DNA from: an uncultured Opitutia bacterium | GTDB lineage: Bacteria; Verrucomicrobiota; Verrucomicrobiia; Opitutales; Opitutaceae | Direction: 5' to 3' | Assembly: GCA_903862955.1 (NCBI GenBank) | Contig: CAIPAH010000030.1 | Span: forward strand, 124,001-188,000 | DNA length: 64,000 nt | In this document: piece after piece, positions 1-64,000 of the stretch | Numbering within the stretch: position 1 is the first letter of the stretch | Layout: every line of letters begins with the position of its first letter | Notes under the pieces: generated by a model | What the model saw: only the letters and a program-made list of their open reading frames with translations | The model's database searches: none | What the model was told of the DNA's origin: nothing | Translations under genes and position numbers: made by a program

Positions 1-694
1 GCGACAGGCCAACGCTGCCGTTGACCGCAGTCATCACCGGACCAAACCGCGGATCCACCACCGCAAAGTCCATGCTGGCTTCGCCTTCCTTCACCTTGGC
101 CACCACCTTCACGCGGAAGGACGCGAGCACGCGCAGCGCGGCGTGCCGGATCTGCCGCGACGCCTTGTGGACGACCACGCTCACCTCGATCTTGTCCGGC
201 GGCACACCCGTCCCTTGGTCAATCAACGGTACCCGGTAAATGCAGTTCTCGCCGTCGCTGTTGATCACCAGCGGGTGCTCCAGGTCCAGCTTCAGTTTCT
301 TTTCCTTGCCCGACTTCGGAGCGGGAGCGGCGGGATCCGCCGCGTGCGCCTCGGCCTTGGCCAGTTGCTCGCCGTGTTTTTCGCCGCGCTCGCGGTATTT
401 CTTGAGCTGCTTCGCCGTGGGAGGCTTGCCGTCGATCTGCAGCGGCACGAACTGCTCGGCATAGGGCTTGGACGGATCGACCCGCACGACGGTCGCGCCC
501 TTGTCCCCGTTTTTGCTGAACCTGCTCACCGTCGTCTCGGTGTAGGCCCAGTGTTCCGGTTCCTGCTCGGAATTCTTGATCGCGTCCTTGAACAGCGCGA
601 CCTCGTCCGCCGTGGCCGGTCGCGCCGGGGTTCCCGCCCCGAAAAGAGCGGACGTTCCCAGCAACCAGACGAGGGCAAAAAGACAACGGCGCAT
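1..694 (-). CDS. Exported protein of unknown family (partial, C-terminus beyond left edge)
   Basis: The reading frame begins at ATG 694 on the minus strand and runs off the left edge, so about 231 residues are visible. The N-terminus MRRCLFALVWLLGTSALFGA looks like a signal peptide, so the protein is probably exported. After it comes a hydrophilic region with a Lys/Ala-rich stretch (residues roughly 100-130), then a mixed segment with several beta-like hydrophobic strings ending near the edge. It lies 57 bp downstream of the PEP carboxykinase gene on the same strand, so it could share its transcript. I do not recognise the family. The large plus-strand reading frame opposite it is an artefact of high GC. 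Confidence 0.7.
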   Translation of the reverse strand, partial: MRRCLFALVWLLGTSALFGAGTPARPATADEVALFKDAIKNSEQEPEHWAYTETTVSRFSKNGDKGATVVRVDPSKPYAEQFVPLQIDGKPPTAKQLKKYRERGEKHGEQLAKAEAHAADPAAPAPKSGKEKKLKLDLEHPLVINSDGENCIYRVPLIDQGTGVPPDKIEVSVVVHKASRQIRHAALRVLASFRVKVVAKVKEGEASMDFAVVDPRFGPVMTAVNGSVGLS

Positions 695-751
695 CAACGT
701 GAGACCCCGCGCCGGGAAATTGTTTCAGCCAATAACCGCACCCCGCCCATC

Positions 752-2578
752 TTAAATCCGGCAGATGAGCAGCTCGCGTTCGTAAATCATCTCCTTCGGC
801 AGGCGGTCGTGCAGGTCGATGAAAAGCTCCTCGTGCCCGATGACTTCGGAGCGCCAGGCGGCGCGGTCGAAGGCCATGATCCCGTCCCATTTCGCGCGGT
901 CGAAATCGAGGCCGGTCCAGTCGATGTCTTCGTAGCTGGGCATCCAGCCGATGGGCGTTTCCTGCGCGAGCGTGCGGCCGCGGGCGCGGTCCACGATCCA
1001 CTTGAGGATGCGCATGTTCTCGCTGAACCCCGGCCAGGTGAAGCCGCCGTCGGCGCCCTTGCGGAACCAGTTCACATGGAAGATGCGCGGCGTCGCCGTG
1101 AGCTTCTTCTGCATCATGATCCAGTGGCGGAAATAATCCCCCATGTGGTAACCGCAGAACGGCAGCATGGCGAACGGGTCGCGGCGCACCTTGCCCAGCG
1201 TGCCGGCCGCGGCGGCCGTCATCTCGGAACCCATCGTCGCGCCCATGTAGACGCCCGCGCTCCAGTTGAACGCTTGGTAAATCAGCGGGATCGTCGCGGC
1301 GCGGCGGCCGCCAAAAATGATCGCGCTCAACGGCACGCCCTCGGGCTTCTCCCAATCGGGATCGATCGAGGGGCACTGCGACGCCGGTGCCGTGAACCGC
1401 GAGTTCGGGTGCGCCGCCTTCGCGCCGGTCAGCTTGGCGATTTCCGGCGTCCAGTGCTGGCCCTGCCAGTCGGTGCACTCCGCCGGCGGCTTGTCCGTCA
1501 TGCCCTCCCACCACACGCCGCCGTCGGGCGTGAGCGCGACGTTGGTGAAGATCGTGTTCTTCGCGAGCGCGGCCATCGCGTTCGGATTGGTCTTCACGGA
1601 CGTGCCCGGGGCCACGCCGAAAAAGCCGGCCTCCGGGTTCATCGCATGCAGGCGGCCATCGGCGTCGGGCTTGATCCACGCGATGTCGTCGCCGACGGTC
1701 CAGATCTTCCAGCCCTTGCGCTTGAACGCGGCGGGCGGGATGAGCATGGCGAAATTCGTCTTGCCGCACGCGCTCGGGAACGCCGCCGCGACGTAGGTCT
1801 TCTCGCCGTGCGGATCCTCCACGCCGAGGATCAGCATGTGCTCGGCCATCCAGCCCTCGTCGCGGGCGAGGTTGGACGCGATGCGCAGCGCGAAGCACTT
1901 CTTGCCGAGCAGGGCGTTGCCGCCGTAGCCCGAGCCAAAGCTCCAGATCTCGCGCGTCTCCGGGAAATGCACGATGTATTTTTCCGCGTTGCACGGCCAC
2001 GGCACGTCCTTCGCTCCCGGCTTCAGCGGCGCGCCGACGGAGTGCATGCAGGGCACGACGCGTTTCTCGCCCTTGTCGATCTCGGCATACACCGGCAGGC
2101 CGATGCGGGCCATGATGCGCATGTTGACGACGACGTAGGGCGAGTCGGTCAGCTGCACGCCGATCTGCGACATCGGCCCGCCTACCGGGCCCATGCTGAA
2201 CGGCAGCACATACATCGTGCGCCCGGCCATGCAGCCGGAAAACAGGTCGCGCAGCTTCTTGCGCATCTCGTAGGGGTTGACCCAGTTGTTGGTCGGGCCG
2301 GCGGCTTCCTTGGACAGCGAACAAATGTAGGTGCGGTCCTCCACGCGGGCGACGTCACCGGCATCGGAGCGCGCATGATAGCAGCCGGGCCACAGCTTTG
2401 CGTTGAGCTTCGTGAACGTCCCGCTCGCCACCATCTCCGCGCAAAGTTCGTCATACTCTGCCTTCGAACCGTCCACCCAATGCACCCGCGCCGGTTTGCA
2501 CAGCGCGACCATCTTCTCCACCCACCGGAGGAGATGGGTGTTTGCGCTCAGCGGCTTGGCAAAGTTGCGCTTTTTCAT
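752..2578 (-). CDS. pckG: Phosphoenolpyruvate carboxykinase (GTP)
   Basis: This 608-residue protein has the usual length for GTP-dependent PEP carboxykinase, which interconverts oxaloacetate plus GTP with phosphoenolpyruvate, GDP and CO2 at the start of gluconeogenesis. The diagnostic P-loop FPSACGKTN lies at residues 267-275, and the metal/nucleotide motif GDDIAW at 296-301. SMGPVGG (128-134) and GSGYGGN (215-221) are also typical of the GTP class and not of the ATP class. It is cytosolic. An organism growing on sugars released by the enzymes elsewhere in the window, or on their organic-acid products, would use it as an anaplerotic/gluconeogenic node. The gene stands alone except for the downstream exported protein. 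Confidence 0.97.
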
Positions 2579-2712
2579 TGGGCGCGGACCGTAGGTCCTC
2601 CGTCCGGCTGAGTAAACGGGAAAGCCCGTCAGCGCGGGACCAATGAAGCGGGGCTTACCTGCGCATAAGTTGCGTCTCGCTTGCGCCGTTCCCCCCGGCC
2701 TAGCTTGCCGGC

Positions 2713-3159
2713 ATGCGGCCCTGTCTTGTCCGAAGCCTCTTGGTCCTGAGCGTGGCCTTCGCCTCGTCGGCCTTCGCGGTCGAGCATGAGGCGCCGCACA
2801 AGATCAAGGTGGTCGTGACACCGCCGGATCCCACGCTGACGATCTACTACGTCGGCCTCCTGACGAAGGGTCCCCGCGCTGGCGAAGGCACCCACGAGGA
2901 GCGCCACCGCGACCAGGCGAATTCGATGGCCTACATGAACCGCCTCGCGCACGAGGGAAAACTTCTCGTGGCCGGGCCCATCGATGACCCCAGCGACTGG
3001 CGCGGCATTTACCTCTACAAATGCACGTCGCTCGCCGAGGCCCAGGCGCTCGCGGCGGCAGATCCCGCGGTCAAGGCGGGCCGGCTCACGATCGAGGTCC
3101 ACGCGTGGGTGACCGAAAAGGGCGCGATCCGCGACCCGGAGTTCCGGCCGTCCAAATAA
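2713..3159 (+). CDS. Exported YciI-like (YCII-related) protein
   Basis: The 148-residue protein starts with a clear signal peptide ([22 protein letters not shown]), followed by a single alpha/beta domain resembling the YCII-related fold. Features include [10 protein letters not shown] near residue 45, an H-rich [19 protein letters not shown] helix, AGPIDD, then [21 protein letters not shown] and a final beta strand. The fold is a dimeric ferredoxin-like barrel; family members are mostly of unknown function. Secretion of such a domain is a little unusual, because most relatives are cytosolic. The small membrane-protein gene begins 9 bp downstream, so the two are probably co-transcribed. Confidence 0.75.
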
Positions 3160-3168
3160 CCCGCCGCC

Positions 3169-3336
3169 GTGCGCAAGCTCGCCATCCTCGTCGGCACCAC
3201 CCTGGGGAGCTACGGCGGTTGGGCCATCGCCGACTATTTCGGCTGGAGCTTCTTCGCGTGCTTCATCGTCAGCGGAGTTGGCAGCGTCGTCGGCGTCTGG
3301 GCCGGCTGGAAAGTCGCGATGAAGCTGGAGCAGTGA
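3169..3336 (+). CDS. Small two-helix membrane protein (GTG start)
   Basis: A 55-residue frame opens with GTG 9 bp after the stop of the YciI-like gene and ends at TGA 3334. The translation has two hydrophobic segments, KLAILVGTTLGSYGGWAI and FACFIVSGVGSVVGVWAGW, separated by a short turn, and a charged tail KVAMKLEQ. The glycine-rich helices (GxxxG spacing) suggest close helix packing, as in small glycine-zipper membrane proteins. The tight spacing, coding-like third-position GC and placement directly before a repeat support a real gene. The function is unknown. Confidence 0.6.
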   Translation: MRKLAILVGTTLGSYGGWAIADYFGWSFFACFIVSGVGSVVGVWAGWKVAMKLEQ

Positions 3337-3337
3337 T

Positions 3338-3395
3338 GTAGCGCAGGCGTCCCGCCTGCAAGGTTTCGGCAGTGCAGGCGAGACGCCTGCGCTAC
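3338..3395. repeat. Paired-hairpin repeat, GTAGCGCAGGC family (copy 1)
   Basis: Two 23-bp arms in inverted orientation (3338-3360 and 3373-3395), each beginning at its outer end with GTAGCGCAGGCG. Each arm also folds on itself (GCAGGCG/CGCCTGC), so the element can form two small hairpins or one long one. A second copy lies at 12315-12373. The right arm runs into the TonB receptor gene and its GTAG foot provides that gene's TAG stop codon. The layout matches REP/REPIN-like elements; it could also serve as a bidirectional terminator between the convergent genes. Confidence 0.85.
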
Positions 3396-6300
3396 AACTC
3401 CTTCGTCACCTGCAGCGACCACGCCCGGCCGCGGGCGAGGTTGTTGGAAACCGCAGGATCGTAGCCGTGGGAGTCGCTCGAGAGCGGCGGCTTCGTGTTG
3501 AATAGGTTGACCACGCCCACGCGGATCGTCGTGCGGTTGAGCCAGCGGTTCTTCGACGACAGGCGGTAGCTGGCGTAGGTGTTGTACGTCAGTGTGTCGT
3601 GCACGATGTAACGATAAGTCCACCCGCCGCCGGTGAAAGTTTGCGCAATGTAGCCCGGCGACCCGAGCGCGAGATACGTGGCCTGCGTGGTCGTCGCGTT
3701 GCTGTCCTGGTAGCTGCCGGTGTAATACGCGCTCAGTCCCGCCGCCCACGCGTCACGCTGCCAGCTCAACGTCGTCGTGCCGCGCCAGACCGCCGCGCCC
3801 GGCGCCGCGAAGCTGTTTTGGTCGCGCAACACCGTCTTCGGTTTGCCGGGGGCGTCGTAGGAATAGAAATCGATCAGGTACGTCCACGCCGTGTCGAAGG
3901 TAAACACGCCGAGCGCCGCCGTCGGCCGGCGGAAATTGAGATCGAAATCCACGCCGTTCACGAACTGCCGCGCCTTGTTGAAGTAGGTCAGCCGGATGTA
4001 ATCGATCGCGCCCACGACCGCGCGCTGCTGGTCGACGGGCTTGCCGGCGTTGTAGGCCGCGAAGAAATCCCGGTCCGCCTGCGTCACGGGCAGCCGCACC
4101 ACCGACGGATCGCCGCGGTAGCCCGCCGTGGCGGACCCGAGGTCGATCGAGCCGATCGCCGTCCCGGCGGCAAGCGCCGCCTGCGTCGCCGCTTGCAGCG
4201 CGGCGGTGTCGCTGTTCACCGCATCCGTCGCGGTCGGGCCGCTGATCACGTTCGCCTGGCGGATTTCCCAGTAATCGACCGAGAGCGAGAGGCCTTTGAC
4301 GCCCGGCACGTCCACCACGACACCCGCCGTCCGCCCCGTGGACGTCTCCGGCTGCAGAGCGAGGTTGCCCGAACTCAGGCTGCGCCGGTTCGACGAACCG
4401 TCGGTGGGCAGGCCGGTGACGACGCTGCGGTAACTGTCCGTCGTATTCGTCGCCGTCCGGATGAGCGAGCCGGTGAACAACTCGGCAAGGTTCGGCGCGT
4501 GAAAGCCCTGGTTGTAAGACGCCCGCACCATCAGCCACTTCGCGGGACGCCAGTTGACGCCGTATTTCGGTTTCGTCGTGTCGCCGAAGTCGCTGTAGCT
4601 CTCGTAGCGCGCCGCCGCCGTCAATTCGAGCGACTGCACGAGCGGCAGCGTGAAATCATGGCCCACCAGCGGCGCCACCATCTCGACATACGCGGCGCTC
4701 ACATGGCGGTTGGCGTGCGTGTCGGAATTGGGTGAAAAACCCAGGAAGTCGTTCGACACCGGGTCGAGCCCCGACCCTGGCGGATTTAACCCGGCGAACG
4801 GCGGCCGGTAATCGTCGTAGCCTTCGTAGCGGAACTCCCCGCCCGCCGCGCCGCTGAGCGCGTTGCCGCCCCACAGCGGGACCACGTCGCCGCCCGCGTG
4901 GAAATCCGCACTGCCGAGCTTCGTGATGCCGTCGCGCACGAACGGCGCGCGGAACTTCGAGGTGACGCTGTCCGGACTCTGCGCCGGCCCCGTGACCACC
5001 AGCGCCCCGCCCTGCACGGCAAAATTGTAGCCAAACGGATTGTAGGCCGTGGCGGGGTCCACCGAGTTGATTGCCTGCTGCAGCAGGCTCTTGCGGTCGG
5101 CACCCGCCTCGGAATCGGTGACGCGCGCCGCGGAATAGAGCAGCGCGCCTTCCCATGTCCACGAACCCGCGAGTTTCCCGCGGAGACCGGCGACGCCGCG
5201 ATACACCGTGTCGTCGATCGTAGCGGTGCGCGTCGCGAGGTCGGTCAGGCGCTTGTTCGTGATCACCACCGCCGACGGCATGCCCGTCAGCCGCGGCGTG
5301 CCGTCAGCGTTCGGCGCGCCGGTGGGACTCCAGAAGCGCGTGCCAAATGGATTGTAGGGGCTGGTGGCCGGGACGATGAGGCTGCCGTCGGTCGACGCCG
5401 TGATGCCGTCCGGCTCGCGATAGGTCACCGACTTCGCGTGATACACGCTCAGGTCCGAGAAGAACGTGACGCGCGCGTTGAGGTCGTATTCGAGGCTGTT
5501 GAACCAGTTCGTGCGCTTCGACTCCGGCTGGATGACGCGATAGTCGTTGTTGTTCCAGTAATAGCCCTCCTCGATCCCGGTGCGCGCCGGCGTGGTGGTC
5601 TTGAAACCCGTGCCGCCCGCCGTCGGCACGAGGAAGAACTGCCCGGACGCCGCCACGAGCGTGCCCGGAATCCCCGCGGGCCGGCCGGCGGTAAACGTGC
5701 CGTCGGGATTCAGCGTGCCGAGCGAGTAATTTCCATAGGCGCTCGTCGATGACAGCGTGAAGAAGGCCGTGCTCTTCGTCACATCGTTCCACGGCGCTGG
5801 CGCCCGGCTCGTGAAATCGCCCGCCGCCGAAAAGTCCCGGTCGCTCGCGAAGATCGCCCCGCGGTCGTAGTAATCGAGCGTGGAGAGAAACCGCCCGCGC
5901 CCGCCCGCGAAATCCTCGCCGTGCGTGAGCGTCGCGCGGTATTCCCGGCCATCCCCCTGATCCGTCTCGCCGTAGCGCAGTGCCAGCTCAGTGCCGCGAA
6001 AATCGCGCCGCATCACGAAATTCACCACGCCCGCCACCGCGTCCGTGCCATACACCGACGACGCCCCGTCGCGCAGCAGCTCGACACGCTCGAGCCCGCG
6101 GTTGGGCAGCTGGTTCACGTTCACCGAGAGCGACGGCACGCTGCCTTCCACCGTGCTGATCGGGTGCGGCGCCAGCCGGCGTCCATTGAGCAAAATCAGG
6201 GTGTCAGCCGACGGCAGTCCGCGCAGCGAGATCGCCGCGTCGTCGCCCCGTGCCTGCGCGCCGAGCGCGGCCGTTTCGTTGAGCGACAGGCCCGTCACCG

Positions 6301-6547
6301 CCGGCAACATCGTCAGCAGGTCGGCGGGCGACGATGCGTCCCGCGCCTCGATCTGGTCGCGTCCCAGCACCGTGACCGGCAGCACCTGCTCCTGGTCGGT
6401 GCGCTTCAGGTGGGTGCCGGTGACGGAAAATTCCTCCAGCTGCACCACCTGGTCCGAGTCCGTTTTGGTCGGCAGCGACTCGCCTCGTGCCCCGAGGGGC
6501 AGCAAAAGTGAGGCCAGCAGGCCGGTGGTGCGGAGGGCGGTTTTCAT
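3392..6547 (-). CDS. TonB-dependent outer-membrane receptor
   Basis: The protein is 1051 residues long from the chosen start MKTALRTTGLLASLLLPLGARG, a good signal peptide; an upstream in-frame start would add a non-signal leader of 16 residues. After it comes a TonB-box-like segment (VVQLEEFSVTGTHLKR) and a plug domain with typical strings such as LPAVTGL, ISLRGL, LLNGRRL, VERVELLRDGASSVYGTDAVAGVVNFV. The rest is a long beta-barrel rich in aromatic girdle residues, ending VTKEL. It would import a substrate across the outer membrane using ExbB/ExbD/TonB, which are not encoded here. There is no SusD-like partner. It lies 58 bp downstream of a cation diffusion facilitator gene on the same strand. 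Its TAG stop lies inside the GTAGCGCAGGC repeat. Confidence 0.93.
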   Translation of the reverse strand: MKTALRTTGLLASLLLPLGARGESLPTKTDSDQVVQLEEFSVTGTHLKRTDQEQVLPVTVLGRDQIEARDASSPADLLTMLPAVTGLSLNETAALGAQARGDDAAISLRGLPSADTLILLNGRRLAPHPISTVEGSVPSLSVNVNQLPNRGLERVELLRDGASSVYGTDAVAGVVNFVMRRDFRGTELALRYGETDQGDGREYRATLTHGEDFAGGRGRFLSTLDYYDRGAIFASDRDFSAAGDFTSRAPAPWNDVTKSTAFFTLSSTSAYGNYSLGTLNPDGTFTAGRPAGIPGTLVAASGQFFLVPTAGGTGFKTTTPARTGIEEGYYWNNNDYRVIQPESKRTNWFNSLEYDLNARVTFFSDLSVYHAKSVTYREPDGITASTDGSLIVPATSPYNPFGTRFWSPTGAPNADGTPRLTGMPSAVVITNKRLTDLATRTATIDDTVYRGVAGLRGKLAGSWTWEGALLYSAARVTDSEAGADRKSLLQQAINSVDPATAYNPFGYNFAVQGGALVVTGPAQSPDSVTSKFRAPFVRDGITKLGSADFHAGGDVVPLWGGNALSGAAGGEFRYEGYDDYRPPFAGLNPPGSGLDPVSNDFLGFSPNSDTHANRHVSAAYVEMVAPLVGHDFTLPLVQSLELTAAARYESYSDFGDTTKPKYGVNWRPAKWLMVRASYNQGFHAPNLAELFTGSLIRTATNTTDSYRSVVTGLPTDGSSNRRSLSSGNLALQPETSTGRTAGVVVDVPGVKGLSLSVDYWEIRQANVISGPTATDAVNSDTAALQAATQAALAAGTAIGSIDLGSATAGYRGDPSVVRLPVTQADRDFFAAYNAGKPVDQQRAVVGAIDYIRLTYFNKARQFVNGVDFDLNFRRPTAALGVFTFDTAWTYLIDFYSYDAPGKPKTVLRDQNSFAAPGAAVWRGTTTLSWQRDAWAAGLSAYYTGSYQDSNATTTQATYLALGSPGYIAQTFTGGGWTYRYIVHDTLTYNTYASYRLSSKNRWLNRTTIRVGVVNLFNTKPPLSSDSHGYDPAVSNNLARGRAWSLQVTKEL

Positions 6548-6605
6548 GGACTCAGTGTCCGCGATGCCGGTTGCCCGGCCTGCGCGCCAGCCCAAATCCA
6601 GTCAG

Positions 6606-7517
6606 TCAGTCGTTGGTGGGCTCGATGTGCACCGTCACGTCGCTCACGGCGTGCGTGGCCGACGCCAGGAGCGCATCTTTCACCGCATGCGCGATGGCGT
6701 GGCCGGCGCGGACGCTCAGCTCGCCGTCCACCCGCACTTGGATGTCCACGAGGTGGCTCAGCCCGCTCTTGCGCACGCGCACCTTGTCGAGCGCGCGCAC
6801 GCCCGGCACCGCCAGCGCCACCGCCCGGATCTCGTTTTCCAGCAACGTCGGCACCGCCGTGTCCATCACGTCGCTGAGCGCGTGGTTGAACATCCGCACG
6901 CCGTTGAAAACGATGACCACGCAGGCGAACAACGCCGCCCAGTCATCCGCGACCTCCCAGCCCTTGCCGCCCATGATCGCGAGCGAGATGCCGACAAACG
7001 CCGCGGCCGACGTCATCGCGTCCGACCAGTGATGCAGCGCCTCGACGTCCAGCGCCGTGCTGCCCGCCGCCGTCCCCGCCGCCGCCATGCGGCGCGAAAA
7101 CCCGATCTTCACCACCACGATGACCGCCAGCAGCGGCAGCGTGAACCAGTGCGGGCCGCGATGCGGCGTCACGATTTCGTGCACCGCGTGCAGCGCGATC
7201 CACCCCGCCGCCAGGAAAATGATCAGCGTCACACCCAACGCCGCCAGCGGCTCGGCCTTGCCGTGTCCATACGGATGATCCGCATCCGGCGGACGGGCCG
7301 CGACGCGGAAGCCCGCCCAAACCAGGATCGACGAAAACACGTCCAGCAGCGACTCGGCCCCGTCGGCGATCAGCGCGTAGGTGTGCCCGAAGATGCCGCC
7401 GGCAAATTTCACGATCGCGAGCGTCAGGTTCAACGCGATCCCACGGAGCACCAGCCGCGCGCTGTCCTGGGCGCGGCGCTGCGTGGCAGCGTGGTGACGG
7501 GCGAGTTCCGTGGGCAT
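6606..7517 (-). CDS. Cation diffusion facilitator family metal transporter
   Basis: This 303-residue inner-membrane protein (start chosen at MPTELARHH) has the CDF layout: about six membrane helices followed by a cytosolic ferredoxin-like domain from roughly residue 215 onward. Metal-site motifs are visible in helix 2 (ADGAESLLD, residues 51-59) and helix 5 (HHWSDAMTS), together with the DHPYGHGKAEP loop. These proteins export Zn2+, Co2+, Fe2+ or Mn2+ in exchange for protons. Asp-Gly-Ala-Glu-x-x-x-Asp in helix 2 departs from the classic zinc HxxxD, so the metal is uncertain. The gene precedes a TonB receptor on the same strand and is divergent from the ACT gene. Confidence 0.93.
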   Translation of the reverse strand: MPTELARHHAATQRRAQDSARLVLRGIALNLTLAIVKFAGGIFGHTYALIADGAESLLDVFSSILVWAGFRVAARPPDADHPYGHGKAEPLAALGVTLIIFLAAGWIALHAVHEIVTPHRGPHWFTLPLLAVIVVVKIGFSRRMAAAGTAAGSTALDVEALHHWSDAMTSAAAFVGISLAIMGGKGWEVADDWAALFACVVIVFNGVRMFNHALSDVMDTAVPTLLENEIRAVALAVPGVRALDKVRVRKSGLSHLVDIQVRVDGELSVRAGHAIAHAVKDALLASATHAVSDVTVHIEPTND

Positions 7518-7602
7518 GACGGACCAAGCTAGGCTACGCTTGGGCAACGGGCCAGCCTGCAATTGACCGCCGCGACTCCGTGGTCACACTTTTCCCTCAG
7601 TC

Positions 7603-8058
7603 ATGGCCGAGACCAGCATTACCATCGCAACCGACCCGGTCCGGCAATTCTCCGTCTTCGCGGAAAACCGCGTCGGCCGGCTCCACCAACTGACGGCGCT
7701 CTTCAAGGAGCACAACGTCCACATCATGGCCATCACCGTGCTCGACACGACCGACAGCGCCATCATGCGCGTGATCGTCGATGACCGCGACAAGGCCCGC
7801 GAGCTGATGATCACGAACGATTTTCCCTACACCGAGTGCGACATCCTCGCGGTGGAGATCGACGACGAGACCGACCTGCGTGACGTGCTCGCCGCGCTGC
7901 TCGAGGCGGAGATCAACGTCCATTACGTCTACAGCTTCATCAAGCGCCCCGAGGGCCGTGCCGCGCTCGCCGTCAATGTCGAGGACGCCGACGTCGCCGC
8001 CCAAGCCCTCAACCAGCGCGGTTTCAAGGTGCTGACTCAGCGGGATATTGCCCGCTGA
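7603..8058 (+). CDS. Tandem ACT-domain protein
   Basis: The 151-residue protein consists of two ACT domains and nothing else. The first (residues ~10-78) contains FSVFAENRVGRLHQLTALFKEH with the loop glycine expected for ligand binding; the second (~82-150) contains VLAALLEAEINVHYVYSF and ends in RGFKVLTQRDIAR. Stand-alone tandem ACT proteins usually bind amino acids and regulate metabolism or accompany acetolactate synthase. Its partner is not in the window. The stop codon falls within an 8-bp inverted repeat (CCCGCTGA / TCAGCGGG) that may act as a transcript end. Confidence 0.88.
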   Translation: MAETSITIATDPVRQFSVFAENRVGRLHQLTALFKEHNVHIMAITVLDTTDSAIMRVIVDDRDKARELMITNDFPYTECDILAVEIDDETDLRDVLAALLEAEINVHYVYSFIKRPEGRAALAVNVEDADVAAQALNQRGFKVLTQRDIAR

Positions 8059-8073
8059 GTAGCTTTCAGCGGG
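8051..8073 (+). terminator. Hairpin overlapping the ACT gene stop codon
   Basis: CCCGCTGA (8051-8058) and TCAGCGGG (8066-8073) form a perfect 8-bp stem with a 7-nt loop. The TGA of the left arm is the stop codon of the ACT gene. No T-tract follows, so an intrinsic terminator is uncertain; it may simply protect the transcript end. Confidence 0.35.
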
Positions 8074-8098
8074 CCGCTCTTCCTACAGCTGGTTCGCA

Positions 8099-8159
8099 CG
8101 TAGGTCGGGCTTTACGCCCGATAGTTTGTCCGGATATCGGGGGTAAACCCCGACCTACG
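8099..8159. repeat. Paired-hairpin repeat, GTAGGTCGGG family (copy 1)
   Basis: Left arm 8099-8123 (CGTAGGTCGGGCTTTACG...) and right arm 8135-8159 are inverted copies. Each arm can fold by itself through TCGGGC/GCCCGA-type pairing. Related copies lie at 38917-38988 and, degraded, near 36275-36322. The element sits between the convergent ACT and DUF3299 genes. Confidence 0.85.
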
Positions 8160-8198
8160 CATGGTCCGCGGCAAGCTGAGCGCTGAGAGCACACGCGC

Positions 8199-8738
8199 CT
8201 ACGGCGTGCTCTCCGCCTGCTTCTCGCCCTCGAGCAAATACACGCCGGTCATGTAGCCGTTCTCATACATCGCGCCGACCTTCAGCTCGCCGAGAAACGA
8301 CAGCGGGACGTCCATCATCGGCTTCACGCCGCTCTTCACCATCCGCACGACGACCCACTCGTTCATGTTCGGCATGACGCCGTAGCAGCAAAGCATCGGG
8401 TCCTTCACCAAAAGAAACTCGGTCACGAGCCCGCCATCCATCTTCACCGGCAGCATGAAACCCGTCACGATGGCCTTCTTGCCGCTCCAGCTCTTCACCT
8501 GCGCGGGAATCTGCTCGTTGCCCGTCGGCGGCACGGCCTTCGGGTCCGCCGCGGGATCAAACGCCGGCGGGATGAATTTGTAGCTCGCGAGTTTGTCGAA
8601 GCCCAGCCGCAGGTAGCCGTTCTCCGACTCCGGCACGGGCATCCCAAGGTCGTCCGCCGCCCGCAGCGAACCGCCCAGCAGCCCGAGCAAGAGCGCCGGC
8701 GCGAGGAGTCGGTGGAGCAGGAAAAACGCGGGTTTCAT
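8199..8738 (-). CDS. Exported DUF3299-type protein
   Basis: The 179-residue protein (start at MKPAFFLLHRLLAP) has a signal peptide ending near LRAADD. The mature part matches what I know of DUF3299: an N-terminal Leu/Phe/Lys region, then GNEQIPAQVKSWSGKKAIVTGFMLPV, LLVKDPMLCCYGVMPNMNEWV and a final VPLSFLGELKVG. The paired Cys residues in CCYG are the conserved mark. It is a periplasmic OB-like domain, sometimes found near copper or lipoprotein-transport genes, with no established function. It stands alone here. Confidence 0.8.
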   Translation of the reverse strand: MKPAFFLLHRLLAPALLLGLLGGSLRAADDLGMPVPESENGYLRLGFDKLASYKFIPPAFDPAADPKAVPPTGNEQIPAQVKSWSGKKAIVTGFMLPVKMDGGLVTEFLLVKDPMLCCYGVMPNMNEWVVVRMVKSGVKPMMDVPLSFLGELKVGAMYENGYMTGVYLLEGEKQAESTP

Positions 8739-8797
8739 CGGCGCCGCTAACCTACACAAGTGCCGGAACGCGTCAAAATCTTTGCAGCCGTAAGCCC

Positions 8798-8990
8798 CGC
8801 CTCCGCCAAGGCTACGGCGGGCAAGCAGGAAACCAGGAACGCGGATTCCAATCCTTATCGCGGAAACGCGAAAGGGCGAAAGCGCGGAGGGGAGGCCGGC
8901 TGGGACCGACGGTCACAGCCTGCCTCCCTTTCCCGGTATTTCCGCTGCTCCGCGCTTCCGCGATCGGTTTGGTTCCTGGTTTCCTGGCTT
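8798..8990. repeat. Long imperfect palindrome with an adjoining GTAG-type hairpin
   Basis: The 331-bp space between 8738 and 9070 holds no gene. A short hairpin unit at 8798-8826 (CGCC...GGCTACGGCGGGC) has 27 of 29 bases in common with a stretch inside the glycosidase-like gene at 23719-23747. It is followed by a palindrome of about 165 bp. The outer arms are GCAGGAAACCAGGAAC (8825-8840) and its complement ending near 8988; an inner pair is based on ATCGCGGAA/TTCCGCGAT; the centre is GGCTGGGACCG/CGGTCACAGCC. ATCGCGGAA/TTCCGCGAT arms recur at 16879-16976. Confidence 0.7.
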
Positions 8991-9069
8991 CCGGCTAAAA
9001 ATATTCGTAGCTCCCCCTCAGGCTCCCAAAATCCTCGCCGCTTCCCACCTGCCCGCCCAACCTCTCGCC

Positions 9070-12000
9070 ATGCGCCTTGCCTCGCTTCGCCCGCTTTCCT
9101 TCGCGCTTGCCCTGCTCGCGCCTTTCGCCGCCTCCGCCCGCGACCTGTGGTTTCCCGACGGCCCCGTCCAACCCCAAATTCCCCACGGCGTGATGCTTCC
9201 GCCAAAAACGCGCACGCCGCAGTTTCCGCTCAAGACCGCACGCACGCTCCACTCCGACGCCGAAATCGCCCAGCTCCGTGCCAACATCGCGCACTACCCC
9301 ACCGCCGCCGCCCTCGCCAAGGCGTGCATTACCGAGGCCGGTTACTGGCTGCTCTGGAGCGACCAGGACCTGCACGACCTCGTCACCACCGCCGAGGTGC
9401 CGCGCGCCGTCGAGCTTTGCAACACCGGCTGCCCCATCCACGGCCGAAAGATCTTTGAGGGCATCAACGGTTCCTCCTTCCCGTGGATCGTCGACCCGAA
9501 GCATCCGTTCCAGGTCAAGTGTCGCATCGGCGGTGAGGTCTACCCGAGCAACGACTACGGGGCGTATTACCGCAGTGGCTTCAAGGACAAGGCCTCGCTC
9601 ACCGGCCCCTACGTGGACGACGGCTGGGGCTGGACCGCGCCGGACGGCCAGAAGTATTGGTTCGTCGCGCACGCCAATCACCTCGTCTGGGAAGGCCCGG
9701 GCCTCGACAGCCGCTGCATCGTCAACGCCGTCCAGTCCCTCGGCCGCGCCTACCTCATCTCCGGCGATCGCGACTACGCCCACAAGGCCGCCGTCCTCCT
9801 CCGCCGCGTCGCCGAGGTCTACCCGAACATGAACCATGAGCAGCAGTCCCGCTTCGGCCAGCTCATGGCCGAAACCGGGACGCGCTACACCGGCAAGGTC
9901 GTGAACGCCATCTGGGAGGCTTACCAAATCACGCCGGAACTCTGCGAGGGCTACGACGCGATCTGGGAAACGATCGACGGCGACACCGCCCTGCAAAAAT
10001 TCTACGGCCAGACCGGTGAACAGATTCGCGCCAACATCGAGGCCAATTACCTCGAGGAGGCCATCGACGCCTACTTTGCCGACAAGATCCGCGGCAACTA
10101 CGGCACGCACCAGCGCGCGCTGCTGCTGCTCGCCGTAGTCCGCCAGTATGGCGACAACCCGCGCTACGTCGACGAGGTGCTGCACCGCTCCACCGGCCAC
10201 CTGCTCCGCATCGGCTTCGACTACGCGTTCTACAACTCCGTCTACCGCGATGGCGCGCCCCATGAGTCGCCCGACTACAATTTCATCTGGATCAAGATCT
10301 TCGCCCAGTCCGCGCCCCTGCTGAAGAAGCTCGGCTACGACATCGCCCAGCTCCCGCGGCTGAAGCGGATGTTCGACGCCCCGCTCGACTACATCACCAC
10401 CGGCCGGCACTCCGCCCCGCTCGGCGACAGCCGCACCCGCTACGCCCCGGTCATCGGCGACGACGCGCTCACCTACCAGACCGGCCTGAAGCTCTACGGC
10501 GATCCGCGCTACGCCGCGTTCCTCGGCGGCATCGGCGCCACCGGCGACAAGAGCTTCAGCACCTTCGAGGCCTTGTTCTTCCCCGCCCTGCCCACGGTGG
10601 CTGCTGCGGCGGACGGACGCGTCGTCCCGCCCCAGCCCTCGCGCATCCTCAGCGGCTACGGCTCAGCGATCCTCAACAACCCGGCTGACACGCGGTCCGT
10701 CTCGCTCTTCTACGGCCTGCACGTCGCGCACTACCACCACGACCGCCTGCACTTCGACCTCTTCGCCAATGGCCAGGACTTGACGCCCGATCTCGGCTAC
10801 CCCGACGGCGCGAACGAGTTCAACTCCTCGATCTTCACCTGGTCGAAGACGTCCATCTCCCACAACACCATCACCGTCGACGCCCACCGCCAGCCCGCCA
10901 ACCCCGCCGGCCACCTCGAACTCTTCGCCGACGGCCCCTTCGCCCGCGCGATCGTCGCCAACGCCAACGGCACCTATCCGCAGACCACGACCTACCGCCG
11001 CACCCTGGTGATGGTTGACGTGCCCGACACCGCGACGGCGAAGGACCGCGGCTACGTCGTGGACTTCTTCGACGTCACCGGCGGCCACCAGCACGACTAC
11101 AGCCTCCACGGCCCGACCGGAAAATTCACCGCCATCGGCGGGACGTGGTCCGCCCCCGAGCCCGGCACGCTCGCCGGCCCGAACGTGAAGGTCGGCGAAC
11201 TCTACGACGACCCCATCCGCGGCGCGAAAGACTTCAAAGGCAGCTACCTCAACTACGAAGGCTCCGGCTTCCAGCACCTGGTGAACGTCCAGCGCCTGCA
11301 GTCCGGCGCCGATGATTTCATCGCCGAATACGTCCACGACAAAGACCCCAACGCCCGCCTCCGTATCCGCGTCCTCCCCCAGCCCGGCCAGGAACTGATC
11401 CGCGCCGAGGCGCGTGTTTCGCCGATCAAGTATCCCGAAATCGTTACCTACCTCATCGCCCGGCACGCGTCAGACGCAAATCAGTCCAACCTGCATAGCT
11501 CTTTCGTATCGGTGCTAGAGCCATTTTCCACAGAGACTTTCGTCGCAAACGTTCATCGGGACGAAATCAACAACCCACTGGCAATAGGGACGCTTGTTAC
11601 TGTTACTCGCACCCATGGTGAGCGCGATCTGATCTATCATCAAACAGCCGGCAGATATCTGGCTGATGATCGTCTTGGTGGTCCTCCTCCCTTCACCATC
11701 TTCCAAGCTAAAGCCGACGCTTCGTTTATCCGAACCGATGCGAAAGTCGCCGTCGTGACCCTCAATGCCAAAGATCAGCCGCTCCGCGCCTTTTTCGCCG
11801 GCGGCAGTTTCCTCCAGTTCGGCGACCGCAGGCTGACCGCTGCAGAACTCGAGGGCAAAATCACCGCCCTCGACGTGGCCGCGGGAAAGTTGCACGTCGG
11901 TCTCGCTGCTAGTTCGCCCGCACCCGATCTCACCGCACTGCCTGGCCGCGTCCTTCATCTCTCCAACTCCCTCCGCGATACCGTCCAAACCATCACTGCC

Positions 12001-12318
12001 GCCACCCGCGAGGGCGACCACCTCGTGCTGACGGTGAAAGACGACCTGCGGGTCGGGCTCGTGCACGTCGACTCCGTCGACGGCGCGCAGGTCCACAGCA
12101 AGACCGCCCTGCGCCTCTTCGCGATCTACCGCGGCACCACGCTCTGCAACCGCGCCGGCCAGCCGCTCGGCACCGTGCTCTCGGCCAAGGATTCCGGCGA
12201 ACTCACCCTCACCGCCCCGCCCACCGGCAAGATCGCGCCCGGCGAGGATCTCTGGATGGTCGACGCCGCCGTCGGTGAGACCGTCCGCCTGCATGCGATC
12301 ATGAGCTGGCAAAAGTAG
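9070..12318 (+). CDS. Exported heparinase II/III-like protein
   Basis: The 1082-residue protein begins with a signal peptide (MRLASLRPLSFALALLAPFA). An N-terminal (alpha/alpha) toroid spans roughly residues 60-500 and contains NMNHEQQSRFGQLM and RGNYGTHQRALLLLAVV. A heparinase II/III-type beta-sandwich follows, with HYHHDRLHFDLFANGQ and SISHNTITVD near residues 558-605, where the catalytic His/Tyr of such polysaccharide lyases usually lie. It probably cleaves an acidic polysaccharide in the periplasm or outside the cell; the substrate cannot be read from sequence. Bases about 11460-11760 (residues ~797-897) are visibly poorer in GC than the rest. The TAG stop is the first triplet of the TAGCGCAGGC repeat. 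Confidence 0.88.
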   Translation: MRLASLRPLSFALALLAPFAASARDLWFPDGPVQPQIPHGVMLPPKTRTPQFPLKTARTLHSDAEIAQLRANIAHYPTAAALAKACITEAGYWLLWSDQDLHDLVTTAEVPRAVELCNTGCPIHGRKIFEGINGSSFPWIVDPKHPFQVKCRIGGEVYPSNDYGAYYRSGFKDKASLTGPYVDDGWGWTAPDGQKYWFVAHANHLVWEGPGLDSRCIVNAVQSLGRAYLISGDRDYAHKAAVLLRRVAEVYPNMNHEQQSRFGQLMAETGTRYTGKVVNAIWEAYQITPELCEGYDAIWETIDGDTALQKFYGQTGEQIRANIEANYLEEAIDAYFADKIRGNYGTHQRALLLLAVVRQYGDNPRYVDEVLHRSTGHLLRIGFDYAFYNSVYRDGAPHESPDYNFIWIKIFAQSAPLLKKLGYDIAQLPRLKRMFDAPLDYITTGRHSAPLGDSRTRYAPVIGDDALTYQTGLKLYGDPRYAAFLGGIGATGDKSFSTFEALFFPALPTVAAAADGRVVPPQPSRILSGYGSAILNNPADTRSVSLFYGLHVAHYHHDRLHFDLFANGQDLTPDLGYPDGANEFNSSIFTWSKTSISHNTITVDAHRQPANPAGHLELFADGPFARAIVANANGTYPQTTTYRRTLVMVDVPDTATAKDRGYVVDFFDVTGGHQHDYSLHGPTGKFTAIGGTWSAPEPGTLAGPNVKVGELYDDPIRGAKDFKGSYLNYEGSGFQHLVNVQRLQSGADDFIAEYVHDKDPNARLRIRVLPQPGQELIRAEARVSPIKYPEIVTYLIARHASDANQSNLHSSFVSVLEPFSTETFVANVHRDEINNPLAIGTLVTVTRTHGERDLIYHQTAGRYLADDRLGGPPPFTIFQAKADASFIRTDAKVAVVTLNAKDQPLRAFFAGGSFLQFGDRRLTAAELEGKITALDVAAGKLHVGLAASSPAPDLTALPGRVLHLSNSLRDTVQTITAATREGDHLVLTVKDDLRVGLVHVDSVDGAQVHSKTALRLFAIYRGTTLCNRAGQPLGTVLSAKDSGELTLTAPPTGKIAPGEDLWMVDAAVGETVRLHAIMSWQK

Positions 12319-12373
12319 CGCAGGCGTTCCCGCCTGCATTCCCTGACTGTGCAGGCGGGGACGCCTGCGCTAC
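12315..12373. repeat. Paired-hairpin repeat, GTAGCGCAGGC family (copy 2)
   Basis: Arms 12315-12338 and 12350-12373 are inverted copies of the unit at 3338-3395. The GTAG foot of the left arm supplies the TAG stop codon (12316-12318) of the heparinase-like gene. Confidence 0.85.
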
Positions 12374-12401
12374 TTCCAACCAGGATCTTCCTCCCTCCCC
12401 C

Positions 12402-12764
12402 ATGGCCAAAAACCCGCAGCTCGTCCGCAACTACTTCATCCTCCCCTGCTGCCTGCTGCTGCTCAACCTCGTCAACTCGATCATCTCCTACAAGGCACAG
12501 CTGATCTCCGACCACATCCTGCGCGTCGTCTTCATCATGGTCATGATCCTCGGCGGCAGCGGCGTCGTCGCGTGGATCGTTTCCCCGGCCATCGAATCCC
12601 TTGTGCGCGGCCTGCATCGCTCCAGCCGCCAGAACGCCGGCGTCTTCGGCGAGGTCGTGTTCGCCTGCGTCCTCGCCCTCGTCATCTTCTGGCTCTACTT
12701 CCAGGTCTACATCCACGGCCCCGCATCCATCCTCCCCGCCGAGTGGGCCAACCCCCGGATTTGA
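12402..12764 (+). CDS. Small multi-helix membrane protein
   Basis: The 120-residue protein has three hydrophobic segments: YFILPCCLLLLNLVNSII (res ~11-28), VVFIMVMILGGSGVVAWIV (~42-60) and VVFACVLALVIFWLYFQVYI (~85-104). Between the second and third lies a basic loop (RGLHRSSRQN). It is an inner-membrane protein of unknown function. It lies 37 bp before the DUF2007 gene on the same strand, so the two are likely co-transcribed. Confidence 0.7.
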   Translation: MAKNPQLVRNYFILPCCLLLLNLVNSIISYKAQLISDHILRVVFIMVMILGGSGVVAWIVSPAIESLVRGLHRSSRQNAGVFGEVVFACVLALVIFWLYFQVYIHGPASILPAEWANPRI

Positions 12765-12801
12765 TCGCGGGGCCCTTCTGGGCTATCCTGCCATCCGCCC
12801 C

Positions 12802-13005
12802 ATGAAAACCCTCGGCAGCTTCAACCAGCTGATGGACGCCTATCTCCTCCGCGCCCGGCTGGAGGACAGCGGCATCACGTCGTTCATCCGCGACGAAAAC
12901 CTCATCACGCTCGACTGGCTCTACTCCAACGCCATCGGCGGCGTGAAGGTGGACGTCGCCGACGAGGACTACGAGCGGGCGCTCGAGCTGATGCACGAGC
13001 CGTAG
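12802..13005 (+). CDS. DUF2007-type putative signal-transducing protein
   Basis: This 67-residue cytosolic protein starts at MKTLGSFNQLMDAYLLRARL; longer in-frame starts run through the preceding membrane-protein gene and are rejected. The layout of a short strand, a helix with LLRARLEDSGI, a variable turn, then GGVKVDVADEDYERALELM, is typical of DUF2007. That is a small alpha/beta fold also found fused to signalling domains. The molecular function is unknown. It ends 14 bp before a convergent membrane-protein gene. Confidence 0.8.
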   Translation: MKTLGSFNQLMDAYLLRARLEDSGITSFIRDENLITLDWLYSNAIGGVKVDVADEDYERALELMHEP

Positions 13006-13019
13006 GCGCCGCCTGCCCC

Positions 13020-13415
13020 TCAATTGCCCTTCGCCGCACTCCGCGGCACGACGCGGCGCCGGGAATTCTCGTTGATCGCCACCGTCAGCGACGCCGCCCC
13101 GATCACGAAATTCAACAACGCACCCGCCCAGTTGATGTTGAGCAGGTCCCGCGGAATGTTCCGCGTCGGCGGCAGCACCCAGAAAAACGCGACCATGATC
13201 AGCAGGCTGCCGAGGAAACAAAGGTAACGGTAGAGGATGTTCGCCCGCGGCCGCGCCAGCAGGCCGGCAATGCCCAGCACCACATAGCCGCCGGCCTGGC
13301 CCGGATTCGTCGTCAGGATGCCCAGCGCGGCAGGTTTGATGAGTCCCATGCCACCCTCGATCAGCATCCAGGCACTGACGAGAAGGGCGAAGGCGGAGGA
13401 GTTGGATTGTTTCAT
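13020..13415 (-). CDS. Four-helix membrane protein of unknown function
   Basis: The 131-residue protein (start at MKQSNSSAFALLV) has four hydrophobic stretches: ALLVSAWMLIEGGMGLI, GYVVLGIAGLLA, LCFLGSLLIMVAFFWVL and ALLNFVIGAASLTVAI. Short charged loops separate them and the tail is basic (SRRRVVPRSAAKGN). It is predicted to be an inner-membrane protein. No family could be named. It is divergent from the acetyltransferase gene across 110 bp. Confidence 0.65.
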   Translation of the reverse strand: MKQSNSSAFALLVSAWMLIEGGMGLIKPAALGILTTNPGQAGGYVVLGIAGLLARPRANILYRYLCFLGSLLIMVAFFWVLPPTRNIPRDLLNINWAGALLNFVIGAASLTVAINENSRRRVVPRSAAKGN

Positions 13416-13525
13416 TGCAGGCGGACGCGGATTGGGAAGATTGGGGAAAGTCACCGCAGACCGCAAATTCCGAATCGAGTTCGTGCGCGGGCGTCCGCCG
13501 GGACCGTGCCGGAAAAATTACGCGA

Positions 13526-14116
13526 ATGAATTTCGTCATCAGCGAGGCCCCCATCGCCGAGGTCGGCAAGCTCGCCGCCGTGCCCATTTCGTTCCGCGTC
13601 GAGGAAATCTTCCACGTCGGGCCGCGCGATCCGGCCACCGGCGCCTACGCGCTCACGACGCAGCCGGTCGCCACGCCGTTTCGCAAAAACTATGACGGCC
13701 TCCGTGGCGAGGGCCCGCGCGATTGGGCCCGGCGCTTCGACCTCACGCACTGGGGCTTCCTCCAGGCGCGCGCCGGCGGCACCCGCGTCGGCGGCGCGGT
13801 CATCGCGTTCAACACGCCCGGCGTCGACCTCCTCGAGGGCCGCCGCGACCTCGCCCTGCTCTGGAACATCCGCGTCGCCCCGCCTGCCCGCCGCCTCGGG
13901 ATCGGCACCGCCCTCTTCCGCGCCGCCGAAGCCTGGGCCGTCGTCCATGGCTGCCGCGAACTCAAGGTCGAGACGCAAAACATCAACGTCCCCGCCGGCC
14001 GCTTCTACGCCCGCATGGGCTGCACCCTCCGCACCATCGATCGTCAGGCCTACAAAATCCTCCCCGACGAAATCCAGCTGCTTTGGTATAAAACTCTCCC
14101 GACCGCCAAAGCTTGA
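13526..14116 (+). CDS. GNAT-family N-acetyltransferase
   Basis: From the start MNFVISEAPI the protein has 196 residues. Strand beta-4 and motif A are clear: LLWNIRVAPPARRLGIGTALFRAAEAWA, with the acetyl-CoA loop RRLGIG at residues 122-127. Motif B follows, with LKVETQNINVPAGRFYARMGC. It transfers an acetyl group from acetyl-CoA to an amine. The layout resembles streptothricin-type acetyltransferases, but the acceptor is unknown. The exported glycosidase-like gene follows after 82 bp on the same strand. Confidence 0.88.
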   Translation: MNFVISEAPIAEVGKLAAVPISFRVEEIFHVGPRDPATGAYALTTQPVATPFRKNYDGLRGEGPRDWARRFDLTHWGFLQARAGGTRVGGAVIAFNTPGVDLLEGRRDLALLWNIRVAPPARRLGIGTALFRAAEAWAVVHGCRELKVETQNINVPAGRFYARMGCTLRTIDRQAYKILPDEIQLLWYKTLPTAKA

Positions 14117-14198
14117 GCGCAAGGTGGCCAAGGCCGCGCCAAGGCTGTTCCAGTGCAACGGATTTGACGCCGGGCGGACGGTCGTTCCCGCTGGAGCG

Positions 14199-16865
14199 AT
14201 GGCCTTCCCCGCCCGGCATGTCGCCCTCCTTTCCCTCGGCGTCGCCCTCGCCAGCAGCCTCCTTGCCGCGCCCGCCATGAAATCTTCCGTCACCGTCGTC
14301 TGGTCCGCCGCCCCCGCCGGCTCCGTCAGCGTCGACCGCGGCCAGCTGCTCGGACTTCGCGCCAGCGAGGGCGGCCAGGCCGTCGGCGCGGAATTTCATT
14401 TTCCCGGGAACTCTGCCGGCCGGATCACGCTGGATGTCGAAGGCGTGGCCGCCGGCGACGAGACCGGCACGCTTGTCACGATCCATTCACCCCGCCGCAC
14501 GTTCACCTTCCGGCTCGGCGACGTGAACCGGGATTATCCGATCTACCTCCCGACCGACGGCACCGCCGTGCTCCCCGGCGACGACGCGCGCTCCTATGCC
14601 GACCTCGCCGCCGCCATCGCGGCGCGCGGGCTCCACACCAAATTGGAAACCATCGCCGCCGCCCCCGAGGAAAACTTCGCCCACGCCGCCGCCACGACGC
14701 GCCAGATGAAGCTCGAGACGTGGCTGGGTCTCAGCCGCGACGAGCGCATCTTCCGCGTGGACGACCGCCTGCAGTGGATCAAGCCGCGCTTCGCCTGGCG
14801 CGAGTCGAAGCTCCCCGAGAACGATAACAAGCCCATCGTCTACGAATTCCAGTTCGGCCGCGGCTGGGGCGTCCGCGACGACACCACCCGACGGCTCGAG
14901 GACGGTGTGCTGCCGATCCTCCACGGGCATATTGGCGACGAGGATGTCGCCTACGACGTCACGCTCTTCACCAGCCTCGAACGCTCCCCGCTCACCGCCG
15001 CGACGCTCCGCGGCACGCCCTACCTCGTCGCCGACTTCAACAGCGCCGGCCACATGTTCACGCCGGCGCAGCAGGCGGTGATGGAAAAGGAGCGCGCCGC
15101 CGAGGCCAATCTGTCCGAGGAAACCGTGCTCTACGTTCGCGGCGTCGCCACGAACCACGGCGCCGTGCCGCGTTACGCGCTCTTCAAGACGATGACGCCC
15201 CAGCTCCTCAAGCGCACCGAGTGGAGTGTGGAACGGCAGCACGGGTTCGGCACATTCAAGTCCGGCCGCGTCTTCGTCGTCACCCAGCTCAACGGCCAGC
15301 CCGCCGGCGAGGAATGTTCCGTACTGCTCAAGCCCGGCGAGACCGCCACATTTGAGATGGCCGTGCCGCACAGCCCGATTTCCGCCGAGCGTGCCGCGGC
15401 GTTGGCCGCGCAGTCGTTCGATGTCCGCCACGCCGAGGCCCGCGCGTTTTGGCAGCAAAAACTCGCCGCCGCGTCCGCGTGGCAACTGCCCGAGTCGCGT
15501 ATCGCCGAAATGGTCCGCGCCGGCCTGCTGCACCTCGATCTGATCACCTACGGCCTTGAGCCGTCCGGCACGCTCATCCCCACCATCGGCGATTACACTG
15601 CGATCGGCTCCGAAAGCGCGCCGATCATCCAGTTCATGGACTCAAAGGGCTGGCACGACACCGCCGCCCGCTCGATCGCCTTCTTCCTCGATAAGCAGCA
15701 TGACGACGGGTTCATCCAGAACTTCAACGGCTACATGCTCGAGACCGGCGCCGTGCTCTGGACGATGGGCGAGCATTACCGCTACACGCACGACGACGCG
15801 TGGCTCGCCGCCGTGAAGCCCCGGATGTTGAAGGCCTGCCGCTACCTGCAGGCGTGGCGCACACGCAACCAGAACGGCCCCGTCGGCGACGGCTTCGGCC
15901 TGCTCGACGGCAAGACCGCCGATCCCGACGACCCGTATCGCTCGTTCATGCTCAACGGCTACGCCTACCTCGGGTTCTCGCGCGTCGCGGAGATGCTCGC
16001 CGCCAGCGATCCCGCCGAGGCGAAGCTCTGGCGCGACGAGGCCGACGCGCTCAAGCACGACATCCTTGCGTCCTTCACCGCCGGCGTGGGCCGCTCGCCT
16101 GTCATTCCGCTTGGCGACGGCTCCTGGGCGCCCGCGCCTGCGCCGTGGACCGGCTACCGCGGCGCCGTGATGCTGCATGCCGACGGCGGCGCGTGGTTCA
16201 CCCACGGCACAATGACCGGCCGCGATTCCCTGCTCGGCCCGCTCTGGCTCGTGTTCCAGGAAGTGCTGGATCCGCGCGACCCCCTCACAGGCATCCTGCT
16301 GGAAACCCACAACGAGCTGATGACCCGGCAGAACGTCGCGTTCAGCCAGCCCTACTACAGCCGCGCGCCGTATCTCCACCTCCGCCGCGGCGAGGTGAAA
16401 CCGTTCCTCCAGGCGTGGTATGACTCCATGGCCGCGATCGCGGACCGCGACACCTACACGTTCACCGAGCATTTTTTTGGCGCAAGCCCGCACAAGACGC
16501 ACGAGGAAGCGTGGTTCCTGATGGAGACGCGCTGGATGCTCTACCTCGAGGAAGGCCGCACGCTCCGCCTCTTCGCCGGCGCGCCCCGGGCCTGGCTCGA
16601 GGACGGCAAGACCATCGCCGTGGACCGCGCCGCCAGCTACTTCGGCCCGCTGACCTTCCGCGTGGAATCCCACGCCGCGAAAAACGAAATCCACGTCACC
16701 GTCACCTGCGCCGGCTCCCGCCATCCCGAAACCGTGGAAATCCGCGTCCCCCACCCCGCCGGCCTCCGCGCCAAGACCGTCAGCACCGGCACCTACGACG
16801 ACGCCACCGAGACGGTCCGAATCGAGCACTTCACCGGCTCAGCCGACGTCACGCTGCGCTACTGA
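14199..16865 (+). CDS. Exported six-hairpin (alpha/alpha)6 glycosidase-like protein
   Basis: The chosen start MAFPARHVALLSLGVALASS gives a signal peptide and an 888-residue product. An earlier in-frame start would overlap the acetyltransferase gene and lacks a signal. Residues ~25-400 look beta-rich. From about 430 to 830 there is an (alpha/alpha)6 toroid: LIPTIGDYTAIGSES, DTAARSIAFFLDKQHDDGFI, LETGAVLWTMGEHYRYTHD, GDGFGLLDGKTADPDD, TYTFTEHFFG. This architecture is shared by alpha-L-rhamnosidase-type and other inverting glycosidases acting outside the cytoplasm. The exact family and substrate are not assignable from sequence alone. Confidence 0.75.
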   Translation: MAFPARHVALLSLGVALASSLLAAPAMKSSVTVVWSAAPAGSVSVDRGQLLGLRASEGGQAVGAEFHFPGNSAGRITLDVEGVAAGDETGTLVTIHSPRRTFTFRLGDVNRDYPIYLPTDGTAVLPGDDARSYADLAAAIAARGLHTKLETIAAAPEENFAHAAATTRQMKLETWLGLSRDERIFRVDDRLQWIKPRFAWRESKLPENDNKPIVYEFQFGRGWGVRDDTTRRLEDGVLPILHGHIGDEDVAYDVTLFTSLERSPLTAATLRGTPYLVADFNSAGHMFTPAQQAVMEKERAAEANLSEETVLYVRGVATNHGAVPRYALFKTMTPQLLKRTEWSVERQHGFGTFKSGRVFVVTQLNGQPAGEECSVLLKPGETATFEMAVPHSPISAERAAALAAQSFDVRHAEARAFWQQKLAAASAWQLPESRIAEMVRAGLLHLDLITYGLEPSGTLIPTIGDYTAIGSESAPIIQFMDSKGWHDTAARSIAFFLDKQHDDGFIQNFNGYMLETGAVLWTMGEHYRYTHDDAWLAAVKPRMLKACRYLQAWRTRNQNGPVGDGFGLLDGKTADPDDPYRSFMLNGYAYLGFSRVAEMLAASDPAEAKLWRDEADALKHDILASFTAGVGRSPVIPLGDGSWAPAPAPWTGYRGAVMLHADGGAWFTHGTMTGRDSLLGPLWLVFQEVLDPRDPLTGILLETHNELMTRQNVAFSQPYYSRAPYLHLRRGEVKPFLQAWYDSMAAIADRDTYTFTEHFFGASPHKTHEEAWFLMETRWMLYLEEGRTLRLFAGAPRAWLEDGKTIAVDRAASYFGPLTFRVESHAAKNEIHVTVTCAGSRHPETVEIRVPHPAGLRAKTVSTGTYDDATETVRIEHFTGSADVTLRY

Positions 16866-16878
16866 CGTGCCCCAGGCA

Positions 16879-16976
16879 GATCGCGGAAGCGCGGAGCAAG
16901 CATTGGGTTTTTCCACGCCTCCGCCCTTCCGCGTTTCCGCGATCGGTTCGAAACCCTTCCGCGCTCCCGCGATCAC
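16879..16976. repeat. Inverted repeat, GATCGCGGAA family
   Basis: GATCGCGGAAGCGCGGA at 16879-16895 is answered by the complement ending TTTCCGCGATC near 16944, and a third partial unit (TTCCGCGCTCCCGCGATCA) runs to the stop codon of the amidohydrolase gene. The same ATCGCGGAA/TTCCGCGAT core lies within 8858-8965. The repeat occupies the whole gap between convergent genes. Confidence 0.65.
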
Positions 16977-17824
16977 ACCCGGTAAAACGCCTCGGCGTTG
17001 CGGACGTAGAGCTTGTGCTGCTCGTCGGGAGACGCGCCCTTGATCGCGGCGTCGAGGGTGTTGACCCAGCGCGGGTAGTCAGTCGCCTGCGTGGATACCG
17101 GCCAGTCGCCACCGAAGATCACGCGGTCGAAGCCGAAGCAGTCCAGCACGTGGTCGATGTAGGGCTTCAGGTCGGCGGGCGTCCATTTCGAGAAATCCGC
17201 CTCGGTCACGAGCCCCGACATCTTGCACCAGACGTTCGGGAACTTGGAGAGCTCGCGCAGCTCGGCGCGCCACGGGTCGAGCAGGCCGGCCTTGATGTCG
17301 GGCTTCGCGATGTGGTCCATGATGAACTTCACGTTCGGGCACTGCTTAACGAGCTTCAGCGTGTTCGCCAGCTGCTTGTGGTTCACGCACAGGTCAAAGC
17401 TCAGCCCGTGCCGCGGCAGTGACTGCACGCCACGCACGAAGCCGGGCTTCAGGCAAAACTCGGGATCGGCCTCGAACTGGATGATGCGGCGGATGCCCTT
17501 GATCAGCGGGTTCGACGCGAGACGCGCGAGCGCCTCCTCGGCGCCGTCGCCCTTCTCCAGCGGCGCCCACGGCACGATGCCGCGGATGCGCGGGTCGGTC
17601 TTGGAGACTTCCGTGACCCAATCCGCCTCCTCCTGGAACAGCGCGAAGTCCGCCTCGCACTGGAGGAACACCATCTTCGCCACCTGCACCGGCCCGCAGG
17701 CCTTGCGGTATTCGTCGATGAGGTGGTCGCGGTTGAGCATGGGCACGTTCACCAGCCACGGATAACGCAGCCGCTTGAGGTCCCAGAGGTGCAGGTGGGT
17801 GTCGACGAGGGGGAAGTTTGGCAT
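16973..17824 (-). CDS. Amidohydrolase, lactonase type (COG3618-like)
   Basis: The protein has 283 residues from MPNFPLVDTHLHLWDLKR. HLH at residues 10-12, followed by WDL, is the first metal motif of the amidohydrolase-2 TIM barrel; MDHIAKPD and the late VIFGGDWPVS supply the other expected His and Asp. Family members include L-fucono- and L-rhamnono-lactonases, which open sugar lactones in non-phosphorylating sugar oxidation. Neighbours include an SDR and a zinc dehydrogenase on the same strand, which fits that role. It is cytosolic. Substrate identity is inference. The stop codon abuts a repeat. Confidence 0.82.
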   Translation of the reverse strand: MPNFPLVDTHLHLWDLKRLRYPWLVNVPMLNRDHLIDEYRKACGPVQVAKMVFLQCEADFALFQEEADWVTEVSKTDPRIRGIVPWAPLEKGDGAEEALARLASNPLIKGIRRIIQFEADPEFCLKPGFVRGVQSLPRHGLSFDLCVNHKQLANTLKLVKQCPNVKFIMDHIAKPDIKAGLLDPWRAELRELSKFPNVWCKMSGLVTEADFSKWTPADLKPYIDHVLDCFGFDRVIFGGDWPVSTQATDYPRWVNTLDAAIKGASPDEQHKLYVRNAEAFYRV

Positions 17825-17899
17825 GGGGGTTTCGGGGCTCGGAGTTCGCAGATCGAAGATCGGGATGATGAAAACACCAGCGTGCGGTGATTGAAACAA

Positions 17900-18274
17900 T
17901 TACTCTTTGGGGGCCGGCCCAAGATGTTCGTGAAGGATTTTCCATCCCGTCGACGTTTTGTGGACAATTGAAGTTCCCCGTCCGCCGCCGGCGACCGCCC
18001 GTCCATCAATCACTCCGCGCCACTTAAAATCGTAATAACAGACGGCGACTGAATCCGTCGTCAGGGTCCACTGCTTGTTCACGACCTCATAGTGCTCATC
18101 CCCGATCAGTCCAAATGTCCTCCGGATAGCCGCTTCTATGGCAGGAATACCGACATAAGTCCCCTCGGAGAAGATGAAGACCGCGGAGTCATCAATCATC
18201 GGCTGCACCGCTTCCCAGCAATGCGTGTTCAACGCCTTCACGTAGTCTTCGAGCAGTTGGACGTGAGCAGACAT
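17900..18274 (-). CDS. NTF2-like (SnoaL/DUF4440-type) protein
   Basis: The 124-residue protein matches the NTF2-like cone fold: an N-terminal helix with YVKALNTHCWEAVQPMIDDSAVFIF, GIPAIEAAIRRTFG, then beta strands with CYYDFKWRG and GWKILHEHLGPAP at the end. Such proteins are small-molecule-binding or isomerase domains, often of unknown substrate. Base composition is visibly less GC-rich than the dehydrogenase genes on either side, which hints at a different origin. It lies 39 bp after the 2-hydroxyacid dehydrogenase gene and 75 bp before the amidohydrolase gene. Confidence 0.78.
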   Translation of the reverse strand: MSAHVQLLEDYVKALNTHCWEAVQPMIDDSAVFIFSEGTYVGIPAIEAAIRRTFGLIGDEHYEVVNKQWTLTTDSVAVCYYDFKWRGVIDGRAVAGGGRGTSIVHKTSTGWKILHEHLGPAPKE

Positions 18275-18313
18275 AAGCAGAGGTTTGGGCGATCTCCGAT
18301 CTCCGCCTTGGGC

Positions 18314-19273
18314 CTACTTATTGACCTGGTTTTTCAGCGGCTCGCCCTTCAGGCCGCGGACGACTTCCTCGGCGGCGAGCTTTTGTAGGCAGGGGATGCT
18401 GCTCTCGCTATACCAGGCCACGTGCGACGTGATCAGCGCGGTCGCGCACGTGATCAGCGGGTGGTCCTTCTCGAGCGGCTCCTTCTCGTAGACGTCCAGG
18501 CCCGCGCCGGCGATCGTGCCGGCCTTGAGTGCGCCCGCCAACGCGACCGTGTCGACGAGCGGGCCGCGCGCGGTGTTCACGATGATCGCGGTCTTTTTCA
18601 TCAGCGCCAGCCGGCCGCCGTTCACAAAATGCTTCGTCTCCGCCGACAGCGGCAGGTGCAGCGACAGGATGTCGGCGCGGGCAAACAGGTCGCCTAGTTC
18701 CACCTTCTCGACGCCCACCGCGGCCATGGCCTCAGCGGTGACGTAGGGGTCGTAGGCGATGCGCTTGCCGCCAAAACCGGCCATCATCTCATGCGCCGTG
18801 CGCGCGATGCGGCCGAAGCCGGCGGTGGCGAACGTCGACTCGCCCAGCGCCAGCATCGGGCGGTCGGGCGTGATCTTCCACGTGCCGCTGCGGAGCCGAC
18901 GGTCGATCTGCGGGAGCTGCCGCGCCAGCGCGAGCGCCAGCGCCACCGCATGCTCCGCCACCTCGCGGACGCCGTAGTCCGGCACGTTGCACACGGCGAT
19001 GCCCTTGGCCTTCGCCGCGGCCAGATCGACGTTGTCGTAGCCGATGCCGTAGCGGACGATGATCTTGCAGCGCGTTAGCGTCGCGATCACCGCGGCGTTG
19101 ACCGGCGCCCATTGCACGAGGAGAGCGTCGGCGCCCTTCGCCGCGGCGATGACCTCCTCCGGCGTCTTGCACTGCGCGACCACCAGATCCGCCCCCGCGG
19201 CGGCAACGATCGACTCTTCGTGGCGAAGATTTGGAAAACCGTGATCAGTGATGAGAACGCGTGGTTTGGGCAT
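18314..19273 (-). CDS. D-isomer specific 2-hydroxyacid dehydrogenase
   Basis: From MPKPRVLITDHG the protein has 319 residues. The substrate and nucleotide domains are complete: RYGIGYDNVDLAAAKAKGI, a Rossmann turn in ATAGFGRIART, and the catalytic set Arg in NTARGPLVD, Glu in GLDVYEKEPL and His in ITSHVAWYSE. It reduces or oxidises a 2-keto/2-hydroxy acid with NAD(P). In this cluster it may handle a product of sugar-acid breakdown. The Rossmann turn reads GxGxxA instead of GxGxxG, which occurs in the family. A 15-bp palindrome lies just upstream of the start. Confidence 0.92.
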   Translation of the reverse strand: MPKPRVLITDHGFPNLRHEESIVAAAGADLVVAQCKTPEEVIAAAKGADALLVQWAPVNAAVIATLTRCKIIVRYGIGYDNVDLAAAKAKGIAVCNVPDYGVREVAEHAVALALALARQLPQIDRRLRSGTWKITPDRPMLALGESTFATAGFGRIARTAHEMMAGFGGKRIAYDPYVTAEAMAAVGVEKVELGDLFARADILSLHLPLSAETKHFVNGGRLALMKKTAIIVNTARGPLVDTVALAGALKAGTIAGAGLDVYEKEPLEKDHPLITCATALITSHVAWYSESSIPCLQKLAAEEVVRGLKGEPLKNQVNK

Positions 19274-19278
19274 AGATA

Positions 19279-19293
19279 TGAAAGACTCTTTCA
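19279..19293. promoter_or_regulatory. 15-bp palindrome next to the hydroxyacid dehydrogenase start
   Basis: TGAAAGACTCTTTCA is a perfect inverted repeat around one central base. It lies 6 bp upstream of the dehydrogenase ATG. It could be an operator or an mRNA hairpin that affects ribosome access. Confidence 0.4.
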
Positions 19294-19362
19294 ACCGCGA
19301 ATGGACACGAATTATGGCAGGAGCCTTCAGAGGGTCTGGGATTCGCGTTCATTCGCGGTTAA
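19291..19362. repeat. Inverted repeat, AACCGCGAATG family
   Basis: TCAACCGCGAATGGACACGA (from 19291) and its imperfect complement ending TTCATTCGCGGTTAA (to 19362) flank a ~28-bp centre. It fills the gap between the SDR and hydroxyacid dehydrogenase genes. Part of the left arm overlaps the 15-bp palindrome. Confidence 0.65.
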
Positions 19363-19368
19363 GATCGG

Positions 19369-20196
19369 TCACTTCGATCCTGCGATCTTGGTGTTCTGCC
19401 CGAGTCCCTCGGGCCCGAGGCCGTTGTAGCCGCCGTCCACGGGCAGGTCCGTGCCGGTGATGAACGATGCGTCGTCGCTCAGCAGGAAGAGCACCGGGCC
19501 CGCGATCTCGACCGGGTGGCCCATGCGCGCGAGCATGTGAAACTGGCCCCAGATCGGGTCCCAGGTCGCGCGGTCGTTGTTCGCGGCCTTGTCGACCTCG
19601 CGCGTCCAGATCCAGCCGGGGCTGACGCTGTTGACGCGCACCTTGTAGGGCACGAGGTCGAGCGCGGCGCAGCGCGTGAGCTGCGCGACCGCGCCCTTGG
19701 CGGTGTTGTACGTCCAGCGGTTGGGCTGCGCGATCCACGCGGAAATGCTCGAGACGTTCACGATGGCACCCCCGCCCTGCTTCTTCATCGGCTCGGCTAC
19801 CAGCTGGGTGAGCAGCGCGAAGGCGAATGGCCCGACGTTGAACGACCGCTCGAAGTCCTCGCGCGTGGCGTCGAGCCCCTTCGCGATGAACGAAAACGCG
19901 TTGTTCACGAGGCAGTCGATGCGGCCGCATTGCTTCAGCACGTCGGCGACGAGCTGGCGGCAGAACTTCTCGTCGGCCATGTCGCCGGCGAGGATCAGCG
20001 GGTTGAAACCGGCGGCGGCAAACGCGGCGCGTCCGCCCTCGACGTCGGCCGGCAGGCCGGTGACGGCAACGACGGCGCCCTCGCGCAGGAGCTCGAGCGC
20101 GATGGCATGGCCGATGCCATTGGTGCCACCGGTCACGAGGGCGACCTTGCCCTTGAACCGGTTCGGGATCGGGGTGCGGGTGGGGTTTTTAATCAT
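19369..20196 (-). CDS. Short-chain dehydrogenase/reductase (SDR)
   Basis: This 275-residue classical SDR has the cofactor motif TGGTNGIG (22-29), NNAF (98-101), catalytic Ser in NVSSIS (150) and YNTAK with Tyr163 and Lys167. RVNSVSPGWI and TGTDLPVDGGYNG complete the pattern. It uses NAD(P)H to oxidise or reduce an alcohol/ketone; in sugar pathways such enzymes act as sugar 1-dehydrogenases or keto-acid dehydrogenases. It sits between a P-loop kinase gene (23 bp upstream) and the hydroxyacid dehydrogenase gene, all on the minus strand. Confidence 0.92.
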   Translation of the reverse strand: MIKNPTRTPIPNRFKGKVALVTGGTNGIGHAIALELLREGAVVAVTGLPADVEGGRAAFAAAGFNPLILAGDMADEKFCRQLVADVLKQCGRIDCLVNNAFSFIAKGLDATREDFERSFNVGPFAFALLTQLVAEPMKKQGGGAIVNVSSISAWIAQPNRWTYNTAKGAVAQLTRCAALDLVPYKVRVNSVSPGWIWTREVDKAANNDRATWDPIWGQFHMLARMGHPVEIAGPVLFLLSDDASFITGTDLPVDGGYNGLGPEGLGQNTKIAGSK

Positions 20197-20219
20197 GGGG
20201 TCGGGGAATTCAGGGACGC

Positions 20220-20810
20220 TCAGAGGAGGGGAAACTTGAAGCGCTGGATGATGCGATCGGCAGTTTGTGCAGTTGAGAGCTGGGTCGTTTCGAGACGAAA
20301 ATAATCCGGTCGATGATCGAAGGCCCCTTGCGAGCTTAACTGATAGCGGGCGTCGGTTTCCAAGAGGTTCTTTCGGGAAAAAGTAAGGTCACGCTTGAAG
20401 GGCTTCTCGGCGAGGCGGAATTCCGTCTCGTTACGCCTCAGCCGCTCGGCCTGGGACGCCTCCAGTTCTGCAAATGCAACCGGCGCGCCTTTTTTCCGAA
20501 AAATATCCGCCAGGCTCTCCACGTGTTCGCCATCCTTGGGGTCGTTGAAGGCCCAGACATAGGTGAAGATCAGCCCGGGCAGGCTGCTCTCCGCCACCTC
20601 CTCGAAAATCCGGCGCCGAAACTCTCCCACCAGGCGCTGGAAGGCCGGGCTTTCATAAGGGAAAAATCGCAGGACGAGATCAATGGTCTGGTGGTTGTGG
20701 AACAGGCGAAAGCCGGTCCGGCGGGCGATTTCATACCCCACCGTCATCTTGCCAACTGCCGGCGGCCCAATGATGAACAGCAGCGACGGACTGGAATTTG
20801 CCGGTGCCAT
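20220..20810 (-). CDS. P-loop NTPase, kinase-like
   Basis: The 196-residue protein (start MAPANSSPSLLFIIG) has a Walker A, GPPAVGKMTVG, near residues 15-25 and a small-molecule kinase-like layout: FHNHQTIDLVLRFFPYES, EVAESSLPGLIFTYVWAFNDPKD and an Arg-rich lid EASQAERLRRNETEF. It resembles shikimate/chloramphenicol-kinase-like P-loop proteins, but no substrate is evident. Its base composition is visibly lower in GC than that of its neighbours. It is placed between two dehydrogenase genes, 36 bp after the zinc dehydrogenase stop. Confidence 0.78.
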   Translation of the reverse strand: MAPANSSPSLLFIIGPPAVGKMTVGYEIARRTGFRLFHNHQTIDLVLRFFPYESPAFQRLVGEFRRRIFEEVAESSLPGLIFTYVWAFNDPKDGEHVESLADIFRKKGAPVAFAELEASQAERLRRNETEFRLAEKPFKRDLTFSRKNLLETDARYQLSSQGAFDHRPDYFRLETTQLSTAQTADRIIQRFKFPLL

Positions 20811-20846
20811 TGGGTGGGCCCTCAAGACTTGCTCCGCGGCGTGATC

Positions 20847-21863
20847 CTACGGGCAGATGACTGCCTTGATGTCGTTGCCCTTCGCGGCGACCATGCGCTT
20901 GAACGCCTCGACACCCTGTTCCAACGGGAAGCGCTGCACCCACGTGAGCGCGTCCACCTGGCCCGACGCCATGAGCTGCAGCGCGTGCGCGAGCTCCTCA
21001 ATCGTCGCGGCGTAGGTGCCGAGAATCTGTTTCTCGGGCAGCGTGACGTTGTAGGAATCGAAGGTCAGCGTGTTCTCGTGCAGGCCGATCCAGACGGTGA
21101 CGCCGCCCGGACGCAGGGCGTCGAGCGACGTCTTCTTGGTCACCGACGCGCCCACGGCGTCGATCACGAGGTCGGCGCCCTCCCCGCCCGTCAGCTCCTG
21201 CATCACCTTGGCCGGGTCCTGCGCGCGGGAATTGATCACGCCCGCCGCGCCGAGCTTCTTCGCCACGGCCAGACGCTCGGGGCTGAGGTCGGCGACATGG
21301 ACCTTCGAGCCGCGGAGCACCTGCAGCGCCTGCTGGGTGAAAAGTCCGATCGGGCCCGCGCCGATGACGAGCACGGTCGCCGCCGGGTAATGCTTCGTGA
21401 GGTTCACGATGTGGATGCCATTGGCCAGCGGCTCGGCCAGCGAGGCGGCCTCGGCGGGGAGATTCTCGGGCCAGGGAATCAGGCAGCGCGCGGGCACATT
21501 GACGTATTCCGCAAACGCGCCGGGCCGATGCATGCCGAAAATCTGGCGTGTGGCGCAGAGATGCGTGTCGCCGCGCGTGCAGCGCACGCACTTGCCGCAG
21601 GGCACAAGCGAGTTGCTGACGACGCGCGCACCCTGCTTCACGTTGCGGACATCCGCGCCGAGTTCGGCGACGGTGCCGCAGAACTCGTGGCCCATCACCA
21701 GCGGCGGCGGACGGCGCGGGCTGTGGTTCTTGAACGACTCGAGTTCGCTGCCGCAAATGCCGCACGCGGCCACCTTCAGTCTCACCTCGTCCGGCTTCGG
21801 CGGGGTGACGTCGAGGTCGCGGATTTCCAACTGGTCAAACGCCGGGTATTGCAGGACGCGCAT
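20847..21863 (-). CDS. Zinc-dependent alcohol/sugar dehydrogenase (MDR family)
   Basis: The 338-residue medium-chain dehydrogenase has catalytic zinc ligands C37 (CGICGSE) and H59-E60 (MGHEFCG). Structural zinc cysteines lie at 89, 92, 95 and 103 (PCGKCVRC...HLC). The NAD(P) turn is VIGAGPIGLF. It resembles sorbitol/threonine/galactitol dehydrogenases and probably oxidises a sugar alcohol or sugar acid. It is the first gene of the minus-strand run 21863-16973, so it may lead an operon for oxidative sugar breakdown. Confidence 0.93.
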   Translation of the reverse strand: MRVLQYPAFDQLEIRDLDVTPPKPDEVRLKVAACGICGSELESFKNHSPRRPPPLVMGHEFCGTVAELGADVRNVKQGARVVSNSLVPCGKCVRCTRGDTHLCATRQIFGMHRPGAFAEYVNVPARCLIPWPENLPAEAASLAEPLANGIHIVNLTKHYPAATVLVIGAGPIGLFTQQALQVLRGSKVHVADLSPERLAVAKKLGAAGVINSRAQDPAKVMQELTGGEGADLVIDAVGASVTKKTSLDALRPGGVTVWIGLHENTLTFDSYNVTLPEKQILGTYAATIEELAHALQLMASGQVDALTWVQRFPLEQGVEAFKRMVAAKGNDIKAVICP

Positions 21864-21940
21864 GGGAGGTTTTCTGGGTGCCCGTCAGTGTGCCGGAAAG
21901 CAAGGCGAAGCCGCATGAAAATTCGAGGCCGCGGAGGGAT

Positions 21941-22097
21941 GGCCGCAAAGAGGCGCAAGATGTGGTGGTCGATTTCCACATCGACGATTGGTCTCCGTAG
22001 CGTCGTGCGAGCACGGAAGGGCCGTTAGTCGTCGATGTGGAAATCGACGACCACCTTGGGCTTCTTTTTTTGCGCCCGCTTGTGCCTCTTTGTGGCC
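21941..22097. repeat. 157-bp palindromic element (left copy, flanks epimerase gene)
   Basis: Outer arms GGCCGCAAAGAGGCGCAAGA and the complement ending GCCTCTTTGTGGCC surround inner arms carrying GTCGATTTCCACATCGAC. The centre is TTGGTCTCCGTAGCGTCGTG. A second copy in the same orientation lies at 23379-23544. The gap 21864-22114 contains nothing else recognisable. Confidence 0.8.
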
Positions 22098-22114
22098 AAC
22101 GCTTCCGTCTCCGC

Positions 22115-23305
22115 TCAGGCCTTTTCCTCCAGCAATTTCCAGCAATACCACTGCATCCGCGGCAGGTGGAACGGGCCTTTCCACGTGTTGCCCTTCAGCG
22201 CCGAGGACACGCTGCCGTCGCGGTGAAGGTAGCCATACCACTCGCCGTGTTCGCGGTCCGGGAAATGTGCGTAGGCCCAGTCGTGCACGAGCCGGTGCCA
22301 TTCCGCATACTTCGCGTCCCCCGTCAGCTGCTCGGCCAGCAGCGTGGCGATGATCGCCTCGTTCTGCGGCCACCAGAATTTCATGTCGTGCCAGTATTCC
22401 TGCACGGGCCGCTCCAGCACATCGACGTTGTAAAGGATGCCACCCTGTTCGCTGTCCCAGCCGCGCGCCCACATCCAGTCGAGGATCGTGAGGCCCAGCT
22501 TCAGCAGGCGCGGGTCGCGTCCGCGCAGCTTCGCCTCGTGCAGGATGAACCACGCGGCCTCGATGGCGTGACCGGGGTTGAGCTGGCGGCCGTCAAAATG
22601 ATCGAGGAACTCGCCGTTCGCGCCGGCCACTTCCAGCAGCGCGGACAGCTCCGGTTTCAGGAAATAGCGCTCGATCTCCCCGATCGCGCGGTCGATCCAC
22701 TGCGTGCAGGTCGCGCCCTCCGCCGTGATCTCGCCGAGATGCGCGCGCAGTTCCTGCGCCGTCACGATCGTGATCATCCGGTTCGCCAGCCCCTGTATGG
22801 GTCGCGTATTCGGATCCGTTTTCGGCGCCATCACCCCCGGCGTGTAGGTGTGATGCAGGAAGGTTGCCCACGCTTTCACGGCGTCTTCCTTCGCACGCGC
22901 CTCGCCCGTCGCCTTCGCATACGCCGCGAACGCGATGGCGGCAAAGCACTCGCTGTAAACGTAGCGCCGCATGCGCAGCGGCCGGCCGTCGCGGGTGACC
23001 GTGAAATACATCTTCCCGTCCGGCCCGTAGCCGTGACGGCGGAGAAAATCGAGACACGAGCCGGCGAATTCCAGCCATTCCGGCCGCCGGCCGGCGGTGA
23101 GATACGCGGTGGCGAACATCCATGCCGCGCGACCTTGGAACCAGATGGACTTGTCCGACTCGATCAGCGCCCCGTCCCGCCCCAGACCCGTCAGCACGCC
23201 CCCGTGCTCCCGGTCCCAGCCGTGGCGGAGCCAGAACGGCAGGACATCGTTCAGCAGGCCATCGCGATAGGTCGCAATCAGTTCGGCGCGGCGCGACGAG
23301 TTCAT
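22115..23305 (-). CDS. N-acylglucosamine 2-epimerase (AGE) family protein
   Basis: The 396-residue protein is an (alpha/alpha)6 barrel of AGE type. Active-site candidates are R59 (WFQGRAAWMF), H246 and E249 (NPGHAIEAAWF), E316 (WWPQNEAI) and the terminal His in KGPFHLPR. Family activities include N-acetylglucosamine/N-acetylmannosamine epimerisation, cellobiose 2-epimerase and mannose isomerase; sequence alone does not decide among them. It is cytosolic. The gene is bracketed by two long palindromic elements, the near one 17 bp past the stop and the other 73 bp before the start. Confidence 0.9.
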   Translation of the reverse strand: MNSSRRAELIATYRDGLLNDVLPFWLRHGWDREHGGVLTGLGRDGALIESDKSIWFQGRAAWMFATAYLTAGRRPEWLEFAGSCLDFLRRHGYGPDGKMYFTVTRDGRPLRMRRYVYSECFAAIAFAAYAKATGEARAKEDAVKAWATFLHHTYTPGVMAPKTDPNTRPIQGLANRMITIVTAQELRAHLGEITAEGATCTQWIDRAIGEIERYFLKPELSALLEVAGANGEFLDHFDGRQLNPGHAIEAAWFILHEAKLRGRDPRLLKLGLTILDWMWARGWDSEQGGILYNVDVLERPVQEYWHDMKFWWPQNEAIIATLLAEQLTGDAKYAEWHRLVHDWAYAHFPDREHGEWYGYLHRDGSVSSALKGNTWKGPFHLPRMQWYCWKLLEEKA

Positions 23306-23378
23306 GGCAGAGGACGAGTCTGACCCGCCTGGGGCTGGGCGTCATTCTTTTTCCAGCCGAGCGCACTCGATCGGAGTT

Positions 23379-23544
23379 GGCCACAAAGAGGCGCAAGCGG
23401 GCGCAAGAAAGAGACCTGAGGTGGTCGTCGATTTCCCCATCGATGACTGGTCTCCGTTGCGTCGTGAGAGCGTGGAACGGCCGTAAGTCGTCGATGGGGA
23501 AATCGACGACCACCTTTTTGCGCTTCTTGTGCCTCTTCGCGGCC
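23379..23544. repeat. 166-bp palindromic element (right copy) and rest of the gap
   Basis: The copy keeps the layout of 21941-22097: GGCCACAAAGAGGCGCAAG outside, GTCGATTTCCCCATCGA inside and CTGGTCTCCGTTGCGTCGTG in the centre. Where the left copy has CCACATCGA paired with TCGATGTGG, this one has CCCCATCGA paired with TCGATGGGG, so pairing is kept. The 357-bp gap 23306-23662 holds no gene; beyond the element it shows two short hairpins (CCAGTG...CACTGG and CGCCCC...GGGGCG). Confidence 0.8.
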
Positions 23545-23662
23545 AACTCGCTCTCCCGCCGCCCAGTGGTTGCCGGTCACTGGCATTGGTAAATAAACGC
23601 CCCTGACACGGGGCGGGCTTGTGTTTGCCCGGGAAAATCTTTCGCGTTGGGCACCTTTCCCA

Positions 23663-26017
23663 ATGAGTTCCGCCACCTCCCCCGTTGCTGCGTTGAACAT
23701 CCGCAGCGTGTCGTATCCCGCCTTCGCCAAGACTACGGCGGGCAAGCCCTTCTCGGGCGCGCCGGTCGAAAAGACCGCGGCCGAGGAACTGGCCCGGCTC
23801 GCCGGCGTCACCGCGACCGCCGCGTCCCGGCCCGGCAAGGGCGTCAACGTCGCCCTCGCCTCCCGCCGCTGGGCCAAGGTCAAGGGCGCGCCCGCCGACG
23901 GCGGCTGGCTCTGGCTGCGCCTCACCGACACCGGCGCCGGCGAGATCACCGCCAGCGAACCCGCCTTCCTCTACGCCGCCGTCCGCCTGCTCGCGAACGG
24001 CCTCAGTCACGTTTCCCGCGCCAAGCTCGAGGCGGGCCTGCTGATCAAGGGCGCGTTCGACATGAACCGCCCGATCTCCGACAGCTGCCTCACGCAATAC
24101 TGGCGGACCGCGCGCAACTTCAATCCCGAGCAATACGTCGCCACGCTCGCCGAGAGCGGCTTCACCCACCTCGAGGTCAACGGCCTCCAGGCCCACATGC
24201 CTTACGAGGACTCGGTCGCGTCGGAATACTACGCGCAGTTTTACACCTACAGCCCGGGCTTCAACCACTTCGTCGACACGCCGCTCACGCAGGGCATCTG
24301 GCCCGCGCATTATCTCGAGGCCAACCTCAACCAGCTCATCAAACTCGCCGACCTCGGCCGGAAATACGGCCTCAAGCCCGGCGTCTGCATGTTCGAGCCG
24401 CGCACGCTGCCCGAGCGCTTCTTCGCCCGCTACCCGACGCTCCGCGGCGCCCGCGTTGACCACCCGTTCCGCTCCCGTCTGCCGCGCTATTGCCTCGCGC
24501 AGGATCACCCCGTCACCAAGCAGCACTACCGCGCCGCCATCCAGGCGCTGATCAAGCGCGTGCCGGACCTGAGCTACATGTCCGTCTGGACCAACGACAG
24601 CGGCGCCGGCTTCGAACACACGGGCTCGCTCTACGTCGGCCGCAACGGCGGGCCCTACATGATCCGCGAGTGGCGCAACCACGACAAGGTCGCCCAAGCC
24701 GCCGGCGAAAGCATCGTCCGCTACCTGCGCAACCTCCAGTCCGCCGCCGCCGAGCTCAACCCCGACTTCGACATCATTCTCCGCATCGAGCCGTTCAAAC
24801 TCGAGCAGGACCACATCAAGGCCGGCATGGGCAACCACGTTACCTGGGAGGCGCCCTCGCTCCTCGTCCGCGGCTACCACCTGCCCTACACCCATCCGCG
24901 CTACCCCGAGATGGGCGGCGTCGCCAGCAGCGCGCTCCACCCGGAGCTGGATGCCAGCGAGAAGGTCGTGCTCAACGACTCGCGCAAGAAGGACGTCGAC
25001 CCGCTCCTCTACTACTCGGCCGGCATGACCGCCAACTACGAGCCGCTCATCGGCCTGCCGTATCCGCGTATGCTGCACCGCAAGCTCGCGTCGATGCGCG
25101 AGACCGGCCTCAAGCGCATCAGCGCCCTCGGCGGCCTCGCCAACACCACCGCCACACCCTACTGGCCCAACCCCGCCATCCTCGCCGCCGGGCAGTTCAC
25201 GCCGAAGGTTTCCATCGACGACGTGTTGCTCGCCACCGCGCAGCGCTTTGTCGGCGATAAGTTCGCGCCGAAGCTGGTCGCCGCGTGGGACGCGTTCGAG
25301 ACCGCCATGAGCTGGCAGCCGCCCGTGCCGCTGTTCACCGGCTTCGGCTTCTGCTGGCAGCGCACCTTCGACCGGCCCTACGTGCCCGACATCGAGGCCA
25401 TCCCGTCCAAGGAGCGCGCCTACTACGAGCGCCACGGCTGCTTCCAGCACAACAACCCCGGGATTAACGATCTCGGCAAGGATGTGCTCTTCGACCTCGT
25501 CACCCGCGAATACGGCGCCAAGGCCTCGGCGGCGTTCGACAACAATGTCCTGCCCCGCCTCGAGAAGCTGCTCGCGACGCTCTCGAAACTCGCGACGCAG
25601 GCGGCCGGCGACGCCCGGGCCCAGGCGGTATTTGTCGACCTGCTCGATCGGGCCCGCGCCTACCGCGCGTGGTGCACCTCGCTCCGCACCGTGTGCGCCT
25701 GGTGCGCGCACGTCTACGGCTACCTCGAGAGCAAGACTGCGGCCGAAAAGAAAAAACACGAGAAGCTGCTGCAGGCCGCCATCGACGTCGAGCTGGCCAA
25801 CACCGAGAACCTCATCGCGCTGCTCGACGAAGGCCGCACGGAGGTGCTGGTGACCTCAGGCGTGGCCAACAACACGTTCTTCTACGGCGAGGACCTGCCC
25901 GAACTGCTGCGCGAAAAGATCCGGCTGATGAAAAAGTATCGCCACCACAAGCCGCGTATCGACAAGGGCATCCTTTGGCGCCCCATCCCCGGCGCCCAGT
26001 GGCCGAAGTTCGACTGA
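23663..26017 (+). CDS. Glycosidase-like TIM-barrel protein, family uncertain
   Basis: The 784-residue product (start MSSATSPVAALNIR; the GTG at 23621 is an alternative) has no signal peptide. Residues ~30-120 resemble the alpha/beta N-terminal domain that precedes many GH20/GH67-type barrels (AAEELARL...FLYAAVRLLANGL). The central part looks like a (beta/alpha)8 barrel: GAFDMNRPISDS, TLAESGFTHLEVNGLQ, YGLKPGVCMFEP, SYMSVWTNDSGAGFEH, FDIILRIEPFK. The C-terminal ~200 residues are helical. I infer a cytosolic carbohydrate-active enzyme without naming a family. Bases 23719-23747, coding AFAKTTAGK, match an intergenic hairpin repeat. Confidence 0.7.
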   Translation: MSSATSPVAALNIRSVSYPAFAKTTAGKPFSGAPVEKTAAEELARLAGVTATAASRPGKGVNVALASRRWAKVKGAPADGGWLWLRLTDTGAGEITASEPAFLYAAVRLLANGLSHVSRAKLEAGLLIKGAFDMNRPISDSCLTQYWRTARNFNPEQYVATLAESGFTHLEVNGLQAHMPYEDSVASEYYAQFYTYSPGFNHFVDTPLTQGIWPAHYLEANLNQLIKLADLGRKYGLKPGVCMFEPRTLPERFFARYPTLRGARVDHPFRSRLPRYCLAQDHPVTKQHYRAAIQALIKRVPDLSYMSVWTNDSGAGFEHTGSLYVGRNGGPYMIREWRNHDKVAQAAGESIVRYLRNLQSAAAELNPDFDIILRIEPFKLEQDHIKAGMGNHVTWEAPSLLVRGYHLPYTHPRYPEMGGVASSALHPELDASEKVVLNDSRKKDVDPLLYYSAGMTANYEPLIGLPYPRMLHRKLASMRETGLKRISALGGLANTTATPYWPNPAILAAGQFTPKVSIDDVLLATAQRFVGDKFAPKLVAAWDAFETAMSWQPPVPLFTGFGFCWQRTFDRPYVPDIEAIPSKERAYYERHGCFQHNNPGINDLGKDVLFDLVTREYGAKASAAFDNNVLPRLEKLLATLSKLATQAAGDARAQAVFVDLLDRARAYRAWCTSLRTVCAWCAHVYGYLESKTAAEKKKHEKLLQAAIDVELANTENLIALLDEGRTEVLVTSGVANNTFFYGEDLPELLREKIRLMKKYRHHKPRIDKGILWRPIPGAQWPKFD
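23719..23747. repeat. Hairpin repeat unit inside a coding sequence
   Basis: This 29-bp stretch differs at only two positions from the intergenic unit at 8798-8826. It is read in frame as part of the N-terminal segment of the glycosidase-like protein (residues ~19-28). Confidence 0.7.
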
Positions 26018-26035
26018 GTGGGTTTCCCTTCGCAA

Positions 26036-26086
26036 GACACGCAAACGAAAGCCGATCCGTTGTCCACGGATCGGCTTTCGCGTGTC
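26036..26086. terminator. Strong bidirectional hairpin between convergent genes
   Basis: CGAAAGCCGATCCGT (26046-26060) and ACGGATCGGCTTTCG (26066-26080) form a perfect 15-bp stem with a TGTCC loop. GACACG/CGTGTC extends it on the outside with a small bulge. Its position between the ends of the glycosidase-like and AraC genes suits termination of both. There is no long T-run. Confidence 0.75.
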
Positions 26087-26095
26087 TCGTGGTGA

Positions 26096-26947
26096 CTACC
26101 CGCCGTGGACTTTGCGGCGGAACTCCGAGGGCGTCGTGCCGGTGACCTGCTTGAACGCCTTCGAGAAATGAAAGACGTCGCAGAACTCCAGCTCCTCGGC
26201 CAGTTGCTTCAACGACTGGCCGCCGTGGTAGATCGCCGACTGCGCACGCTCCACGCGCTTGCGCTTTTGGAATTGGCCGGGTGACAACGCCATTCGTGCG
26301 GCGAACTGCTTGCGGAAATTCTCGTAACTCAGGCCCACCTTCTGCGCGACCTGCTGCGGCGAAAGCCAGCCGCCGGACTCCGGTGAGCCGAGCAGCCGCT
26401 GGCTTTCCTCCAGCCAAACCGCCGTGGAGATTTCGGGACCGCTGCTGTCCCGCAGCGCCACGAGCGCCGCCAGCACTTCCAGAAACCGCCCGAGGGTCCG
26501 CAACGCCGCCGCCGGGCCGTGGCCTTCGTCGGGCAAGATCGCCTCTTCCAGCCGGCGGGCCCAGAACGTCACCGGCTCGGCCCGCCAGACGGCGCGGGGC
26601 GAGTCAAGGAGCCCGCGTTTGCGCCAAAGGTCGAACTGCGGGCCGGAAAAAACGAAATACAGGTGCCGCCATTTCGTGCCCGGCTTCGCCCCATACGCGT
26701 GTGCCAGCTCCGGCGGGATCAGCACCACGTCACCCCCGGTCAGGTCGCAGCGCCGCCCGGTCGCGTCGGCATAATACCCGTCGGCCGCCAGGATGTAGAC
26801 CAGCGCATAACTTCCCAAAACACGCATGGCCTTCGGGTCGATGGCCGTATTGTTCTCCAACGCGCCCGCCAGCTGCAGCCCACCGACCGGAGTCGGCAGC
26901 GGGCTCTCCAGCCAGGTTCGGGCGCGGAACATTTCAGCTTTGGGCAT
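26096..26947 (-). CDS. AraC-family transcriptional regulator
   Basis: The 283-residue protein (start MPKAEMFRARTWL) has an N-terminal cupin-like sensing domain containing YALVYILAADGYYADATGRRCDLTGGDVVLIPPELAHAY cut into beta strands. The C-terminal AraC DNA-binding domain has its first helix-turn-helix at WLSPQQVAQKVGLSYENFR and its second at SLKQLAEELEFCDVFHFSKA, ending TGTTPSEFRRKVHGG. Such proteins usually respond to sugars. It is divergent from the PhyH-like oxygenase gene across 74 bp, and that space carries a direct repeat of the kind AraC-type activators bind. Confidence 0.92.
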   Translation of the reverse strand: MPKAEMFRARTWLESPLPTPVGGLQLAGALENNTAIDPKAMRVLGSYALVYILAADGYYADATGRRCDLTGGDVVLIPPELAHAYGAKPGTKWRHLYFVFSGPQFDLWRKRGLLDSPRAVWRAEPVTFWARRLEEAILPDEGHGPAAALRTLGRFLEVLAALVALRDSSGPEISTAVWLEESQRLLGSPESGGWLSPQQVAQKVGLSYENFRKQFAARMALSPGQFQKRKRVERAQSAIYHGGQSLKQLAEELEFCDVFHFSKAFKQVTGTTPSEFRRKVHGG

Positions 26948-26949
26948 GG

Positions 26950-26977
26950 TTTCCCATAAACTACATGAATTTTCCCA
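26950..26977. promoter_or_regulatory. Direct repeat TTTCCCA with 21-bp spacing (candidate AraC-type site)
   Basis: TTTCCCA occurs at 26950-26956 and 26971-26977, start to start 21 bp, which is two helical turns. Tandem half-sites with about this period are known for AraC-type activators. The site lies in the 74-bp divergent gap upstream of the oxygenase gene. Confidence 0.4.
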
Positions 26978-27021
26978 CTTCAACCATATTGTCCGCGCCG
27001 GACCCCGTGTATCTTCTCCCG

Positions 27022-27942
27022 ATGAGCACTGCCACCCTGCCCCAGATTTACTCCTACGGCCACGCCCTCGAGATGGACGCGGACAAGTTTGGGCTGTTGC
27101 GCGATTCCTCCGACGCCGCCACGGATTTTCCCGAGCTCCGTCGCCGGTTTGCCGCGGATGGCTACCTCTACATGAAGGGCTACCTGGACCGCGACCAGGT
27201 GCTCGACGCGCGGTCGTCCCTGACCGAGCGCCTCGCCGCCGCCGGCGCCCTCGACGAGGGTTACCCGCACATCGAGGCCATCGCGCGGAAGGATGCCGGC
27301 TACATTTTCAAGCCGGACCTCACCACGGGCAACGAGCGCGTGCAGAAACTGCTCTACTCCGGCCGGCTGACGGAGTTCTACCGCCAGTTCTACGGCGAGG
27401 AGATCCGCCACTACGATTTCACCTGGCTCCGCGCCATCGGGCCCGGCAAGGGCACCAACCCCCACTGCGACCTTCCCTACATGGGCCGCGGCACGCACAA
27501 GCACATGACCTGCTGGCTGCCCTACGGTGACGTCTCGTTCGAGCTCGGCGGCCTGATGGTCCTCGAGAACTCGTTCAAGCGGATGGATCTCCTCGAGAAC
27601 TACGTTTACCGCGACGTCGACGCCTTCTGCGAAAACAAGAACTCCGACGTGGCCAAGGTGAAGGAAGGCAAGTGGACCTTCACCGGCACGCTGTCGCACA
27701 ACCCGCCCGCTGTCCGCCAGAAGTTCGGCGGCCGCTGGCTCACGACCGAGTATCAGGCCGGCGACTTCCTCACCTTCGGCATGTTCATGGTGCACGCCTC
27801 GCTCGACAACCGCACCGAGAACCGGCTGCGCATCTCGAGCGACACCCGCTACCAGCGCGCCTCCGAGCCGATCGACGAACGCTGGATCGGCGTCAACCCC
27901 CCCGCCCACGGCCCCAACGGCAAGCGCGGCTTGATCTGCTGA
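27022..27942 (+). CDS. Phytanoyl-CoA dioxygenase (PhyH)-like oxygenase
   Basis: The 306-residue protein starts at MSTATLPQIYSYG; a longer in-frame opening overlaps the AraC gene on the other strand and is rejected. It has a double-stranded beta-helix with an HxD motif at H148-C-D150 (NPHCDLPYMG), a distal His258 (MFMVHASLDN) and Arg268/270 for 2-oxoglutarate. RFAADGYLYMKGYLD near residue 42 is the usual PhyH opening. It is expected to be an Fe(II)/2-oxoglutarate hydroxylase of a small molecule. It is divergent from an AraC regulator and is followed on the same strand by a ferritin-like di-iron protein. Confidence 0.88.
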   Translation: MSTATLPQIYSYGHALEMDADKFGLLRDSSDAATDFPELRRRFAADGYLYMKGYLDRDQVLDARSSLTERLAAAGALDEGYPHIEAIARKDAGYIFKPDLTTGNERVQKLLYSGRLTEFYRQFYGEEIRHYDFTWLRAIGPGKGTNPHCDLPYMGRGTHKHMTCWLPYGDVSFELGGLMVLENSFKRMDLLENYVYRDVDAFCENKNSDVAKVKEGKWTFTGTLSHNPPAVRQKFGGRWLTTEYQAGDFLTFGMFMVHASLDNRTENRLRISSDTRYQRASEPIDERWIGVNPPAHGPNGKRGLIC

Positions 27943-27967
27943 GTTTTTCACGGAGTAACATCCCGCA

Positions 27968-28049
27968 TGTCATTCTGAGCGTAGCGAAGAATCCACTTGG
28001 AGCCTGCTGACCAAATCGAACTGGATTCTTCGCTGCGCTCAGAATGACA
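27968..28049. repeat. Inverted repeat, TGTCATTCTGAGCG family
   Basis: TGTCATTCTGAGCGTAGCGA (from 27968) is answered by the complement ending CTGCGCTCAGAATGACA (to 28049), with the arms extending through AGAATCCA/TGGATTCT. It sits between the oxygenase and ferritin-like genes. Confidence 0.8.
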
Positions 28050-28109
28050 ACACCTGGGTCCGGAACCCATCGCCCATAACCCATCGCCCATCGCCTCCCT
28101 TCCGATTCC

Positions 28110-29429
28110 ATGCCCACTTCCGCTCCCGCCCGCCCCGCCGCCACCGCCACGAGCCGCATGGCCGCTGTCAACGAGATGACGCGCCTCCTCCGCCTGCTGT
28201 TTGAGGTCGAGCGCGAGTTCGTCCGCACCGTCCCCACGCTGATCTACCGCGTCGGCGAGCCCGAGCTGAAGTATCTCCTCTGCCAGCACGTCTGGGAATC
28301 CGCCGGCCACGCACGCTTCCTGCGCGAGCGCGGCCGCGAGCTCACGGGCTTTGGCACGACCGAGTCTGTCCGCGACAATCTCCGCAAGATTTTCAACGAA
28401 GCCGTCGGTTCAAACGCGGCCAATCCGCTCGTCGTTACCGCCGGTTTCTACGCGGTGCTGAAGCCCGCGCTGCTCGCCGCCTATCGCCACTATCTCAAGG
28501 TCACCGATCCCCTCGCCGACTGGCCGTCCAAGAAGCTCGTCGAGGAATTCATCGCCGACGAGGAGCGCCACCTCCGCGAGATCACGACCTACCTGCAGGG
28601 CGTCGACGCCCGCGAATGGCAGCTGCACCTCACGCAGGCGCTCGATGACCTCGGCGGCTGGCTCGGCCAGGAAACGCGCCTCCCGCTCGCCGCCGGCTAT
28701 GTCTGGGCCCATGCCGCCACACCGTATGCCGCCCCTGCCACCTGCAGCCGTGGCAAATATCCGCTCTGCTCGAGCGTCTTCGGTTTCGATCCGAAGGAGG
28801 ACCCGATCGTCCGCCCGTGGCTCACCGACCCGAAGACCGACGCCCGTGTCATCCGCCTGATGGTTTACGTGTGGCTGATGATGGAAATGGACGCGGTGGA
28901 CTACCTCGCGACGGTGTTTTTCGAGACGCCCGAGGCGCCCTTTGATCTGCACTACGACCTCGCGCGGCACCTCTGGGACGAATCGCGTCACAGCCAGTTC
29001 GGCTTCCGCCAGCTGCCGAAGCTCGGCGTGGACCTGATGACCGTCGAGCACTCGCTCGACCTCTACAACATCCTCATCCAGATGCCGCCGCACGAGCGGT
29101 ACGCGATGATGACGATGGAATTCGAGGCCGGCAGCTTCCCGACCAAGGCCCACGTGATGGACCGCGTGCGCGAGCTGAACGATTTCGAGGCCGACACGCT
29201 CCTCGCCTTCGACCGCAACGACGAGCAGAACCACGTCCGCTACGGCCACCGCTGGCTGGCCGAGATGATGGCGCTGTTCGGGGAAAAACGCCCGGTGGAG
29301 GAATTCGTCAAGGCCACACAGGAAAAATTCAAGGAGTACGCCGTCAAGTTTGGCGGCAAGCAGCCGCACACCCTACCCGCCAGCAAGCGCCTGACCGGTG
29401 AGAAGCTCCTGAAGCTGGCCGGGGTTTGA
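28110..29429 (+). CDS. Ferritin-like di-iron protein with two helical halves
   Basis: This 439-residue, all-helical protein appears to contain two ferritin-like bundles. The C-terminal half has a full di-iron ligand pattern: E259 (LMMEMD), E291xxH294 (DESRHSQFG), E337 or E339 (MEFEAG) and E372xxH375 (DEQNHVRYG). The N-terminal half has E33/E35, E63xxxH67 (WESAGHARF) and E151xxH154 (DEERHLRE), so its first site has unusual spacing. Between them lies a Cys-containing linker (ATCSRGKYPLCSSVFG). It is probably a cytosolic oxidase or oxygenase of unknown substrate. The gene follows the PhyH-like oxygenase gene on the same strand. Confidence 0.8.
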   Translation: MPTSAPARPAATATSRMAAVNEMTRLLRLLFEVEREFVRTVPTLIYRVGEPELKYLLCQHVWESAGHARFLRERGRELTGFGTTESVRDNLRKIFNEAVGSNAANPLVVTAGFYAVLKPALLAAYRHYLKVTDPLADWPSKKLVEEFIADEERHLREITTYLQGVDAREWQLHLTQALDDLGGWLGQETRLPLAAGYVWAHAATPYAAPATCSRGKYPLCSSVFGFDPKEDPIVRPWLTDPKTDARVIRLMVYVWLMMEMDAVDYLATVFFETPEAPFDLHYDLARHLWDESRHSQFGFRQLPKLGVDLMTVEHSLDLYNILIQMPPHERYAMMTMEFEAGSFPTKAHVMDRVRELNDFEADTLLAFDRNDEQNHVRYGHRWLAEMMALFGEKRPVEEFVKATQEKFKEYAVKFGGKQPHTLPASKRLTGEKLLKLAGV

Positions 29430-29430
29430 G

Positions 29431-29550
29431 TGGCTGCGGCTTCCAGCCGCAGATGTAGGGCGGGGTCGCTGACCCCGCCGAACCGATAGCCTGCGAATGG
29501 GCCCGTTTGGCGGACAGACGTCACGGCGGGGTCAGCGACCCCGCCCTACA
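29431..29550. repeat. Composite hairpin repeats, GTAGGGCGGGG family
   Basis: A small hairpin (CTGCGGCT/AGCCGCAG, 29435-29453) is followed by a perfect 25-bp inverted pair at 29456-29480 and 29526-29550, each beginning GTAGGGCGGGGTC at its outer end. Each arm folds by itself (GGCGGGGTC/GACCCCGCC). It fills the gap before the symporter gene. Confidence 0.85.
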
Positions 29551-29618
29551 AATACCCCTGAATGTTCGGCCCGTCACCGCTTGTCAGCGCGGTGGCCCTG
29601 CTTCTTTCTGGTCGCCGC

Positions 29619-31745
29619 ATGTTCTCCTCGTTGCTGCGCCGCGCCGCGCTCGCCTGTTGCCTGCCGCTCGCCGCGCACGCCAACAGTCTGGTGTCGGTGC
29701 AGACGACCGAGGTCACACCGGCTGAGGCTGCCGAAGCCAAACGCGCTGCCGGGACTCACACATTTACTTTGGAAGGCAAAACCTTTCCCGCAGGTGTCGA
29801 CCTCACCGGGCAGAAACTCCCTGGTCTAGATCCCTCGTTCGAACCTATTACAGCTGCCGAACAAGATGGCGCACTGTACCTGCTGGCAACGGATTCAAAG
29901 AAAAAGGAAGTCTTGCTGCGATATACCGCCAAGGGCGGCTGGGAACGACGCGCTATGTATCGGTATGGCTTGGAGTCAGCGGTTCAACCGGTAGGCCAAT
30001 CCCATCTGCTCTTTGTTTCGCTGAGCGTTGATAGCGGCGGCTGCGAACAAATCGTCGCGTACCACACTATCACTGACACTTGGGCCCCCATGGGTAGCGG
30101 GTGGGGTTTGTCCGTCCCGTGGATAGAAACCGTTCCCACCAAGAATGGGTTTATCGTAACCACCTTTGCCACAGATACCCCGGGTGTGGCTAAAGGGTAC
30201 CACTATACCCGCGCAGAACTCGTCTCCTCCAAACGCAGCCTCCGGTTCATCGATTACGCCGTCATCGCCGCCTACCTCTGCGTCGTCGCCGGCATCGGGA
30301 TCTATTTCTACATCACCGGCAAGAAGGACCCCGCCAACTTCTTCGTCGCGGGCCGCCGCATCCCGTGGTGGGCCGCCGGCCTTTCGCTCTACGCCACCGG
30401 CACGAGCGCGATCAGCTACCTCGCCATTCCCGCCAAGTCCTACGCGACCAACTGGCTCTACCTCGCGCAAAACATCATCACGTTCGTCGGCTCGATCTAC
30501 GTCGCGTTCGCGATCGTGCCGCTCGTCCGCCGGCTGAACCTCATCTCGGTCTACCAATACCTCGAGATGCGTTTCCATCCGACCGTCCGCATGATGGCCT
30601 CGCTGATCTGCATCGTGCAGCACCTCGCCGGCCGCATGAGCGTCGTCCTGCTCCTGCCCGCCCTCGCCCTGTCCGCCGTCACCGGGATTGGCCTGACCAC
30701 GACTGTCCTCGTCATGGGCGTCATCACGACGCTCTACACCTTCCTCGGCGGCATGAAGGCCGTCATCTGGACCGACGTGCTCCAGGTTTTCGTCATGATC
30801 GGCGGTGCGATCTTCGCGATGACGTGGATGATCCACGGCGCCGGCGGACTCAGCTCGGTCGTGCACACCGCGCTCGCCGACCACAAGACCCACCTCTTCG
30901 ACTGGAGCTTCGACTTCTCGATCCCGAACGTCTGGACCTATCTCCTGCTGCTCGTCGTCGGCACGCTCACCTGGCCGCAGGACCAGGTCATGACGCAGCG
31001 CGTGCTCTCAACGAAGGACGACAACGCCGCGCGCAGCTCGTTGCTCATGCTCACGGCCATCGCGCTGCCGGGCACCTTCATGTTCTTCAGCCTCGGGACC
31101 GTGCTCTACGCCTACTACAAGGCCCACCCGGCCAACCTCAATCCGCTGCTCACCACCGACCAGATCTTCCCGCAGTTCATCGCGTCCGACCTGCCGTCCG
31201 GGGTCACCGGCCTGATCATCGCGGGCATCTTCGCCGCGTCGATGGCTACGCTCAGCTCCAACATCAACTCCATCGCCACGCTCGTGTCCGTGGATTTCTA
31301 CGAGCGCTACGCGAAACACCCCTCGCCGACCAAGAGCGTGCGCCTCGCCGAGTGGACCACGCTGCTCACCGGCGCGATCGGCACCGGCCTCGCGCTCTAT
31401 CTCTCGACCCTCGATATCCGTTCGCTCTGGGACAAGTTCATCGAGCTGATGGCCCTGCTCGGCGGCGGTTTTTCCGGCATCTACGCGCTGGGCATGTTCA
31501 CCCGGCGCGCGAACTGGCAGGGCTGCGTCATCGGCATTGTCGCCAGCATCGTGATGACGGTCGCGGCCAAATACGGCACGTCGCTGCACGTGCTGATGTA
31601 TGCGGTGGTCTCCATCAGCGCTTGCATGGTGTTCGGCTACCTCGGCAGCCTGTTCTTTCCCGCTCCCACCCAGTCCCTCCGTGGCCTGACGATCTTCGAC
31701 CAGTTCAAGACCCCCATCGATCCCGCCCAAGTCCGGGGCCACTAA
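29619..31745 (+). CDS. Sodium/solute symporter with partial kelch-like N-terminal domain
   Basis: From MFSSLLRRAALACCLPLAAHA, which acts as a signal sequence, the protein has 708 residues (an in-frame ATG at 29562 is possible). Residues ~40-205 contain kelch-like repeats (GCEQIVAYHTITDTWAPMGS, GFIVTTFATDT). Then comes a full SSS-type transporter with about 13 membrane helices: FIDYAVIAAYL, PANFFVAGRRIPWW, YLEMRFHPTVRMMASL, FLGGMKAVIWTDVLQ, FAASMATLSSNINSIAT. Relatives couple Na+ to sugar or sialic-acid uptake, and some carry a full kelch propeller; here it is shorter. Codon use in the kelch part is visibly less GC-rich. A Gfo/Idh/MocA gene starts 8 bp downstream. Confidence 0.87.
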   Translation: MFSSLLRRAALACCLPLAAHANSLVSVQTTEVTPAEAAEAKRAAGTHTFTLEGKTFPAGVDLTGQKLPGLDPSFEPITAAEQDGALYLLATDSKKKEVLLRYTAKGGWERRAMYRYGLESAVQPVGQSHLLFVSLSVDSGGCEQIVAYHTITDTWAPMGSGWGLSVPWIETVPTKNGFIVTTFATDTPGVAKGYHYTRAELVSSKRSLRFIDYAVIAAYLCVVAGIGIYFYITGKKDPANFFVAGRRIPWWAAGLSLYATGTSAISYLAIPAKSYATNWLYLAQNIITFVGSIYVAFAIVPLVRRLNLISVYQYLEMRFHPTVRMMASLICIVQHLAGRMSVVLLLPALALSAVTGIGLTTTVLVMGVITTLYTFLGGMKAVIWTDVLQVFVMIGGAIFAMTWMIHGAGGLSSVVHTALADHKTHLFDWSFDFSIPNVWTYLLLLVVGTLTWPQDQVMTQRVLSTKDDNAARSSLLMLTAIALPGTFMFFSLGTVLYAYYKAHPANLNPLLTTDQIFPQFIASDLPSGVTGLIIAGIFAASMATLSSNINSIATLVSVDFYERYAKHPSPTKSVRLAEWTTLLTGAIGTGLALYLSTLDIRSLWDKFIELMALLGGGFSGIYALGMFTRRANWQGCVIGIVASIVMTVAAKYGTSLHVLMYAVVSISACMVFGYLGSLFFPAPTQSLRGLTIFDQFKTPIDPAQVRGH

Positions 31746-31752
31746 TTCCACC

Positions 31753-32850
31753 ATGAAAACTCCCTACCGCGTCGTCCTCGTCGGCACCGGTGGCATCGGC
31801 GACGCCCACGTGCGCGCCGTCGCCGCTCTGCCCGGCCGCGTGCAACTCGTCGCCGCCTGCGACATCGATGCCAAGCGCGCGCAGGAGTTCTGCACGCGCC
31901 ACGGCATCCCCACGGCGCACACGGACTACGCCGCGATGCTCAAGGCCGAGCGCCCCGACATCGTGCTCATCGCCGCGCCGCCCGCGCTGCACGCCAACAT
32001 GAGCATCGCCGCCATGGAGGCCGGTGCGTGGGTGTTGTGCGAAAAGCCCCTCTGCGCCTCGCTCGCCGAGCTCGACCGCATCCAGGCCGCCGAGAAAAAG
32101 ACCGGCAAGTTCACCGCCAGCATCTTCCAGATGCGGTTCGCCTCGTCGAACACGCACGTCCGCTCCCTGCTCGCCGCGGGAAAATTCGGTCGCCCGCTGC
32201 TCGCGATCTGCCACACGCTGTGGTTCCGCGACGCCGCGTATTACGCCGTGCCGTGGCGCGGCAAATGGGCCACGGAATTCGGCGGCCCCACCACCAGCCA
32301 GGGCATCCACACCATGGACCACCTGCTGCATCTCCTCGGCGACTGGGCCGAGGTCCGCGCGGTGATCGACAACCTCTACCACCAGATCGAGGTCGAGGAC
32401 CTCTCGATGGCCCACGTAAAGTTCGCCAACGGCGCCCGCGCCTCAATCGTCAACAGCACCGTCTGCCCGCGCCAGGAAACTTACCTCCGCCTCGACTGCG
32501 AGCGCGCCACCGTCGAGCTCACCCACCTCTACGCCTACCAGAAGGAAAACTGGAAGCTCACGCCGGCCGACCCCGTCGCCGATGCCGCCCTCGTGACGGC
32601 GTGGAACGCCTTCCCGCCCGACGTCGGCTCCACGCATGCCGCCCAGCTCGAGAATTTCGTCGCGTGCATGGACGCCCACACTGCGCCCGCCACCGGCGGA
32701 GCCGTCGCCCGCGGCACGATCGAGTTCCTCACCGCGATCTACAAGTCCGCCTTCACCGGTGCCCCCGTCACGCGCGGCTCGATCCTGCCCGGCGACCCGT
32801 TCTATTCCGCCCTGCACGGCGGGATGGCGTCGCGACGCATGACCCAGTAA
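31753..32850 (+). CDS. Gfo/Idh/MocA-family oxidoreductase
   Basis: The 365-residue protein has an N-terminal Rossmann fold with VLVGTGGIGDAHVRAV (residues 8-23), the catalytic-lysine signature CEKPLCASLAEL near 96-107 and a C-terminal alpha/beta domain with GGPTTSQGIHTMDHLLHLLGDW. Members oxidise or reduce sugars, inositols or their derivatives with NAD(P). The gene begins 8 bp after the symporter stop, so it probably acts on the imported substrate. It is cytosolic. The substrate is unknown. Confidence 0.9.
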   Translation: MKTPYRVVLVGTGGIGDAHVRAVAALPGRVQLVAACDIDAKRAQEFCTRHGIPTAHTDYAAMLKAERPDIVLIAAPPALHANMSIAAMEAGAWVLCEKPLCASLAELDRIQAAEKKTGKFTASIFQMRFASSNTHVRSLLAAGKFGRPLLAICHTLWFRDAAYYAVPWRGKWATEFGGPTTSQGIHTMDHLLHLLGDWAEVRAVIDNLYHQIEVEDLSMAHVKFANGARASIVNSTVCPRQETYLRLDCERATVELTHLYAYQKENWKLTPADPVADAALVTAWNAFPPDVGSTHAAQLENFVACMDAHTAPATGGAVARGTIEFLTAIYKSAFTGAPVTRGSILPGDPFYSALHGGMASRRMTQ

Positions 32851-32896
32851 AAACTTGCCATGCAGCGCGCGCTGGGTGCGTTGCTGCCCGCACGCG

Positions 32897-34657
32897 ATGC
32901 CGACGTCCCATACGCCTCTCGAACAGAAAAACCTGATCAGCTACCTCTGGGCGGCGCGCCGCCGCTTTCGCGGGGGTCTCGGCATCACGCTGCTGCGCAG
33001 CCTGGCGGCCGCGCCTTGTACGCTTCTGATCCAGCGGATTGTCGATAAGCCGCTTCACAACAATGATATCCGCGGGGTTATCAATTATAGCCTGATCTTC
33101 TTCGTCTGCCTGCTGTTCCACTATGGCTTCTCGGTCTGGGGCGCCCGCTCTCTCGCCAAGACGACCACCGGCCTGATGGTCGAGATGCGCAGCCGCATCT
33201 TCTTCCGCCTGCAGTTCCTCAGCTTCAGCTACCTCGACGGGCAGAAGACCGGCCGGTTGCTCTCCAAGTATGCCTTCGACACCCAAAAGGTGGAGGGTCT
33301 CGTCTACACGGTCCTCAACCAGCTCCTGCCCAACCTTTTAATGGGCATCTGCATCCTCTGCATCCTTGCCTGGATGAACTGGTTCCTGCTCCTCGTGCTG
33401 CTGCTGGCCATCCCGATTTACGCCACGGCCAAGTTCATGTTCTTCCGCCACATCAAGCGGACCAACAACGAAAACCGCCTCGCCCAGGAAAAACTCACCG
33501 GCACCGCCTCCGAATACATCTCCGCCCTCCGCCTCGTGCGCAGCTTCGGCGAGGAGGCCCAGGCCGAGCGCGAACTCGACCGCAGCAGCGAGTCCTTCGC
33601 CCGCAGCCGCGTCGCCCAATCCTACGTCAACGCCCTCTTCGGCACCTACGTCTACGTCGGCATGCAGCTGCTCTCGCTCATCGTCATCGCCGGCGGCTCC
33701 ATCCTCGCCATCCAGGGCAAGCTCACCATCGGCACCCTCTTCGCCTTCCTCGCCGGCTTCGGCTACATCCTCACGCCCGTCCACATGTTCATCGGCATGA
33801 GCGAGCCCTACTTCGCCGCGCAGGAGGGCTACAACAGCATCAAGGAGCTCATCGATTCCCGCTACGTCGAGCTCTGGAACGGCACGCGCCGCGAGGACCG
33901 GCTCCGCGGCGACATCGTTTACGAGAACGTGTCCTTCTTTTACCCGTCCGCGCCCGACAAGATCGTCATCAAGAACCTCAACCTGACCATCAAGCCCGGC
34001 GAGCACGTCGCCTTCGTCGGCCCGTCCGGTTCCGGCAAGAGCACCCTCGCGAACCTGCTGCTCGGGCTCTACGCGCCCACGAGCGGACGCATCCTCATCG
34101 ACGGCGTGCCGCAGTCCGAATGGGACATGCGCTGGGTCCGCCGCCAGATGGCCGTCGTCATGCAGGAAAGCATCCTCCTGTCCGGCTCCGTCGGGGAAAA
34201 CATCCGCTTCGCCAAGCCCGACGCCACCGACGCCGAGATCCGCGCCGCCGCGAAGATGGCCAACGCCGAGGAGTTCATCGTCAAGATGCCCGAGGGTTTC
34301 AAAACCCCCGTCGGCGAACGCGGCGTGTCCCTCTCCGGCGGCCAGCGGCAGCGCATCGCCATCGCCCGCTCCGTCCTCCGCAATCCGCCCGTGCTCATCC
34401 TCGACGAAGCCACGTCCGCCCTCGATTACGAGAGCGAGCGCCTCATCCAGGAGGCGTTGGAACGCCTCTCCAAGGGCCGCACCGTGATCACGATCGCCCA
34501 CCGTCTCAGCACGATCAAGAACGCCGACCGCATCATCGTGCTGCACAACGGCATCATCGTCGAGCAGGGCGGCTACCGCGAGCTGGTCCAGCGCGGCGGC
34601 GTGTTCGCCGGCCTCATTTCCGCCCAGTCCGACTCCGAGGAATTCCTGAAAACCTGA
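32897..34657 (+). CDS. ABC exporter, fused membrane and ATPase domains (MsbA-like)
   Basis: The product has 586 residues from MPTSHTPLEQKNL, chosen because the upstream start adds only a short non-conserved leader. Six membrane helices (residues ~25-310) precede an ATPase domain with Walker A GPSGSGKST, ABC signature LSGGQRQR, Walker B VLILDEATSALD and the H-loop AHRLSTI. It works as a homodimer that moves lipids, lipid-linked glycans or small molecules out of the inner leaflet. The 46-bp gap and same strand allow co-transcription with the oxidoreductase gene, but no functional link is obvious. Confidence 0.92.
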   Translation: MPTSHTPLEQKNLISYLWAARRRFRGGLGITLLRSLAAAPCTLLIQRIVDKPLHNNDIRGVINYSLIFFVCLLFHYGFSVWGARSLAKTTTGLMVEMRSRIFFRLQFLSFSYLDGQKTGRLLSKYAFDTQKVEGLVYTVLNQLLPNLLMGICILCILAWMNWFLLLVLLLAIPIYATAKFMFFRHIKRTNNENRLAQEKLTGTASEYISALRLVRSFGEEAQAERELDRSSESFARSRVAQSYVNALFGTYVYVGMQLLSLIVIAGGSILAIQGKLTIGTLFAFLAGFGYILTPVHMFIGMSEPYFAAQEGYNSIKELIDSRYVELWNGTRREDRLRGDIVYENVSFFYPSAPDKIVIKNLNLTIKPGEHVAFVGPSGSGKSTLANLLLGLYAPTSGRILIDGVPQSEWDMRWVRRQMAVVMQESILLSGSVGENIRFAKPDATDAEIRAAAKMANAEEFIVKMPEGFKTPVGERGVSLSGGQRQRIAIARSVLRNPPVLILDEATSALDYESERLIQEALERLSKGRTVITIAHRLSTIKNADRIIVLHNGIIVEQGGYRELVQRGGVFAGLISAQSDSEEFLKT

Positions 34658-34746
34658 TTTTGACTGCGGCCCAGTCGCATGGCACCGATTTGAGGGACCG
34701 GGGTCACACTCCCCCGATCCCGCTTTTCCCGACCTCACTTCCCCCA

Positions 34747-35346
34747 ATGAAAACCCTGCTCTCCCTGTTCCTGCTGACCGCCGCCGCCGCCTTCGCCCAA
34801 TCGGACCAGGTGGCGCTCCCGCCGCCCGCCAGCGCCACGCCACCCCCGGCCGCTGTCGAACCGCCGCCGGCTCCCGTCCCTTCCATCGCGCCGGGCTCCT
34901 TCCCGGGCATCAAGATCGTCATGACCCCCGAGGAATTCGCCAAGGCCGGCCTGTCCGGCCTGACGGATGAACAGGTCGGCATCATCAACGCCGCCATCAC
35001 GCGTCACTACGACCACACCATCGCCAAGGCCGCCACGCAGGAAGCCGAGGAGATGACCCAGCAGGCCGTCGCCGAGGAAAAGCAAAAATCCTGGCTGGCC
35101 CACGTCGGCCTGCCCGACGTCATGTCCGCGCAGTGGAAGAACGAGCCCGGCATCAAGGCCAAGTGCACCGGCTGGGCTACCGGCAACAGCTTCAAACTCG
35201 ACAACGACCAGGTGTGGGAGGGCGTCGAGCCCATCCGCATGGAGCTCTCCGGCCACGACATCGAGATCGCACCGCGCCCCAACGGCGCCTTCGACCTCAT
35301 CGTAGATGGCAAGAACACCACCTACCGCGTCATCCGCGTCAAATAA
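34747..35346 (+). CDS. Exported protein of unknown function with Pro-rich linker
   Basis: The 199-residue protein starts with the signal peptide MKTLLSLFLLTAAAAFAQ, chosen over a longer in-frame opening that runs through the ABC gene. A Pro/Ala-rich linker (residues ~24-50) follows, then a helical segment (MTPEEFAKAGLSGLTDEQVGIINAAI cut around residues 58-85) and a small beta-rich domain with GWATGNSFKLDNDQVWE and FDLIVDGKNTTYRVIRVK. It is probably periplasmic. The family was not recognised. It lies 89 bp after the ABC exporter gene. Confidence 0.65.
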   Translation: MKTLLSLFLLTAAAAFAQSDQVALPPPASATPPPAAVEPPPAPVPSIAPGSFPGIKIVMTPEEFAKAGLSGLTDEQVGIINAAITRHYDHTIAKAATQEAEEMTQQAVAEEKQKSWLAHVGLPDVMSAQWKNEPGIKAKCTGWATGNSFKLDNDQVWEGVEPIRMELSGHDIEIAPRPNGAFDLIVDGKNTTYRVIRVK

Positions 35347-35402
35347 GCGTCAATTAATTCGCTGGCTTGCGGTTCGCGGGTGGGACACTTGAAAATCGTC
35401 CC

Positions 35403-36263
35403 ATGCTATCGCTGACCGCCAACTCCCTCGCCGTCGAATTGCTGAACCCCGCCGACACGGGCGATCGCGCCCGTCTCGGCACGCGCTACTGCTGGGGCGG
35501 CTACATCTGGCAGGTCCATGACCGGGATGTCGGCCCGCTGCTGACCGGCCCGGAGTGGCCGAACCCGGCGCCCACGCCCTTCAACGGCCAGGGTCTGCCC
35601 GAGTCGTTTCGCCACACGGAATTCGGCACGGAGCGCCCGCTCATGTTGGAAGACGGCCGCGGCTTCATCCTCGGCGTCGGCGAGGTCGCGCCCGGCGACG
35701 ACGGCAAGCCGATGGTGACGAAACCCTGCCAGTGGACGGTGACGCGCAGTTCCGCCGCGATGGATTTCTACACCGTGCAAACCGGCGGGCCTTTCGGCTG
35801 CCGGCTCAGCCGCCGCATCGCCATCGAGGGCCGCTCCCTCACGTCCTACACCAAGGTCATCAACACCGGAGCGAAGCCGCTGCCCGTGCACTGGTTCGCG
35901 CACCCGTTCTTCGCGCTGACCGACGGCATGATCACCTGCGGCCTGCCGCGCAGCTGGGACATGGCCGAGAATCCGGGCTACGTCTTCGACGGCGAGCGCC
36001 GGCTGACCTTCCAGCGCCGATTCAAGAACAAGGACGACGGACATTTCCAGCAGCTGGTGGTCGGATCCCGCACGCCCCTGCGCGCCGCCGTCTCGCACCC
36101 GCGGCTCAGCAAAGTGTTTTTCTCGACCGATTTCACCCCCGACTCCTGCCCGGTGTGGGGCAACAGCAACACGTGGTCGATCGAGCCCTACATCACCGCC
36201 GACCTCGCCCCCGGCGCCACCCGCGCCTGGACCCTGACCTACGAATTCGGCGTGGCGACGTGA
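35403..36263 (+). CDS. Aldose-1-epimerase-like (galactose mutarotase superfold) protein
   Basis: The chosen start MLSLTANSLAVELL gives 286 residues without a signal peptide. The sequence is beta-rich with conserved spots seen in mutarotase-superfamily proteins: RYCWGGYIWQVHDRDVGPLL near the start, GEVAPGD, SLTSYTKVINTGAKPLPVHWFAHPFF, and WGNSNTWSIEPYITADLAPG near the end, where an active-site Glu is usually found. It probably binds or interconverts sugar anomers in the cytosol. An upstream in-frame TTG at 35367 is possible but less likely. Confidence 0.75.
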   Translation: MLSLTANSLAVELLNPADTGDRARLGTRYCWGGYIWQVHDRDVGPLLTGPEWPNPAPTPFNGQGLPESFRHTEFGTERPLMLEDGRGFILGVGEVAPGDDGKPMVTKPCQWTVTRSSAAMDFYTVQTGGPFGCRLSRRIAIEGRSLTSYTKVINTGAKPLPVHWFAHPFFALTDGMITCGLPRSWDMAENPGYVFDGERRLTFQRRFKNKDDGHFQQLVVGSRTPLRAAVSHPRLSKVFFSTDFTPDSCPVWGNSNTWSIEPYITADLAPGATRAWTLTYEFGVAT

Positions 36264-36274
36264 CCGGCGTGGCA

Positions 36275-36419
36275 CGGGCTTTATGCCCATGATTCAGGCA
36301 TAGGTCGGGCTTCACGCCCGACACGTTTCTGCCCACGGAACACCCGGACGACGCGGATGCTCAATCAGCCGTCCGGTTCGCCGTCTCCGGTTTCCGTGTG
36401 TTCCGCGTGTTCCGTGGGC
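36275..36419. repeat. Two adjacent inverted repeats between convergent genes
   Basis: A degraded unit of the GTAGGTCGGG family (ATAGGTCGGGCTTCACGCCC near 36299-36320, with a partner from 36275) is followed by a pair built on GCCCACGGAACAC (36331-36343) and GTGTTCCGTGGGC (36407-36419). Together they fill the gap between the mutarotase-like gene and the convergent permease gene. Confidence 0.65.
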
Positions 36420-36436
36420 CAACCCCTCACCCGCGC

Positions 36437-38872
36437 TCACAAACTCCGCAAACAATCCGCCGGGTTGATCCGCTTCAGCCGGAACAGGCTCGGGATGCAG
36501 GCCAGCGCGGCCACCCCGAGGATCGCCAGGGCCACCCCCAGGTACGTGGGCACGCTGCGGGGATCGACGCCGTAAAGCAGCGCATTCAGGACTCGCACCA
36601 ATTGGCTGGCGCCGGCCAGGCCAAGGCCCACCCCGGCCAGCACAGTCAACAGGTGCCCGCGCGTGAAGTCCCGCCACAGGCGCCGGGGCTCGGCCCCGAG
36701 CGCCATCCGGATGCCAAATTCGCGCGAGGACTGCAGCACCTGGGCCACCGTCAGGCTGTAAACGCCAATTGCACAAAGCAGCACGGCCGCCATCGCAAAC
36801 AGCATGGTCAGGTCGGCCGTCATTCGAACCGAACTCAGCGTGAGATCGATCTGCCGCTTCAGCGTCGAGGGAAAATAGAGCGACGCTCTCATTTCCGTTT
36901 GGTGGACGGCGTCCGAGAGGGACTTCGCCGAAGGCATCCCGGCCTGGTCGCGCACAAAGATATGCACCGTCGTGTTGGCCCCGTCTTTCTTCCGAAAAGG
37001 CATGAAGATCGCGTCGTTGGTCCGCGCGCGGGGACCACTGGCTTGAAAGTCGCGCACGATCCCGCGCACGGTCAACTGCCTGGGCGGGTCCCCCACTTTC
37101 ATCCAGTTCTCGCGGACATACAGCGTGTGATGCAGCGGATCTTCGTGGGGCCAGAGCCGGCGGGCGAGCGACTCCGTCAGGATCGCGTCCGGCAAGCCCT
37201 CGTCCGGCGGATCCACCGGAAAATCCATCCCCGCGACAAAAGGAACCTCCAACGTCGCAAAATACTGGTCGGAAACGCGCGCGTAATACGCCTCGCCCTC
37301 CGCCAGCCCGTTGCCGAGCGCCGCCGGGTTCGTCGCAAACGTGCAATAGGGCCCGCTGCTGTAGCCGGGCGACTGGTCCGAATACGCCGCCGAGGCGGTG
37401 TCCGCCCGCTGGCGGATGCCGCGGAAGGCCTGCCGCAGGCTGGCCAGCCGGCCCTGCGCCCAGTTGCTCTTCCCGTAGTCAATCGCATCCACGCTGATCT
37501 TCCCGTTGAAAACCCGCCCGGCGCTGTATCCCCAGTGCGTCTCGTCGACATTGCGGTTGGAGCGCACCAGCAAGGCTGCGCTCACCCCCAGCACGGTGAG
37601 CAGGCCGATCTGCCCGGTGAGGAGCACGCGGCGCCACAGCGCACGGCCCGACCCTTTGCTGGCATAGGCGTGCTCCCGGATGATCATGTCCGAGTCCATG
37701 AGCAGGAGATAGACGATCGGCGCGATCATCGTGACGCCGGCCGAGATGCCGGTCAGCAGGAGCGTCACGCCCACGTCACCCCAGGAAAAATGGTAGGTCA
37801 GCCAATACGGGGCGTTCAGGACCTTGATGCGGGCGAAGAGCCAGGCTCCCGTCACCGGCAGCAGGGCGAGTGCCGCCGCCCCACTCGCGCAGGCAATGAA
37901 ACCGACCTGCAGGCAAACGCTGCGGATCGCCGAGGCGCGGGGAATGCCCAACGCCATCAGTGCCGCAATTTCCGGACGACGCCCGAGGAAATCCACGATC
38001 ATCAGGTTCGCGGAGTTCGCACAGCTCACCGCCACGAAGAGCAATGACAGGGCGAGCAGGATCAGCGCGCTCGTCCGGATATCCGACAGCAAATAAGTAT
38101 CGCGAAAATTGAGGAGCGCCGCTCGGGCCCCGCGCACGCGCGAGGGGCTTTGCGCGGGCATCGTCAGCTGGATGGCGCGCAGGTCGCTCTCCGCCCGTTC
38201 CTTGGTGATCCCAGGCTTGAGCTTCACCAAAGCCGCGCGGGCCGGGTATCGCCAGTTGTTGTAGGCCGCGCCCCATGACATCCAGACATCCTGGTCGTTG
38301 GGAAACCGGAAACTCGCCGGCAGCACGCCGATGATCGTGTAGGGATCACCGCTGATTTCGATCTGCTGTCCCATCACGTTGGGATCGCGGTTGTAACCCG
38401 TGTTCCAGAGTCGCTCGCTCAACAAGACCTTGCCCGGCGCGTGGAAGACATCGTCGGCCGGAACGAACAAGCTGCCGAGCAGCGGTTGCGCCCCAGCAAT
38501 TTGGAGTGCGCGCGAGGACAGGTAGGCGCCGAGCGTGCGCTCGTAACCTTTCGGCGTCTTCGCCGAGGAGGAATCGTAAAAGATGATGCCTGCGACATCC
38601 GCAAAGACCGTCTGGCCCGCCACGTAAGCTTCCCATTCCTCCCGGGTCGACTTGTTGCCGTCCACGGCGATTGAGCCCTCGTAGCCCATCACGTAATACT
38701 CCCCGCGTGGGTCAAAATCCGGGCGGCTCAGGTGGACCGTGTGAAACAGCGACCAGCTCAGGAGCGCCAGGGTCAACGACACCGCAAACGTCACGAACAT
38801 GAGCCCGTTCTGGGTCCTCCGCCGCGCCAGCCGCCGCAGCGACAACATGAATTCGAACCAGAGGACATTCAT
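36437..38872 (-). CDS. ADOP-type duplicated orphan permease (FtsX/MacB-like), copy 1
   Basis: This 811-residue protein has two MacB-like periplasmic domains and two FtsX-type membrane blocks, giving about eight helices. The layout is an N-terminal helix after RRRTQNGLMFVTFAVSLTLALL, a large extracytoplasmic domain with IIGVLPASFRFPNDQDVW, FtsX helices with SCANSANLMIVDFLGRRPEIA, a second MacB-like domain and a final FtsX block (SREFGIRMALGAEPRRLWRDF, RLKRINPADCLRSL). The family was named from Acidobacteria (duplicated orphan permease) because it lacks a neighbouring ATPase, and none is seen here. Cargo is unknown. The gene directly upstream is a full-length paralogue of the same length. Confidence 0.9.
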   Translation of the reverse strand: MNVLWFEFMLSLRRLARRRTQNGLMFVTFAVSLTLALLSWSLFHTVHLSRPDFDPRGEYYVMGYEGSIAVDGNKSTREEWEAYVAGQTVFADVAGIIFYDSSSAKTPKGYERTLGAYLSSRALQIAGAQPLLGSLFVPADDVFHAPGKVLLSERLWNTGYNRDPNVMGQQIEISGDPYTIIGVLPASFRFPNDQDVWMSWGAAYNNWRYPARAALVKLKPGITKERAESDLRAIQLTMPAQSPSRVRGARAALLNFRDTYLLSDIRTSALILLALSLLFVAVSCANSANLMIVDFLGRRPEIAALMALGIPRASAIRSVCLQVGFIACASGAAALALLPVTGAWLFARIKVLNAPYWLTYHFSWGDVGVTLLLTGISAGVTMIAPIVYLLLMDSDMIIREHAYASKGSGRALWRRVLLTGQIGLLTVLGVSAALLVRSNRNVDETHWGYSAGRVFNGKISVDAIDYGKSNWAQGRLASLRQAFRGIRQRADTASAAYSDQSPGYSSGPYCTFATNPAALGNGLAEGEAYYARVSDQYFATLEVPFVAGMDFPVDPPDEGLPDAILTESLARRLWPHEDPLHHTLYVRENWMKVGDPPRQLTVRGIVRDFQASGPRARTNDAIFMPFRKKDGANTTVHIFVRDQAGMPSAKSLSDAVHQTEMRASLYFPSTLKRQIDLTLSSVRMTADLTMLFAMAAVLLCAIGVYSLTVAQVLQSSREFGIRMALGAEPRRLWRDFTRGHLLTVLAGVGLGLAGASQLVRVLNALLYGVDPRSVPTYLGVALAILGVAALACIPSLFRLKRINPADCLRSL

Positions 38873-38916
38873 GGCGGGGTGGCGCAGTCAGAAATCCCAA
38901 GCCTAGACTGTCAACC

Positions 38917-38988
38917 CGTAGGTCGGGCTTTACGCCCGATATCCGTATCCGACCGTCCGGGAAATATCGGACGCAAAGGCCGACCTAC
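38917..38988. repeat. Paired-hairpin repeat, GTAGGTCGGG family (copy 2)
   Basis: The left arm starts CGTAGGTCGGGCTTTACG at 38917 and the right arm ends GGCCGACCTAC at 38988. An inner pair is based on CCGATA/TATCGG. The GTAG foot of the right arm supplies the TAG stop codon (38985-38987) of the upstream permease gene. The element separates the two paralogous permease genes. Confidence 0.85.
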
Positions 38989-41420
38989 AGGCTCCGAAGG
39001 CAATCCGCCGGGTTGATCCGCTTCAGCCGGAAGAGACTCGGGATGCACGCCAGCGCCGCGACGATCAGGATCGTCAGAGCTACCCCCGCGTAGGTGATGA
39101 TGCCATGCGGATCCACGCCGTAGAGCAGGGTTCCGAGCAACCGGGCCACCTGGCTGGCGGCCACTAATCCTAGCGCCACGCCGATCACCGCCGCCAGCAG
39201 GTGTCCACGCGTGAAGTGCCGCCACAAACGCTTCGGCTCCGCGCCCAATGCCATCCGAATGCCAAATTCCCGCGACGACTGCAGCACTTGTGCCACCGTG
39301 AGACTGTAAACGCCGACCGCACACAACAGCACGGCGGCCGCGGCGAACACCGTCGTCAGGTCCGCCGTCATTTTCATCGAGCTAAGAGTGAGGTCGATTG
39401 TGCCCTTGAGGGTCGACGGAAAATACAGCGACAGCCGAGGGTCGGCCTTGTGGACCGCCTCGTTCAGCGAACGGAAAGGCGGAACGCCGCTCCGGTCGCG
39501 CACGAGCAGGAACGCCTGGGACTCGGCGTATTTTTCCACCAGTGGGAGGAAGATGGAGTCGTTGGTTTTCGCCATCGGCCCGCAGGCCTGGAAATCCCGC
39601 ACCACTCCCCGCACCACAAAATGCAGGGGCGGCTCCGACTCCTTCATCCAATAGAACCGAGCGTAAAGGGTACGCTGCAGCGCACTTTGGCCCGGCCAGA
39701 GTTTATGCGCCAGCGACTCGGTGAGAATCACCGGCGAGATAGTTTCCGCGGGGGCCTCGGGCGCAAACGTTTCACCGGCCGTGAAAGGGACATCCATGGC
39801 CGCGAAAAAGTCCTCCGACACTTCGGTTTCAAACGCCTCCCCCAGTTCCGCATGCTGCGCAAACGCCCCCGGGTCCAAGGCATACCTCCCATAGGGTCCC
39901 GTGCTGTAGCCGGGCGGAGGCTGGGCCACAAAGGCCGTCGCCACCGTTTCCGGGCGCGCTTTGACCTGAGCCAAGGCCTGGCGCAGCACCCGCCAATTCC
40001 GCGGACTGTATTCCTCCTTTGAATAGCGGGTCGTGTTAACCAGCTTGCCCATGAAAATCCGTTCGGCGGGATAACCCCAACGCGACTCCCCGACGCTGTA
40101 ACTCGACCGCACCAGCAGCCCTGCCGTCACGCCCAGCACCGTCAGCAGCCCGATTTGCCCGGTCAGGAGCAGCCGCCGCCACAGGGCGCGCCCGGTACCC
40201 CGACTCGAGGTGGCGTGCTCCCGGATGACTTGGTCGGGATCGACCCACAGCAAATAAACGATCGGGGCGACGACCGTCACTGCGGCCGACACCGCTGCGA
40301 GCACCAGCGCCGCGCCCACGTACTGCCACTGAAAATGATAGGCCAGCCAGAAGGGAGCGTTGAGGAATTTGACCCGGTCGTAGAGCAGCGGCCCTGCGAC
40401 CGGCAGGATGGCGATGCCAATCAGGGCCGCGCCCAGCGCGATGAGACCCACCTGCCAGCAGACGCTTCGGATCGCCGCGCGACGCGGAATGCCCAGGGCC
40501 AACCCGGCGGCGACTTCGGAACGGCGACCCAGGAAGTCGATCAACATGAGATTCGCGGCGTTGGCGCAGCTCACCAGCACGAAGAGCACGGAGAGCGCGA
40601 AGAGGATCAGCGCACTCACCTTGACCTCGGGCAGCAGGTAGAAGTCACGCAGCGGCACGAGCGCCGGGATCAGCTTGTACTTGTTGGCCGGGCTGGTTGG
40701 CCCCAGCCGGTCGAGGATGATTTTGAGATCCAGGGCGGCCCGTTCCGGGGTGATGCCCGGCTTGAGTTTCACGATCGCGTCGAGGAGTGGGTTCTTCGGA
40801 TTGTCTTCAGCCGATCCGTACGACAGCCACAGGTCTTGGTCGTTCGGAAATCGAAACTCCCGTGGCAGGACGCCGATGATCGTCGCGGGTTCACCGCTCA
40901 TCGTCGTCGTCTTGCCCACGATTGCCGGATCGCTGCCGAAATTATTCTCCCACAGGCGCTGGCTCAGCAACACCACCACGGGCGACCCCCGCTTGTCCTC
41001 CGCCGGGGTGAAGAGCCGGCCCAGCAGCGGTTTGGCACCCACGACCCGCAGTGCGCTGGAGCTGGGAAACGCCGCCATGAAACGCTCTTCCCCGCCCGGC
41101 GTGCGGATGAACTTCGAGGTATAGAAACCGACTTCATGAAACTCGGCGAACAGCGCCTGCGCCGCCTTATACGCCTCCATCTCGTCACGGGACGAATGCT
41201 GCCGGAACCCCATCGCAAAGCTGCCAGCGTAGGTCATCACGTAATAATCCCCCTTTGGATCGAAATCCGGCTGGCTCAGGTGCACGGTCTCGAACAGCGA
41301 CCAGCTCAGGAGCGAGAGCGTCACCGACATCGCGAACGTCAGCAGCATGAGCCCGTTCTGCGTCTTCCGCCGCCAGAGTCGCCGCAGCGACAGCATGAAT
41401 TCGAACCAGAGGACATTCAT
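38985..41420 (-). CDS. ADOP-type duplicated orphan permease (FtsX/MacB-like), copy 2
   Basis: The protein is 811 residues long, exactly the length of its downstream paralogue, and aligns with it along its whole length. Both share the start MNVLWFEFMLSLRRL, the string SCANAANLMLIDFLGRRSEVA (SCANSANLMIVDFLGRRPEIA in copy 1), REHATSSRGTGRALWRRLLLTGQIGLLTVLGV and the end RLKRINPADCLRSL. Divergence is greatest in the two extracytoplasmic domains. It is an inner-membrane permease without a nearby ATPase gene. The pair arose by tandem duplication. It lies 88 bp after the S51 peptidase gene on the same strand. Confidence 0.9.
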   Translation of the reverse strand: MNVLWFEFMLSLRRLWRRKTQNGLMLLTFAMSVTLSLLSWSLFETVHLSQPDFDPKGDYYVMTYAGSFAMGFRQHSSRDEMEAYKAAQALFAEFHEVGFYTSKFIRTPGGEERFMAAFPSSSALRVVGAKPLLGRLFTPAEDKRGSPVVVLLSQRLWENNFGSDPAIVGKTTTMSGEPATIIGVLPREFRFPNDQDLWLSYGSAEDNPKNPLLDAIVKLKPGITPERAALDLKIILDRLGPTSPANKYKLIPALVPLRDFYLLPEVKVSALILFALSVLFVLVSCANAANLMLIDFLGRRSEVAAGLALGIPRRAAIRSVCWQVGLIALGAALIGIAILPVAGPLLYDRVKFLNAPFWLAYHFQWQYVGAALVLAAVSAAVTVVAPIVYLLWVDPDQVIREHATSSRGTGRALWRRLLLTGQIGLLTVLGVTAGLLVRSSYSVGESRWGYPAERIFMGKLVNTTRYSKEEYSPRNWRVLRQALAQVKARPETVATAFVAQPPPGYSTGPYGRYALDPGAFAQHAELGEAFETEVSEDFFAAMDVPFTAGETFAPEAPAETISPVILTESLAHKLWPGQSALQRTLYARFYWMKESEPPLHFVVRGVVRDFQACGPMAKTNDSIFLPLVEKYAESQAFLLVRDRSGVPPFRSLNEAVHKADPRLSLYFPSTLKGTIDLTLSSMKMTADLTTVFAAAAVLLCAVGVYSLTVAQVLQSSREFGIRMALGAEPKRLWRHFTRGHLLAAVIGVALGLVAASQVARLLGTLLYGVDPHGIITYAGVALTILIVAALACIPSLFRLKRINPADCLRSL

Positions 41421-41508
41421 GGCGGGGCGGCGGATTCAGCCGGCCTTGGCCTGGACTGTCAATCGGTGAGCTACCCGGACGGGCCGGGCGCTGAGGTGGG
41501 CCGGGCGC

Positions 41509-42360
41509 TCACGCTGGCGATTTCACCAGCGCGGTGAACTCGGGCGCGGGGCCTTCCTTCAGCTCGCGCGCTTCGGTGCCATGATAGTAAAAAACCGGGC
41601 CGTGCTCGACGGTCACCTGGCCGGCGTGCAACCGCACCACGGCGGCGTTGCCGATGCCCACCACCGTCTCGGCGGGATTCAGCCGGCAGAAGGCCCGGAT
41701 CTTGTTCACGCGACCGCCATATTCGGCGTCAGTGGTGTGCGGGTGATGCGGATTCACCACGGCGGGAAACAGCCCGAGCGACTGGCGCGTCGGCACGTCC
41801 ACCACCGGAAAATCATTCGTGCAGCCGATGTTCGGGCCCGCGATGTTCGAACCCGCGCTCGTGCCGTTGTAGGGTACGCCGGCGAGGACGCGCTCGCGCA
41901 GGATCCGGAGCTGGCCGCTCTCGTAGAGCGTGCGCAGCAACAGGAAGGTCTCACCGCCGCTGACGAAGAACGCCTCGGCGTCCGCAATTTTCTTTCGCGC
42001 GGCAGCCCCCTCCCAGTGATGCAGCGACTCCACGTTGAAGTGATCCTCGGCAAAATACTCCCGCAGTTTCTGCTCGTCGGCGTCCCGCCTCGCCGGCTCC
42101 GTCGCATGCAGGATCAGCAGGATATTTTTCCGTTCCCCATAGTGCAGCCGGTGGGCGGCGCGCACAGCGTCGGTCAGCTTGCCTTCCTTGGTAATCGACC
42201 CGCCGCTGATCATCACGCTCGCGCCGGCGTTAGTATGGAAATTCGGCGCGGCCGGAAACAGGCCGTCCTTGGTCATTTCCGCGCGGACCGCCGGCGGCAG
42301 CGCCGCGGCGGCGCTGGCGACAGCCACGGTCTTGAGGAAGGTGCGACGCGAGGTGTTCAT
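41509..42360 (-). CDS. S51-family peptidase (cyanophycinase/dipeptidase E-like) with Tat-type leader
   Basis: The 283-residue protein starts with MNTSRRTFLKTVAVASAAAA, a Tat-type signal (SRRTFLK), so it is exported folded. The catalytic Ser168 lies in NGTSAGSN (165-172), the S51 nucleophile elbow; FVSGGET and NPHHPHTTDAEYGGR contribute other conserved positions. S51 enzymes cleave Asp-containing dipeptides, cyanophycin or similar substrates. Its ATG overlaps the TGA of the M28 gene by 4 bp (ATGA), which implies translational coupling. It is the last gene of the arabinosidase/peptidase run. Confidence 0.88.
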   Translation of the reverse strand: MNTSRRTFLKTVAVASAAAALPPAVRAEMTKDGLFPAAPNFHTNAGASVMISGGSITKEGKLTDAVRAAHRLHYGERKNILLILHATEPARRDADEQKLREYFAEDHFNVESLHHWEGAAARKKIADAEAFFVSGGETFLLLRTLYESGQLRILRERVLAGVPYNGTSAGSNIAGPNIGCTNDFPVVDVPTRQSLGLFPAVVNPHHPHTTDAEYGGRVNKIRAFCRLNPAETVVGIGNAAVVRLHAGQVTVEHGPVFYYHGTEARELKEGPAPEFTALVKSPA

Positions 42361-43793
42361 GGTTTCTTGGGGGCCGGCGGCAGGGCGCCGAAGGGCCAAA
42401 GGCCTAGGTTGGTCATCCGTTTCTCCAGGTCAAATTTGCGAAACAACGCCGCGGTCTCCGCCGGGGTGCGGCGCGCCACCGCCAGGCCGGGCTCGTTCGC
42501 GAGCCGGTAGACCAGCGCCGCAACCGTGGCAGACGACTCGGGGATCATCCGCGGGTCCACCTTTTCGACCGTGTCGGCGAAATCGTGATAGTAACGCGTC
42601 ACGTCGGCCTCGATTGTGCCGCCCAGCGTGATGGTGGGAATGCCTTCGAGCTGGAACGAGGTGTGGTCGCTGCCGAACCAGGTGATGCTGCTCACGCCCT
42701 GCTTGAGCTTGCGCTTGCCCAGCGACGCGTCGAAGCGCTGCAGCACCGGCACCAGCTCGTCATACCCCAGCGCATTTACCGCGATCGGAAAGCCCACCAT
42801 GTCGAGGTTGAGCATCGCCGCCACTGGCCGGCCACGCAGTGACGCCGCATGAAACCGCGAGCCGAACAGTCCCTCCTCCTCGCCGTTGAACCACACCAGC
42901 TCGATCGTGCGCAGATTCTGCGGCGCATGCGCCTGCAGGGCCTTCGCCAGGGCGAAGAGCTGCGCGGTACCGAGGCCATTGTCCGTCGCGCCCTGGCCGA
43001 GGTCCCACGAGTCGAAATGCGCGCCCGCGACGATCAGGTCCGGCGTGCGGCCGGGAAACGTCACGACGATGTTCGCCGTCTCGATCTCCGCGCAATGCGA
43101 GCGGGTCAGCAGGCTCACGCTCACTTTCTCGTCGCGCTTCAGCAGCCGGACCATCCAAAGGCCCTCCTCCTGCGTGATCGCAAAAAAGGGCAGGCGCAGG
43201 GGCACGCCGTTGAATGATCCGGTCCGGGCCAGCAGTTCGCCACCCGCGACGCGGTCGGTGAACAGGATGCCACACAGCCCGTGCCGCGTCGCCACCTCTT
43301 CCAGTTGACGACTCGACTGTGCCGCCGTCGCCGCCAGCAGGCCAATCTTGCCCGCCGTTTTCAGCCCGGTGAAGTCCTCCTCGCGACCGTCACGGATGTC
43401 CACCACCTCCGCCTCGAAACGCTCGTGCGGCTGCGTGTAGCTCAGCGACGCCGCGCGCAGCTTCCGGTGCACCGGCGCCAGCATCTCCACCTCGTCATCG
43501 CCGCGGATCCATCCGGGCATCGTGAAGGGCTCCAGATGCGCGTCGACGCCGAGGGCCTTCAGCTCGGCAACCGTGCGTTCGAGCGCCCCTCGGTTGTTGA
43601 CGCTCCCCGTGAGCCGTCCGCCGAAGTCATCGCAAAGATGCGTGAGAAATTCCGTGCCCGCCTTGTCTGCCAGCGCGTCCGCCACCATCGCATCCTGCGT
43701 GGCCTGCACCGGCTGGGCGTGGAGGTTGATGGCGAGCAATAAGCCCGTCGTCCACGCGAAGCAGCGGAAGGTGGATAGGGCGGAAACTCTCAT
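42357..43793 (-). CDS. Exported M28-family metallo-aminopeptidase
   Basis: The 478-residue protein has a signal peptide (MRVSALSTFRCFAWTTGLLL). A PA-type insert lies at residues ~125-235, followed by the M28 catalytic domain. The two-zinc site reads H259 (AGAHFDSWD), D271 (GATDNGLG), E305/E306 (WFNGEEEGLFG), D331 (LNLDMVGFP) and H377 (FGSDHTSF). It should remove N-terminal residues from peptides in the periplasm. It overlaps the GH127 gene upstream and the S51 gene downstream, both by ATGA, so all three are translated in step. This suggests that the operon handles a glycan attached to peptide. Confidence 0.92.
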   Translation of the reverse strand: MRVSALSTFRCFAWTTGLLLAINLHAQPVQATQDAMVADALADKAGTEFLTHLCDDFGGRLTGSVNNRGALERTVAELKALGVDAHLEPFTMPGWIRGDDEVEMLAPVHRKLRAASLSYTQPHERFEAEVVDIRDGREEDFTGLKTAGKIGLLAATAAQSSRQLEEVATRHGLCGILFTDRVAGGELLARTGSFNGVPLRLPFFAITQEEGLWMVRLLKRDEKVSVSLLTRSHCAEIETANIVVTFPGRTPDLIVAGAHFDSWDLGQGATDNGLGTAQLFALAKALQAHAPQNLRTIELVWFNGEEEGLFGSRFHAASLRGRPVAAMLNLDMVGFPIAVNALGYDELVPVLQRFDASLGKRKLKQGVSSITWFGSDHTSFQLEGIPTITLGGTIEADVTRYYHDFADTVEKVDPRMIPESSATVAALVYRLANEPGLAVARRTPAETAALFRKFDLEKRMTNLGLWPFGALPPAPKKP

Positions 43794-45727
43794 GACTCGC
43801 GAATCCAAACGCGCATCTCGCCTTCGCCGCGGTTGTTCCAGAGGCAATACGGCACGGCCGTGATCGTCGCGGGCGACACCGCCGGCTCCGCCGTGGAGTA
43901 AAGCTCCTCGTTGGACGCCCGCACGCGCTCCGCCGGGCCCTCGATGACAACCGCGCCACCGAGCAGGTCGTGGTCGAAACGCGCGGTCAGCGCCGCGGTC
44001 TTCGGCAGGCGCAGCTGGGAGAGCAGCGGGCCGTTGTCGGCCTGCTCGAAACAAAACACCATCGGCCCGCGCTGCAGCGCGACACAGCCGGCGTCGTGAT
44101 GCACCGCGGGATGCGCGCGCACCCGCTGGATCGGCATCGGGAAATCGAGCGTCACGACATCGCCCGCGCGCCACTCGCGGGCGAGATAGAGGTAGCCGTC
44201 GCGCGTGTGCGCCGCGAGATCGACCTTCTGGCCGTTGAGCCTCGCGCCCGGCGCCGTGCACCAGCCGGGCAGACGCAGGCGCAGCGTGAACGTCACGGGT
44301 TGCGCAGGGGAAACCTCGACCCGCACCGCGCCGTCCCAAGGATAATCCGTGTGCAGCGCCACCGCGGTTTTCTGCCCGGCGATCGTCGCTTCGAGGCGGC
44401 AATCGGCGTAGAGGTGCACCGCGAGCCCGTCGGACAGCACCGAATGCGTGTAGTAGCCGAGCGACGTGAGCGTGCGCGCGATGTTCGGCGGGCAGCAGGC
44501 GCAGCCGAACCACGGCACGCGCTGCGTCTTCACGTAATGCATGTCGTAGCGCCGCTTCGCCTCGTGCGGGCGGATTTCCAGCGGGTTGACGTAGAAGAAC
44601 GTTTTCCCGTCGAGCGCCATGCCGGCGAGGACGTTGTTGTAGAGCGCCCGCTCCATCACGTCGCCGTATTGCCCGCGCAGCTGCAGGTCGAGCATCCGCC
44701 GCGCCCAGAACACGAGGCCGATGCCCGCGCAGCTCTCGGCATACGCGCGGTCGTTGGGCAGGTCGTAGCGCTCGGCGAATTTCTCGCCCATCCACTCCGA
44801 GCCGACGCCGCCGGTCAGGTAGAGGTGATAGCGCGTGAGGTTGTCCCAGAGCGTCGTGCAGGCGCGGCGCAGCGACTCGTCCGGCAGCGTCAGCGCGAGG
44901 TCCGCCATGGCCGTGGTAAGATACATCATGCGCACGGAGTGGCCGATCGGGTCGACCAGGTTGCGCACCGGCCGGCCGGCCTGCTGGAAGTCCCAGCGGT
45001 CCGCGTGATAATAGACCGGCAGCTTGGCGAAGCCGAGGCGCTTCGCCTCCTCCTCGAAATAGAGCGGCTCCTGGCCGCGCTGGTTGACGAAATAGGCGGC
45101 GAGTTGCGCGTAGCGCTTCTCCCCGGTCACCCGCGCGAGCTTGACCAGCGCGAGCTCGATCTCCTCGTGGCCGGGATAACCCGGGATCTGGCCGGCGCCC
45201 GTCCCGAAGGTCCGCTCGATCATGTTGGCCAGTTTCGCCACCACGTCCAGCAGCGAGCGCTTGCCCGTCGCCTCGAAGTGCGCGACGCCCGCCTCGATGA
45301 AGTGCCCGGCGATATACAGCTCGTGGTATTCGAACAGGTTCTTCCACCGCATGTGCGGTTCCTTCACCTGCACATACGTGTCGAGGTAGCCGTCGGGCTG
45401 CTGCGCCTTCGCAATGATCGCGATGATGCCGTCCAGCTCCGCCTCCAACGCCGCGTCGGGATGCGTCGCCAGCCGGTATGAGGCCGCCTCCAGCCACTTC
45501 GCGAGGTCGGAATCCTGGAACCAGTAGCCGTAGAACTCCCCCTGCTTTTCACCCGCGGCGATTTGAAAATTGCTCACGGTCCCGCTGCGCTCGGCGCCCG
45601 GGATGCGGTCGTTCAGCGCCTCCCACTGATACGGGATAACGACGTCGCGCACGAGGCGCGCGCGCCCCGCGAGGAAGCCGCGCTCGAAGCGTATTTTGGG
45701 CAAGGCAAGGCAGGTGGGGCTGGTCAT
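43790..45727 (-). CDS. GH127 beta-L-arabinofuranosidase
   Basis: This 645-residue protein has the full GH127 (former DUF1680) layout, an (alpha/alpha)6 barrel followed by beta-sandwiches. The zinc/thiolate site known from HypBA1 (Glu, Cys, Cys, Cys) appears as E331 and C333 (YAESCAG) and C411/C412 (FGCACCPPN), one of which would be the nucleophilic cysteine. Characterised members release L-arabinofuranose from beta-linked arabinooligosaccharides, notably those on hydroxyproline of plant cell-wall glycoproteins. No signal peptide is seen, so it is probably cytosolic. It lies 26 bp after the GH51 gene and overlaps the M28 gene by ATGA. Confidence 0.93.
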   Translation of the reverse strand: MTSPTCLALPKIRFERGFLAGRARLVRDVVIPYQWEALNDRIPGAERSGTVSNFQIAAGEKQGEFYGYWFQDSDLAKWLEAASYRLATHPDAALEAELDGIIAIIAKAQQPDGYLDTYVQVKEPHMRWKNLFEYHELYIAGHFIEAGVAHFEATGKRSLLDVVAKLANMIERTFGTGAGQIPGYPGHEEIELALVKLARVTGEKRYAQLAAYFVNQRGQEPLYFEEEAKRLGFAKLPVYYHADRWDFQQAGRPVRNLVDPIGHSVRMMYLTTAMADLALTLPDESLRRACTTLWDNLTRYHLYLTGGVGSEWMGEKFAERYDLPNDRAYAESCAGIGLVFWARRMLDLQLRGQYGDVMERALYNNVLAGMALDGKTFFYVNPLEIRPHEAKRRYDMHYVKTQRVPWFGCACCPPNIARTLTSLGYYTHSVLSDGLAVHLYADCRLEATIAGQKTAVALHTDYPWDGAVRVEVSPAQPVTFTLRLRLPGWCTAPGARLNGQKVDLAAHTRDGYLYLAREWRAGDVVTLDFPMPIQRVRAHPAVHHDAGCVALQRGPMVFCFEQADNGPLLSQLRLPKTAALTARFDHDLLGGAVVIEGPAERVRASNEELYSTAEPAVSPATITAVPYCLWNNRGEGEMRVWIRES

Positions 45728-45753
45728 GCGGGAAAAACGGGAGGCGAATCAGC

Positions 45754-47262
45754 TCAGCTGGCGAAGCGGAGCGCGGCGACTGAGCCCGGCGGCAGCGAAA
45801 GTTGTACGGCGGCGCCTTTCGTGACCACGCCGGCGAGCGGCTGGGCCGTCACGGCGCGGGGCTGGTCGAAGGTGTTGCAGGTCGTGAGCGTCTTCGCGGC
45901 AATCACCTGCGCGGTGGGCGCGGTGATCGCCCGGCCGGGCAGCGACAGCTCGACGTCGGCGCTGTGCTCGGAGTCCGTGTTGCACAGCGTCACCGTCACG
46001 GCGCCGTCGGCCGCGAGTGACGCGGTGGCGGACACGGCCGGGTATTCGCGGCCGTCGTGCTTGATGTTCGCCGCATTCGATTCGACGCGCAATCGCTTCG
46101 CGCCCTGGTGCGCGGCATAGAGCGCGAACACGTGCCACGTCGGCGTGAGCACCATCCGGCCGCCGCCTTCCTCGGTGAGCGCCACGGCCTGGAGGACGTT
46201 GACGGTCTGCGCGAGGTTCGCGATGCGCACGCGCTCGCAGTGGTTGATGAAGATATTCAGGTGCAGGGCCGCGAGCACCGCGTCGCGCACCGTCTGCTGC
46301 TGGTGGAGAAACCCGGGGTTCGTGCCCGGCTCGACCGCATACCAGGACCCCCACTCGTCCACCACCAGCGCGGTCGCGCGCTTGGGGTCATGGCGGTCCA
46401 TCACGGCGGAGTGTTCGCGAACGAGCTCGTCCATCTTCCAGCCGAGCGACATCACCGCGCGCCAGCCGTCGCGGTCGAAGGGCGACGCGGCGTGCTTCTG
46501 CTCCCACGAACCCGGCACGGTGTAGTAGTGCAGCGACAGTCCCTGCATCAGCGGCGCGGGGTTGAGCGGGCCGCGATAGCCGAGCGTCATCATCACCTCG
46601 GTCCACTTGTAATCGTCGTTGGCCGCCCCGCTGGCGACGCGGTAGAGCGGCGCATTGGGAAAGTCGCGCGTGTAGGTCGCGAACTGGCGGAATTGCCCGG
46701 CGTAGTATTCGGCGGTCATGTTGCCGCCGCAGCCCCACGTCTCGTTGCCGATGCCCCACAGCCGCACCTTCCACGGGTCGCGGCGGCCGTTGGCGACGCG
46801 TTCGTCGGCGAGCGTGCCGGACGCGGCGTTGCAGTATTCCACCCACTCGCGGAGCTCGCGCGGCGAGCCGCTGCCGACGTTGCCGGCGATGTAGGGCTCG
46901 CAGCCGATCTGCTCGCACAGGTCGAGGAACTCATGCGTGCCAACGGCGTTGTCGTCGACCACCCCGCCCCAGTGCGCGTTGATCCGGCGGGGACGCTTCG
47001 CGCGCGGGCCGATGCCCTCGCGCCAATGGTAATCGTCGGCAAAGCAGCCGCCCGGCCAGCGGAGATTTGGCACGCGGATCTGCTTCAGCGCCGCAACGAG
47101 GTCGTTGCGCCAGCCCCGCGTGTTGGGCACCGGCGACTGCTCGCCGACCCACAGTCCGTCGTAAATGCAGCGGCCGAGGTGCTCGGAAAAATGGCCGAAG
47201 ATGTGCGGGTCAATGGCCGGGCCGGGGGCGTCGGTGTGGACGGTGAGACGGGCTTGGGGCAT
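45754..47262 (-). CDS. abfA: GH51 alpha-L-arabinofuranosidase
   Basis: The 502-residue enzyme matches intracellular GH51 arabinofuranosidases in length and layout: a (beta/alpha)8 barrel and a C-terminal beta-sandwich. FGHFSEHLGRCIYDGLW is at residues 22-38 and RWPGGCFADDYHW at 68-80. The acid/base E174 lies in WGIGNETWG and the nucleophile E303 in VVDEWGSWY. It removes alpha-linked L-arabinofuranose from arabinan or arabinoxylan fragments. There is no signal peptide. It sits between an exported unknown protein and GH127, consistent with removal of alpha- and beta-linked arabinose from the same imported material. Confidence 0.95.
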   Translation of the reverse strand: MPQARLTVHTDAPGPAIDPHIFGHFSEHLGRCIYDGLWVGEQSPVPNTRGWRNDLVAALKQIRVPNLRWPGGCFADDYHWREGIGPRAKRPRRINAHWGGVVDDNAVGTHEFLDLCEQIGCEPYIAGNVGSGSPRELREWVEYCNAASGTLADERVANGRRDPWKVRLWGIGNETWGCGGNMTAEYYAGQFRQFATYTRDFPNAPLYRVASGAANDDYKWTEVMMTLGYRGPLNPAPLMQGLSLHYYTVPGSWEQKHAASPFDRDGWRAVMSLGWKMDELVREHSAVMDRHDPKRATALVVDEWGSWYAVEPGTNPGFLHQQQTVRDAVLAALHLNIFINHCERVRIANLAQTVNVLQAVALTEEGGGRMVLTPTWHVFALYAAHQGAKRLRVESNAANIKHDGREYPAVSATASLAADGAVTVTLCNTDSEHSADVELSLPGRAITAPTAQVIAAKTLTTCNTFDQPRAVTAQPLAGVVTKGAAVQLSLPPGSVAALRFAS

Positions 47263-47333
47263 GGGGTAAGTTAGAAGGCAGAGGGAAGAAGGATGAGGTC
47301 AGGAAGACCCGCGGCGGATTGGGCGGACTCGGG

Positions 47334-47365
47334 AATCGAAAGTCGAAAATCGAGATTCGAAAATA
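47334..47365. repeat. Short tandem/palindromic TCGAAA-type tract in an operon gap
   Basis: GAATCGAAAGTCGAAAATCG and GAGATTCGAAAATAG form overlapping tandem and inverted copies of ATCGAAA. The tract lies in the 113-bp gap between protein A and GH51, the widest gap of the eleven-gene run. An internal promoter or processing site could lie there; no clear promoter was seen. Confidence 0.4.
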
Positions 47366-47375
47366 GTGCTGTCCG

Positions 47376-49241
47376 TCAGGGCAGCACGGAGTCGGTGATC
47401 TTCACCGTGTTGAAATCCAGGACGCGCTGCAGGTGGCCATAGGTCATCGTCAGTTTGCGCGACCCCTTCTCGGCGTTGAGATACGGGCCCTCGAACAGCT
47501 TCCACTTCGTGTAGTCGAGGGGCTGGCCGTCGACCACCGGCGCGGCGCCGTAGGTGACAACGACGTTCTTCCCGCGCAGCGTGCGCATCTTCACGGTCGG
47601 CGTCGGCTCGAGCTTGAACTCCAGCGGCAGCGCCACGATCGCGGCCTTGAACGCCGCGAAGTTCTTAAACTCGCTCGTGCTCGCCACCTGGAGAATCGTG
47701 CCGTTCTTGAGCGAATCGCTCTGGAGCCGGCTGTCGCGGATCGCCGCCTGCGCCCAATGGCTCTGCGTCCACTCATACGGCGCCAGCGGCCGATACGCGA
47801 GGTAGGCGTTGCCGCCCTGCGCAAAAATCCAGCCGGAGGGGTCCTCGGTGAGGTGCGTCAGGTCCTTCGAGAAGAAACCATTGACCTGCGGAAAACGCGT
47901 GCCGGGCGGGATGTCGTAGAGCGCCACGATCGTGTCGAGGTCCTGGAAAACCTGCTCGTAGGGCGAGCCGCCGAGCAGCTTGTCGGGCGAGTCATAGCTC
48001 GGCTTGGCGAGGTTGACCGCGCCCCCGATCATCGGCTCGGGGTAGCCGGTGAAATACGTCTGCATCGAGCGCGCCGACGACTCCGGTTGCATCGAGAACA
48101 TCACGTTGTGCTGCGCGCGGGGGTTGGGCACCGCCCAGGTCACGTCCCAGACATGCGTTTGGATCGGATCGGACATCCCGCCTTGGAACGAACCCACGGC
48201 ATAGTCGTGCCGCATGTAGGTCGTCTTGTAGATCGGGGCGAAAAGCACGTCGCTGTAGCGCCAGCGGCGACGGGTGCGCTTCAGGTCCTGCTGCAGGAAA
48301 TCGTGGTCGCGGTCCATGGCGATGCGGTAGAGCACCTCCGGCACCTCGTAGTTGGCCGCCGCCGGCGCGAAATAGATGCCCCAGCCGCCAAAGCCCGTCG
48401 GGGGCGGAACGTTGCCGAAGAGCAGCCAGGAGAAATAGGCCGCCAGGCTGTTCGATGGTTCGATCACCGACTCGTCGGTGGTCCGGGCGTGCGACCCGAC
48501 TGGCACGCCATTCAGCGTGCCCTCGGCGAGGTCGGCAAAAATCCACTCGAGCATCATGTGCCCGCGGGTCTTCATCGCGGGATCCTTGGCCCAACTCGCC
48601 AGGAACATCAGCGGGCAGGCATACTCGCCGATGTAGTGCACGGGATTGAATTCCCCCTGCCCCACCGTCGTGGCCAGGTCCATCCAGTGGATGATATACT
48701 CCCTCGACTCGGCGAGATTCTCCTCGGAGCTCTTGCCGGTGAACCACGAGCTCGCGGGCTCGTGCGGATACATCTCCGAAATCAGGTAGAGTGAAATGTA
48801 ATACATCGCCCAGTGGTTCTCCGTGTCGCCGCGGATCTGGTAGGTCGTGCGCCACATGTCGCGCATCGCCTTCTTCGCCTCGGGCGAGAGCTGGTCGCGG
48901 CCCATGTAGGTCACGCACACGACGGGAAACATCCAGAACGGCCCCGTGCCGGGCGCCTTCATCAGCCGGATCACCTGCTCCGAGCAGAATTTCGGGTCCT
49001 CGTGGCGCGCCAGCATCGTCGCGACGGCGGCGAGGTCGATGCCGCCCGGGTCGGCGCGGTTCACGAGGTTGGCGCGGTAATCAATGACCTCCTGCACGCG
49101 CTTAAGATACGCCGCGCGGCGCACGGCAGCGTCGGTGACGATCTCCCGGCTGGGCACGGTCGTGGCACTGAAGGAAGGCTGCGCGCGCACCGCGGTGGTG
49201 GCGGCGAGGACGAGCAGCAGGCAGGCGGGGAAAAATTTCAT
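47376..49241 (-). CDS. Exported toroid-like protein A, unrecognised family
   Basis: The 621-residue protein has a signal peptide (MKFFPACLLLVLAATTAVRA). The N-terminal ~300 residues look like an all-helical toroid with conserved RGDTENHW (137-144), GKSSEENLAESREYIIHWM and TTVGQGEF (191-198), then a GSHAR motif. The second half looks beta-rich with AVGSFQGGMSDPIQTHVWD and TEDPSGWIFAQGGNAYLAYR. Every one of these motifs recurs in the paralogue at 55992-57923. Toroid plus beta-sandwich is the shape of several polysaccharide lyases, but no family match is claimed. It follows propeller A by 18 bp and is probably periplasmic or on the cell surface. Confidence 0.7.
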   Translation of the reverse strand: MKFFPACLLLVLAATTAVRAQPSFSATTVPSREIVTDAAVRRAAYLKRVQEVIDYRANLVNRADPGGIDLAAVATMLARHEDPKFCSEQVIRLMKAPGTGPFWMFPVVCVTYMGRDQLSPEAKKAMRDMWRTTYQIRGDTENHWAMYYISLYLISEMYPHEPASSWFTGKSSEENLAESREYIIHWMDLATTVGQGEFNPVHYIGEYACPLMFLASWAKDPAMKTRGHMMLEWIFADLAEGTLNGVPVGSHARTTDESVIEPSNSLAAYFSWLLFGNVPPPTGFGGWGIYFAPAAANYEVPEVLYRIAMDRDHDFLQQDLKRTRRRWRYSDVLFAPIYKTTYMRHDYAVGSFQGGMSDPIQTHVWDVTWAVPNPRAQHNVMFSMQPESSARSMQTYFTGYPEPMIGGAVNLAKPSYDSPDKLLGGSPYEQVFQDLDTIVALYDIPPGTRFPQVNGFFSKDLTHLTEDPSGWIFAQGGNAYLAYRPLAPYEWTQSHWAQAAIRDSRLQSDSLKNGTILQVASTSEFKNFAAFKAAIVALPLEFKLEPTPTVKMRTLRGKNVVVTYGAAPVVDGQPLDYTKWKLFEGPYLNAEKGSRKLTMTYGHLQRVLDFNTVKITDSVLP

Positions 49242-49259
49242 GTGGGCAAAAGGTGACGG

Positions 49260-50300
49260 TTAGTTGCCGGCGTGGGGCAGGAAGATGAACCGGTTCACGG
49301 CCGAGCCCTCGAGGCCCAGGCTCTTCCACGTCCGGCCGAAATCATCGGACGCATACAGCGCCTCGCCGACCACGCTGGCGTAAAGCCGGCCGGTGTCGGG
49401 ATTCACGCCCACGCGCCAGACGCTGTGAGGCGGCGGGTCGCACGGCATGCGGAAACCCGCCTTCTTGCCCGGCAGCCCGGCGTTGCGCTCTGTCCAGGTG
49501 GCGCCGCTGTCCTCGGAGGTCATCACACCGATGGTCCAACCGCAGAGCGCGAAACGCGCCGGGTTCGAGCCGTCGAAGGTGATGTTGTAGATCGTCTTGT
49601 CGGTGGGCGTTCCCGCCATCACCGCCCACGTCAGCCCGCCATCGCGGGAAATCAACGCGCCGGCGCTCTGCGTCGCGGCCAGCCAGAGTTTCGGGTCAGC
49701 CGGCGACTGCTGCAGGTCGGTGACCACGTCCTGCGTCGGGAACACCCGGCGCCACGACTGTGCGCCGTTCTCCGTGAGATAAATCCCCGTCTCGCAGCCG
49801 GCCAGCACCCGGCCGGCCTGCGTGCGGTCGACGCGGATCGCCTGCGTGTATTTGCCACGATCCGGCAGGCCGTTTTCCCGGCGCGGCCACGTCTGGCCGC
49901 GGTCGGGCGAGACGGCGATGCCATCCGGCAGCGCAAGGTACACGTTGTCCGGCGCGTGGGGATCGACGCTGACCTCCATCGGCTCCGTCATGTCCCAGCT
50001 CGTGCAGCAGCGCCAGGTCTTGCCGGCGTCCAGTGTCCGCCAGCAGCCATTGATGCTCGCGGCATAAAACACCCCGTGATCCCGGGGATCGAAATCGACG
50101 CCGAGAACACTCGTGTCGTTGTTGCCGATGTGCGTCCACTCGCCATTCGCCTCGTGCCGGAAGATGCCGTTGACGGTCACGATCACCGAGCCGACGACGT
50201 AATTCCGGTTCGTCGCCGCGCTGATGTAGAAATCGTGGCCCGCCGCGAGGGCGGCGCCGGCCGTGAGGAGAAAAAACCAGGCGATACGGAGGGAATTCAT
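49260..50300 (-). CDS. Exported Asp-box (BNR-type) beta-propeller protein A
   Basis: The 346-residue protein has a signal peptide (MNSLRIAWFFLLTAGAALAA) and six Asp-box-like motifs: TLDAGKTW (89-96), SPDRGQTW (131-138), TENGAQSW (176-183), SRDGGLTW (218-225), SEDSGATW (262-269) and SDDFGRTW (318-325). This indicates a single propeller made only of such repeats. Asp-box propellers occur in sialidases, xyloglucanases and sorting receptors; the Arg triad of sialidases is not evident. It probably binds glycan in the periplasm. It is paralogous to the propeller at 54961-55995, and each lies next to one copy of the toroid-like protein. Confidence 0.82.
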   Translation of the reverse strand: MNSLRIAWFFLLTAGAALAAGHDFYISAATNRNYVVGSVIVTVNGIFRHEANGEWTHIGNNDTSVLGVDFDPRDHGVFYAASINGCWRTLDAGKTWRCCTSWDMTEPMEVSVDPHAPDNVYLALPDGIAVSPDRGQTWPRRENGLPDRGKYTQAIRVDRTQAGRVLAGCETGIYLTENGAQSWRRVFPTQDVVTDLQQSPADPKLWLAATQSAGALISRDGGLTWAVMAGTPTDKTIYNITFDGSNPARFALCGWTIGVMTSEDSGATWTERNAGLPGKKAGFRMPCDPPPHSVWRVGVNPDTGRLYASVVGEALYASDDFGRTWKSLGLEGSAVNRFIFLPHAGN

Positions 50301-50340
50301 GGTGTTTAAAATCGATCAGCGCGGGGAGTCACCGCGCTGG

Positions 50341-51636
50341 TCACGCTTTCTTGAGGATTTCGTCGAGCGCGCCAATCAGGTGGTCGCATTCCTCGACCGA
50401 GTTGAAGAGATGGGTCGAGACGCGGACGGCATCGAGGTCGACCTCCGACACCGGCCGGCAGCGCAGGTGATAATCCACCAGCAGGTGCTCGAAGAGCTGG
50501 TTGTGTTTCATCTTCGGCGTGCGGAAGGTCAGGATCGACGCGCACATCACCGGGTCCTTCGGCGTGAGAATTTCGACACTGTCGATCTTCTCGAAGCCGG
50601 CGCGAACGCGGTCGGCGAGGGCGTGGCCGCGCGCAGCGATGCGGTCGCGGCCAATTTCGTTCTGGAACCGCGTCGCCTCGGCCAGGGCCAGCACCGCGGC
50701 CGCGTCGCGCGTGCCGTATTCGTAGCGATGCGCGCCCTTCGAATAGACGAAGGGACCGGGGTTGTTGAGGTTGACGTCCTCGCTCGAGTAGGCGCCCACC
50801 TGCCGCGGGACGACCTCTTTCATCTTGTCGCCGCGAATCCACAGCACGCCCGTCTCGTGCGGGCCGCCCACCCACTTGTGGCCGCTCGTGGCGTAGGAAT
50901 CACAGCCGAGCGCGGGCAGGTTCACCGGGATCATGCCGGCCGACTGCGCGCCATCCACGTGGAACCAGCACTTGTGCTGCGCTGCGAGCTTCGCGATCTC
51001 GGGGCACGGCATGATGATGCCGGTCGGCGACGTGATGTGGGAAACCTGGATGACGCGCGTGCGCTTCGTGATCAGCGCCGCGATCCGCTCGACGTTGCCG
51101 GCCGCGCGGTCGGGGTCGGGTTCGAAGGTTTTGACGATGATGCCTTCGGTATGCTGCCGGTTGAGCCAGGGAAACGAGCCGCCGGGGTGTGCGTGGGACT
51201 CAAAGATCACCTCGTCCGCCGCCGTCAGCTCGAGGCCGGTCGCGACGATGCAATTGCCCTCGGTGGCGTTGCGCACGAAACACAGGTCGTCGGTCTTCGC
51301 GCCGAAATAGGCGGCCACAATCACGCGCGCCTGCGCAAAAAAGTCATGGCCCGTCTCCACCCGCTCCTGGAGTTGCCGACTGGCCACCGTCAGCATGTCC
51401 AGCACGCGCCGCGGCGCCGGGCCCAGGCCGCCGGTGTTGAAATACGTGCGCTCAGGCGTCATCGGAAACTGCACACGCACTTGCCGCCAGAACGCCTCGG
51501 GATCGGCGGGGTTCCAGACGGGCATCGCGGAGAGCTGCTCCGGGTCGCCGTCAATTTCGCCCAAGGCGCGCGTCGCCAGCAGTCCCAGCGCCCCGGCGCC
51601 CAGGCTGCGAAGGAAGGTTTTTCGATCGAGGTTCAT
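50341..51636 (-). CDS. Class V aminotransferase-like PLP protein with export-type leader
   Basis: The 431-residue protein belongs to PLP fold type I, class V (isopenicillin-N-epimerase/cysteine-desulfurase-like). K254 in the TSGHKWVGGP loop should bind PLP; D228 (FHVDGAQSAG) would pair with the pyridine nitrogen; NTGGLGP lies at 67-73. The first 26 residues, MNLDRKTFLRSLGAGALGLL and onward, resemble a Tat leader, but with RK in place of RR. If exported, the cofactor would travel with the folded enzyme. The ATG overlaps the TGA of the DUF6807 gene. Substrate unknown; perhaps an amino acid or amino sugar freed by the locus. Confidence 0.87.
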   Translation of the reverse strand: MNLDRKTFLRSLGAGALGLLATRALGEIDGDPEQLSAMPVWNPADPEAFWRQVRVQFPMTPERTYFNTGGLGPAPRRVLDMLTVASRQLQERVETGHDFFAQARVIVAAYFGAKTDDLCFVRNATEGNCIVATGLELTAADEVIFESHAHPGGSFPWLNRQHTEGIIVKTFEPDPDRAAGNVERIAALITKRTRVIQVSHITSPTGIIMPCPEIAKLAAQHKCWFHVDGAQSAGMIPVNLPALGCDSYATSGHKWVGGPHETGVLWIRGDKMKEVVPRQVGAYSSEDVNLNNPGPFVYSKGAHRYEYGTRDAAAVLALAEATRFQNEIGRDRIAARGHALADRVRAGFEKIDSVEILTPKDPVMCASILTFRTPKMKHNQLFEHLLVDYHLRCRPVSEVDLDAVRVSTHLFNSVEECDHLIGALDEILKKA

Positions 51637-52499
51637 GGGAGGGCGGTGAAGGTCAGCGTGTGGTCGATTTCGAGGGCCGCGCTGGCGGGCACCGCGAGAT
51701 TCCGGTCGAATTGCACCGGGAACGCCGCCAGCGGATAGCCGTTGCGGCGGACGAACCAGTGCAGGGGACCGGAGTTATTCTCGAAGCGAATGATAACGCG
51801 CCGGAGCGTCTCGTCCAGCTGGCCGTGCCACTCCATCCAGCGCGCCGCCGCGCCGTGCACCGCCTCCAGCCCTTCGCGGCCGCCTTCGGCGATGATCTTG
51901 ATCGTCGGGTCCAGATGGTCGTCGAGCAGCTCGCGCGCACCGCGGAACGTCAGGCCCGTGTAATGCGAGCCGGGTTTGCCGCCCGCCGAGTGCGGGTTGC
52001 CCAGCGAAAGTTCCCGGCCGCTGACGTTCACCAGGCGCGACTGCCAGTGGAGCGCCCAGGTTTGGGTGTCGAAATTCGCCATCACCCCGAGCGTCCGCTC
52101 CTCGCGGAACAGCACGCCCTTCGGCGTGTGCCACTCGAGCGTGTGCGCGAGCGTCGCCACATTGCCCGCCGCCGCGAGCTTCGTCCACGCCACATGGCGC
52201 TGCTCGCCATGGTCGTCGCGCCACTTGTAGCCGTCCTCGGGCCGGCAGGTGGGGCCGCCCCAGAAATTGAAGCCCGACACGTCCGTCAGCGTGAACGCGA
52301 GGCCATGGTGCCAGGGATGGTCGTTGGGCCGGAAATTCGTCAGCGTGTCGCCCGCGAGCGAGTTGAGCGGATGGAGATAGGGCTTGGGCGATTCCTTCAG
52401 CGGCTGGGCGGAGACGTGGACGTAGCGGAAGAGCAGCTGGTCGCCGGCGAAGACGCTGACAGCCCGACCCTCCTCGTGTTGCAGGCGGAGCGTGTTCAT
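51633..52499 (-). CDS. DUF6807 (PmoA-like annotation) family protein
   Basis: The 288-residue protein starts at MNTLRLQHEEGRAVSVFAGD; longer frames extend into the rhamnosidase gene. It is beta-rich with NDHPWHHGLAFTLTDVSGFN (H61, H64, H65), GKPGSHYTGLTFRG and WMEWHGQLDE, which is the pattern of the DUF6807 family. The name PmoA used in some databases is a historical misnomer; these proteins are found in carbohydrate loci of Verrucomicrobia, Planctomycetes and Bacteroidetes. No signal peptide. ATGA overlaps link it to the genes on both sides. Confidence 0.82.
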   Translation of the reverse strand: MNTLRLQHEEGRAVSVFAGDQLLFRYVHVSAQPLKESPKPYLHPLNSLAGDTLTNFRPNDHPWHHGLAFTLTDVSGFNFWGGPTCRPEDGYKWRDDHGEQRHVAWTKLAAAGNVATLAHTLEWHTPKGVLFREERTLGVMANFDTQTWALHWQSRLVNVSGRELSLGNPHSAGGKPGSHYTGLTFRGARELLDDHLDPTIKIIAEGGREGLEAVHGAAARWMEWHGQLDETLRRVIIRFENNSGPLHWFVRRNGYPLAAFPVQFDRNLAVPASAALEIDHTLTFTALP

Positions 52500-54937
52500 G
52501 AGAGGGGAAAAGCCTCCTCGAACCGGCCGCCCGCCGGCGTGCGGGTGGCGCCGCCGGGGGCAACGATGGTGAGCGCAATGCCGGCGGGGGCATTGACGGC
52601 CAGGTGAAACTTTCCGTCGGCGACGCGCCAGGCGACTTCGATCAGACCGCGCGGCGTGCAGACGCTGCCCGCGGCATGCGTGAGCCCGCAGCGGTTCGGC
52701 GCGATGCGGGTCGACACGAAGCCGGGCTCCGTCGCCGTCACGCCGAGGATCCGCTGCTGGAACTCCAGCACGGGGTGCGCGCTCCATGCGTGGCAGAGCG
52801 AGCGCCAGTAGCTGTTCTCCTCGACGAACGTGGACAGGCCGTAGCCGACCGACTCATGCCACGGGCCGAGGTGCTTCGGCATGTCGTCCGCGCGGCCGGA
52901 TTTCGCCAGCGCGGCAAAGCCCGTGTGCAGCCAGAAGAACGAGCCGGGCGCGAGCTTCGGGTCGTTGGGAAAGCGCTTCAGGATGATCGCGCGCTCCCGT
53001 TCGCCCGCGAGCCCGGCGACGATCGCCCAGGCATTGCCGTATTGGCTGACCTCGGGGCCGCCCGGGCGATCAAAGTAAAGCCCCTCCGCCTCGGACCAGA
53101 AAAGCGCATGCGCTTTGCGGCGCAGGTCAGTGGCCTCGTGCGTGAGGGCGTCCGCCTCCGCCGCGTGCCCGAACGAGCGCACGAGCAGCGCGGCCTCGTC
53201 GAGGGCATTGATGTATTGCGCCGAATGGATGCAGGTCGCGCCGGTGTCGGCGCCGGGCACCACGCCCCGCGGCCACCACGGGCACCAGTCGGTGATGTTC
53301 CAAAATGGCAGCTTCGCTGGCAGCCCCGCGGCGTCGGTGTGCCGGCGATACCAGTCGAGCACGGCCCGGACGCCCGGCAGCAGGTCCTGCACGGTCGCGC
53401 GGTCGCCGGTGCAGTAGAAGTAGTCCTTAATGTTCGTGATCCAGTGGATGCTCCACGCCGGGATGATCTGCACGAGCCGCGACGGGAAACGTGCCTGCGT
53501 GAGCCCGTCGGACAGCCGCGACCAGTCGAAGTGATACAGCGCCTGGCGGCTCAGCCGGTAGTCGCCGGTCGTGAGCATGCCGAGCTTCGACGTGATCATC
53601 GTGTCACCGGCATACTGCATCTGCTCGTAGTGCGGGCAGTCCTCGAACGTCTCGTGCGAGCACATCCGCATCGTGTGCAAGCCGACGGACCAAATCTTGT
53701 CCAGCGCGGGGTCGGAGGACTTGAACGTCGCTGCGATGCGATACGGATAGGCCGTGAAGCGGTGCGCCACCGCTCGAAGCGTGAGCGGCGCAGCGCCGAC
53801 CTTGATCGACAGGCCGACGTACCGGAACGCGCGCCAGTGCAGCGGCTCGAAGGTCTCGTCGCGGCCCGACGGCTCCCAGATATCGCACCAACCGGTCACT
53901 TCACCGCGGCGGTCGAAGGTCCAGCCGCGACTCTCGTCGGCAAAATGCGACGCGAGGTTCGCGAGCGACTGCTGCTTGCCCAGGAGTTTCGCGCCCGGCG
54001 TGTCCCAGCGCAGGCGCAGCGCCTCGGCGTAGGTCAGCCGGACGACGCTGCCCGCCCCGCCGGAAACCTCGAGATGCGGAAACGCCGTCGTCAGCGCCGC
54101 AGCGTCGAGCACGAGCAAAACCGTCGAGTTCGCCGGCAACGTCAGCGCCGCCCCGCGTTCCAGCAGCGCTGACCAAGGCGCCGGCACTGCCGTGCCGCCG
54201 GCGAGGAACGCATCCGCAAATTTCTCCGGCGCACCTTCTTCCAGCATCGGCACCATGCGCGGCACGAGGCCATACGGACTCGCGGGATCGCGGCGGTTGA
54301 CCAGCAGCTCGGCCTTGAACAGCAAATGCGCTGCGGGCCAAGCCGCGTCGTCGAACTCCGGTGTGTTCCAGCCGACGGGGATGAACTTCGACACGCGATG
54401 CTCGAAGTAGCCGAGGTAACCCTCGAAGGTTGTGTTCTCGTTCTGGAAGCGATGGCCCTTGTCGACCGAGACCTTCCATGCCGCATCCGTGCGCAGGTCG
54501 GCGATCGTCTCGCCCGCCTTTGTCTGCAGCGCGCCCTCGAGCACGAAGCCGCCCGTGTAAGTCATCACCGAGCACGGCGGACCAAGCAGCGCGGGGCGGT
54601 GCGCCACGCGGGACATGTCCAGCACCAGTGCCGCCAGGACGTTGCGGCCGCGCCGCAGATGCGGCGCGAGGTCGAACGTCTCGTAGAAATGATGGTTCAC
54701 GTCGCCCTTCGCCGGGCCGCGGCCGAGGCAAACGCCGTTGCAGAAAAACAGATAGCGGCTGTCCGCCGAGACGTGGACCGTGAGCTGCACCGCAACCGGG
54801 TCGGCGACGTCAAACGTCCGTCGGAAATACCGCACCTGGTAATGCGAGGGCGACGCCGCGTCGGGCGCCGGGGCGGAGTGCGAGCCCTCGGCGGACCAGA
54901 TCCAGTTGGCGGAATTGACGAAGGGGGCGGCGGACAC
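52496..54937 (-). CDS. Alpha-L-rhamnosidase-like (GH78-type) protein
   Basis: A GTG start at 54937 is proposed because no in-frame ATG lies near it and the fold begins at once (SAAPFVNSANWIWSAEGS); this gives 813 residues. N-terminal beta domains include YFRRTFDVADPVAVQLTVHV and YLFFCNGVCLGRGP. The (alpha/alpha)6 catalytic barrel contains FEDCPHYEQMQYAGDTM, the acidic DCP..EQ.QY.GD signature of rhamnosidase six-hairpin domains, and ENSYWRSLCHAWSAHP. A C-terminal beta-sandwich ends the protein. It should release terminal alpha-L-rhamnose. No signal peptide is evident from this start. It lies 23 bp after propeller B and overlaps the DUF6807 gene. Confidence 0.85.
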   Translation of the reverse strand: MSAAPFVNSANWIWSAEGSHSAPAPDAASPSHYQVRYFRRTFDVADPVAVQLTVHVSADSRYLFFCNGVCLGRGPAKGDVNHHFYETFDLAPHLRRGRNVLAALVLDMSRVAHRPALLGPPCSVMTYTGGFVLEGALQTKAGETIADLRTDAAWKVSVDKGHRFQNENTTFEGYLGYFEHRVSKFIPVGWNTPEFDDAAWPAAHLLFKAELLVNRRDPASPYGLVPRMVPMLEEGAPEKFADAFLAGGTAVPAPWSALLERGAALTLPANSTVLLVLDAAALTTAFPHLEVSGGAGSVVRLTYAEALRLRWDTPGAKLLGKQQSLANLASHFADESRGWTFDRRGEVTGWCDIWEPSGRDETFEPLHWRAFRYVGLSIKVGAAPLTLRAVAHRFTAYPYRIAATFKSSDPALDKIWSVGLHTMRMCSHETFEDCPHYEQMQYAGDTMITSKLGMLTTGDYRLSRQALYHFDWSRLSDGLTQARFPSRLVQIIPAWSIHWITNIKDYFYCTGDRATVQDLLPGVRAVLDWYRRHTDAAGLPAKLPFWNITDWCPWWPRGVVPGADTGATCIHSAQYINALDEAALLVRSFGHAAEADALTHEATDLRRKAHALFWSEAEGLYFDRPGGPEVSQYGNAWAIVAGLAGERERAIILKRFPNDPKLAPGSFFWLHTGFAALAKSGRADDMPKHLGPWHESVGYGLSTFVEENSYWRSLCHAWSAHPVLEFQQRILGVTATEPGFVSTRIAPNRCGLTHAAGSVCTPRGLIEVAWRVADGKFHLAVNAPAGIALTIVAPGGATRTPAGGRFEEAFPLS

Positions 54938-54960
54938 GAGGGGAGGAAAAATTTGGGCGC

Positions 54961-55995
54961 TCAGCGCCGGGGCTTCGGGACGAAAATGTAATCGGTGCCA
55001 TTGGCGCCGTAGAGCCCGCCATTCTGCCAGGTGCGGCCGAGGTCGTCGGAGAAGTAACTCCCCTCCTCGAACGTCGACGCCCACAGGCGGGACGGCGCGT
55101 CGGGATCGAAGGCCAGTACCAGGACGTTCTTCACCGGCAGGCCCGCGCTGCGGTCCGCCCATGTCGCGCCACCATCCGTCGAAACTCGCACGCCCACATT
55201 CCAGCCGGCGACCGCCATCGTGGACACGTCGTGCGGGTGCAGCGCAGCGCCGTAAAGATTCGCCGTCGCGGAAACCGGATCGGCCGCCGACCAGCTCACA
55301 CCGTTGTCCCGCGAGATCCACGCGCCGCGACCTTGCGTGCCGGCCAGCAAGAGCCGCGGGTCGACGCTGCTGCGCACGAGGCGCAGAATCGTCGTGGCGG
55401 GCGATTCGATGCGCGTCCAAGTCTGCGCCGCGTCCGTCGAAACGTAGAGCCCGTCCTCGGTGCCGAGCAGCACGCGGCCGCGTTGATGCGGATCGGTCAC
55501 GAGCGTCTGGCAATAAGGTTTCGCGAGGCCGGACAAGGCCGCCTTCCAGGTTTCGCCGCCGTCGGTCGAGCGGATCGGGCCCCACGCCGTGGCACCGTAG
55601 ACAAGCTGCGGATCGACGCCGTCGTAAACGATGCTCAGCACGTCGCCGACTTCCCAGCCGGTGACCATCCGCCAGGTCTTGCCGCCGTCCCGACTCCGCA
55701 CCACGCCGTCCGAGCTGGGCACGAGCATGAAGGAATTGTCTCCCGGCCGCACCGTCAGGCCGCTGATCGCGACGCGGGGGCCGAACGGTTTCCATTTTCC
55801 GTCATCGGTGCGGAAGAACAGCCCGAAATCCTCGGGCGTCGGGGAATTTTTCTGCGCCTTGGTGAGCGAGGCCGACGCATACATCCGATACGCCGCGGGC
55901 GCTGCCGGAGCCGTTGCCACCGGCGCGGGCGCGGTGGTCGCCCACGCCAACGCCGGGAGAGTCAGGGCCAGGAGAAAGGCGCGCGTCGGCTTCAT
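54961..55995 (-). CDS. Exported Asp-box (BNR-type) beta-propeller protein B
   Basis: The 344-residue protein has a signal peptide (MKPTRAFLLALTLPALAWAT) and an Ala/Pro-rich linker. Six Asp-box-like motifs follow: SRDGGKTW (101-108), STDGGETW (143-150), STDAAQTW (186-193), SRDNGVSW (228-235), STDGGATW (272-279) and a final SDDLGRTW. The closing sequence NGTDYIFVPKPRR parallels that of propeller A (AVNRFIFLPHAGN). Its ATG overlaps the TGA of the toroid B gene by 4 bp, so the two are translationally coupled and may work as a pair. Confidence 0.82.
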   Translation of the reverse strand: MKPTRAFLLALTLPALAWATTAPAPVATAPAAPAAYRMYASASLTKAQKNSPTPEDFGLFFRTDDGKWKPFGPRVAISGLTVRPGDNSFMLVPSSDGVVRSRDGGKTWRMVTGWEVGDVLSIVYDGVDPQLVYGATAWGPIRSTDGGETWKAALSGLAKPYCQTLVTDPHQRGRVLLGTEDGLYVSTDAAQTWTRIESPATTILRLVRSSVDPRLLLAGTQGRGAWISRDNGVSWSAADPVSATANLYGAALHPHDVSTMAVAGWNVGVRVSTDGGATWADRSAGLPVKNVLVLAFDPDAPSRLWASTFEEGSYFSDDLGRTWQNGGLYGANGTDYIFVPKPRR

Positions 55996-57923
55996 GGCGC
56001 GGCCTCCTCGATCAGCCGGTTTTTGAAGTCCAGCAGGTAGCGTTGCTGGCCGTGATGGATTTCCAGCCGATCGCTGCCGCGGACTTCGCGCGCGAAGGGG
56101 CTGTCGAAGAACGGCCAGTTCGCGTAGTCGACCGGCTGCCCGTCCACCGCCGGCGTGTCGCCGTAGCGCGCATGCAGCACGTGGCCGTCGAGCGCGGTGA
56201 ACGTAACCTCGGGCTCAGGGGTGGTGGTGAACTTCAGTGGGAGCGCCTTCACCGCCGCCTGGAAATCCGCGAACGACTTGAAGTCGCGCACCGGCCCCAC
56301 CTGCACCACGTAACCGTTGCGCAGCGCCGTGCTCACATAGCAGCGGTGGCCGGTGCCCCACTCGTTGAAGGCGCCGCTGAGAAACACGCCACCCGCGCCG
56401 TTGCGCAGCAGGCCGGTCCAGTCGCTGGGCCGCCACTGGCCGGGCGCGAGCGGTCGATACGCGATGTAAACCGGCCCGCCCTGCGTGAAGATCCAGCCCG
56501 AGGGGTCTTCGGTCGTGTTCACCAGATCGCGCGTGAAGAGCGTCGAGATGAGCGGAAAGCGGTTGTCCGCCGGCATGTCGTAGAGCGCGATGAGCGCGGT
56601 GCCCTGCTGGAACACCTGCTCGTGCGGCGAGCCGCCCGGCAGTTTGTCCTCGGAATCGTAGTCGGCCTTCGACCGGATGATCAGGCCGGTGACGGTGTCC
56701 CAATCGCCGCCAAAATACATCGTGCCCTCGTGCGGCGAGGAATACGGCTGCAGGCCGAAGAACGTGTTGGCGGCGTCGGTGCGCTTCTTGTCCGTCCGCC
56801 AGATCAGGCTCCAGGTCTCCTGCTGGATGGGCTGCAACACGCCGCCCTGCGACGAACCGAGCACGAAGTCGCGGTCCACGTAGCTGTATTTATACACCGG
56901 CGCGGTCCGGCGGTCGCCGATCAGGTAAGATTCGGGGCCGGCGTTGCGCTCGCGCCAGCGGGTGCGCTTGAGTTCGCGCTCGACGTAGGGTTGCGCGCGG
57001 TCGCGGGCGACGCGCTCGAGGATCGGCGGCGGCCGGTAACCGGCCATCGCGAGGATCGAGGCGGCGGGATCGGCGACGCGATCGCCAAACCCGAAGAGCA
57101 GCCAGGCGATGCCCTCGATCGGCGCGCGGCCCTGGGTGATGATCTGCCGCGGATAGACCCGGCTGTGCGCGCCGCCATACCAGCCGTCCACGTTTTCCAC
57201 GGCGTAGTCGTAGATGATGTAGTCGAGCATCATCTTCGCCTTGAGCCGGAACGCATCGTCGTGCGCCCACCCGGCCAGCAAGCCGAGGGGAATGAGGTAT
57301 TCCTGGATGTAGCTTGGGGAATCAAATTCGCCCTGCCCGTGGGTCGTGGTGATGCCCATCCAATGCTCGAGGTAGGACTTCGCCTCGGCCATGTTTTCCG
57401 CGGACGACTTGCCGTTATACCACTGGTCGGGCCCGGCCTCCGGCCACGTCTGCGCCGCCAGATAGAGACTGGAATAATAGAGCACCCAGTGATTCTCGGT
57501 GTCGCCCCGCGCCGGCCAGTAGGTGCGCCACAGTTCCTGGATGCGGGCCCAGCTGGCGGCATCGAGGTGGTCATGCCCCGCCGTCATCACCGAGACCATC
57601 GGATACATCCAAAACATCGCCGCCACCGGCACCGGCTCGTTCAATTTGGCCAGTCGGGCCAGCGCATCCACCCGTCGCTGACTGAGCTGCAAGGCCACCG
57701 CGACATCGACCAGCGAGCCGCCCTTGGTGGGATCCGGTTTGATCGTGTCGACCGACGCCGCCAGGACTGCCGCCCGGCGTTCCTCATAGCGGCGGGCGAT
57801 CTCCGCGTCGGACATGGCGAGGGGACCAGGGTCCGGGAGGCCGGCCTTGGCCGTCGACCAACCAGCCACCACCATCGTAAAAACGAGGCCGGTCCGACGC
57901 CAGTTCACCGCATGCAAAATCAT
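55992..57923 (-). CDS. Exported toroid-like protein B, unrecognised family
   Basis: The 643-residue protein has a hydrophobic leader (TGLVFTMVVAGWSTAKA, residues 11-27) and is a full-length paralogue of protein A. Shared motifs include RGDTENHW (139-146), GKSSAENMAEAKSYLEHWM, HGQGEF, GGAHSR, VLGSSQGGVLQPIQQETW and TEDPSGWIFTQGGPVYIAYR. The helical first half and beta-rich second half suggest a lyase- or hydrolase-like enzyme, but no catalytic residues can be assigned with confidence; conserved His, Asn and Glu in the motifs are candidates. It is the first gene of the eleven-gene run and is divergent from the isomerase gene. Confidence 0.7.
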   Translation of the reverse strand: MILHAVNWRRTGLVFTMVVAGWSTAKAGLPDPGPLAMSDAEIARRYEERRAAVLAASVDTIKPDPTKGGSLVDVAVALQLSQRRVDALARLAKLNEPVPVAAMFWMYPMVSVMTAGHDHLDAASWARIQELWRTYWPARGDTENHWVLYYSSLYLAAQTWPEAGPDQWYNGKSSAENMAEAKSYLEHWMGITTTHGQGEFDSPSYIQEYLIPLGLLAGWAHDDAFRLKAKMMLDYIIYDYAVENVDGWYGGAHSRVYPRQIITQGRAPIEGIAWLLFGFGDRVADPAASILAMAGYRPPPILERVARDRAQPYVERELKRTRWRERNAGPESYLIGDRRTAPVYKYSYVDRDFVLGSSQGGVLQPIQQETWSLIWRTDKKRTDAANTFFGLQPYSSPHEGTMYFGGDWDTVTGLIIRSKADYDSEDKLPGGSPHEQVFQQGTALIALYDMPADNRFPLISTLFTRDLVNTTEDPSGWIFTQGGPVYIAYRPLAPGQWRPSDWTGLLRNGAGGVFLSGAFNEWGTGHRCYVSTALRNGYVVQVGPVRDFKSFADFQAAVKALPLKFTTTPEPEVTFTALDGHVLHARYGDTPAVDGQPVDYANWPFFDSPFAREVRGSDRLEIHHGQQRYLLDFKNRLIEEAAP

Positions 57924-57955
57924 AATGGGGTTGTGTCGCGAGAAAGAGAATGCTC

Positions 57956-57985
57956 ACCATACGAGCGCTCCGTTCAGCAATTCAA
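57956..57985 (-). promoter_or_regulatory. Candidate promoter for the eleven-gene run
   Basis: On the minus strand TTGAAT (57985-57980) and TATGGT (57961-57956) are separated by 18 bp, each matching four of six sigma-70 consensus bases. The position is about 33 bp before the start codon of protein B. Evidence is sequence likeness only. Confidence 0.3.
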
Positions 57986-57998
57986 TCAGCTTTTTCCC

Positions 57999-58008
57999 TG
58001 AAATTTCA
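57999..58008. promoter_or_regulatory. TGAAATTTCA palindrome (candidate operator) in the divergent gap
   Basis: A perfect 10-bp palindrome lies 4 bp before the isomerase-like ATG and upstream of the candidate promoter of the operon on the other strand. The same half-site, TGAAA/TTTCA, recurs in front of the adjacent LacI gene. Confidence 0.4.
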
Positions 58009-58012
58009 AATC

Positions 58013-58891
58013 ATGAGCCGCGTCAAAAAATCCCCCACCCCCCGCCTCGTCCAATGCGCCACCACCTGGTCGATGATCGGTTATCCCTCCGCCAAGCGTG
58101 AATGGTCGCTCGAGCGCAAGATGAAGGAAATCAAGGCGGCCGGCTTCGACGGCATCGCCGCCTATGCCAACGCCGAGGTCGGCGCCCTGGCCAGGAAGCT
58201 CGGCCTGAAGCTCATGGGCGGATTTGACGGCCGCGAGGCCAAGAAGGCCCGCCAGCAAATCATCGAGCAGCGCGACAACGGCACGCGGTATATGAATGTG
58301 CAGTTGCTCGACCACGACACCCCGCCCGCGGTCGCCGCCAGGCTGGCGGTGCAGCTGATCAAACTGTCCGACGAACTCGGCGTCGGCGTCCACATCGAGA
58401 CCCACCGCGACACGGCGACGGAAACGCCCGAAAAATACGATGAGATTGCCCGCCTCTTCCAGAGGGCCACGGGGCGTCTCATGCCCACGACGTGGGACCA
58501 TTCACATTTCGCGGTTTCGAAGCACCTGTTGCCGGCCGTTTACTCCGAGCGCCTGCTCGTCTGGCCCAAGCTCATCCAGCATTCCCACCTCTTTCACCTG
58601 CGCCCGTTCAACAGCCAGCATTGCCAGATCCCGGTCACCAACGGCCGCGGCCAGCTGACGCCCGAATTCAAGGACTACCTGGCCTTCGTCGAGGACCTGT
58701 TCACGCTCTGGCTGCAGGGCCCGAAACCGCGCGGCGACCTCTATGTCTGCCCGGAACTCGGCATGAGCCATGGCTATTTCGTGAGCGGCGATCCCCATGC
58801 CTGGCCCGACGCGGTGGTTGCCCGCAAGGAGTATGCCGGCGCTTGGAAACGGGCCCTCGCCCGCGCCCGGAAACCGTCCCGCAAGAAGTAA
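58013..58891 (+). CDS. Xylose isomerase-like TIM-barrel protein (sugar phosphate isomerase/epimerase)
   Basis: The 292-residue product (start MSRVKKSPTPRLVQC) is a TIM barrel of the xylose isomerase-like/AP endonuclease-2 superfamily. Metal-ligand candidates are Glu in GVHIETHRDT, Asp/His in TTWDHSHFA, His in HLFHLRPFNSQH and Glu in VCPELGMSHGYF. Relatives isomerise or epimerise sugars, sugar phosphates or inosose. It has no signal peptide. It is divergent from the arabinosidase/rhamnosidase run and is followed by a LacI-type regulator gene, so it probably belongs to the same sugar regulon. Confidence 0.82.
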   Translation: MSRVKKSPTPRLVQCATTWSMIGYPSAKREWSLERKMKEIKAAGFDGIAAYANAEVGALARKLGLKLMGGFDGREAKKARQQIIEQRDNGTRYMNVQLLDHDTPPAVAARLAVQLIKLSDELGVGVHIETHRDTATETPEKYDEIARLFQRATGRLMPTTWDHSHFAVSKHLLPAVYSERLLVWPKLIQHSHLFHLRPFNSQHCQIPVTNGRGQLTPEFKDYLAFVEDLFTLWLQGPKPRGDLYVCPELGMSHGYFVSGDPHAWPDAVVARKEYAGAWKRALARARKPSRKK

Positions 58892-58985
58892 GGGCTCCGG
58901 CCGGGCCGGCGCGTGAAATGGGGCCACCTCAGGCTCCAGCCGTGAAAACTCTTGACGGGCTGGGGTGATTTTCAGAGTTGTTTTC

Positions 58986-58996
58986 TGAAACTTTCA
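58986..58996. promoter_or_regulatory. TGAAACTTTCA palindrome (candidate operator) upstream of the LacI gene
   Basis: A perfect inverted repeat around one base lies 16 bp before the LacI start. An overlapping wider pair, TTTTCAGA (58969-58976) and TCTGAAA (58984-58990), strengthens the impression of a regulator site. Autoregulation by the adjacent LacI protein is plausible. Confidence 0.45.
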
Positions 58997-59012
58997 CGGC
59001 GCCACCCCAGCC

Positions 59013-60053
59013 ATGCTCATTGCCGACATCGCCCTGCGGGCCAAGGTCTCCCCGGCCACGGTCTCCCGCGTAATCAATCAGCCGCACCTCGTCGCGCCCG
59101 ACCGGCTCGCCCGCGTGCAAGCGGTCATGACGGCCGTCAATTACGTGCCGACGCCGCTCCACCGCCGCCGCGGTCCCAAGTCGCGGCTGGCCACGCCCAA
59201 GAAGATCGCCGTGTGGTTCGTCGGCGCGAAAAAGACGTCCAGCCTCAATTGGTTTCAGGACCAATTGCTGCAGATTCAGCATTCCAACGAGCGCCAGCGC
59301 ATAGAGTTAACTGTTATCGTCACGGACACCCCCGAGGAGCTCCCCCGCGCCTTGGCTGAACGCCAGGTGGACGGGGTGATCATCCAGGGCATGGAGCCGA
59401 CCGCCTCCAGCCTGCAGAAGCTGGTGGGCCTGCCCAACGTCTGGTTCATGACGCGCCGCAATGCCAATTACGCGGGCGATTTCGTCGAGCCCGACAACGA
59501 ACTGAACGGCCGCATGGCGGCTGATTATTTGCATGCCCGTGGGCACAAGACCCTGGCGGTGATTTCCACGGATCCGGCCTACAGCGCCGTGGCGTGGCGC
59601 GTTAAATCGTTCGGCGAACGCGCGAAGGAACTCGGGCTCACGGTGCACAACATCCTCGGCAAGGCCAAACCCGGGGTCAGCTACCTCGAGATCGCCCCCA
59701 TGCATGAGGAGAGCGACAGCTTGGTCCGTCGCATGATGCAGACCTCCCCCCGCCCCACCGGGCTCTACATGCCGGTCGATCATTTTTGCGGCTCGCTGTT
59801 CCGTTCCCTCCGGCAGGTTGGCCTGAAATCCGAGCGCGATTTCGAGGCGGTCCTGGGCAACTACAACCCGGTCATCTACCACAATCTCGACCATTTGCCC
59901 GCCGCCCTGAACATCAACCTCCCCTCCCTGGTGCGCAAAGTGGTGGACCACCTCGTCTGGCGGATCGAAAATCCCACCGCCATTGGCCGCGTCGGCATTA
60001 CGATTGCCCCCACTCTCGTGACCGTGAGCCACGGCAAACATGCGATCCTTTGA
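59013..60053 (+). CDS. LacI-family transcriptional regulator
   Basis: The 346-residue protein opens directly with the LacI helix-turn-helix: IADIALRAKVSPATVSRVIN (residues 3-22) and a hinge region near YVPTPLHRRRG. A periplasmic-binding-protein-like sensor domain follows, with VDGVIIQGMEPT, YLHARGHKTLAVIS and RPTGLYMPVDHF. Such regulators bind a sugar or sugar derivative and release DNA. Its position between the isomerase-like gene and the large TonB receptor gene, and opposite the eleven-gene run, makes it the likely local regulator. Confidence 0.94.
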   Translation: MLIADIALRAKVSPATVSRVINQPHLVAPDRLARVQAVMTAVNYVPTPLHRRRGPKSRLATPKKIAVWFVGAKKTSSLNWFQDQLLQIQHSNERQRIELTVIVTDTPEELPRALAERQVDGVIIQGMEPTASSLQKLVGLPNVWFMTRRNANYAGDFVEPDNELNGRMAADYLHARGHKTLAVISTDPAYSAVAWRVKSFGERAKELGLTVHNILGKAKPGVSYLEIAPMHEESDSLVRRMMQTSPRPTGLYMPVDHFCGSLFRSLRQVGLKSERDFEAVLGNYNPVIYHNLDHLPAALNINLPSLVRKVVDHLVWRIENPTAIGRVGITIAPTLVTVSHGKHAIL

Positions 60054-60301
60054 ACATTCATAACTTTCAGAAAAGTATCGCTTGCTAAAGTCCGCCCGTT
60101 TTCTTGCTCTTTACCACGTTTTGACCGGTATCACCCCCATGACTGGCTACCCCCTGCGGCATTATTTCCAGCGCCCCCGGACGGCTGTGCAATTTTTCTA
60201 ATGCTTGGCATAAGCGTTTGATCGCTTTCTCCCTTTCCCGACTTTTGGACCGGCTCACCCCGGGTCAAAACCGGAAACTACAAACCACCCCCATACAACG
60301 A
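60054..60301 (+). other. 248-bp leader region before the TonB receptor gene
   Basis: No gene is seen here. ACTTTCAGAAAAGT (60063-60076) is a near-palindrome related to the TGAAA/TTTCA sites. AAGCG...CGCTT forms a 5-bp inverted pair around TTTGAT near 60212-60227. TTGACC at 60121 could be a -35 element, but no convincing -10 follows. A long 5' leader would be consistent with a strongly expressed receptor; no known riboswitch was recognised. Confidence 0.35.
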
Positions 60302-63300
60302 ATGAAATCAGAACCCAGCTACCAAATGCACAGGACCAGCAAATACCTGGTCTCCTGTTTGGCTGCTCTGGTGGCAGTGTCGTCGCCCGCTTTGCGAGCC
60401 GCCGACACTGACACGACAAAAGCAACGACCACTACAACGACCACCACGACCACGACGCCGACAGCTGCTGCCGTCGCCTCGGACGAGGGGGTCCAAACCA
60501 TGTCCCCGTTCACTGTCACCAGTGAAAAGGACAATGGCTACCTGAAGACCAATTCTGCTACCGCTACCCGTATCGGCATGGAGGTGCAGCGCACCCCCCT
60601 GGCCATTGAAATCAAATCGGCCGAGTTCCTGGCTGACACGAACTCGCAGACCCTCACGGACATCCTTCGCTACTCGTCGTCTGGTTCGGGTGACAACTCG
60701 TTCCTGATGGCCCGCCCTGCGAACGGCGCGACTCCGGTCGGCACGTTCACGATGCGCGGTTTCCAGATCAACACGATGCTGCGTAACGGCGTGAAACGTT
60801 ACACCGCCTTCAACGTTGATTCCGTCGAGCGCGTCGAACTCATCAAGGGCCCGGCGGCCTTGTTCTTCGGTAACGGCGCCCCCGGCGGCGTTATCAATTA
60901 CATCACCAAGGAGCCCGTGTTTGCCCGCATCCCGACGACCATTTCCTACGTCACGGGCACGGACCATAAGCGCAAGTGGCTCATCGATCACAACACGATG
61001 TTCTCCAACAAGGCGGCGATGCGCGTCATCCTCGTTTCCCAAAACGACGGTGGCCAGCGCCGGTTTGAATACCTGAAGAACAACAGCGTGACCGGCGGCC
61101 TGACCCTCGTTCCGTTCGACAGCGGCAAGCTCCGCATCACGGCCGACGCCGAGTGGACCGACCAGAAGTACAACTTCTCCCGTTCGACGGAGTGGTTCTA
61201 CCCGGACGCGTGGTTCACCGCCTATCAGAACACGCAGACCAGCCCGTCTGACGCTTCCCTCGTCGCCCTTGAAAACGGCGCGGTGAAGAACGGCTTCAAC
61301 CTCGCGGGCAACGCCGTCGGCAGCGCCGGCGCCGCCGCCCTCATGGCCAGCCGCTATGTCATCGTCGGTGGTTACGGCAACTGGGGTAATGACAACCGTG
61401 CCGCCACGGGCAATTACACCCTGCCCAACTACACCCGCATCGATCGCGGTGCCTACTACCTGAATGCCGCTGGCGTGCGTATCCACGACACGGGCTTCAA
61501 CTGGGACGCTCGCGGTGCTTTCAATCATGACTACGTGAACACCACGGACGTCGTTGTTGAAATCTCGCCCTTCGACTGGGTCGACGGCCGCTATGTCGTC
61601 ACGGTTGATAACAACCGCTACGACTCCATCGAAGGTGGCTACTCCCCCTACGGTGACGGTCGCCGGTTCAACTCGTTCGGTGGCGTCGGCGGCAACAGCG
61701 CCGGCTACTACCTGAAGTCCACGGATCACCAGTTCGACTTGATCTTCAAGAAGGACTTCTGGGGCCTGAAGAACAAGGTCCTGATCGGTGGCACCTTCCG
61801 CGAGGCTCTGCAGCAGTACAACGCCCAGTCGTTCACGTACTACGGCCAGATCCCCGGCGCCTCCAATGGTATCGCGAACCCCGGCGGCATCTACACCGGT
61901 GGCTCGCTCACGCTCGGCAACGTCCCGCACGTGCCGGTCAACCAGGTTATCCGTGACCGTTTCGGCAACATCCAGACGCCCGTGCAGGTCTTCAGCGAAT
62001 GGGATCCGGGTTATCAGGTTCAGCCTGACATCAAGCCCCTGTTCGTCATCGACCGTAACGAGCTCGACGGTTACTACTACCAGGAGCAGGCCGGTTACAT
62101 CAACTACCAGGGCCAGGCCTTCGATGATCGTCTGACGATCCTTGCCGGCGTCCGCCGCGAAATGCACCGGGATAGCGGTCAGTATCTGACCGACAACTTC
62201 CCGTACTACTCGCCGCCGCCCACGGCCTACTACGACACGGCGACCTATCCTGCCAGTGTGTGGGGTCAGGATCCGGCCTACGCTGGTGACCGCGACGGTG
62301 AACACTCGCGCATCGCCGGTACCTCCTGGATGGTGGGTCTCTCGTACCAGATTAAGAAGGACATCAACATCTACGTCTCGACGAGCAAGATCTACAATCG
62401 TAACGGCGCGACCAACGCGGGCGGCTTCTCTACGCTGTCTGTCCCGCAGTGGTACGCCGCGGCCCAAGCCTACCTCGGCTCCCTGCCGGGCGGCAATGCG
62501 GCCAATCCGTTCGTGTACAACGGCCATACGCTCAACAGCGTGAACGACCTGTTCGCCGCGCTGCACGCCAACGGTGCTGACGTCCTGATCAAGCCCGAGA
62601 CCGGTCGTAACTCCGAAATCGGTGTGAAGACCTCGCTCTGGGACAACAAGCTCGTGAGCACGTTCTCAGTGTTCCACATGTTCCGCGTCAATCGCCGCGT
62701 GGACGACACCAATGCCCAGAACATCGATGCGCTGAATTATACCAATAATTACCAGTACTTCGGTGCGCCGGGCGCGTTCGTCAACCCGACTGGCTTCAAC
62801 TTCTCCGGTGGCCGCCTGCTTCGCTGGCGCACCGTCGGTCAGAAGGACGTCGTCGAGGGTGCGGACTTCGAGGTCACCTGGAGCCCGATCCGCAACTTCC
62901 AGTCCGTCATCAATGGCGCCTGGCTGTGGACCGCCCATACCGTCAACGCCCCGACCGTCATCGCGCCCGGATCCGCGGCCTATAACGCGTTGGATCTCAC
63001 CACGGTGGCTGGCAACAACACCAAGGTTAACTCGGACATCTACTACGGTGCCCGTCTGGAGAACGTGCCGGAATTCCGGCTCAACACGTTCAGCAAGTAC
63101 ACGATCACCGACGGCTTCCTCCACGGTATGTCCGTGGGCTTCGGCACTCGCTACTCGTCCAAGATGGTCATCTCACGTGACGTCACGTGGAATCCGCTCA
63201 ACGGCGGCTTCCAGTCTGGCAACTACCTCGTGTTCGACGGCCTGGTCAGCTACCCTTGGGAGCTGTCCGGCTACAAGATCACATCGACGGCCAGCGTGCA

Positions 63301-63388
63301 GAACATCGCCGACAAGCTGTACTTCGAGGGTGGCGTCGTCGCCTCCCCTGGTCGCCAGCTGTTCATCACGAATACGCTGAGCTTCTAA
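60302..63388 (+). CDS. TonB-dependent outer-membrane receptor, Thr-rich linker
   Basis: The start MKSEPSYQMHRTSKYLVSCL gives a signal peptide and a 1028-residue product; an earlier ATG adds an unrelated leader. A run of 11 Thr (residues 42-52) leads to a TonB-box-like MSPFTVTSEKDNGY, a plug with DILRYSSSG, FTMRGFQINTMLRNGVKR and VERVELIKGPAALFFGNGAPGG, and a 22-strand-type barrel ending in ITNTLSF with the terminal Phe of outer-membrane barrels. Codon choice includes many CGT/GGT codons, unlike its neighbours, suggesting high expression. It follows the LacI gene and probably imports glycans for the nearby locus. No SusD partner is present. Confidence 0.93.
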   Translation: MKSEPSYQMHRTSKYLVSCLAALVAVSSPALRAADTDTTKATTTTTTTTTTTPTAAAVASDEGVQTMSPFTVTSEKDNGYLKTNSATATRIGMEVQRTPLAIEIKSAEFLADTNSQTLTDILRYSSSGSGDNSFLMARPANGATPVGTFTMRGFQINTMLRNGVKRYTAFNVDSVERVELIKGPAALFFGNGAPGGVINYITKEPVFARIPTTISYVTGTDHKRKWLIDHNTMFSNKAAMRVILVSQNDGGQRRFEYLKNNSVTGGLTLVPFDSGKLRITADAEWTDQKYNFSRSTEWFYPDAWFTAYQNTQTSPSDASLVALENGAVKNGFNLAGNAVGSAGAAALMASRYVIVGGYGNWGNDNRAATGNYTLPNYTRIDRGAYYLNAAGVRIHDTGFNWDARGAFNHDYVNTTDVVVEISPFDWVDGRYVVTVDNNRYDSIEGGYSPYGDGRRFNSFGGVGGNSAGYYLKSTDHQFDLIFKKDFWGLKNKVLIGGTFREALQQYNAQSFTYYGQIPGASNGIANPGGIYTGGSLTLGNVPHVPVNQVIRDRFGNIQTPVQVFSEWDPGYQVQPDIKPLFVIDRNELDGYYYQEQAGYINYQGQAFDDRLTILAGVRREMHRDSGQYLTDNFPYYSPPPTAYYDTATYPASVWGQDPAYAGDRDGEHSRIAGTSWMVGLSYQIKKDINIYVSTSKIYNRNGATNAGGFSTLSVPQWYAAAQAYLGSLPGGNAANPFVYNGHTLNSVNDLFAALHANGADVLIKPETGRNSEIGVKTSLWDNKLVSTFSVFHMFRVNRRVDDTNAQNIDALNYTNNYQYFGAPGAFVNPTGFNFSGGRLLRWRTVGQKDVVEGADFEVTWSPIRNFQSVINGAWLWTAHTVNAPTVIAPGSAAYNALDLTTVAGNNTKVNSDIYYGARLENVPEFRLNTFSKYTITDGFLHGMSVGFGTRYSSKMVISRDVTWNPLNGGFQSGNYLVFDGLVSYPWELSGYKITSTASVQNIADKLYFEGGVVASPGRQLFITNTLSF

Positions 63389-63415
63389 TCTAGAAGTCCA
63401 ACAGCGCCTTCCTTC

Positions 63416-63453
63416 AAAGGGCGGAGACGAAAGTCTCCGCCCTTTTTCTTTTT
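63416..63453 (+). terminator. Rho-independent terminator after the TonB receptor gene
   Basis: AAAGGGCGGAGAC (63416-63428) and GTCTCCGCCCTTT (63433-63445) form a 13-bp stem closed by a GAAA tetraloop, followed by TTTTTCTTTTT. This is the clearest intrinsic terminator in the window. Confidence 0.93.
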
Positions 63454-63539
63454 GCCGGACCGAGGTGCCCGGCGCCAATCTGGCTTGGGGGGCGCCCGGC
63501 CCGGACGGCCGGTTTCCCCTCTCGCGCGTATCAACTCTT

Positions 63540-64000
63540 GTGCAACCCTCGTCTCCTCCATCGTTCTGGCAGCGCCGCGTCATCGCGCCCATCCGGGGAC
63601 TGCTGACGCAGGGCGTCACCCCCGACAGGATCGCTCTCACCTTCGCGGTGGGCACCGCCTGCTCCCTGCTGCCCTTCCTGGGCTTCACCTCGCTGCTCAA
63701 CCTCGGGGTCGGCCTCTGGCTGCGGCTCAACCAACCGATCCTGCAAACCCTGAACCAGATCCTCGGCCCCCTGCAGCTGGGGCTCATCCTGGTCTATGTG
63801 CGGGTCGGCGAAAAAATCTGGGGCGCCCTACCCATGCCGCTGTCGGTCCCCACGCTGATCCATTCCTTCCGGGACAATCCCGCCGCCTTCCTGCAGCGCT
63901 TTGGCTGGACCGGCGTGCACGCCGCCACCGCCTGGTTGATCAGCGTGCCGTTTCTGGTGGCCGGAATCTACTACCTTCTGCGGCCGCTGCTCCGGAAATT
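63540..64000 (+). CDS. DUF2062-type membrane protein (partial at right edge)
   Basis: The frame opens with GTG at 63540 and is still open at the edge, giving about 153 residues. The start FWQRRVIAPIRGLLTQGVTP and the following ALTFAVGTACSLLPFLGFTS are characteristic of DUF2062, a small inner-membrane domain with two to four helices (another near AATAWLISVPFLVAGIYYL). Such proteins often stand alone or beside glycosyltransferases; function is unknown. It is separated from the TonB receptor gene by a strong terminator, so it is independently expressed. Confidence 0.75.
   Translation, partial: MQPSSPPSFWQRRVIAPIRGLLTQGVTPDRIALTFAVGTACSLLPFLGFTSLLNLGVGLWLRLNQPILQTLNQILGPLQLGLILVYVRVGEKIWGALPMPLSVPTLIHSFRDNPAAFLQRFGWTGVHAATAWLISVPFLVAGIYYLLRPLLRK

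Follow-up and report, generated by a model that had tools for sequence, protein, structure and literature searches.

A SusD-less TonB-dependent glycan locus of an Opitutaceae bacterium with predicted lyase-type proteins and Asp-box partners

In TonB-dependent carbohydrate-utilization (CUT) loci, a TonB receptor is clustered with glycosidases and a regulator. Published substrates of these loci include pectin-type polymers, and their glycosidases are mostly predicted to be extracellular or located in the outer membrane. Bacteroidetes-type PULs are recognized by a SusC/SusD pair. Helical-toroid polysaccharide lyases (PL8, PL12, PL17, PL33, and PL35 type) consist of an N-terminal toroid followed by an antiparallel β-sandwich. 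Their usual set of residues in the toroid is Asn, Tyr, and His or Arg (PMC4765187). In PL17 lyases, the residues used are a Tyr and two direct neighbours, Asn and His (PMC4765187; PMC12336832).

The locus described here lies in a window of 64,000 nucleotides, the whole stretch of DNA analysed, from an uncultured member of the Opitutaceae. It resembles SusD-less TonB-dependent CUT loci, as a TonB receptor is clustered with glycosidases and a regulator. In contrast to Bacteroidetes-type PULs there is no SusC/SusD pair, and the earlier statement that SusD is missing holds for the whole genome (PF07980, 0 matches; control positive in 1 of 14). In contrast to CUT loci, the glycosidases look cytoplasmic, and searches with Pfam and NCBIfam profiles recognized no inner-membrane sugar transporter among the 14 locus genes, one of which encodes a TIM-barrel-like protein without a Pfam match. 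While the locus type is known, its new part, as judged by Pfam, NCBIfam, and PDB matching, is the pairing of a protein termed UNK with an Asp-box β-propeller (ASP), a pair not named in the accessible portion of the CUT-locus description. We read the locus, with a probability of roughly 0.55, as a LacI-controlled, SusD-less TonB locus for an acidic rhamnose-containing glycan that is first cut by lyase-type UNK-ASP pairs. The host is a lake-type bacterium.

Organization and transcription of the locus

Eleven consecutive genes, all of them real and with confirmed ends, are encoded on the minus strand at 41509-57923. ATGA overlaps at 55992, 52496, 51633, 43790, and 42357 were read directly in the sequence and account for five of the ten junctions, the others having gaps of 23, 40, 18, 113, and 26 bp. 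The family assignments of the preliminary description were upheld by profile matches for nine of these genes, and its two paralogues without a family, UNK1 and UNK2, are 37% identical to each other; neither is matched by any Pfam or NCBIfam profile at E 0.01.

The preliminary description had treated these eleven genes as the whole unit, but a divergent arm on the plus strand, extending to 63388, also belongs to it. This arm encodes a TIM-barrel isomerase/epimerase-like protein (57950..58891, assigned by eye), a conserved LacI-family regulator (59013..60053; PF00356, PF00532), and a conserved TonB-dependent receptor without SusD partner (60218..63388; PF07715 Plug; start uncertain). Relatives of the TIM-like protein, whose gene probably starts at 58013, are found at the same place in 18 of 77 loci; neither the protein nor its relative in locus L127 has a Pfam match. 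The receptor contradicts the earlier view that the locus has no obvious sugar transporter of its own. An SSF symporter is encoded at 29562-31745, outside the 14-gene locus. An Rfam search of 36000-64000 gave no match.

Two palindromes of the type TGAAA(N)TTTCA lie in this part of the locus, TGAAATTTCA between the arms (57999..58008) and TGAAACTTTCA directly before the LacI gene (58986..58996). The pattern was spotted by eye in the window and tested afterwards in 24 related loci that include the source locus (1/24), where it occurs before the LacI gene in 20 (0.10 in shuffles preserving base composition only), while 19 have it in the divergent region (0.41 in such shuffles); in L068, L073, and L074, which have no TIM gene in between, both counts refer to the same sites. 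The TGAAANTTTCA sites are candidate sites of the LacI protein, which would regulate the locus. The standard LacI operator consensus was not enriched (15 found, 17.6 expected), and a search for sigma-70 promoters yielded 3 where 1.7 were expected.

The proposal of one coordinated unit stands in part. A conserved glycan locus with operator-like palindromes, comprising the eleven-gene set and the divergent arm, is supported, and the gene order recurs among relatives in other Opitutaceae. Neither the limits at eleven genes nor a single transcript found support. A terminator-like hairpin with an 8-pair stem follows the PLP gene on the minus strand (50317..50339), at the site where relatives carry a RidA gene; the region has 22 hairpins where 13.7 were expected. 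RidA adjoins the PLP gene in 21 loci and is encoded on the opposite strand in all of them. The palindrome was found before ASP2 in none of 20 loci. Because of the PLP-gene hairpin and the opposite-strand RidA, two transcription units, UNK1 to the PLP gene and ASP2 to the S51 gene, are likely.

Glycosidases, accessory proteins, and conservation

The GH78-type α-L-rhamnosidase (52496..54937, with an assumed GTG at 54937 as its uncertain start) has the six-hairpin and C-terminal domains of its family, with PF17389 and PF17390 above and PF08531 below the cut-off. It matches RhaB (PDB 2okx) with 219 bits, is far under the cut-offs of the NCBIfam rhamnosidase models, and has no visible signal. The GH51 α-L-arabinofuranosidase-type protein (45754..47262; PF06964) has a catalytic domain with two Glu motifs, to which we assign catalytic roles, and a C-terminal domain; both motifs are shared with PDB 2vrk (593 bits). 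In the GH127 β-L-arabinofuranosidase-type protein (43790..45727), the three-domain layout (PF07944/20736/20737) is present together with a conserved Glu and a Cys-rich motif that we take to be catalytic. CACCPPN and the Glu motif are common to this protein and PDB 4qjy (769 bits), and the similarity to 4qjy and HypBA1-type GH127 (3wkw) covers nearly the full length. An identity as aceric acid hydrolase (NF049879) was rejected (414 bits, cut-off 950). As no signal is seen in either, the GH51 and GH127 proteins are probably cytoplasmic.

The DUF6807 protein (51633..52499; PF14100, 199 bits) belongs to a family that turned up in a single paper of the open-licence PMC literature, where it is mentioned in passing. 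The class-V PLP enzyme (50341..51636; PF00266, 171 bits), a relative of cysteine desulfurases and PvdN, matches PDB 5b7s with 132 and PvdN (5i90) with 91 bits; its start appears Tat-like by eye and was not flagged by the RR test. The two peptidases are an M28 peptidase with a hydrophobic, signal-peptide-like start (42357..43793; PF04389, 117 bits) and a PepE-like S51 peptidase with a Tat signal (41509..42360; PF03575, 112 bits; TAT_signal PF10518), which reaches 145 bits against the PepE model, under the cut-off of 156. The PLP enzyme, RidA, and the two peptidases have no place in a simple scheme of glycan breakdown.

The GH51 and GH127 proteins are genuine relatives of arabinofuranosidases. 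Together with the GH78-type enzyme they bear out an arabinose/rhamnose theme, and the gene set probably breaks down a carbohydrate bearing both sugars. The assumption that arabinose defines the unit is not supported, since GH51 and GH127 are unseen in five Opitutaceae loci (L162, L164-L167) that keep GH78, DUF6807, Asp-box, UNK, and M28 genes. GH78, DUF6807, and the presumably secreted UNK-ASP pair form the core, and GH51 and GH127 are variable. The UNK family itself is widespread, with 382 encoding stretches in a single genome scan. Among the 77 best-scoring stretches, which represent closer relatives, GH78, GH51, GH127, and DUF6807 are all absent from view in 51, 32 of these with more than 15 kb shown, which likewise speaks against arabinose as the defining sugar. 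The UNK-ASP pair reaches Rhodothermales, KSB1, and Acidobacteria.

The UNK proteins and their Asp-box partners

UNK1 (55992..57923) and UNK2 (47376..49241, with a hydrophobic, signal-like start) have no match among Pfam, NCBIfam (E 0.01), or PDB sequences. With 25 aligned members, Pfam at E 1 returned only four unrelated families, each for one member at E ≥0.2, and a 25-row profile searched with hmmsearch against PDB sequences to E 10 matched only 2zbt (E 1.4) and thus no polysaccharide lyase family of solved structure. Membership in the heparinase II/III family (PF07940) was rejected for lack of a sequence match; hhalign against a 10-member heparinase-II/III-like neighbour family (all four members tested belonging to PF07940) gave a probability of 0.6%. 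A search with PF05426 for PL17 relatives yielded few full-length frames. In the open-licence PMC literature, no description of UNK was found, the family being nameless and not searchable by name, and nothing relevant appeared on new lyase families.

The AlphaFold model of UNK1 (pLDDT 92, pTM 0.91) consists of helices at residues 39-307 and mainly strands at 313-641, a helical toroid followed by an antiparallel β-sandwich as in the toroid lyases. Among 460 Foldseek matches, nine polysaccharide lyases supply the best 19 chains, 17 of them at E ≤0.001, and every match at E ≤0.005 is a lyase, with low TM-scores of 0.29-0.38 and a large rmsd of 11.7-16.7; from rank 20 on, unrelated proteins of low probability follow, save for the dehydratase 9o4u and GH146. 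The 50 matches listed by VIA comprise 49 toroid lyases and dermatan sulfate epimerase, and the alignments cover both domains; the best Z is 11.1 and 56 of 992 chains have Z ≥8, on a scale where a best value of 7-8, or of about 13-14 if the model is mostly helical, can reflect a common arrangement.

N144, H145, E199, Y205, and R255 do not vary across 51 UNK sequences (49 of 50 picked relatives and the two window proteins). The same holds for 11 of 11 rows of an alignment with seven relatives at 23-27% identity, hand-chosen frames from six regions; the 1127-aa frame of L172 was excluded, as was one of the L171 frames. The Asn-His pair, Tyr, and Arg lie in the predicted toroid and are candidates for the carboxylate-neutralizing Asn/His and the acid-base Tyr and Arg/His that helical-toroid lyases combine in one pocket. 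UNK differs from these lyases in its undetectable sequence similarity and its Asp-box partner. The best reading of the model is a polysaccharide-lyase-type family, undescribed by Pfam, NCBIfam, and PDB sequences, with an Asp-box partner.

It is doubtful that UNK is instead a hydrolase, dehydratase, or C5-epimerase on a lyase scaffold, with the invariant residues serving other chemistry. Dermatan sulfate epimerase (6hzn) has the same fold (Z 9.3 in VIA), a β-D-glucuronate dehydratase (9o4u) is a weak Foldseek match (E 0.25, probability 0.63), and a GH146 β-L-arabinofuranosidase is a weaker one still (E 0.15, probability 0.16). The genome also has no GH88/GH105 protein (PF07470, 0 matches; control positive in 3 of 14) for processing unsaturated ends. 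Against these points stand the predominance of lyases in both structure searches and the invariance of residues that resemble the usual lyase set. Since GH88/GH105 is absent and a single KduI-like gene is encoded, outside the locus, the ordinary unsaturated-uronide path is not seen, and this speaks against a lyase pathway of the ordinary kind.

The partner of UNK1, ASP1 (54961..55995), was identified by profile matches and is 35% identical to ASP2 (49260..50300), which has BNR, Sortilin, and PSII_BNR matches and adjoins UNK2; both have signal-like starts. In the 77 loci of closer relatives, 101 of 110 UNK copies have a same-strand ASP gene no more than 400 bp away, five are undecidable at edges, and four, three of them in L096, have none. 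Five UNK-ASP fusions in one frame were found (L077, L075, G035, G114, G220). UNK and ASP co-vary with r 0.89 in 79 pairs from which short, fused, and shared-partner rows had been dropped, and with r 0.25 after partners were swapped within loci; for the 30 pairs from multi-pair loci alone, r is 0.90 before and still 0.79 after swapping.

In fold and repeat motif, ASP resembles the Asp-box propellers of GH74, Ycf48, and 3b7f. It differs from them in that its copies adjoin or are fused to UNK, an observation biased by the choice of loci through UNK. The structural matches of the propeller in the fused model include GH74 enzymes as well as Ycf48, which is not known to be an enzyme. The rhamnose-glucuronate lyase FoRham1 is a propeller that shares the repeat motif and works with His85 and the neighbouring His105 (PMC8377490). 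It is nevertheless very unlikely that ASP, as a propeller lyase or hydrolase, does most of the catalysis with UNK as helper. FoRham1 and the GH74 matches would fit such a role, but 33 ASP sequences contain no invariant or near-invariant His, and Ycf48 is among the structural matches. An identity as PL42/GH145 was rejected, as the conserved catalytic His residues are absent from the same 33 sequences. Rather than a second catalyst, ASP would more likely be a subunit for binding or assembly.

Tentatively, at slightly under even odds, UNK and ASP can be regarded as a two-part, sometimes fused enzyme, the founder of a new family of polysaccharide lyases (or epimerases) that spans at least four bacterial phyla. 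Its toroid site would comprise Asn-His, Glu, Tyr, and Arg, the propeller would be needed for binding or assembly, and the present locus would be one of several catabolic settings.

Proposed degradation and possible substrates

According to the main reading, the substrate would be an acidic glycan with rhamnose, to which arabinofuranose is added in the lineage of this bacterium. The first cuts would be made by two UNK-ASP pairs, both exported. UNK would probably cleave beside a uronic acid by β-elimination, N144 and H145 holding the carboxylate and Y205 and R255 performing acid/base chemistry. That UNK acts on a bond related to the rhamnose-uronate bond of PL27 rhamnose-glucuronate lyases is a guess; PL27 has its β-sandwich first and its helical barrel last (PMC8377490), the reverse of the UNK1 model. 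The oligosaccharides would be taken in via the TonB receptor and finished by cytoplasmic GH78, GH127, and GH51 enzymes.

A hydroxyproline-rich glycoprotein (extensin, arabinogalactan protein, or green-algal wall protein) is an unlikely substrate; in this reading, GH127 and GH51 would trim arabinose, and the two exported peptidases and the PLP enzyme would use the peptide. The best PDB matches of the GH127 protein, 4qjy and 3wkw, are β-L-arabinofuranosidases, and β-linked L-arabinofuranose is reported in arabinogalactan proteins and extensin (PMC10850190). M28, S51, and the PLP enzyme lie within the locus, M28 being retained in the five loci without visible GH51 and GH127. On the other hand, no hydroxyproline-catabolism gene was recognized in the locus, S51 and M28 peptidases are common, and GH127 and GH51 are its variable part.

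Rhamnogalacturonan I or another pectin with arabinan side chains, degraded by a pectin locus of the ordinary kind in which one lyase is unusual, is rather improbable. The co-occurrence of GH78, GH51, and GH127 with a lyase-fold protein would suit such a substrate, and another member of the Opitutaceae is annotated for pectin use (PMC12613999); the lack of GH105/GH88 in the genome and of any pectin lyase family match among the eleven genes argues against it.

The function of UNK is open to direct testing through its predicted fold, the few candidate catalytic residues, the natural fusions, and the candidate regulator site. Should UNK prove to be a lyase, the toroid lyases would gain a family tied to an Asp-box propeller, and the diet of a group of mostly uncultured Verrucomicrobia would become easier to tell.

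A conserved glycan locus with variable accessories

The eleven minus-strand genes at 41509-57923 are present as the preliminary description had them, with ATGA overlaps at all five junctions named there, and family searches left its assignments in place. They encode, in order, S51, M28, GH127, GH51, UNK2, ASP2, a class-V PLP enzyme, DUF6807, a GH78-type enzyme, ASP1, and UNK1, where UNK1 and UNK2 are paralogous proteins (37% identity), each partnered by an Asp-box β-propeller protein, ASP1 or ASP2 (35% identity). The protein pair at the core of the locus is apparently undescribed. Two MacB/FtsX-type permeases lie in tandem at 36437-41420, after the S51 gene, and G256 and G264 have relatives of them on that side too.

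The same gene order recurs in the six genomes compared first (G256, a genus-mate, G264, G035, G228, G252, and G066). In most of these, the genes face a LacI regulator and a TonB receptor, often together with a TIM-like protein; therefore, the proposed eleven-gene unit is retained in its genes and order, but not in its extent, as the locus reaches about 63388 with this divergent arm. Genes are occasionally lost or duplicated: UNK1-ASP1 and GH51 are missing in G066, GH51 in G264, no LacI gene was seen in G252, and S51 was not seen at the corresponding place in any of the six except G256. The absence of SusD holds across the whole genome, but the claimed lack of a transporter is incorrect for the outer membrane, as the TonB receptor of the divergent arm is conserved in relatives.

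Among 77 loci from one scan (the best-scoring of 382 stretches, several truncated by contig ends), 26 contain a GH78 relative. UNK1-ASP1-GH78-DUF6807-PLP are consecutive in 20 of these 26, with a divergent LacI gene in 22 and a divergent TonB receptor gene in 20. In six further genomes of the same family (L162-L167), LacI and the TonB receptor face GH78 and DUF6807, followed by PLP (5/6), RidA (3/6), ASP2, UNK2, and M28; GH127 and S51 were seen in one each, GH51 and UNK1 in none. The genomes L168 and L169 come from other families, and ASP2-UNK2 were the only locus genes seen there. GH78, GH51, GH127, and DUF6807 are all out of view in 51 of the 77 loci, 32 of which show more than 15 kb. Because GH51 and GH127 are thus scarce in L162-L167 and out of view in these 51 loci, arabinose is an accessory of this lineage and not the defining substrate. 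The locus itself is a real, conserved glycan locus of known kind and is probably co-regulated; its substrate may come from plants or from algae.

Regulation and transcription units

The palindrome TGAAA(N)TTTCA occurs at 57999, between the two arms, and at 58986, before LacI. With up to one mismatch allowed and expectations derived from shuffles, 20 of 24 loci carry it before LacI (0.10 expected) and 19 of 24 within the divergent region (0.41 expected), the latter being the same site as that before LacI in L068, L073, and L074. It precedes the TonB receptor gene in 4 of 20 loci (0.15 expected) and ASP2 in none of 20 (0.03 expected). Exact palindromes number 21 across loci that have LacI (380,453 bases) versus 4 across those that lack it (832,539 bases). 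The LacI protein probably controls its own gene and the UNK1 promoter.

A hairpin directly follows the PLP gene. In relatives, this place is occupied by a RidA-family gene (PF14588 and PF01042 matched in 3/3 tested), which lies on the opposite strand in all 21 cases adjoining PLP. The hairpin and this opposite-strand gene make it likely that there are two transcription units. The RidA genes read in relatives start with a signal-like stretch. In L044 (124-666, minus strand) and 20 further loci, such a gene is convergent with the PLP gene, possibly forming an exported PLP/RidA pair. Both PF01042 genes of the window genome lie outside the locus.

Predicted fold and pairing of UNK

The predicted UNK1 model (pLDDT 92, pTM 0.91) consists of a helical toroid (residues 39-307) followed by a β-rich part (313-641). 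The best 19 PDB chains found with Foldseek are polysaccharide lyases, from nine proteins, and VIA aligned 402-450 residues at an rmsd of 5.4-6.4 to heparinase III (Z 11.1), hyaluronate lyase (10.3), and chondroitinase AC (10.2). These toroid lyases were undetected by every sequence method used. N144, H145, E199, Y205, and R255 are invariant across 51 sequences and remain so when seven relatives with 23-27% identity are added, while only P393, F554, G595, and P609 of the β-domain are then invariant. PL17 lyases have an adjacent Asn-His pair for neutralisation and a Tyr that acts as the acid (PMC4765187, PMC12336832); the invariant Asn-His pair and Tyr of UNK may by analogy have the same roles. 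A distant UNK paralogue elsewhere in the genome (L175, G000:C13:228500-231500, at 612-2429) retains the Asn, His, Glu, Tyr, and Arg but has DNH in place of ENH.

The most probable reading of UNK is an enzyme of polysaccharide-lyase type that has a propeller protein as its partner. Against a lyase count the low TM-scores of the model to lyases and an epimerase with the same fold. A further point against is that GH88/105 is absent from the window genome, whose one KduI-like gene lies outside the locus; hence, the products of UNK, if it is a lyase, would follow another route.

For 101 of 110 UNK copies in the 77 loci, an ASP gene lies on the same strand at most 400 bp away; five copies are at edges and four are without ASP, one in L055 and three, in consecutive order, in L096. 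ASP follows UNK in 45 and precedes it in 34 of 79 analysed pairs, so the link outlasts rearrangement. Family distances of UNK and ASP correlate over these pairs with r = 0.89 (shuffle maximum 0.07), which drops to 0.25 once partners are swapped within the 15 two-pair loci; within the 30 pairs of those loci alone, swapping lowers r from 0.90 to 0.79. Five UNK-ASP fusions in a single open frame were found: two of the 77 loci have one (L075, L077), and the other three are from G035, G114, and G220, outside this set. In a fused model both domains are well predicted (pLDDT 89.7) and their mutual placement poorly (pTM 0.67); its propeller resembles those of 3b7f, GH74, and Ycf48. No conserved His was found in the ASP sequences.

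Other possible sugar loci and spread of the pair

Elsewhere in the window, a second glycan locus is suggested at 3392-12318 by a TonB receptor gene (3392-6595) and by a protein of 1082 aa (9070-12318) whose C-terminal domain is of the heparinase II/III type (39 bits). A zinc alcohol dehydrogenase, a GlcNAc 2-epimerase-like protein, an SSF symporter, and a Gfo/Idh/MocA oxidoreductase at 20847-32850 possibly form another sugar-catabolic cluster.

UNK was matched in 36 of 387 genomes at E<=1e-20 in a phylum scan and, with the single UNK1 sequence, in 44 of 273 at E<=0.001 in an order scan. PLP relatives occur in 34 of the 77 loci. Going by their titles, 22 of these loci do not belong to Verrucomicrobia (Rhodothermales and kin, Bacteroidetes, KSB1, Acidobacteria, and one unnamed bacterium); ASP is in view in 21 of them, and GH78, GH51, GH127, and DUF6807 in none. 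In seven (L107, L108, L110, L113-L115, and L117; Rhodothermales or kin and one Bacteroidetes), UNK-ASP is found with Gfo/Idh/MocA genes and mostly also SDR, PhyH, cupin, and TIM-barrel genes. Together with a MetE-like protein and one of 468 aa that matches no Pfam family, these look like a separate oxidative sugar pathway. Ten other loci have a heparinase-II/III-like gene (PF07940 in 4/4 tested), with an SSF symporter in nine and an alcohol dehydrogenase in five. The UNK-ASP pair extends well beyond the glycan locus.
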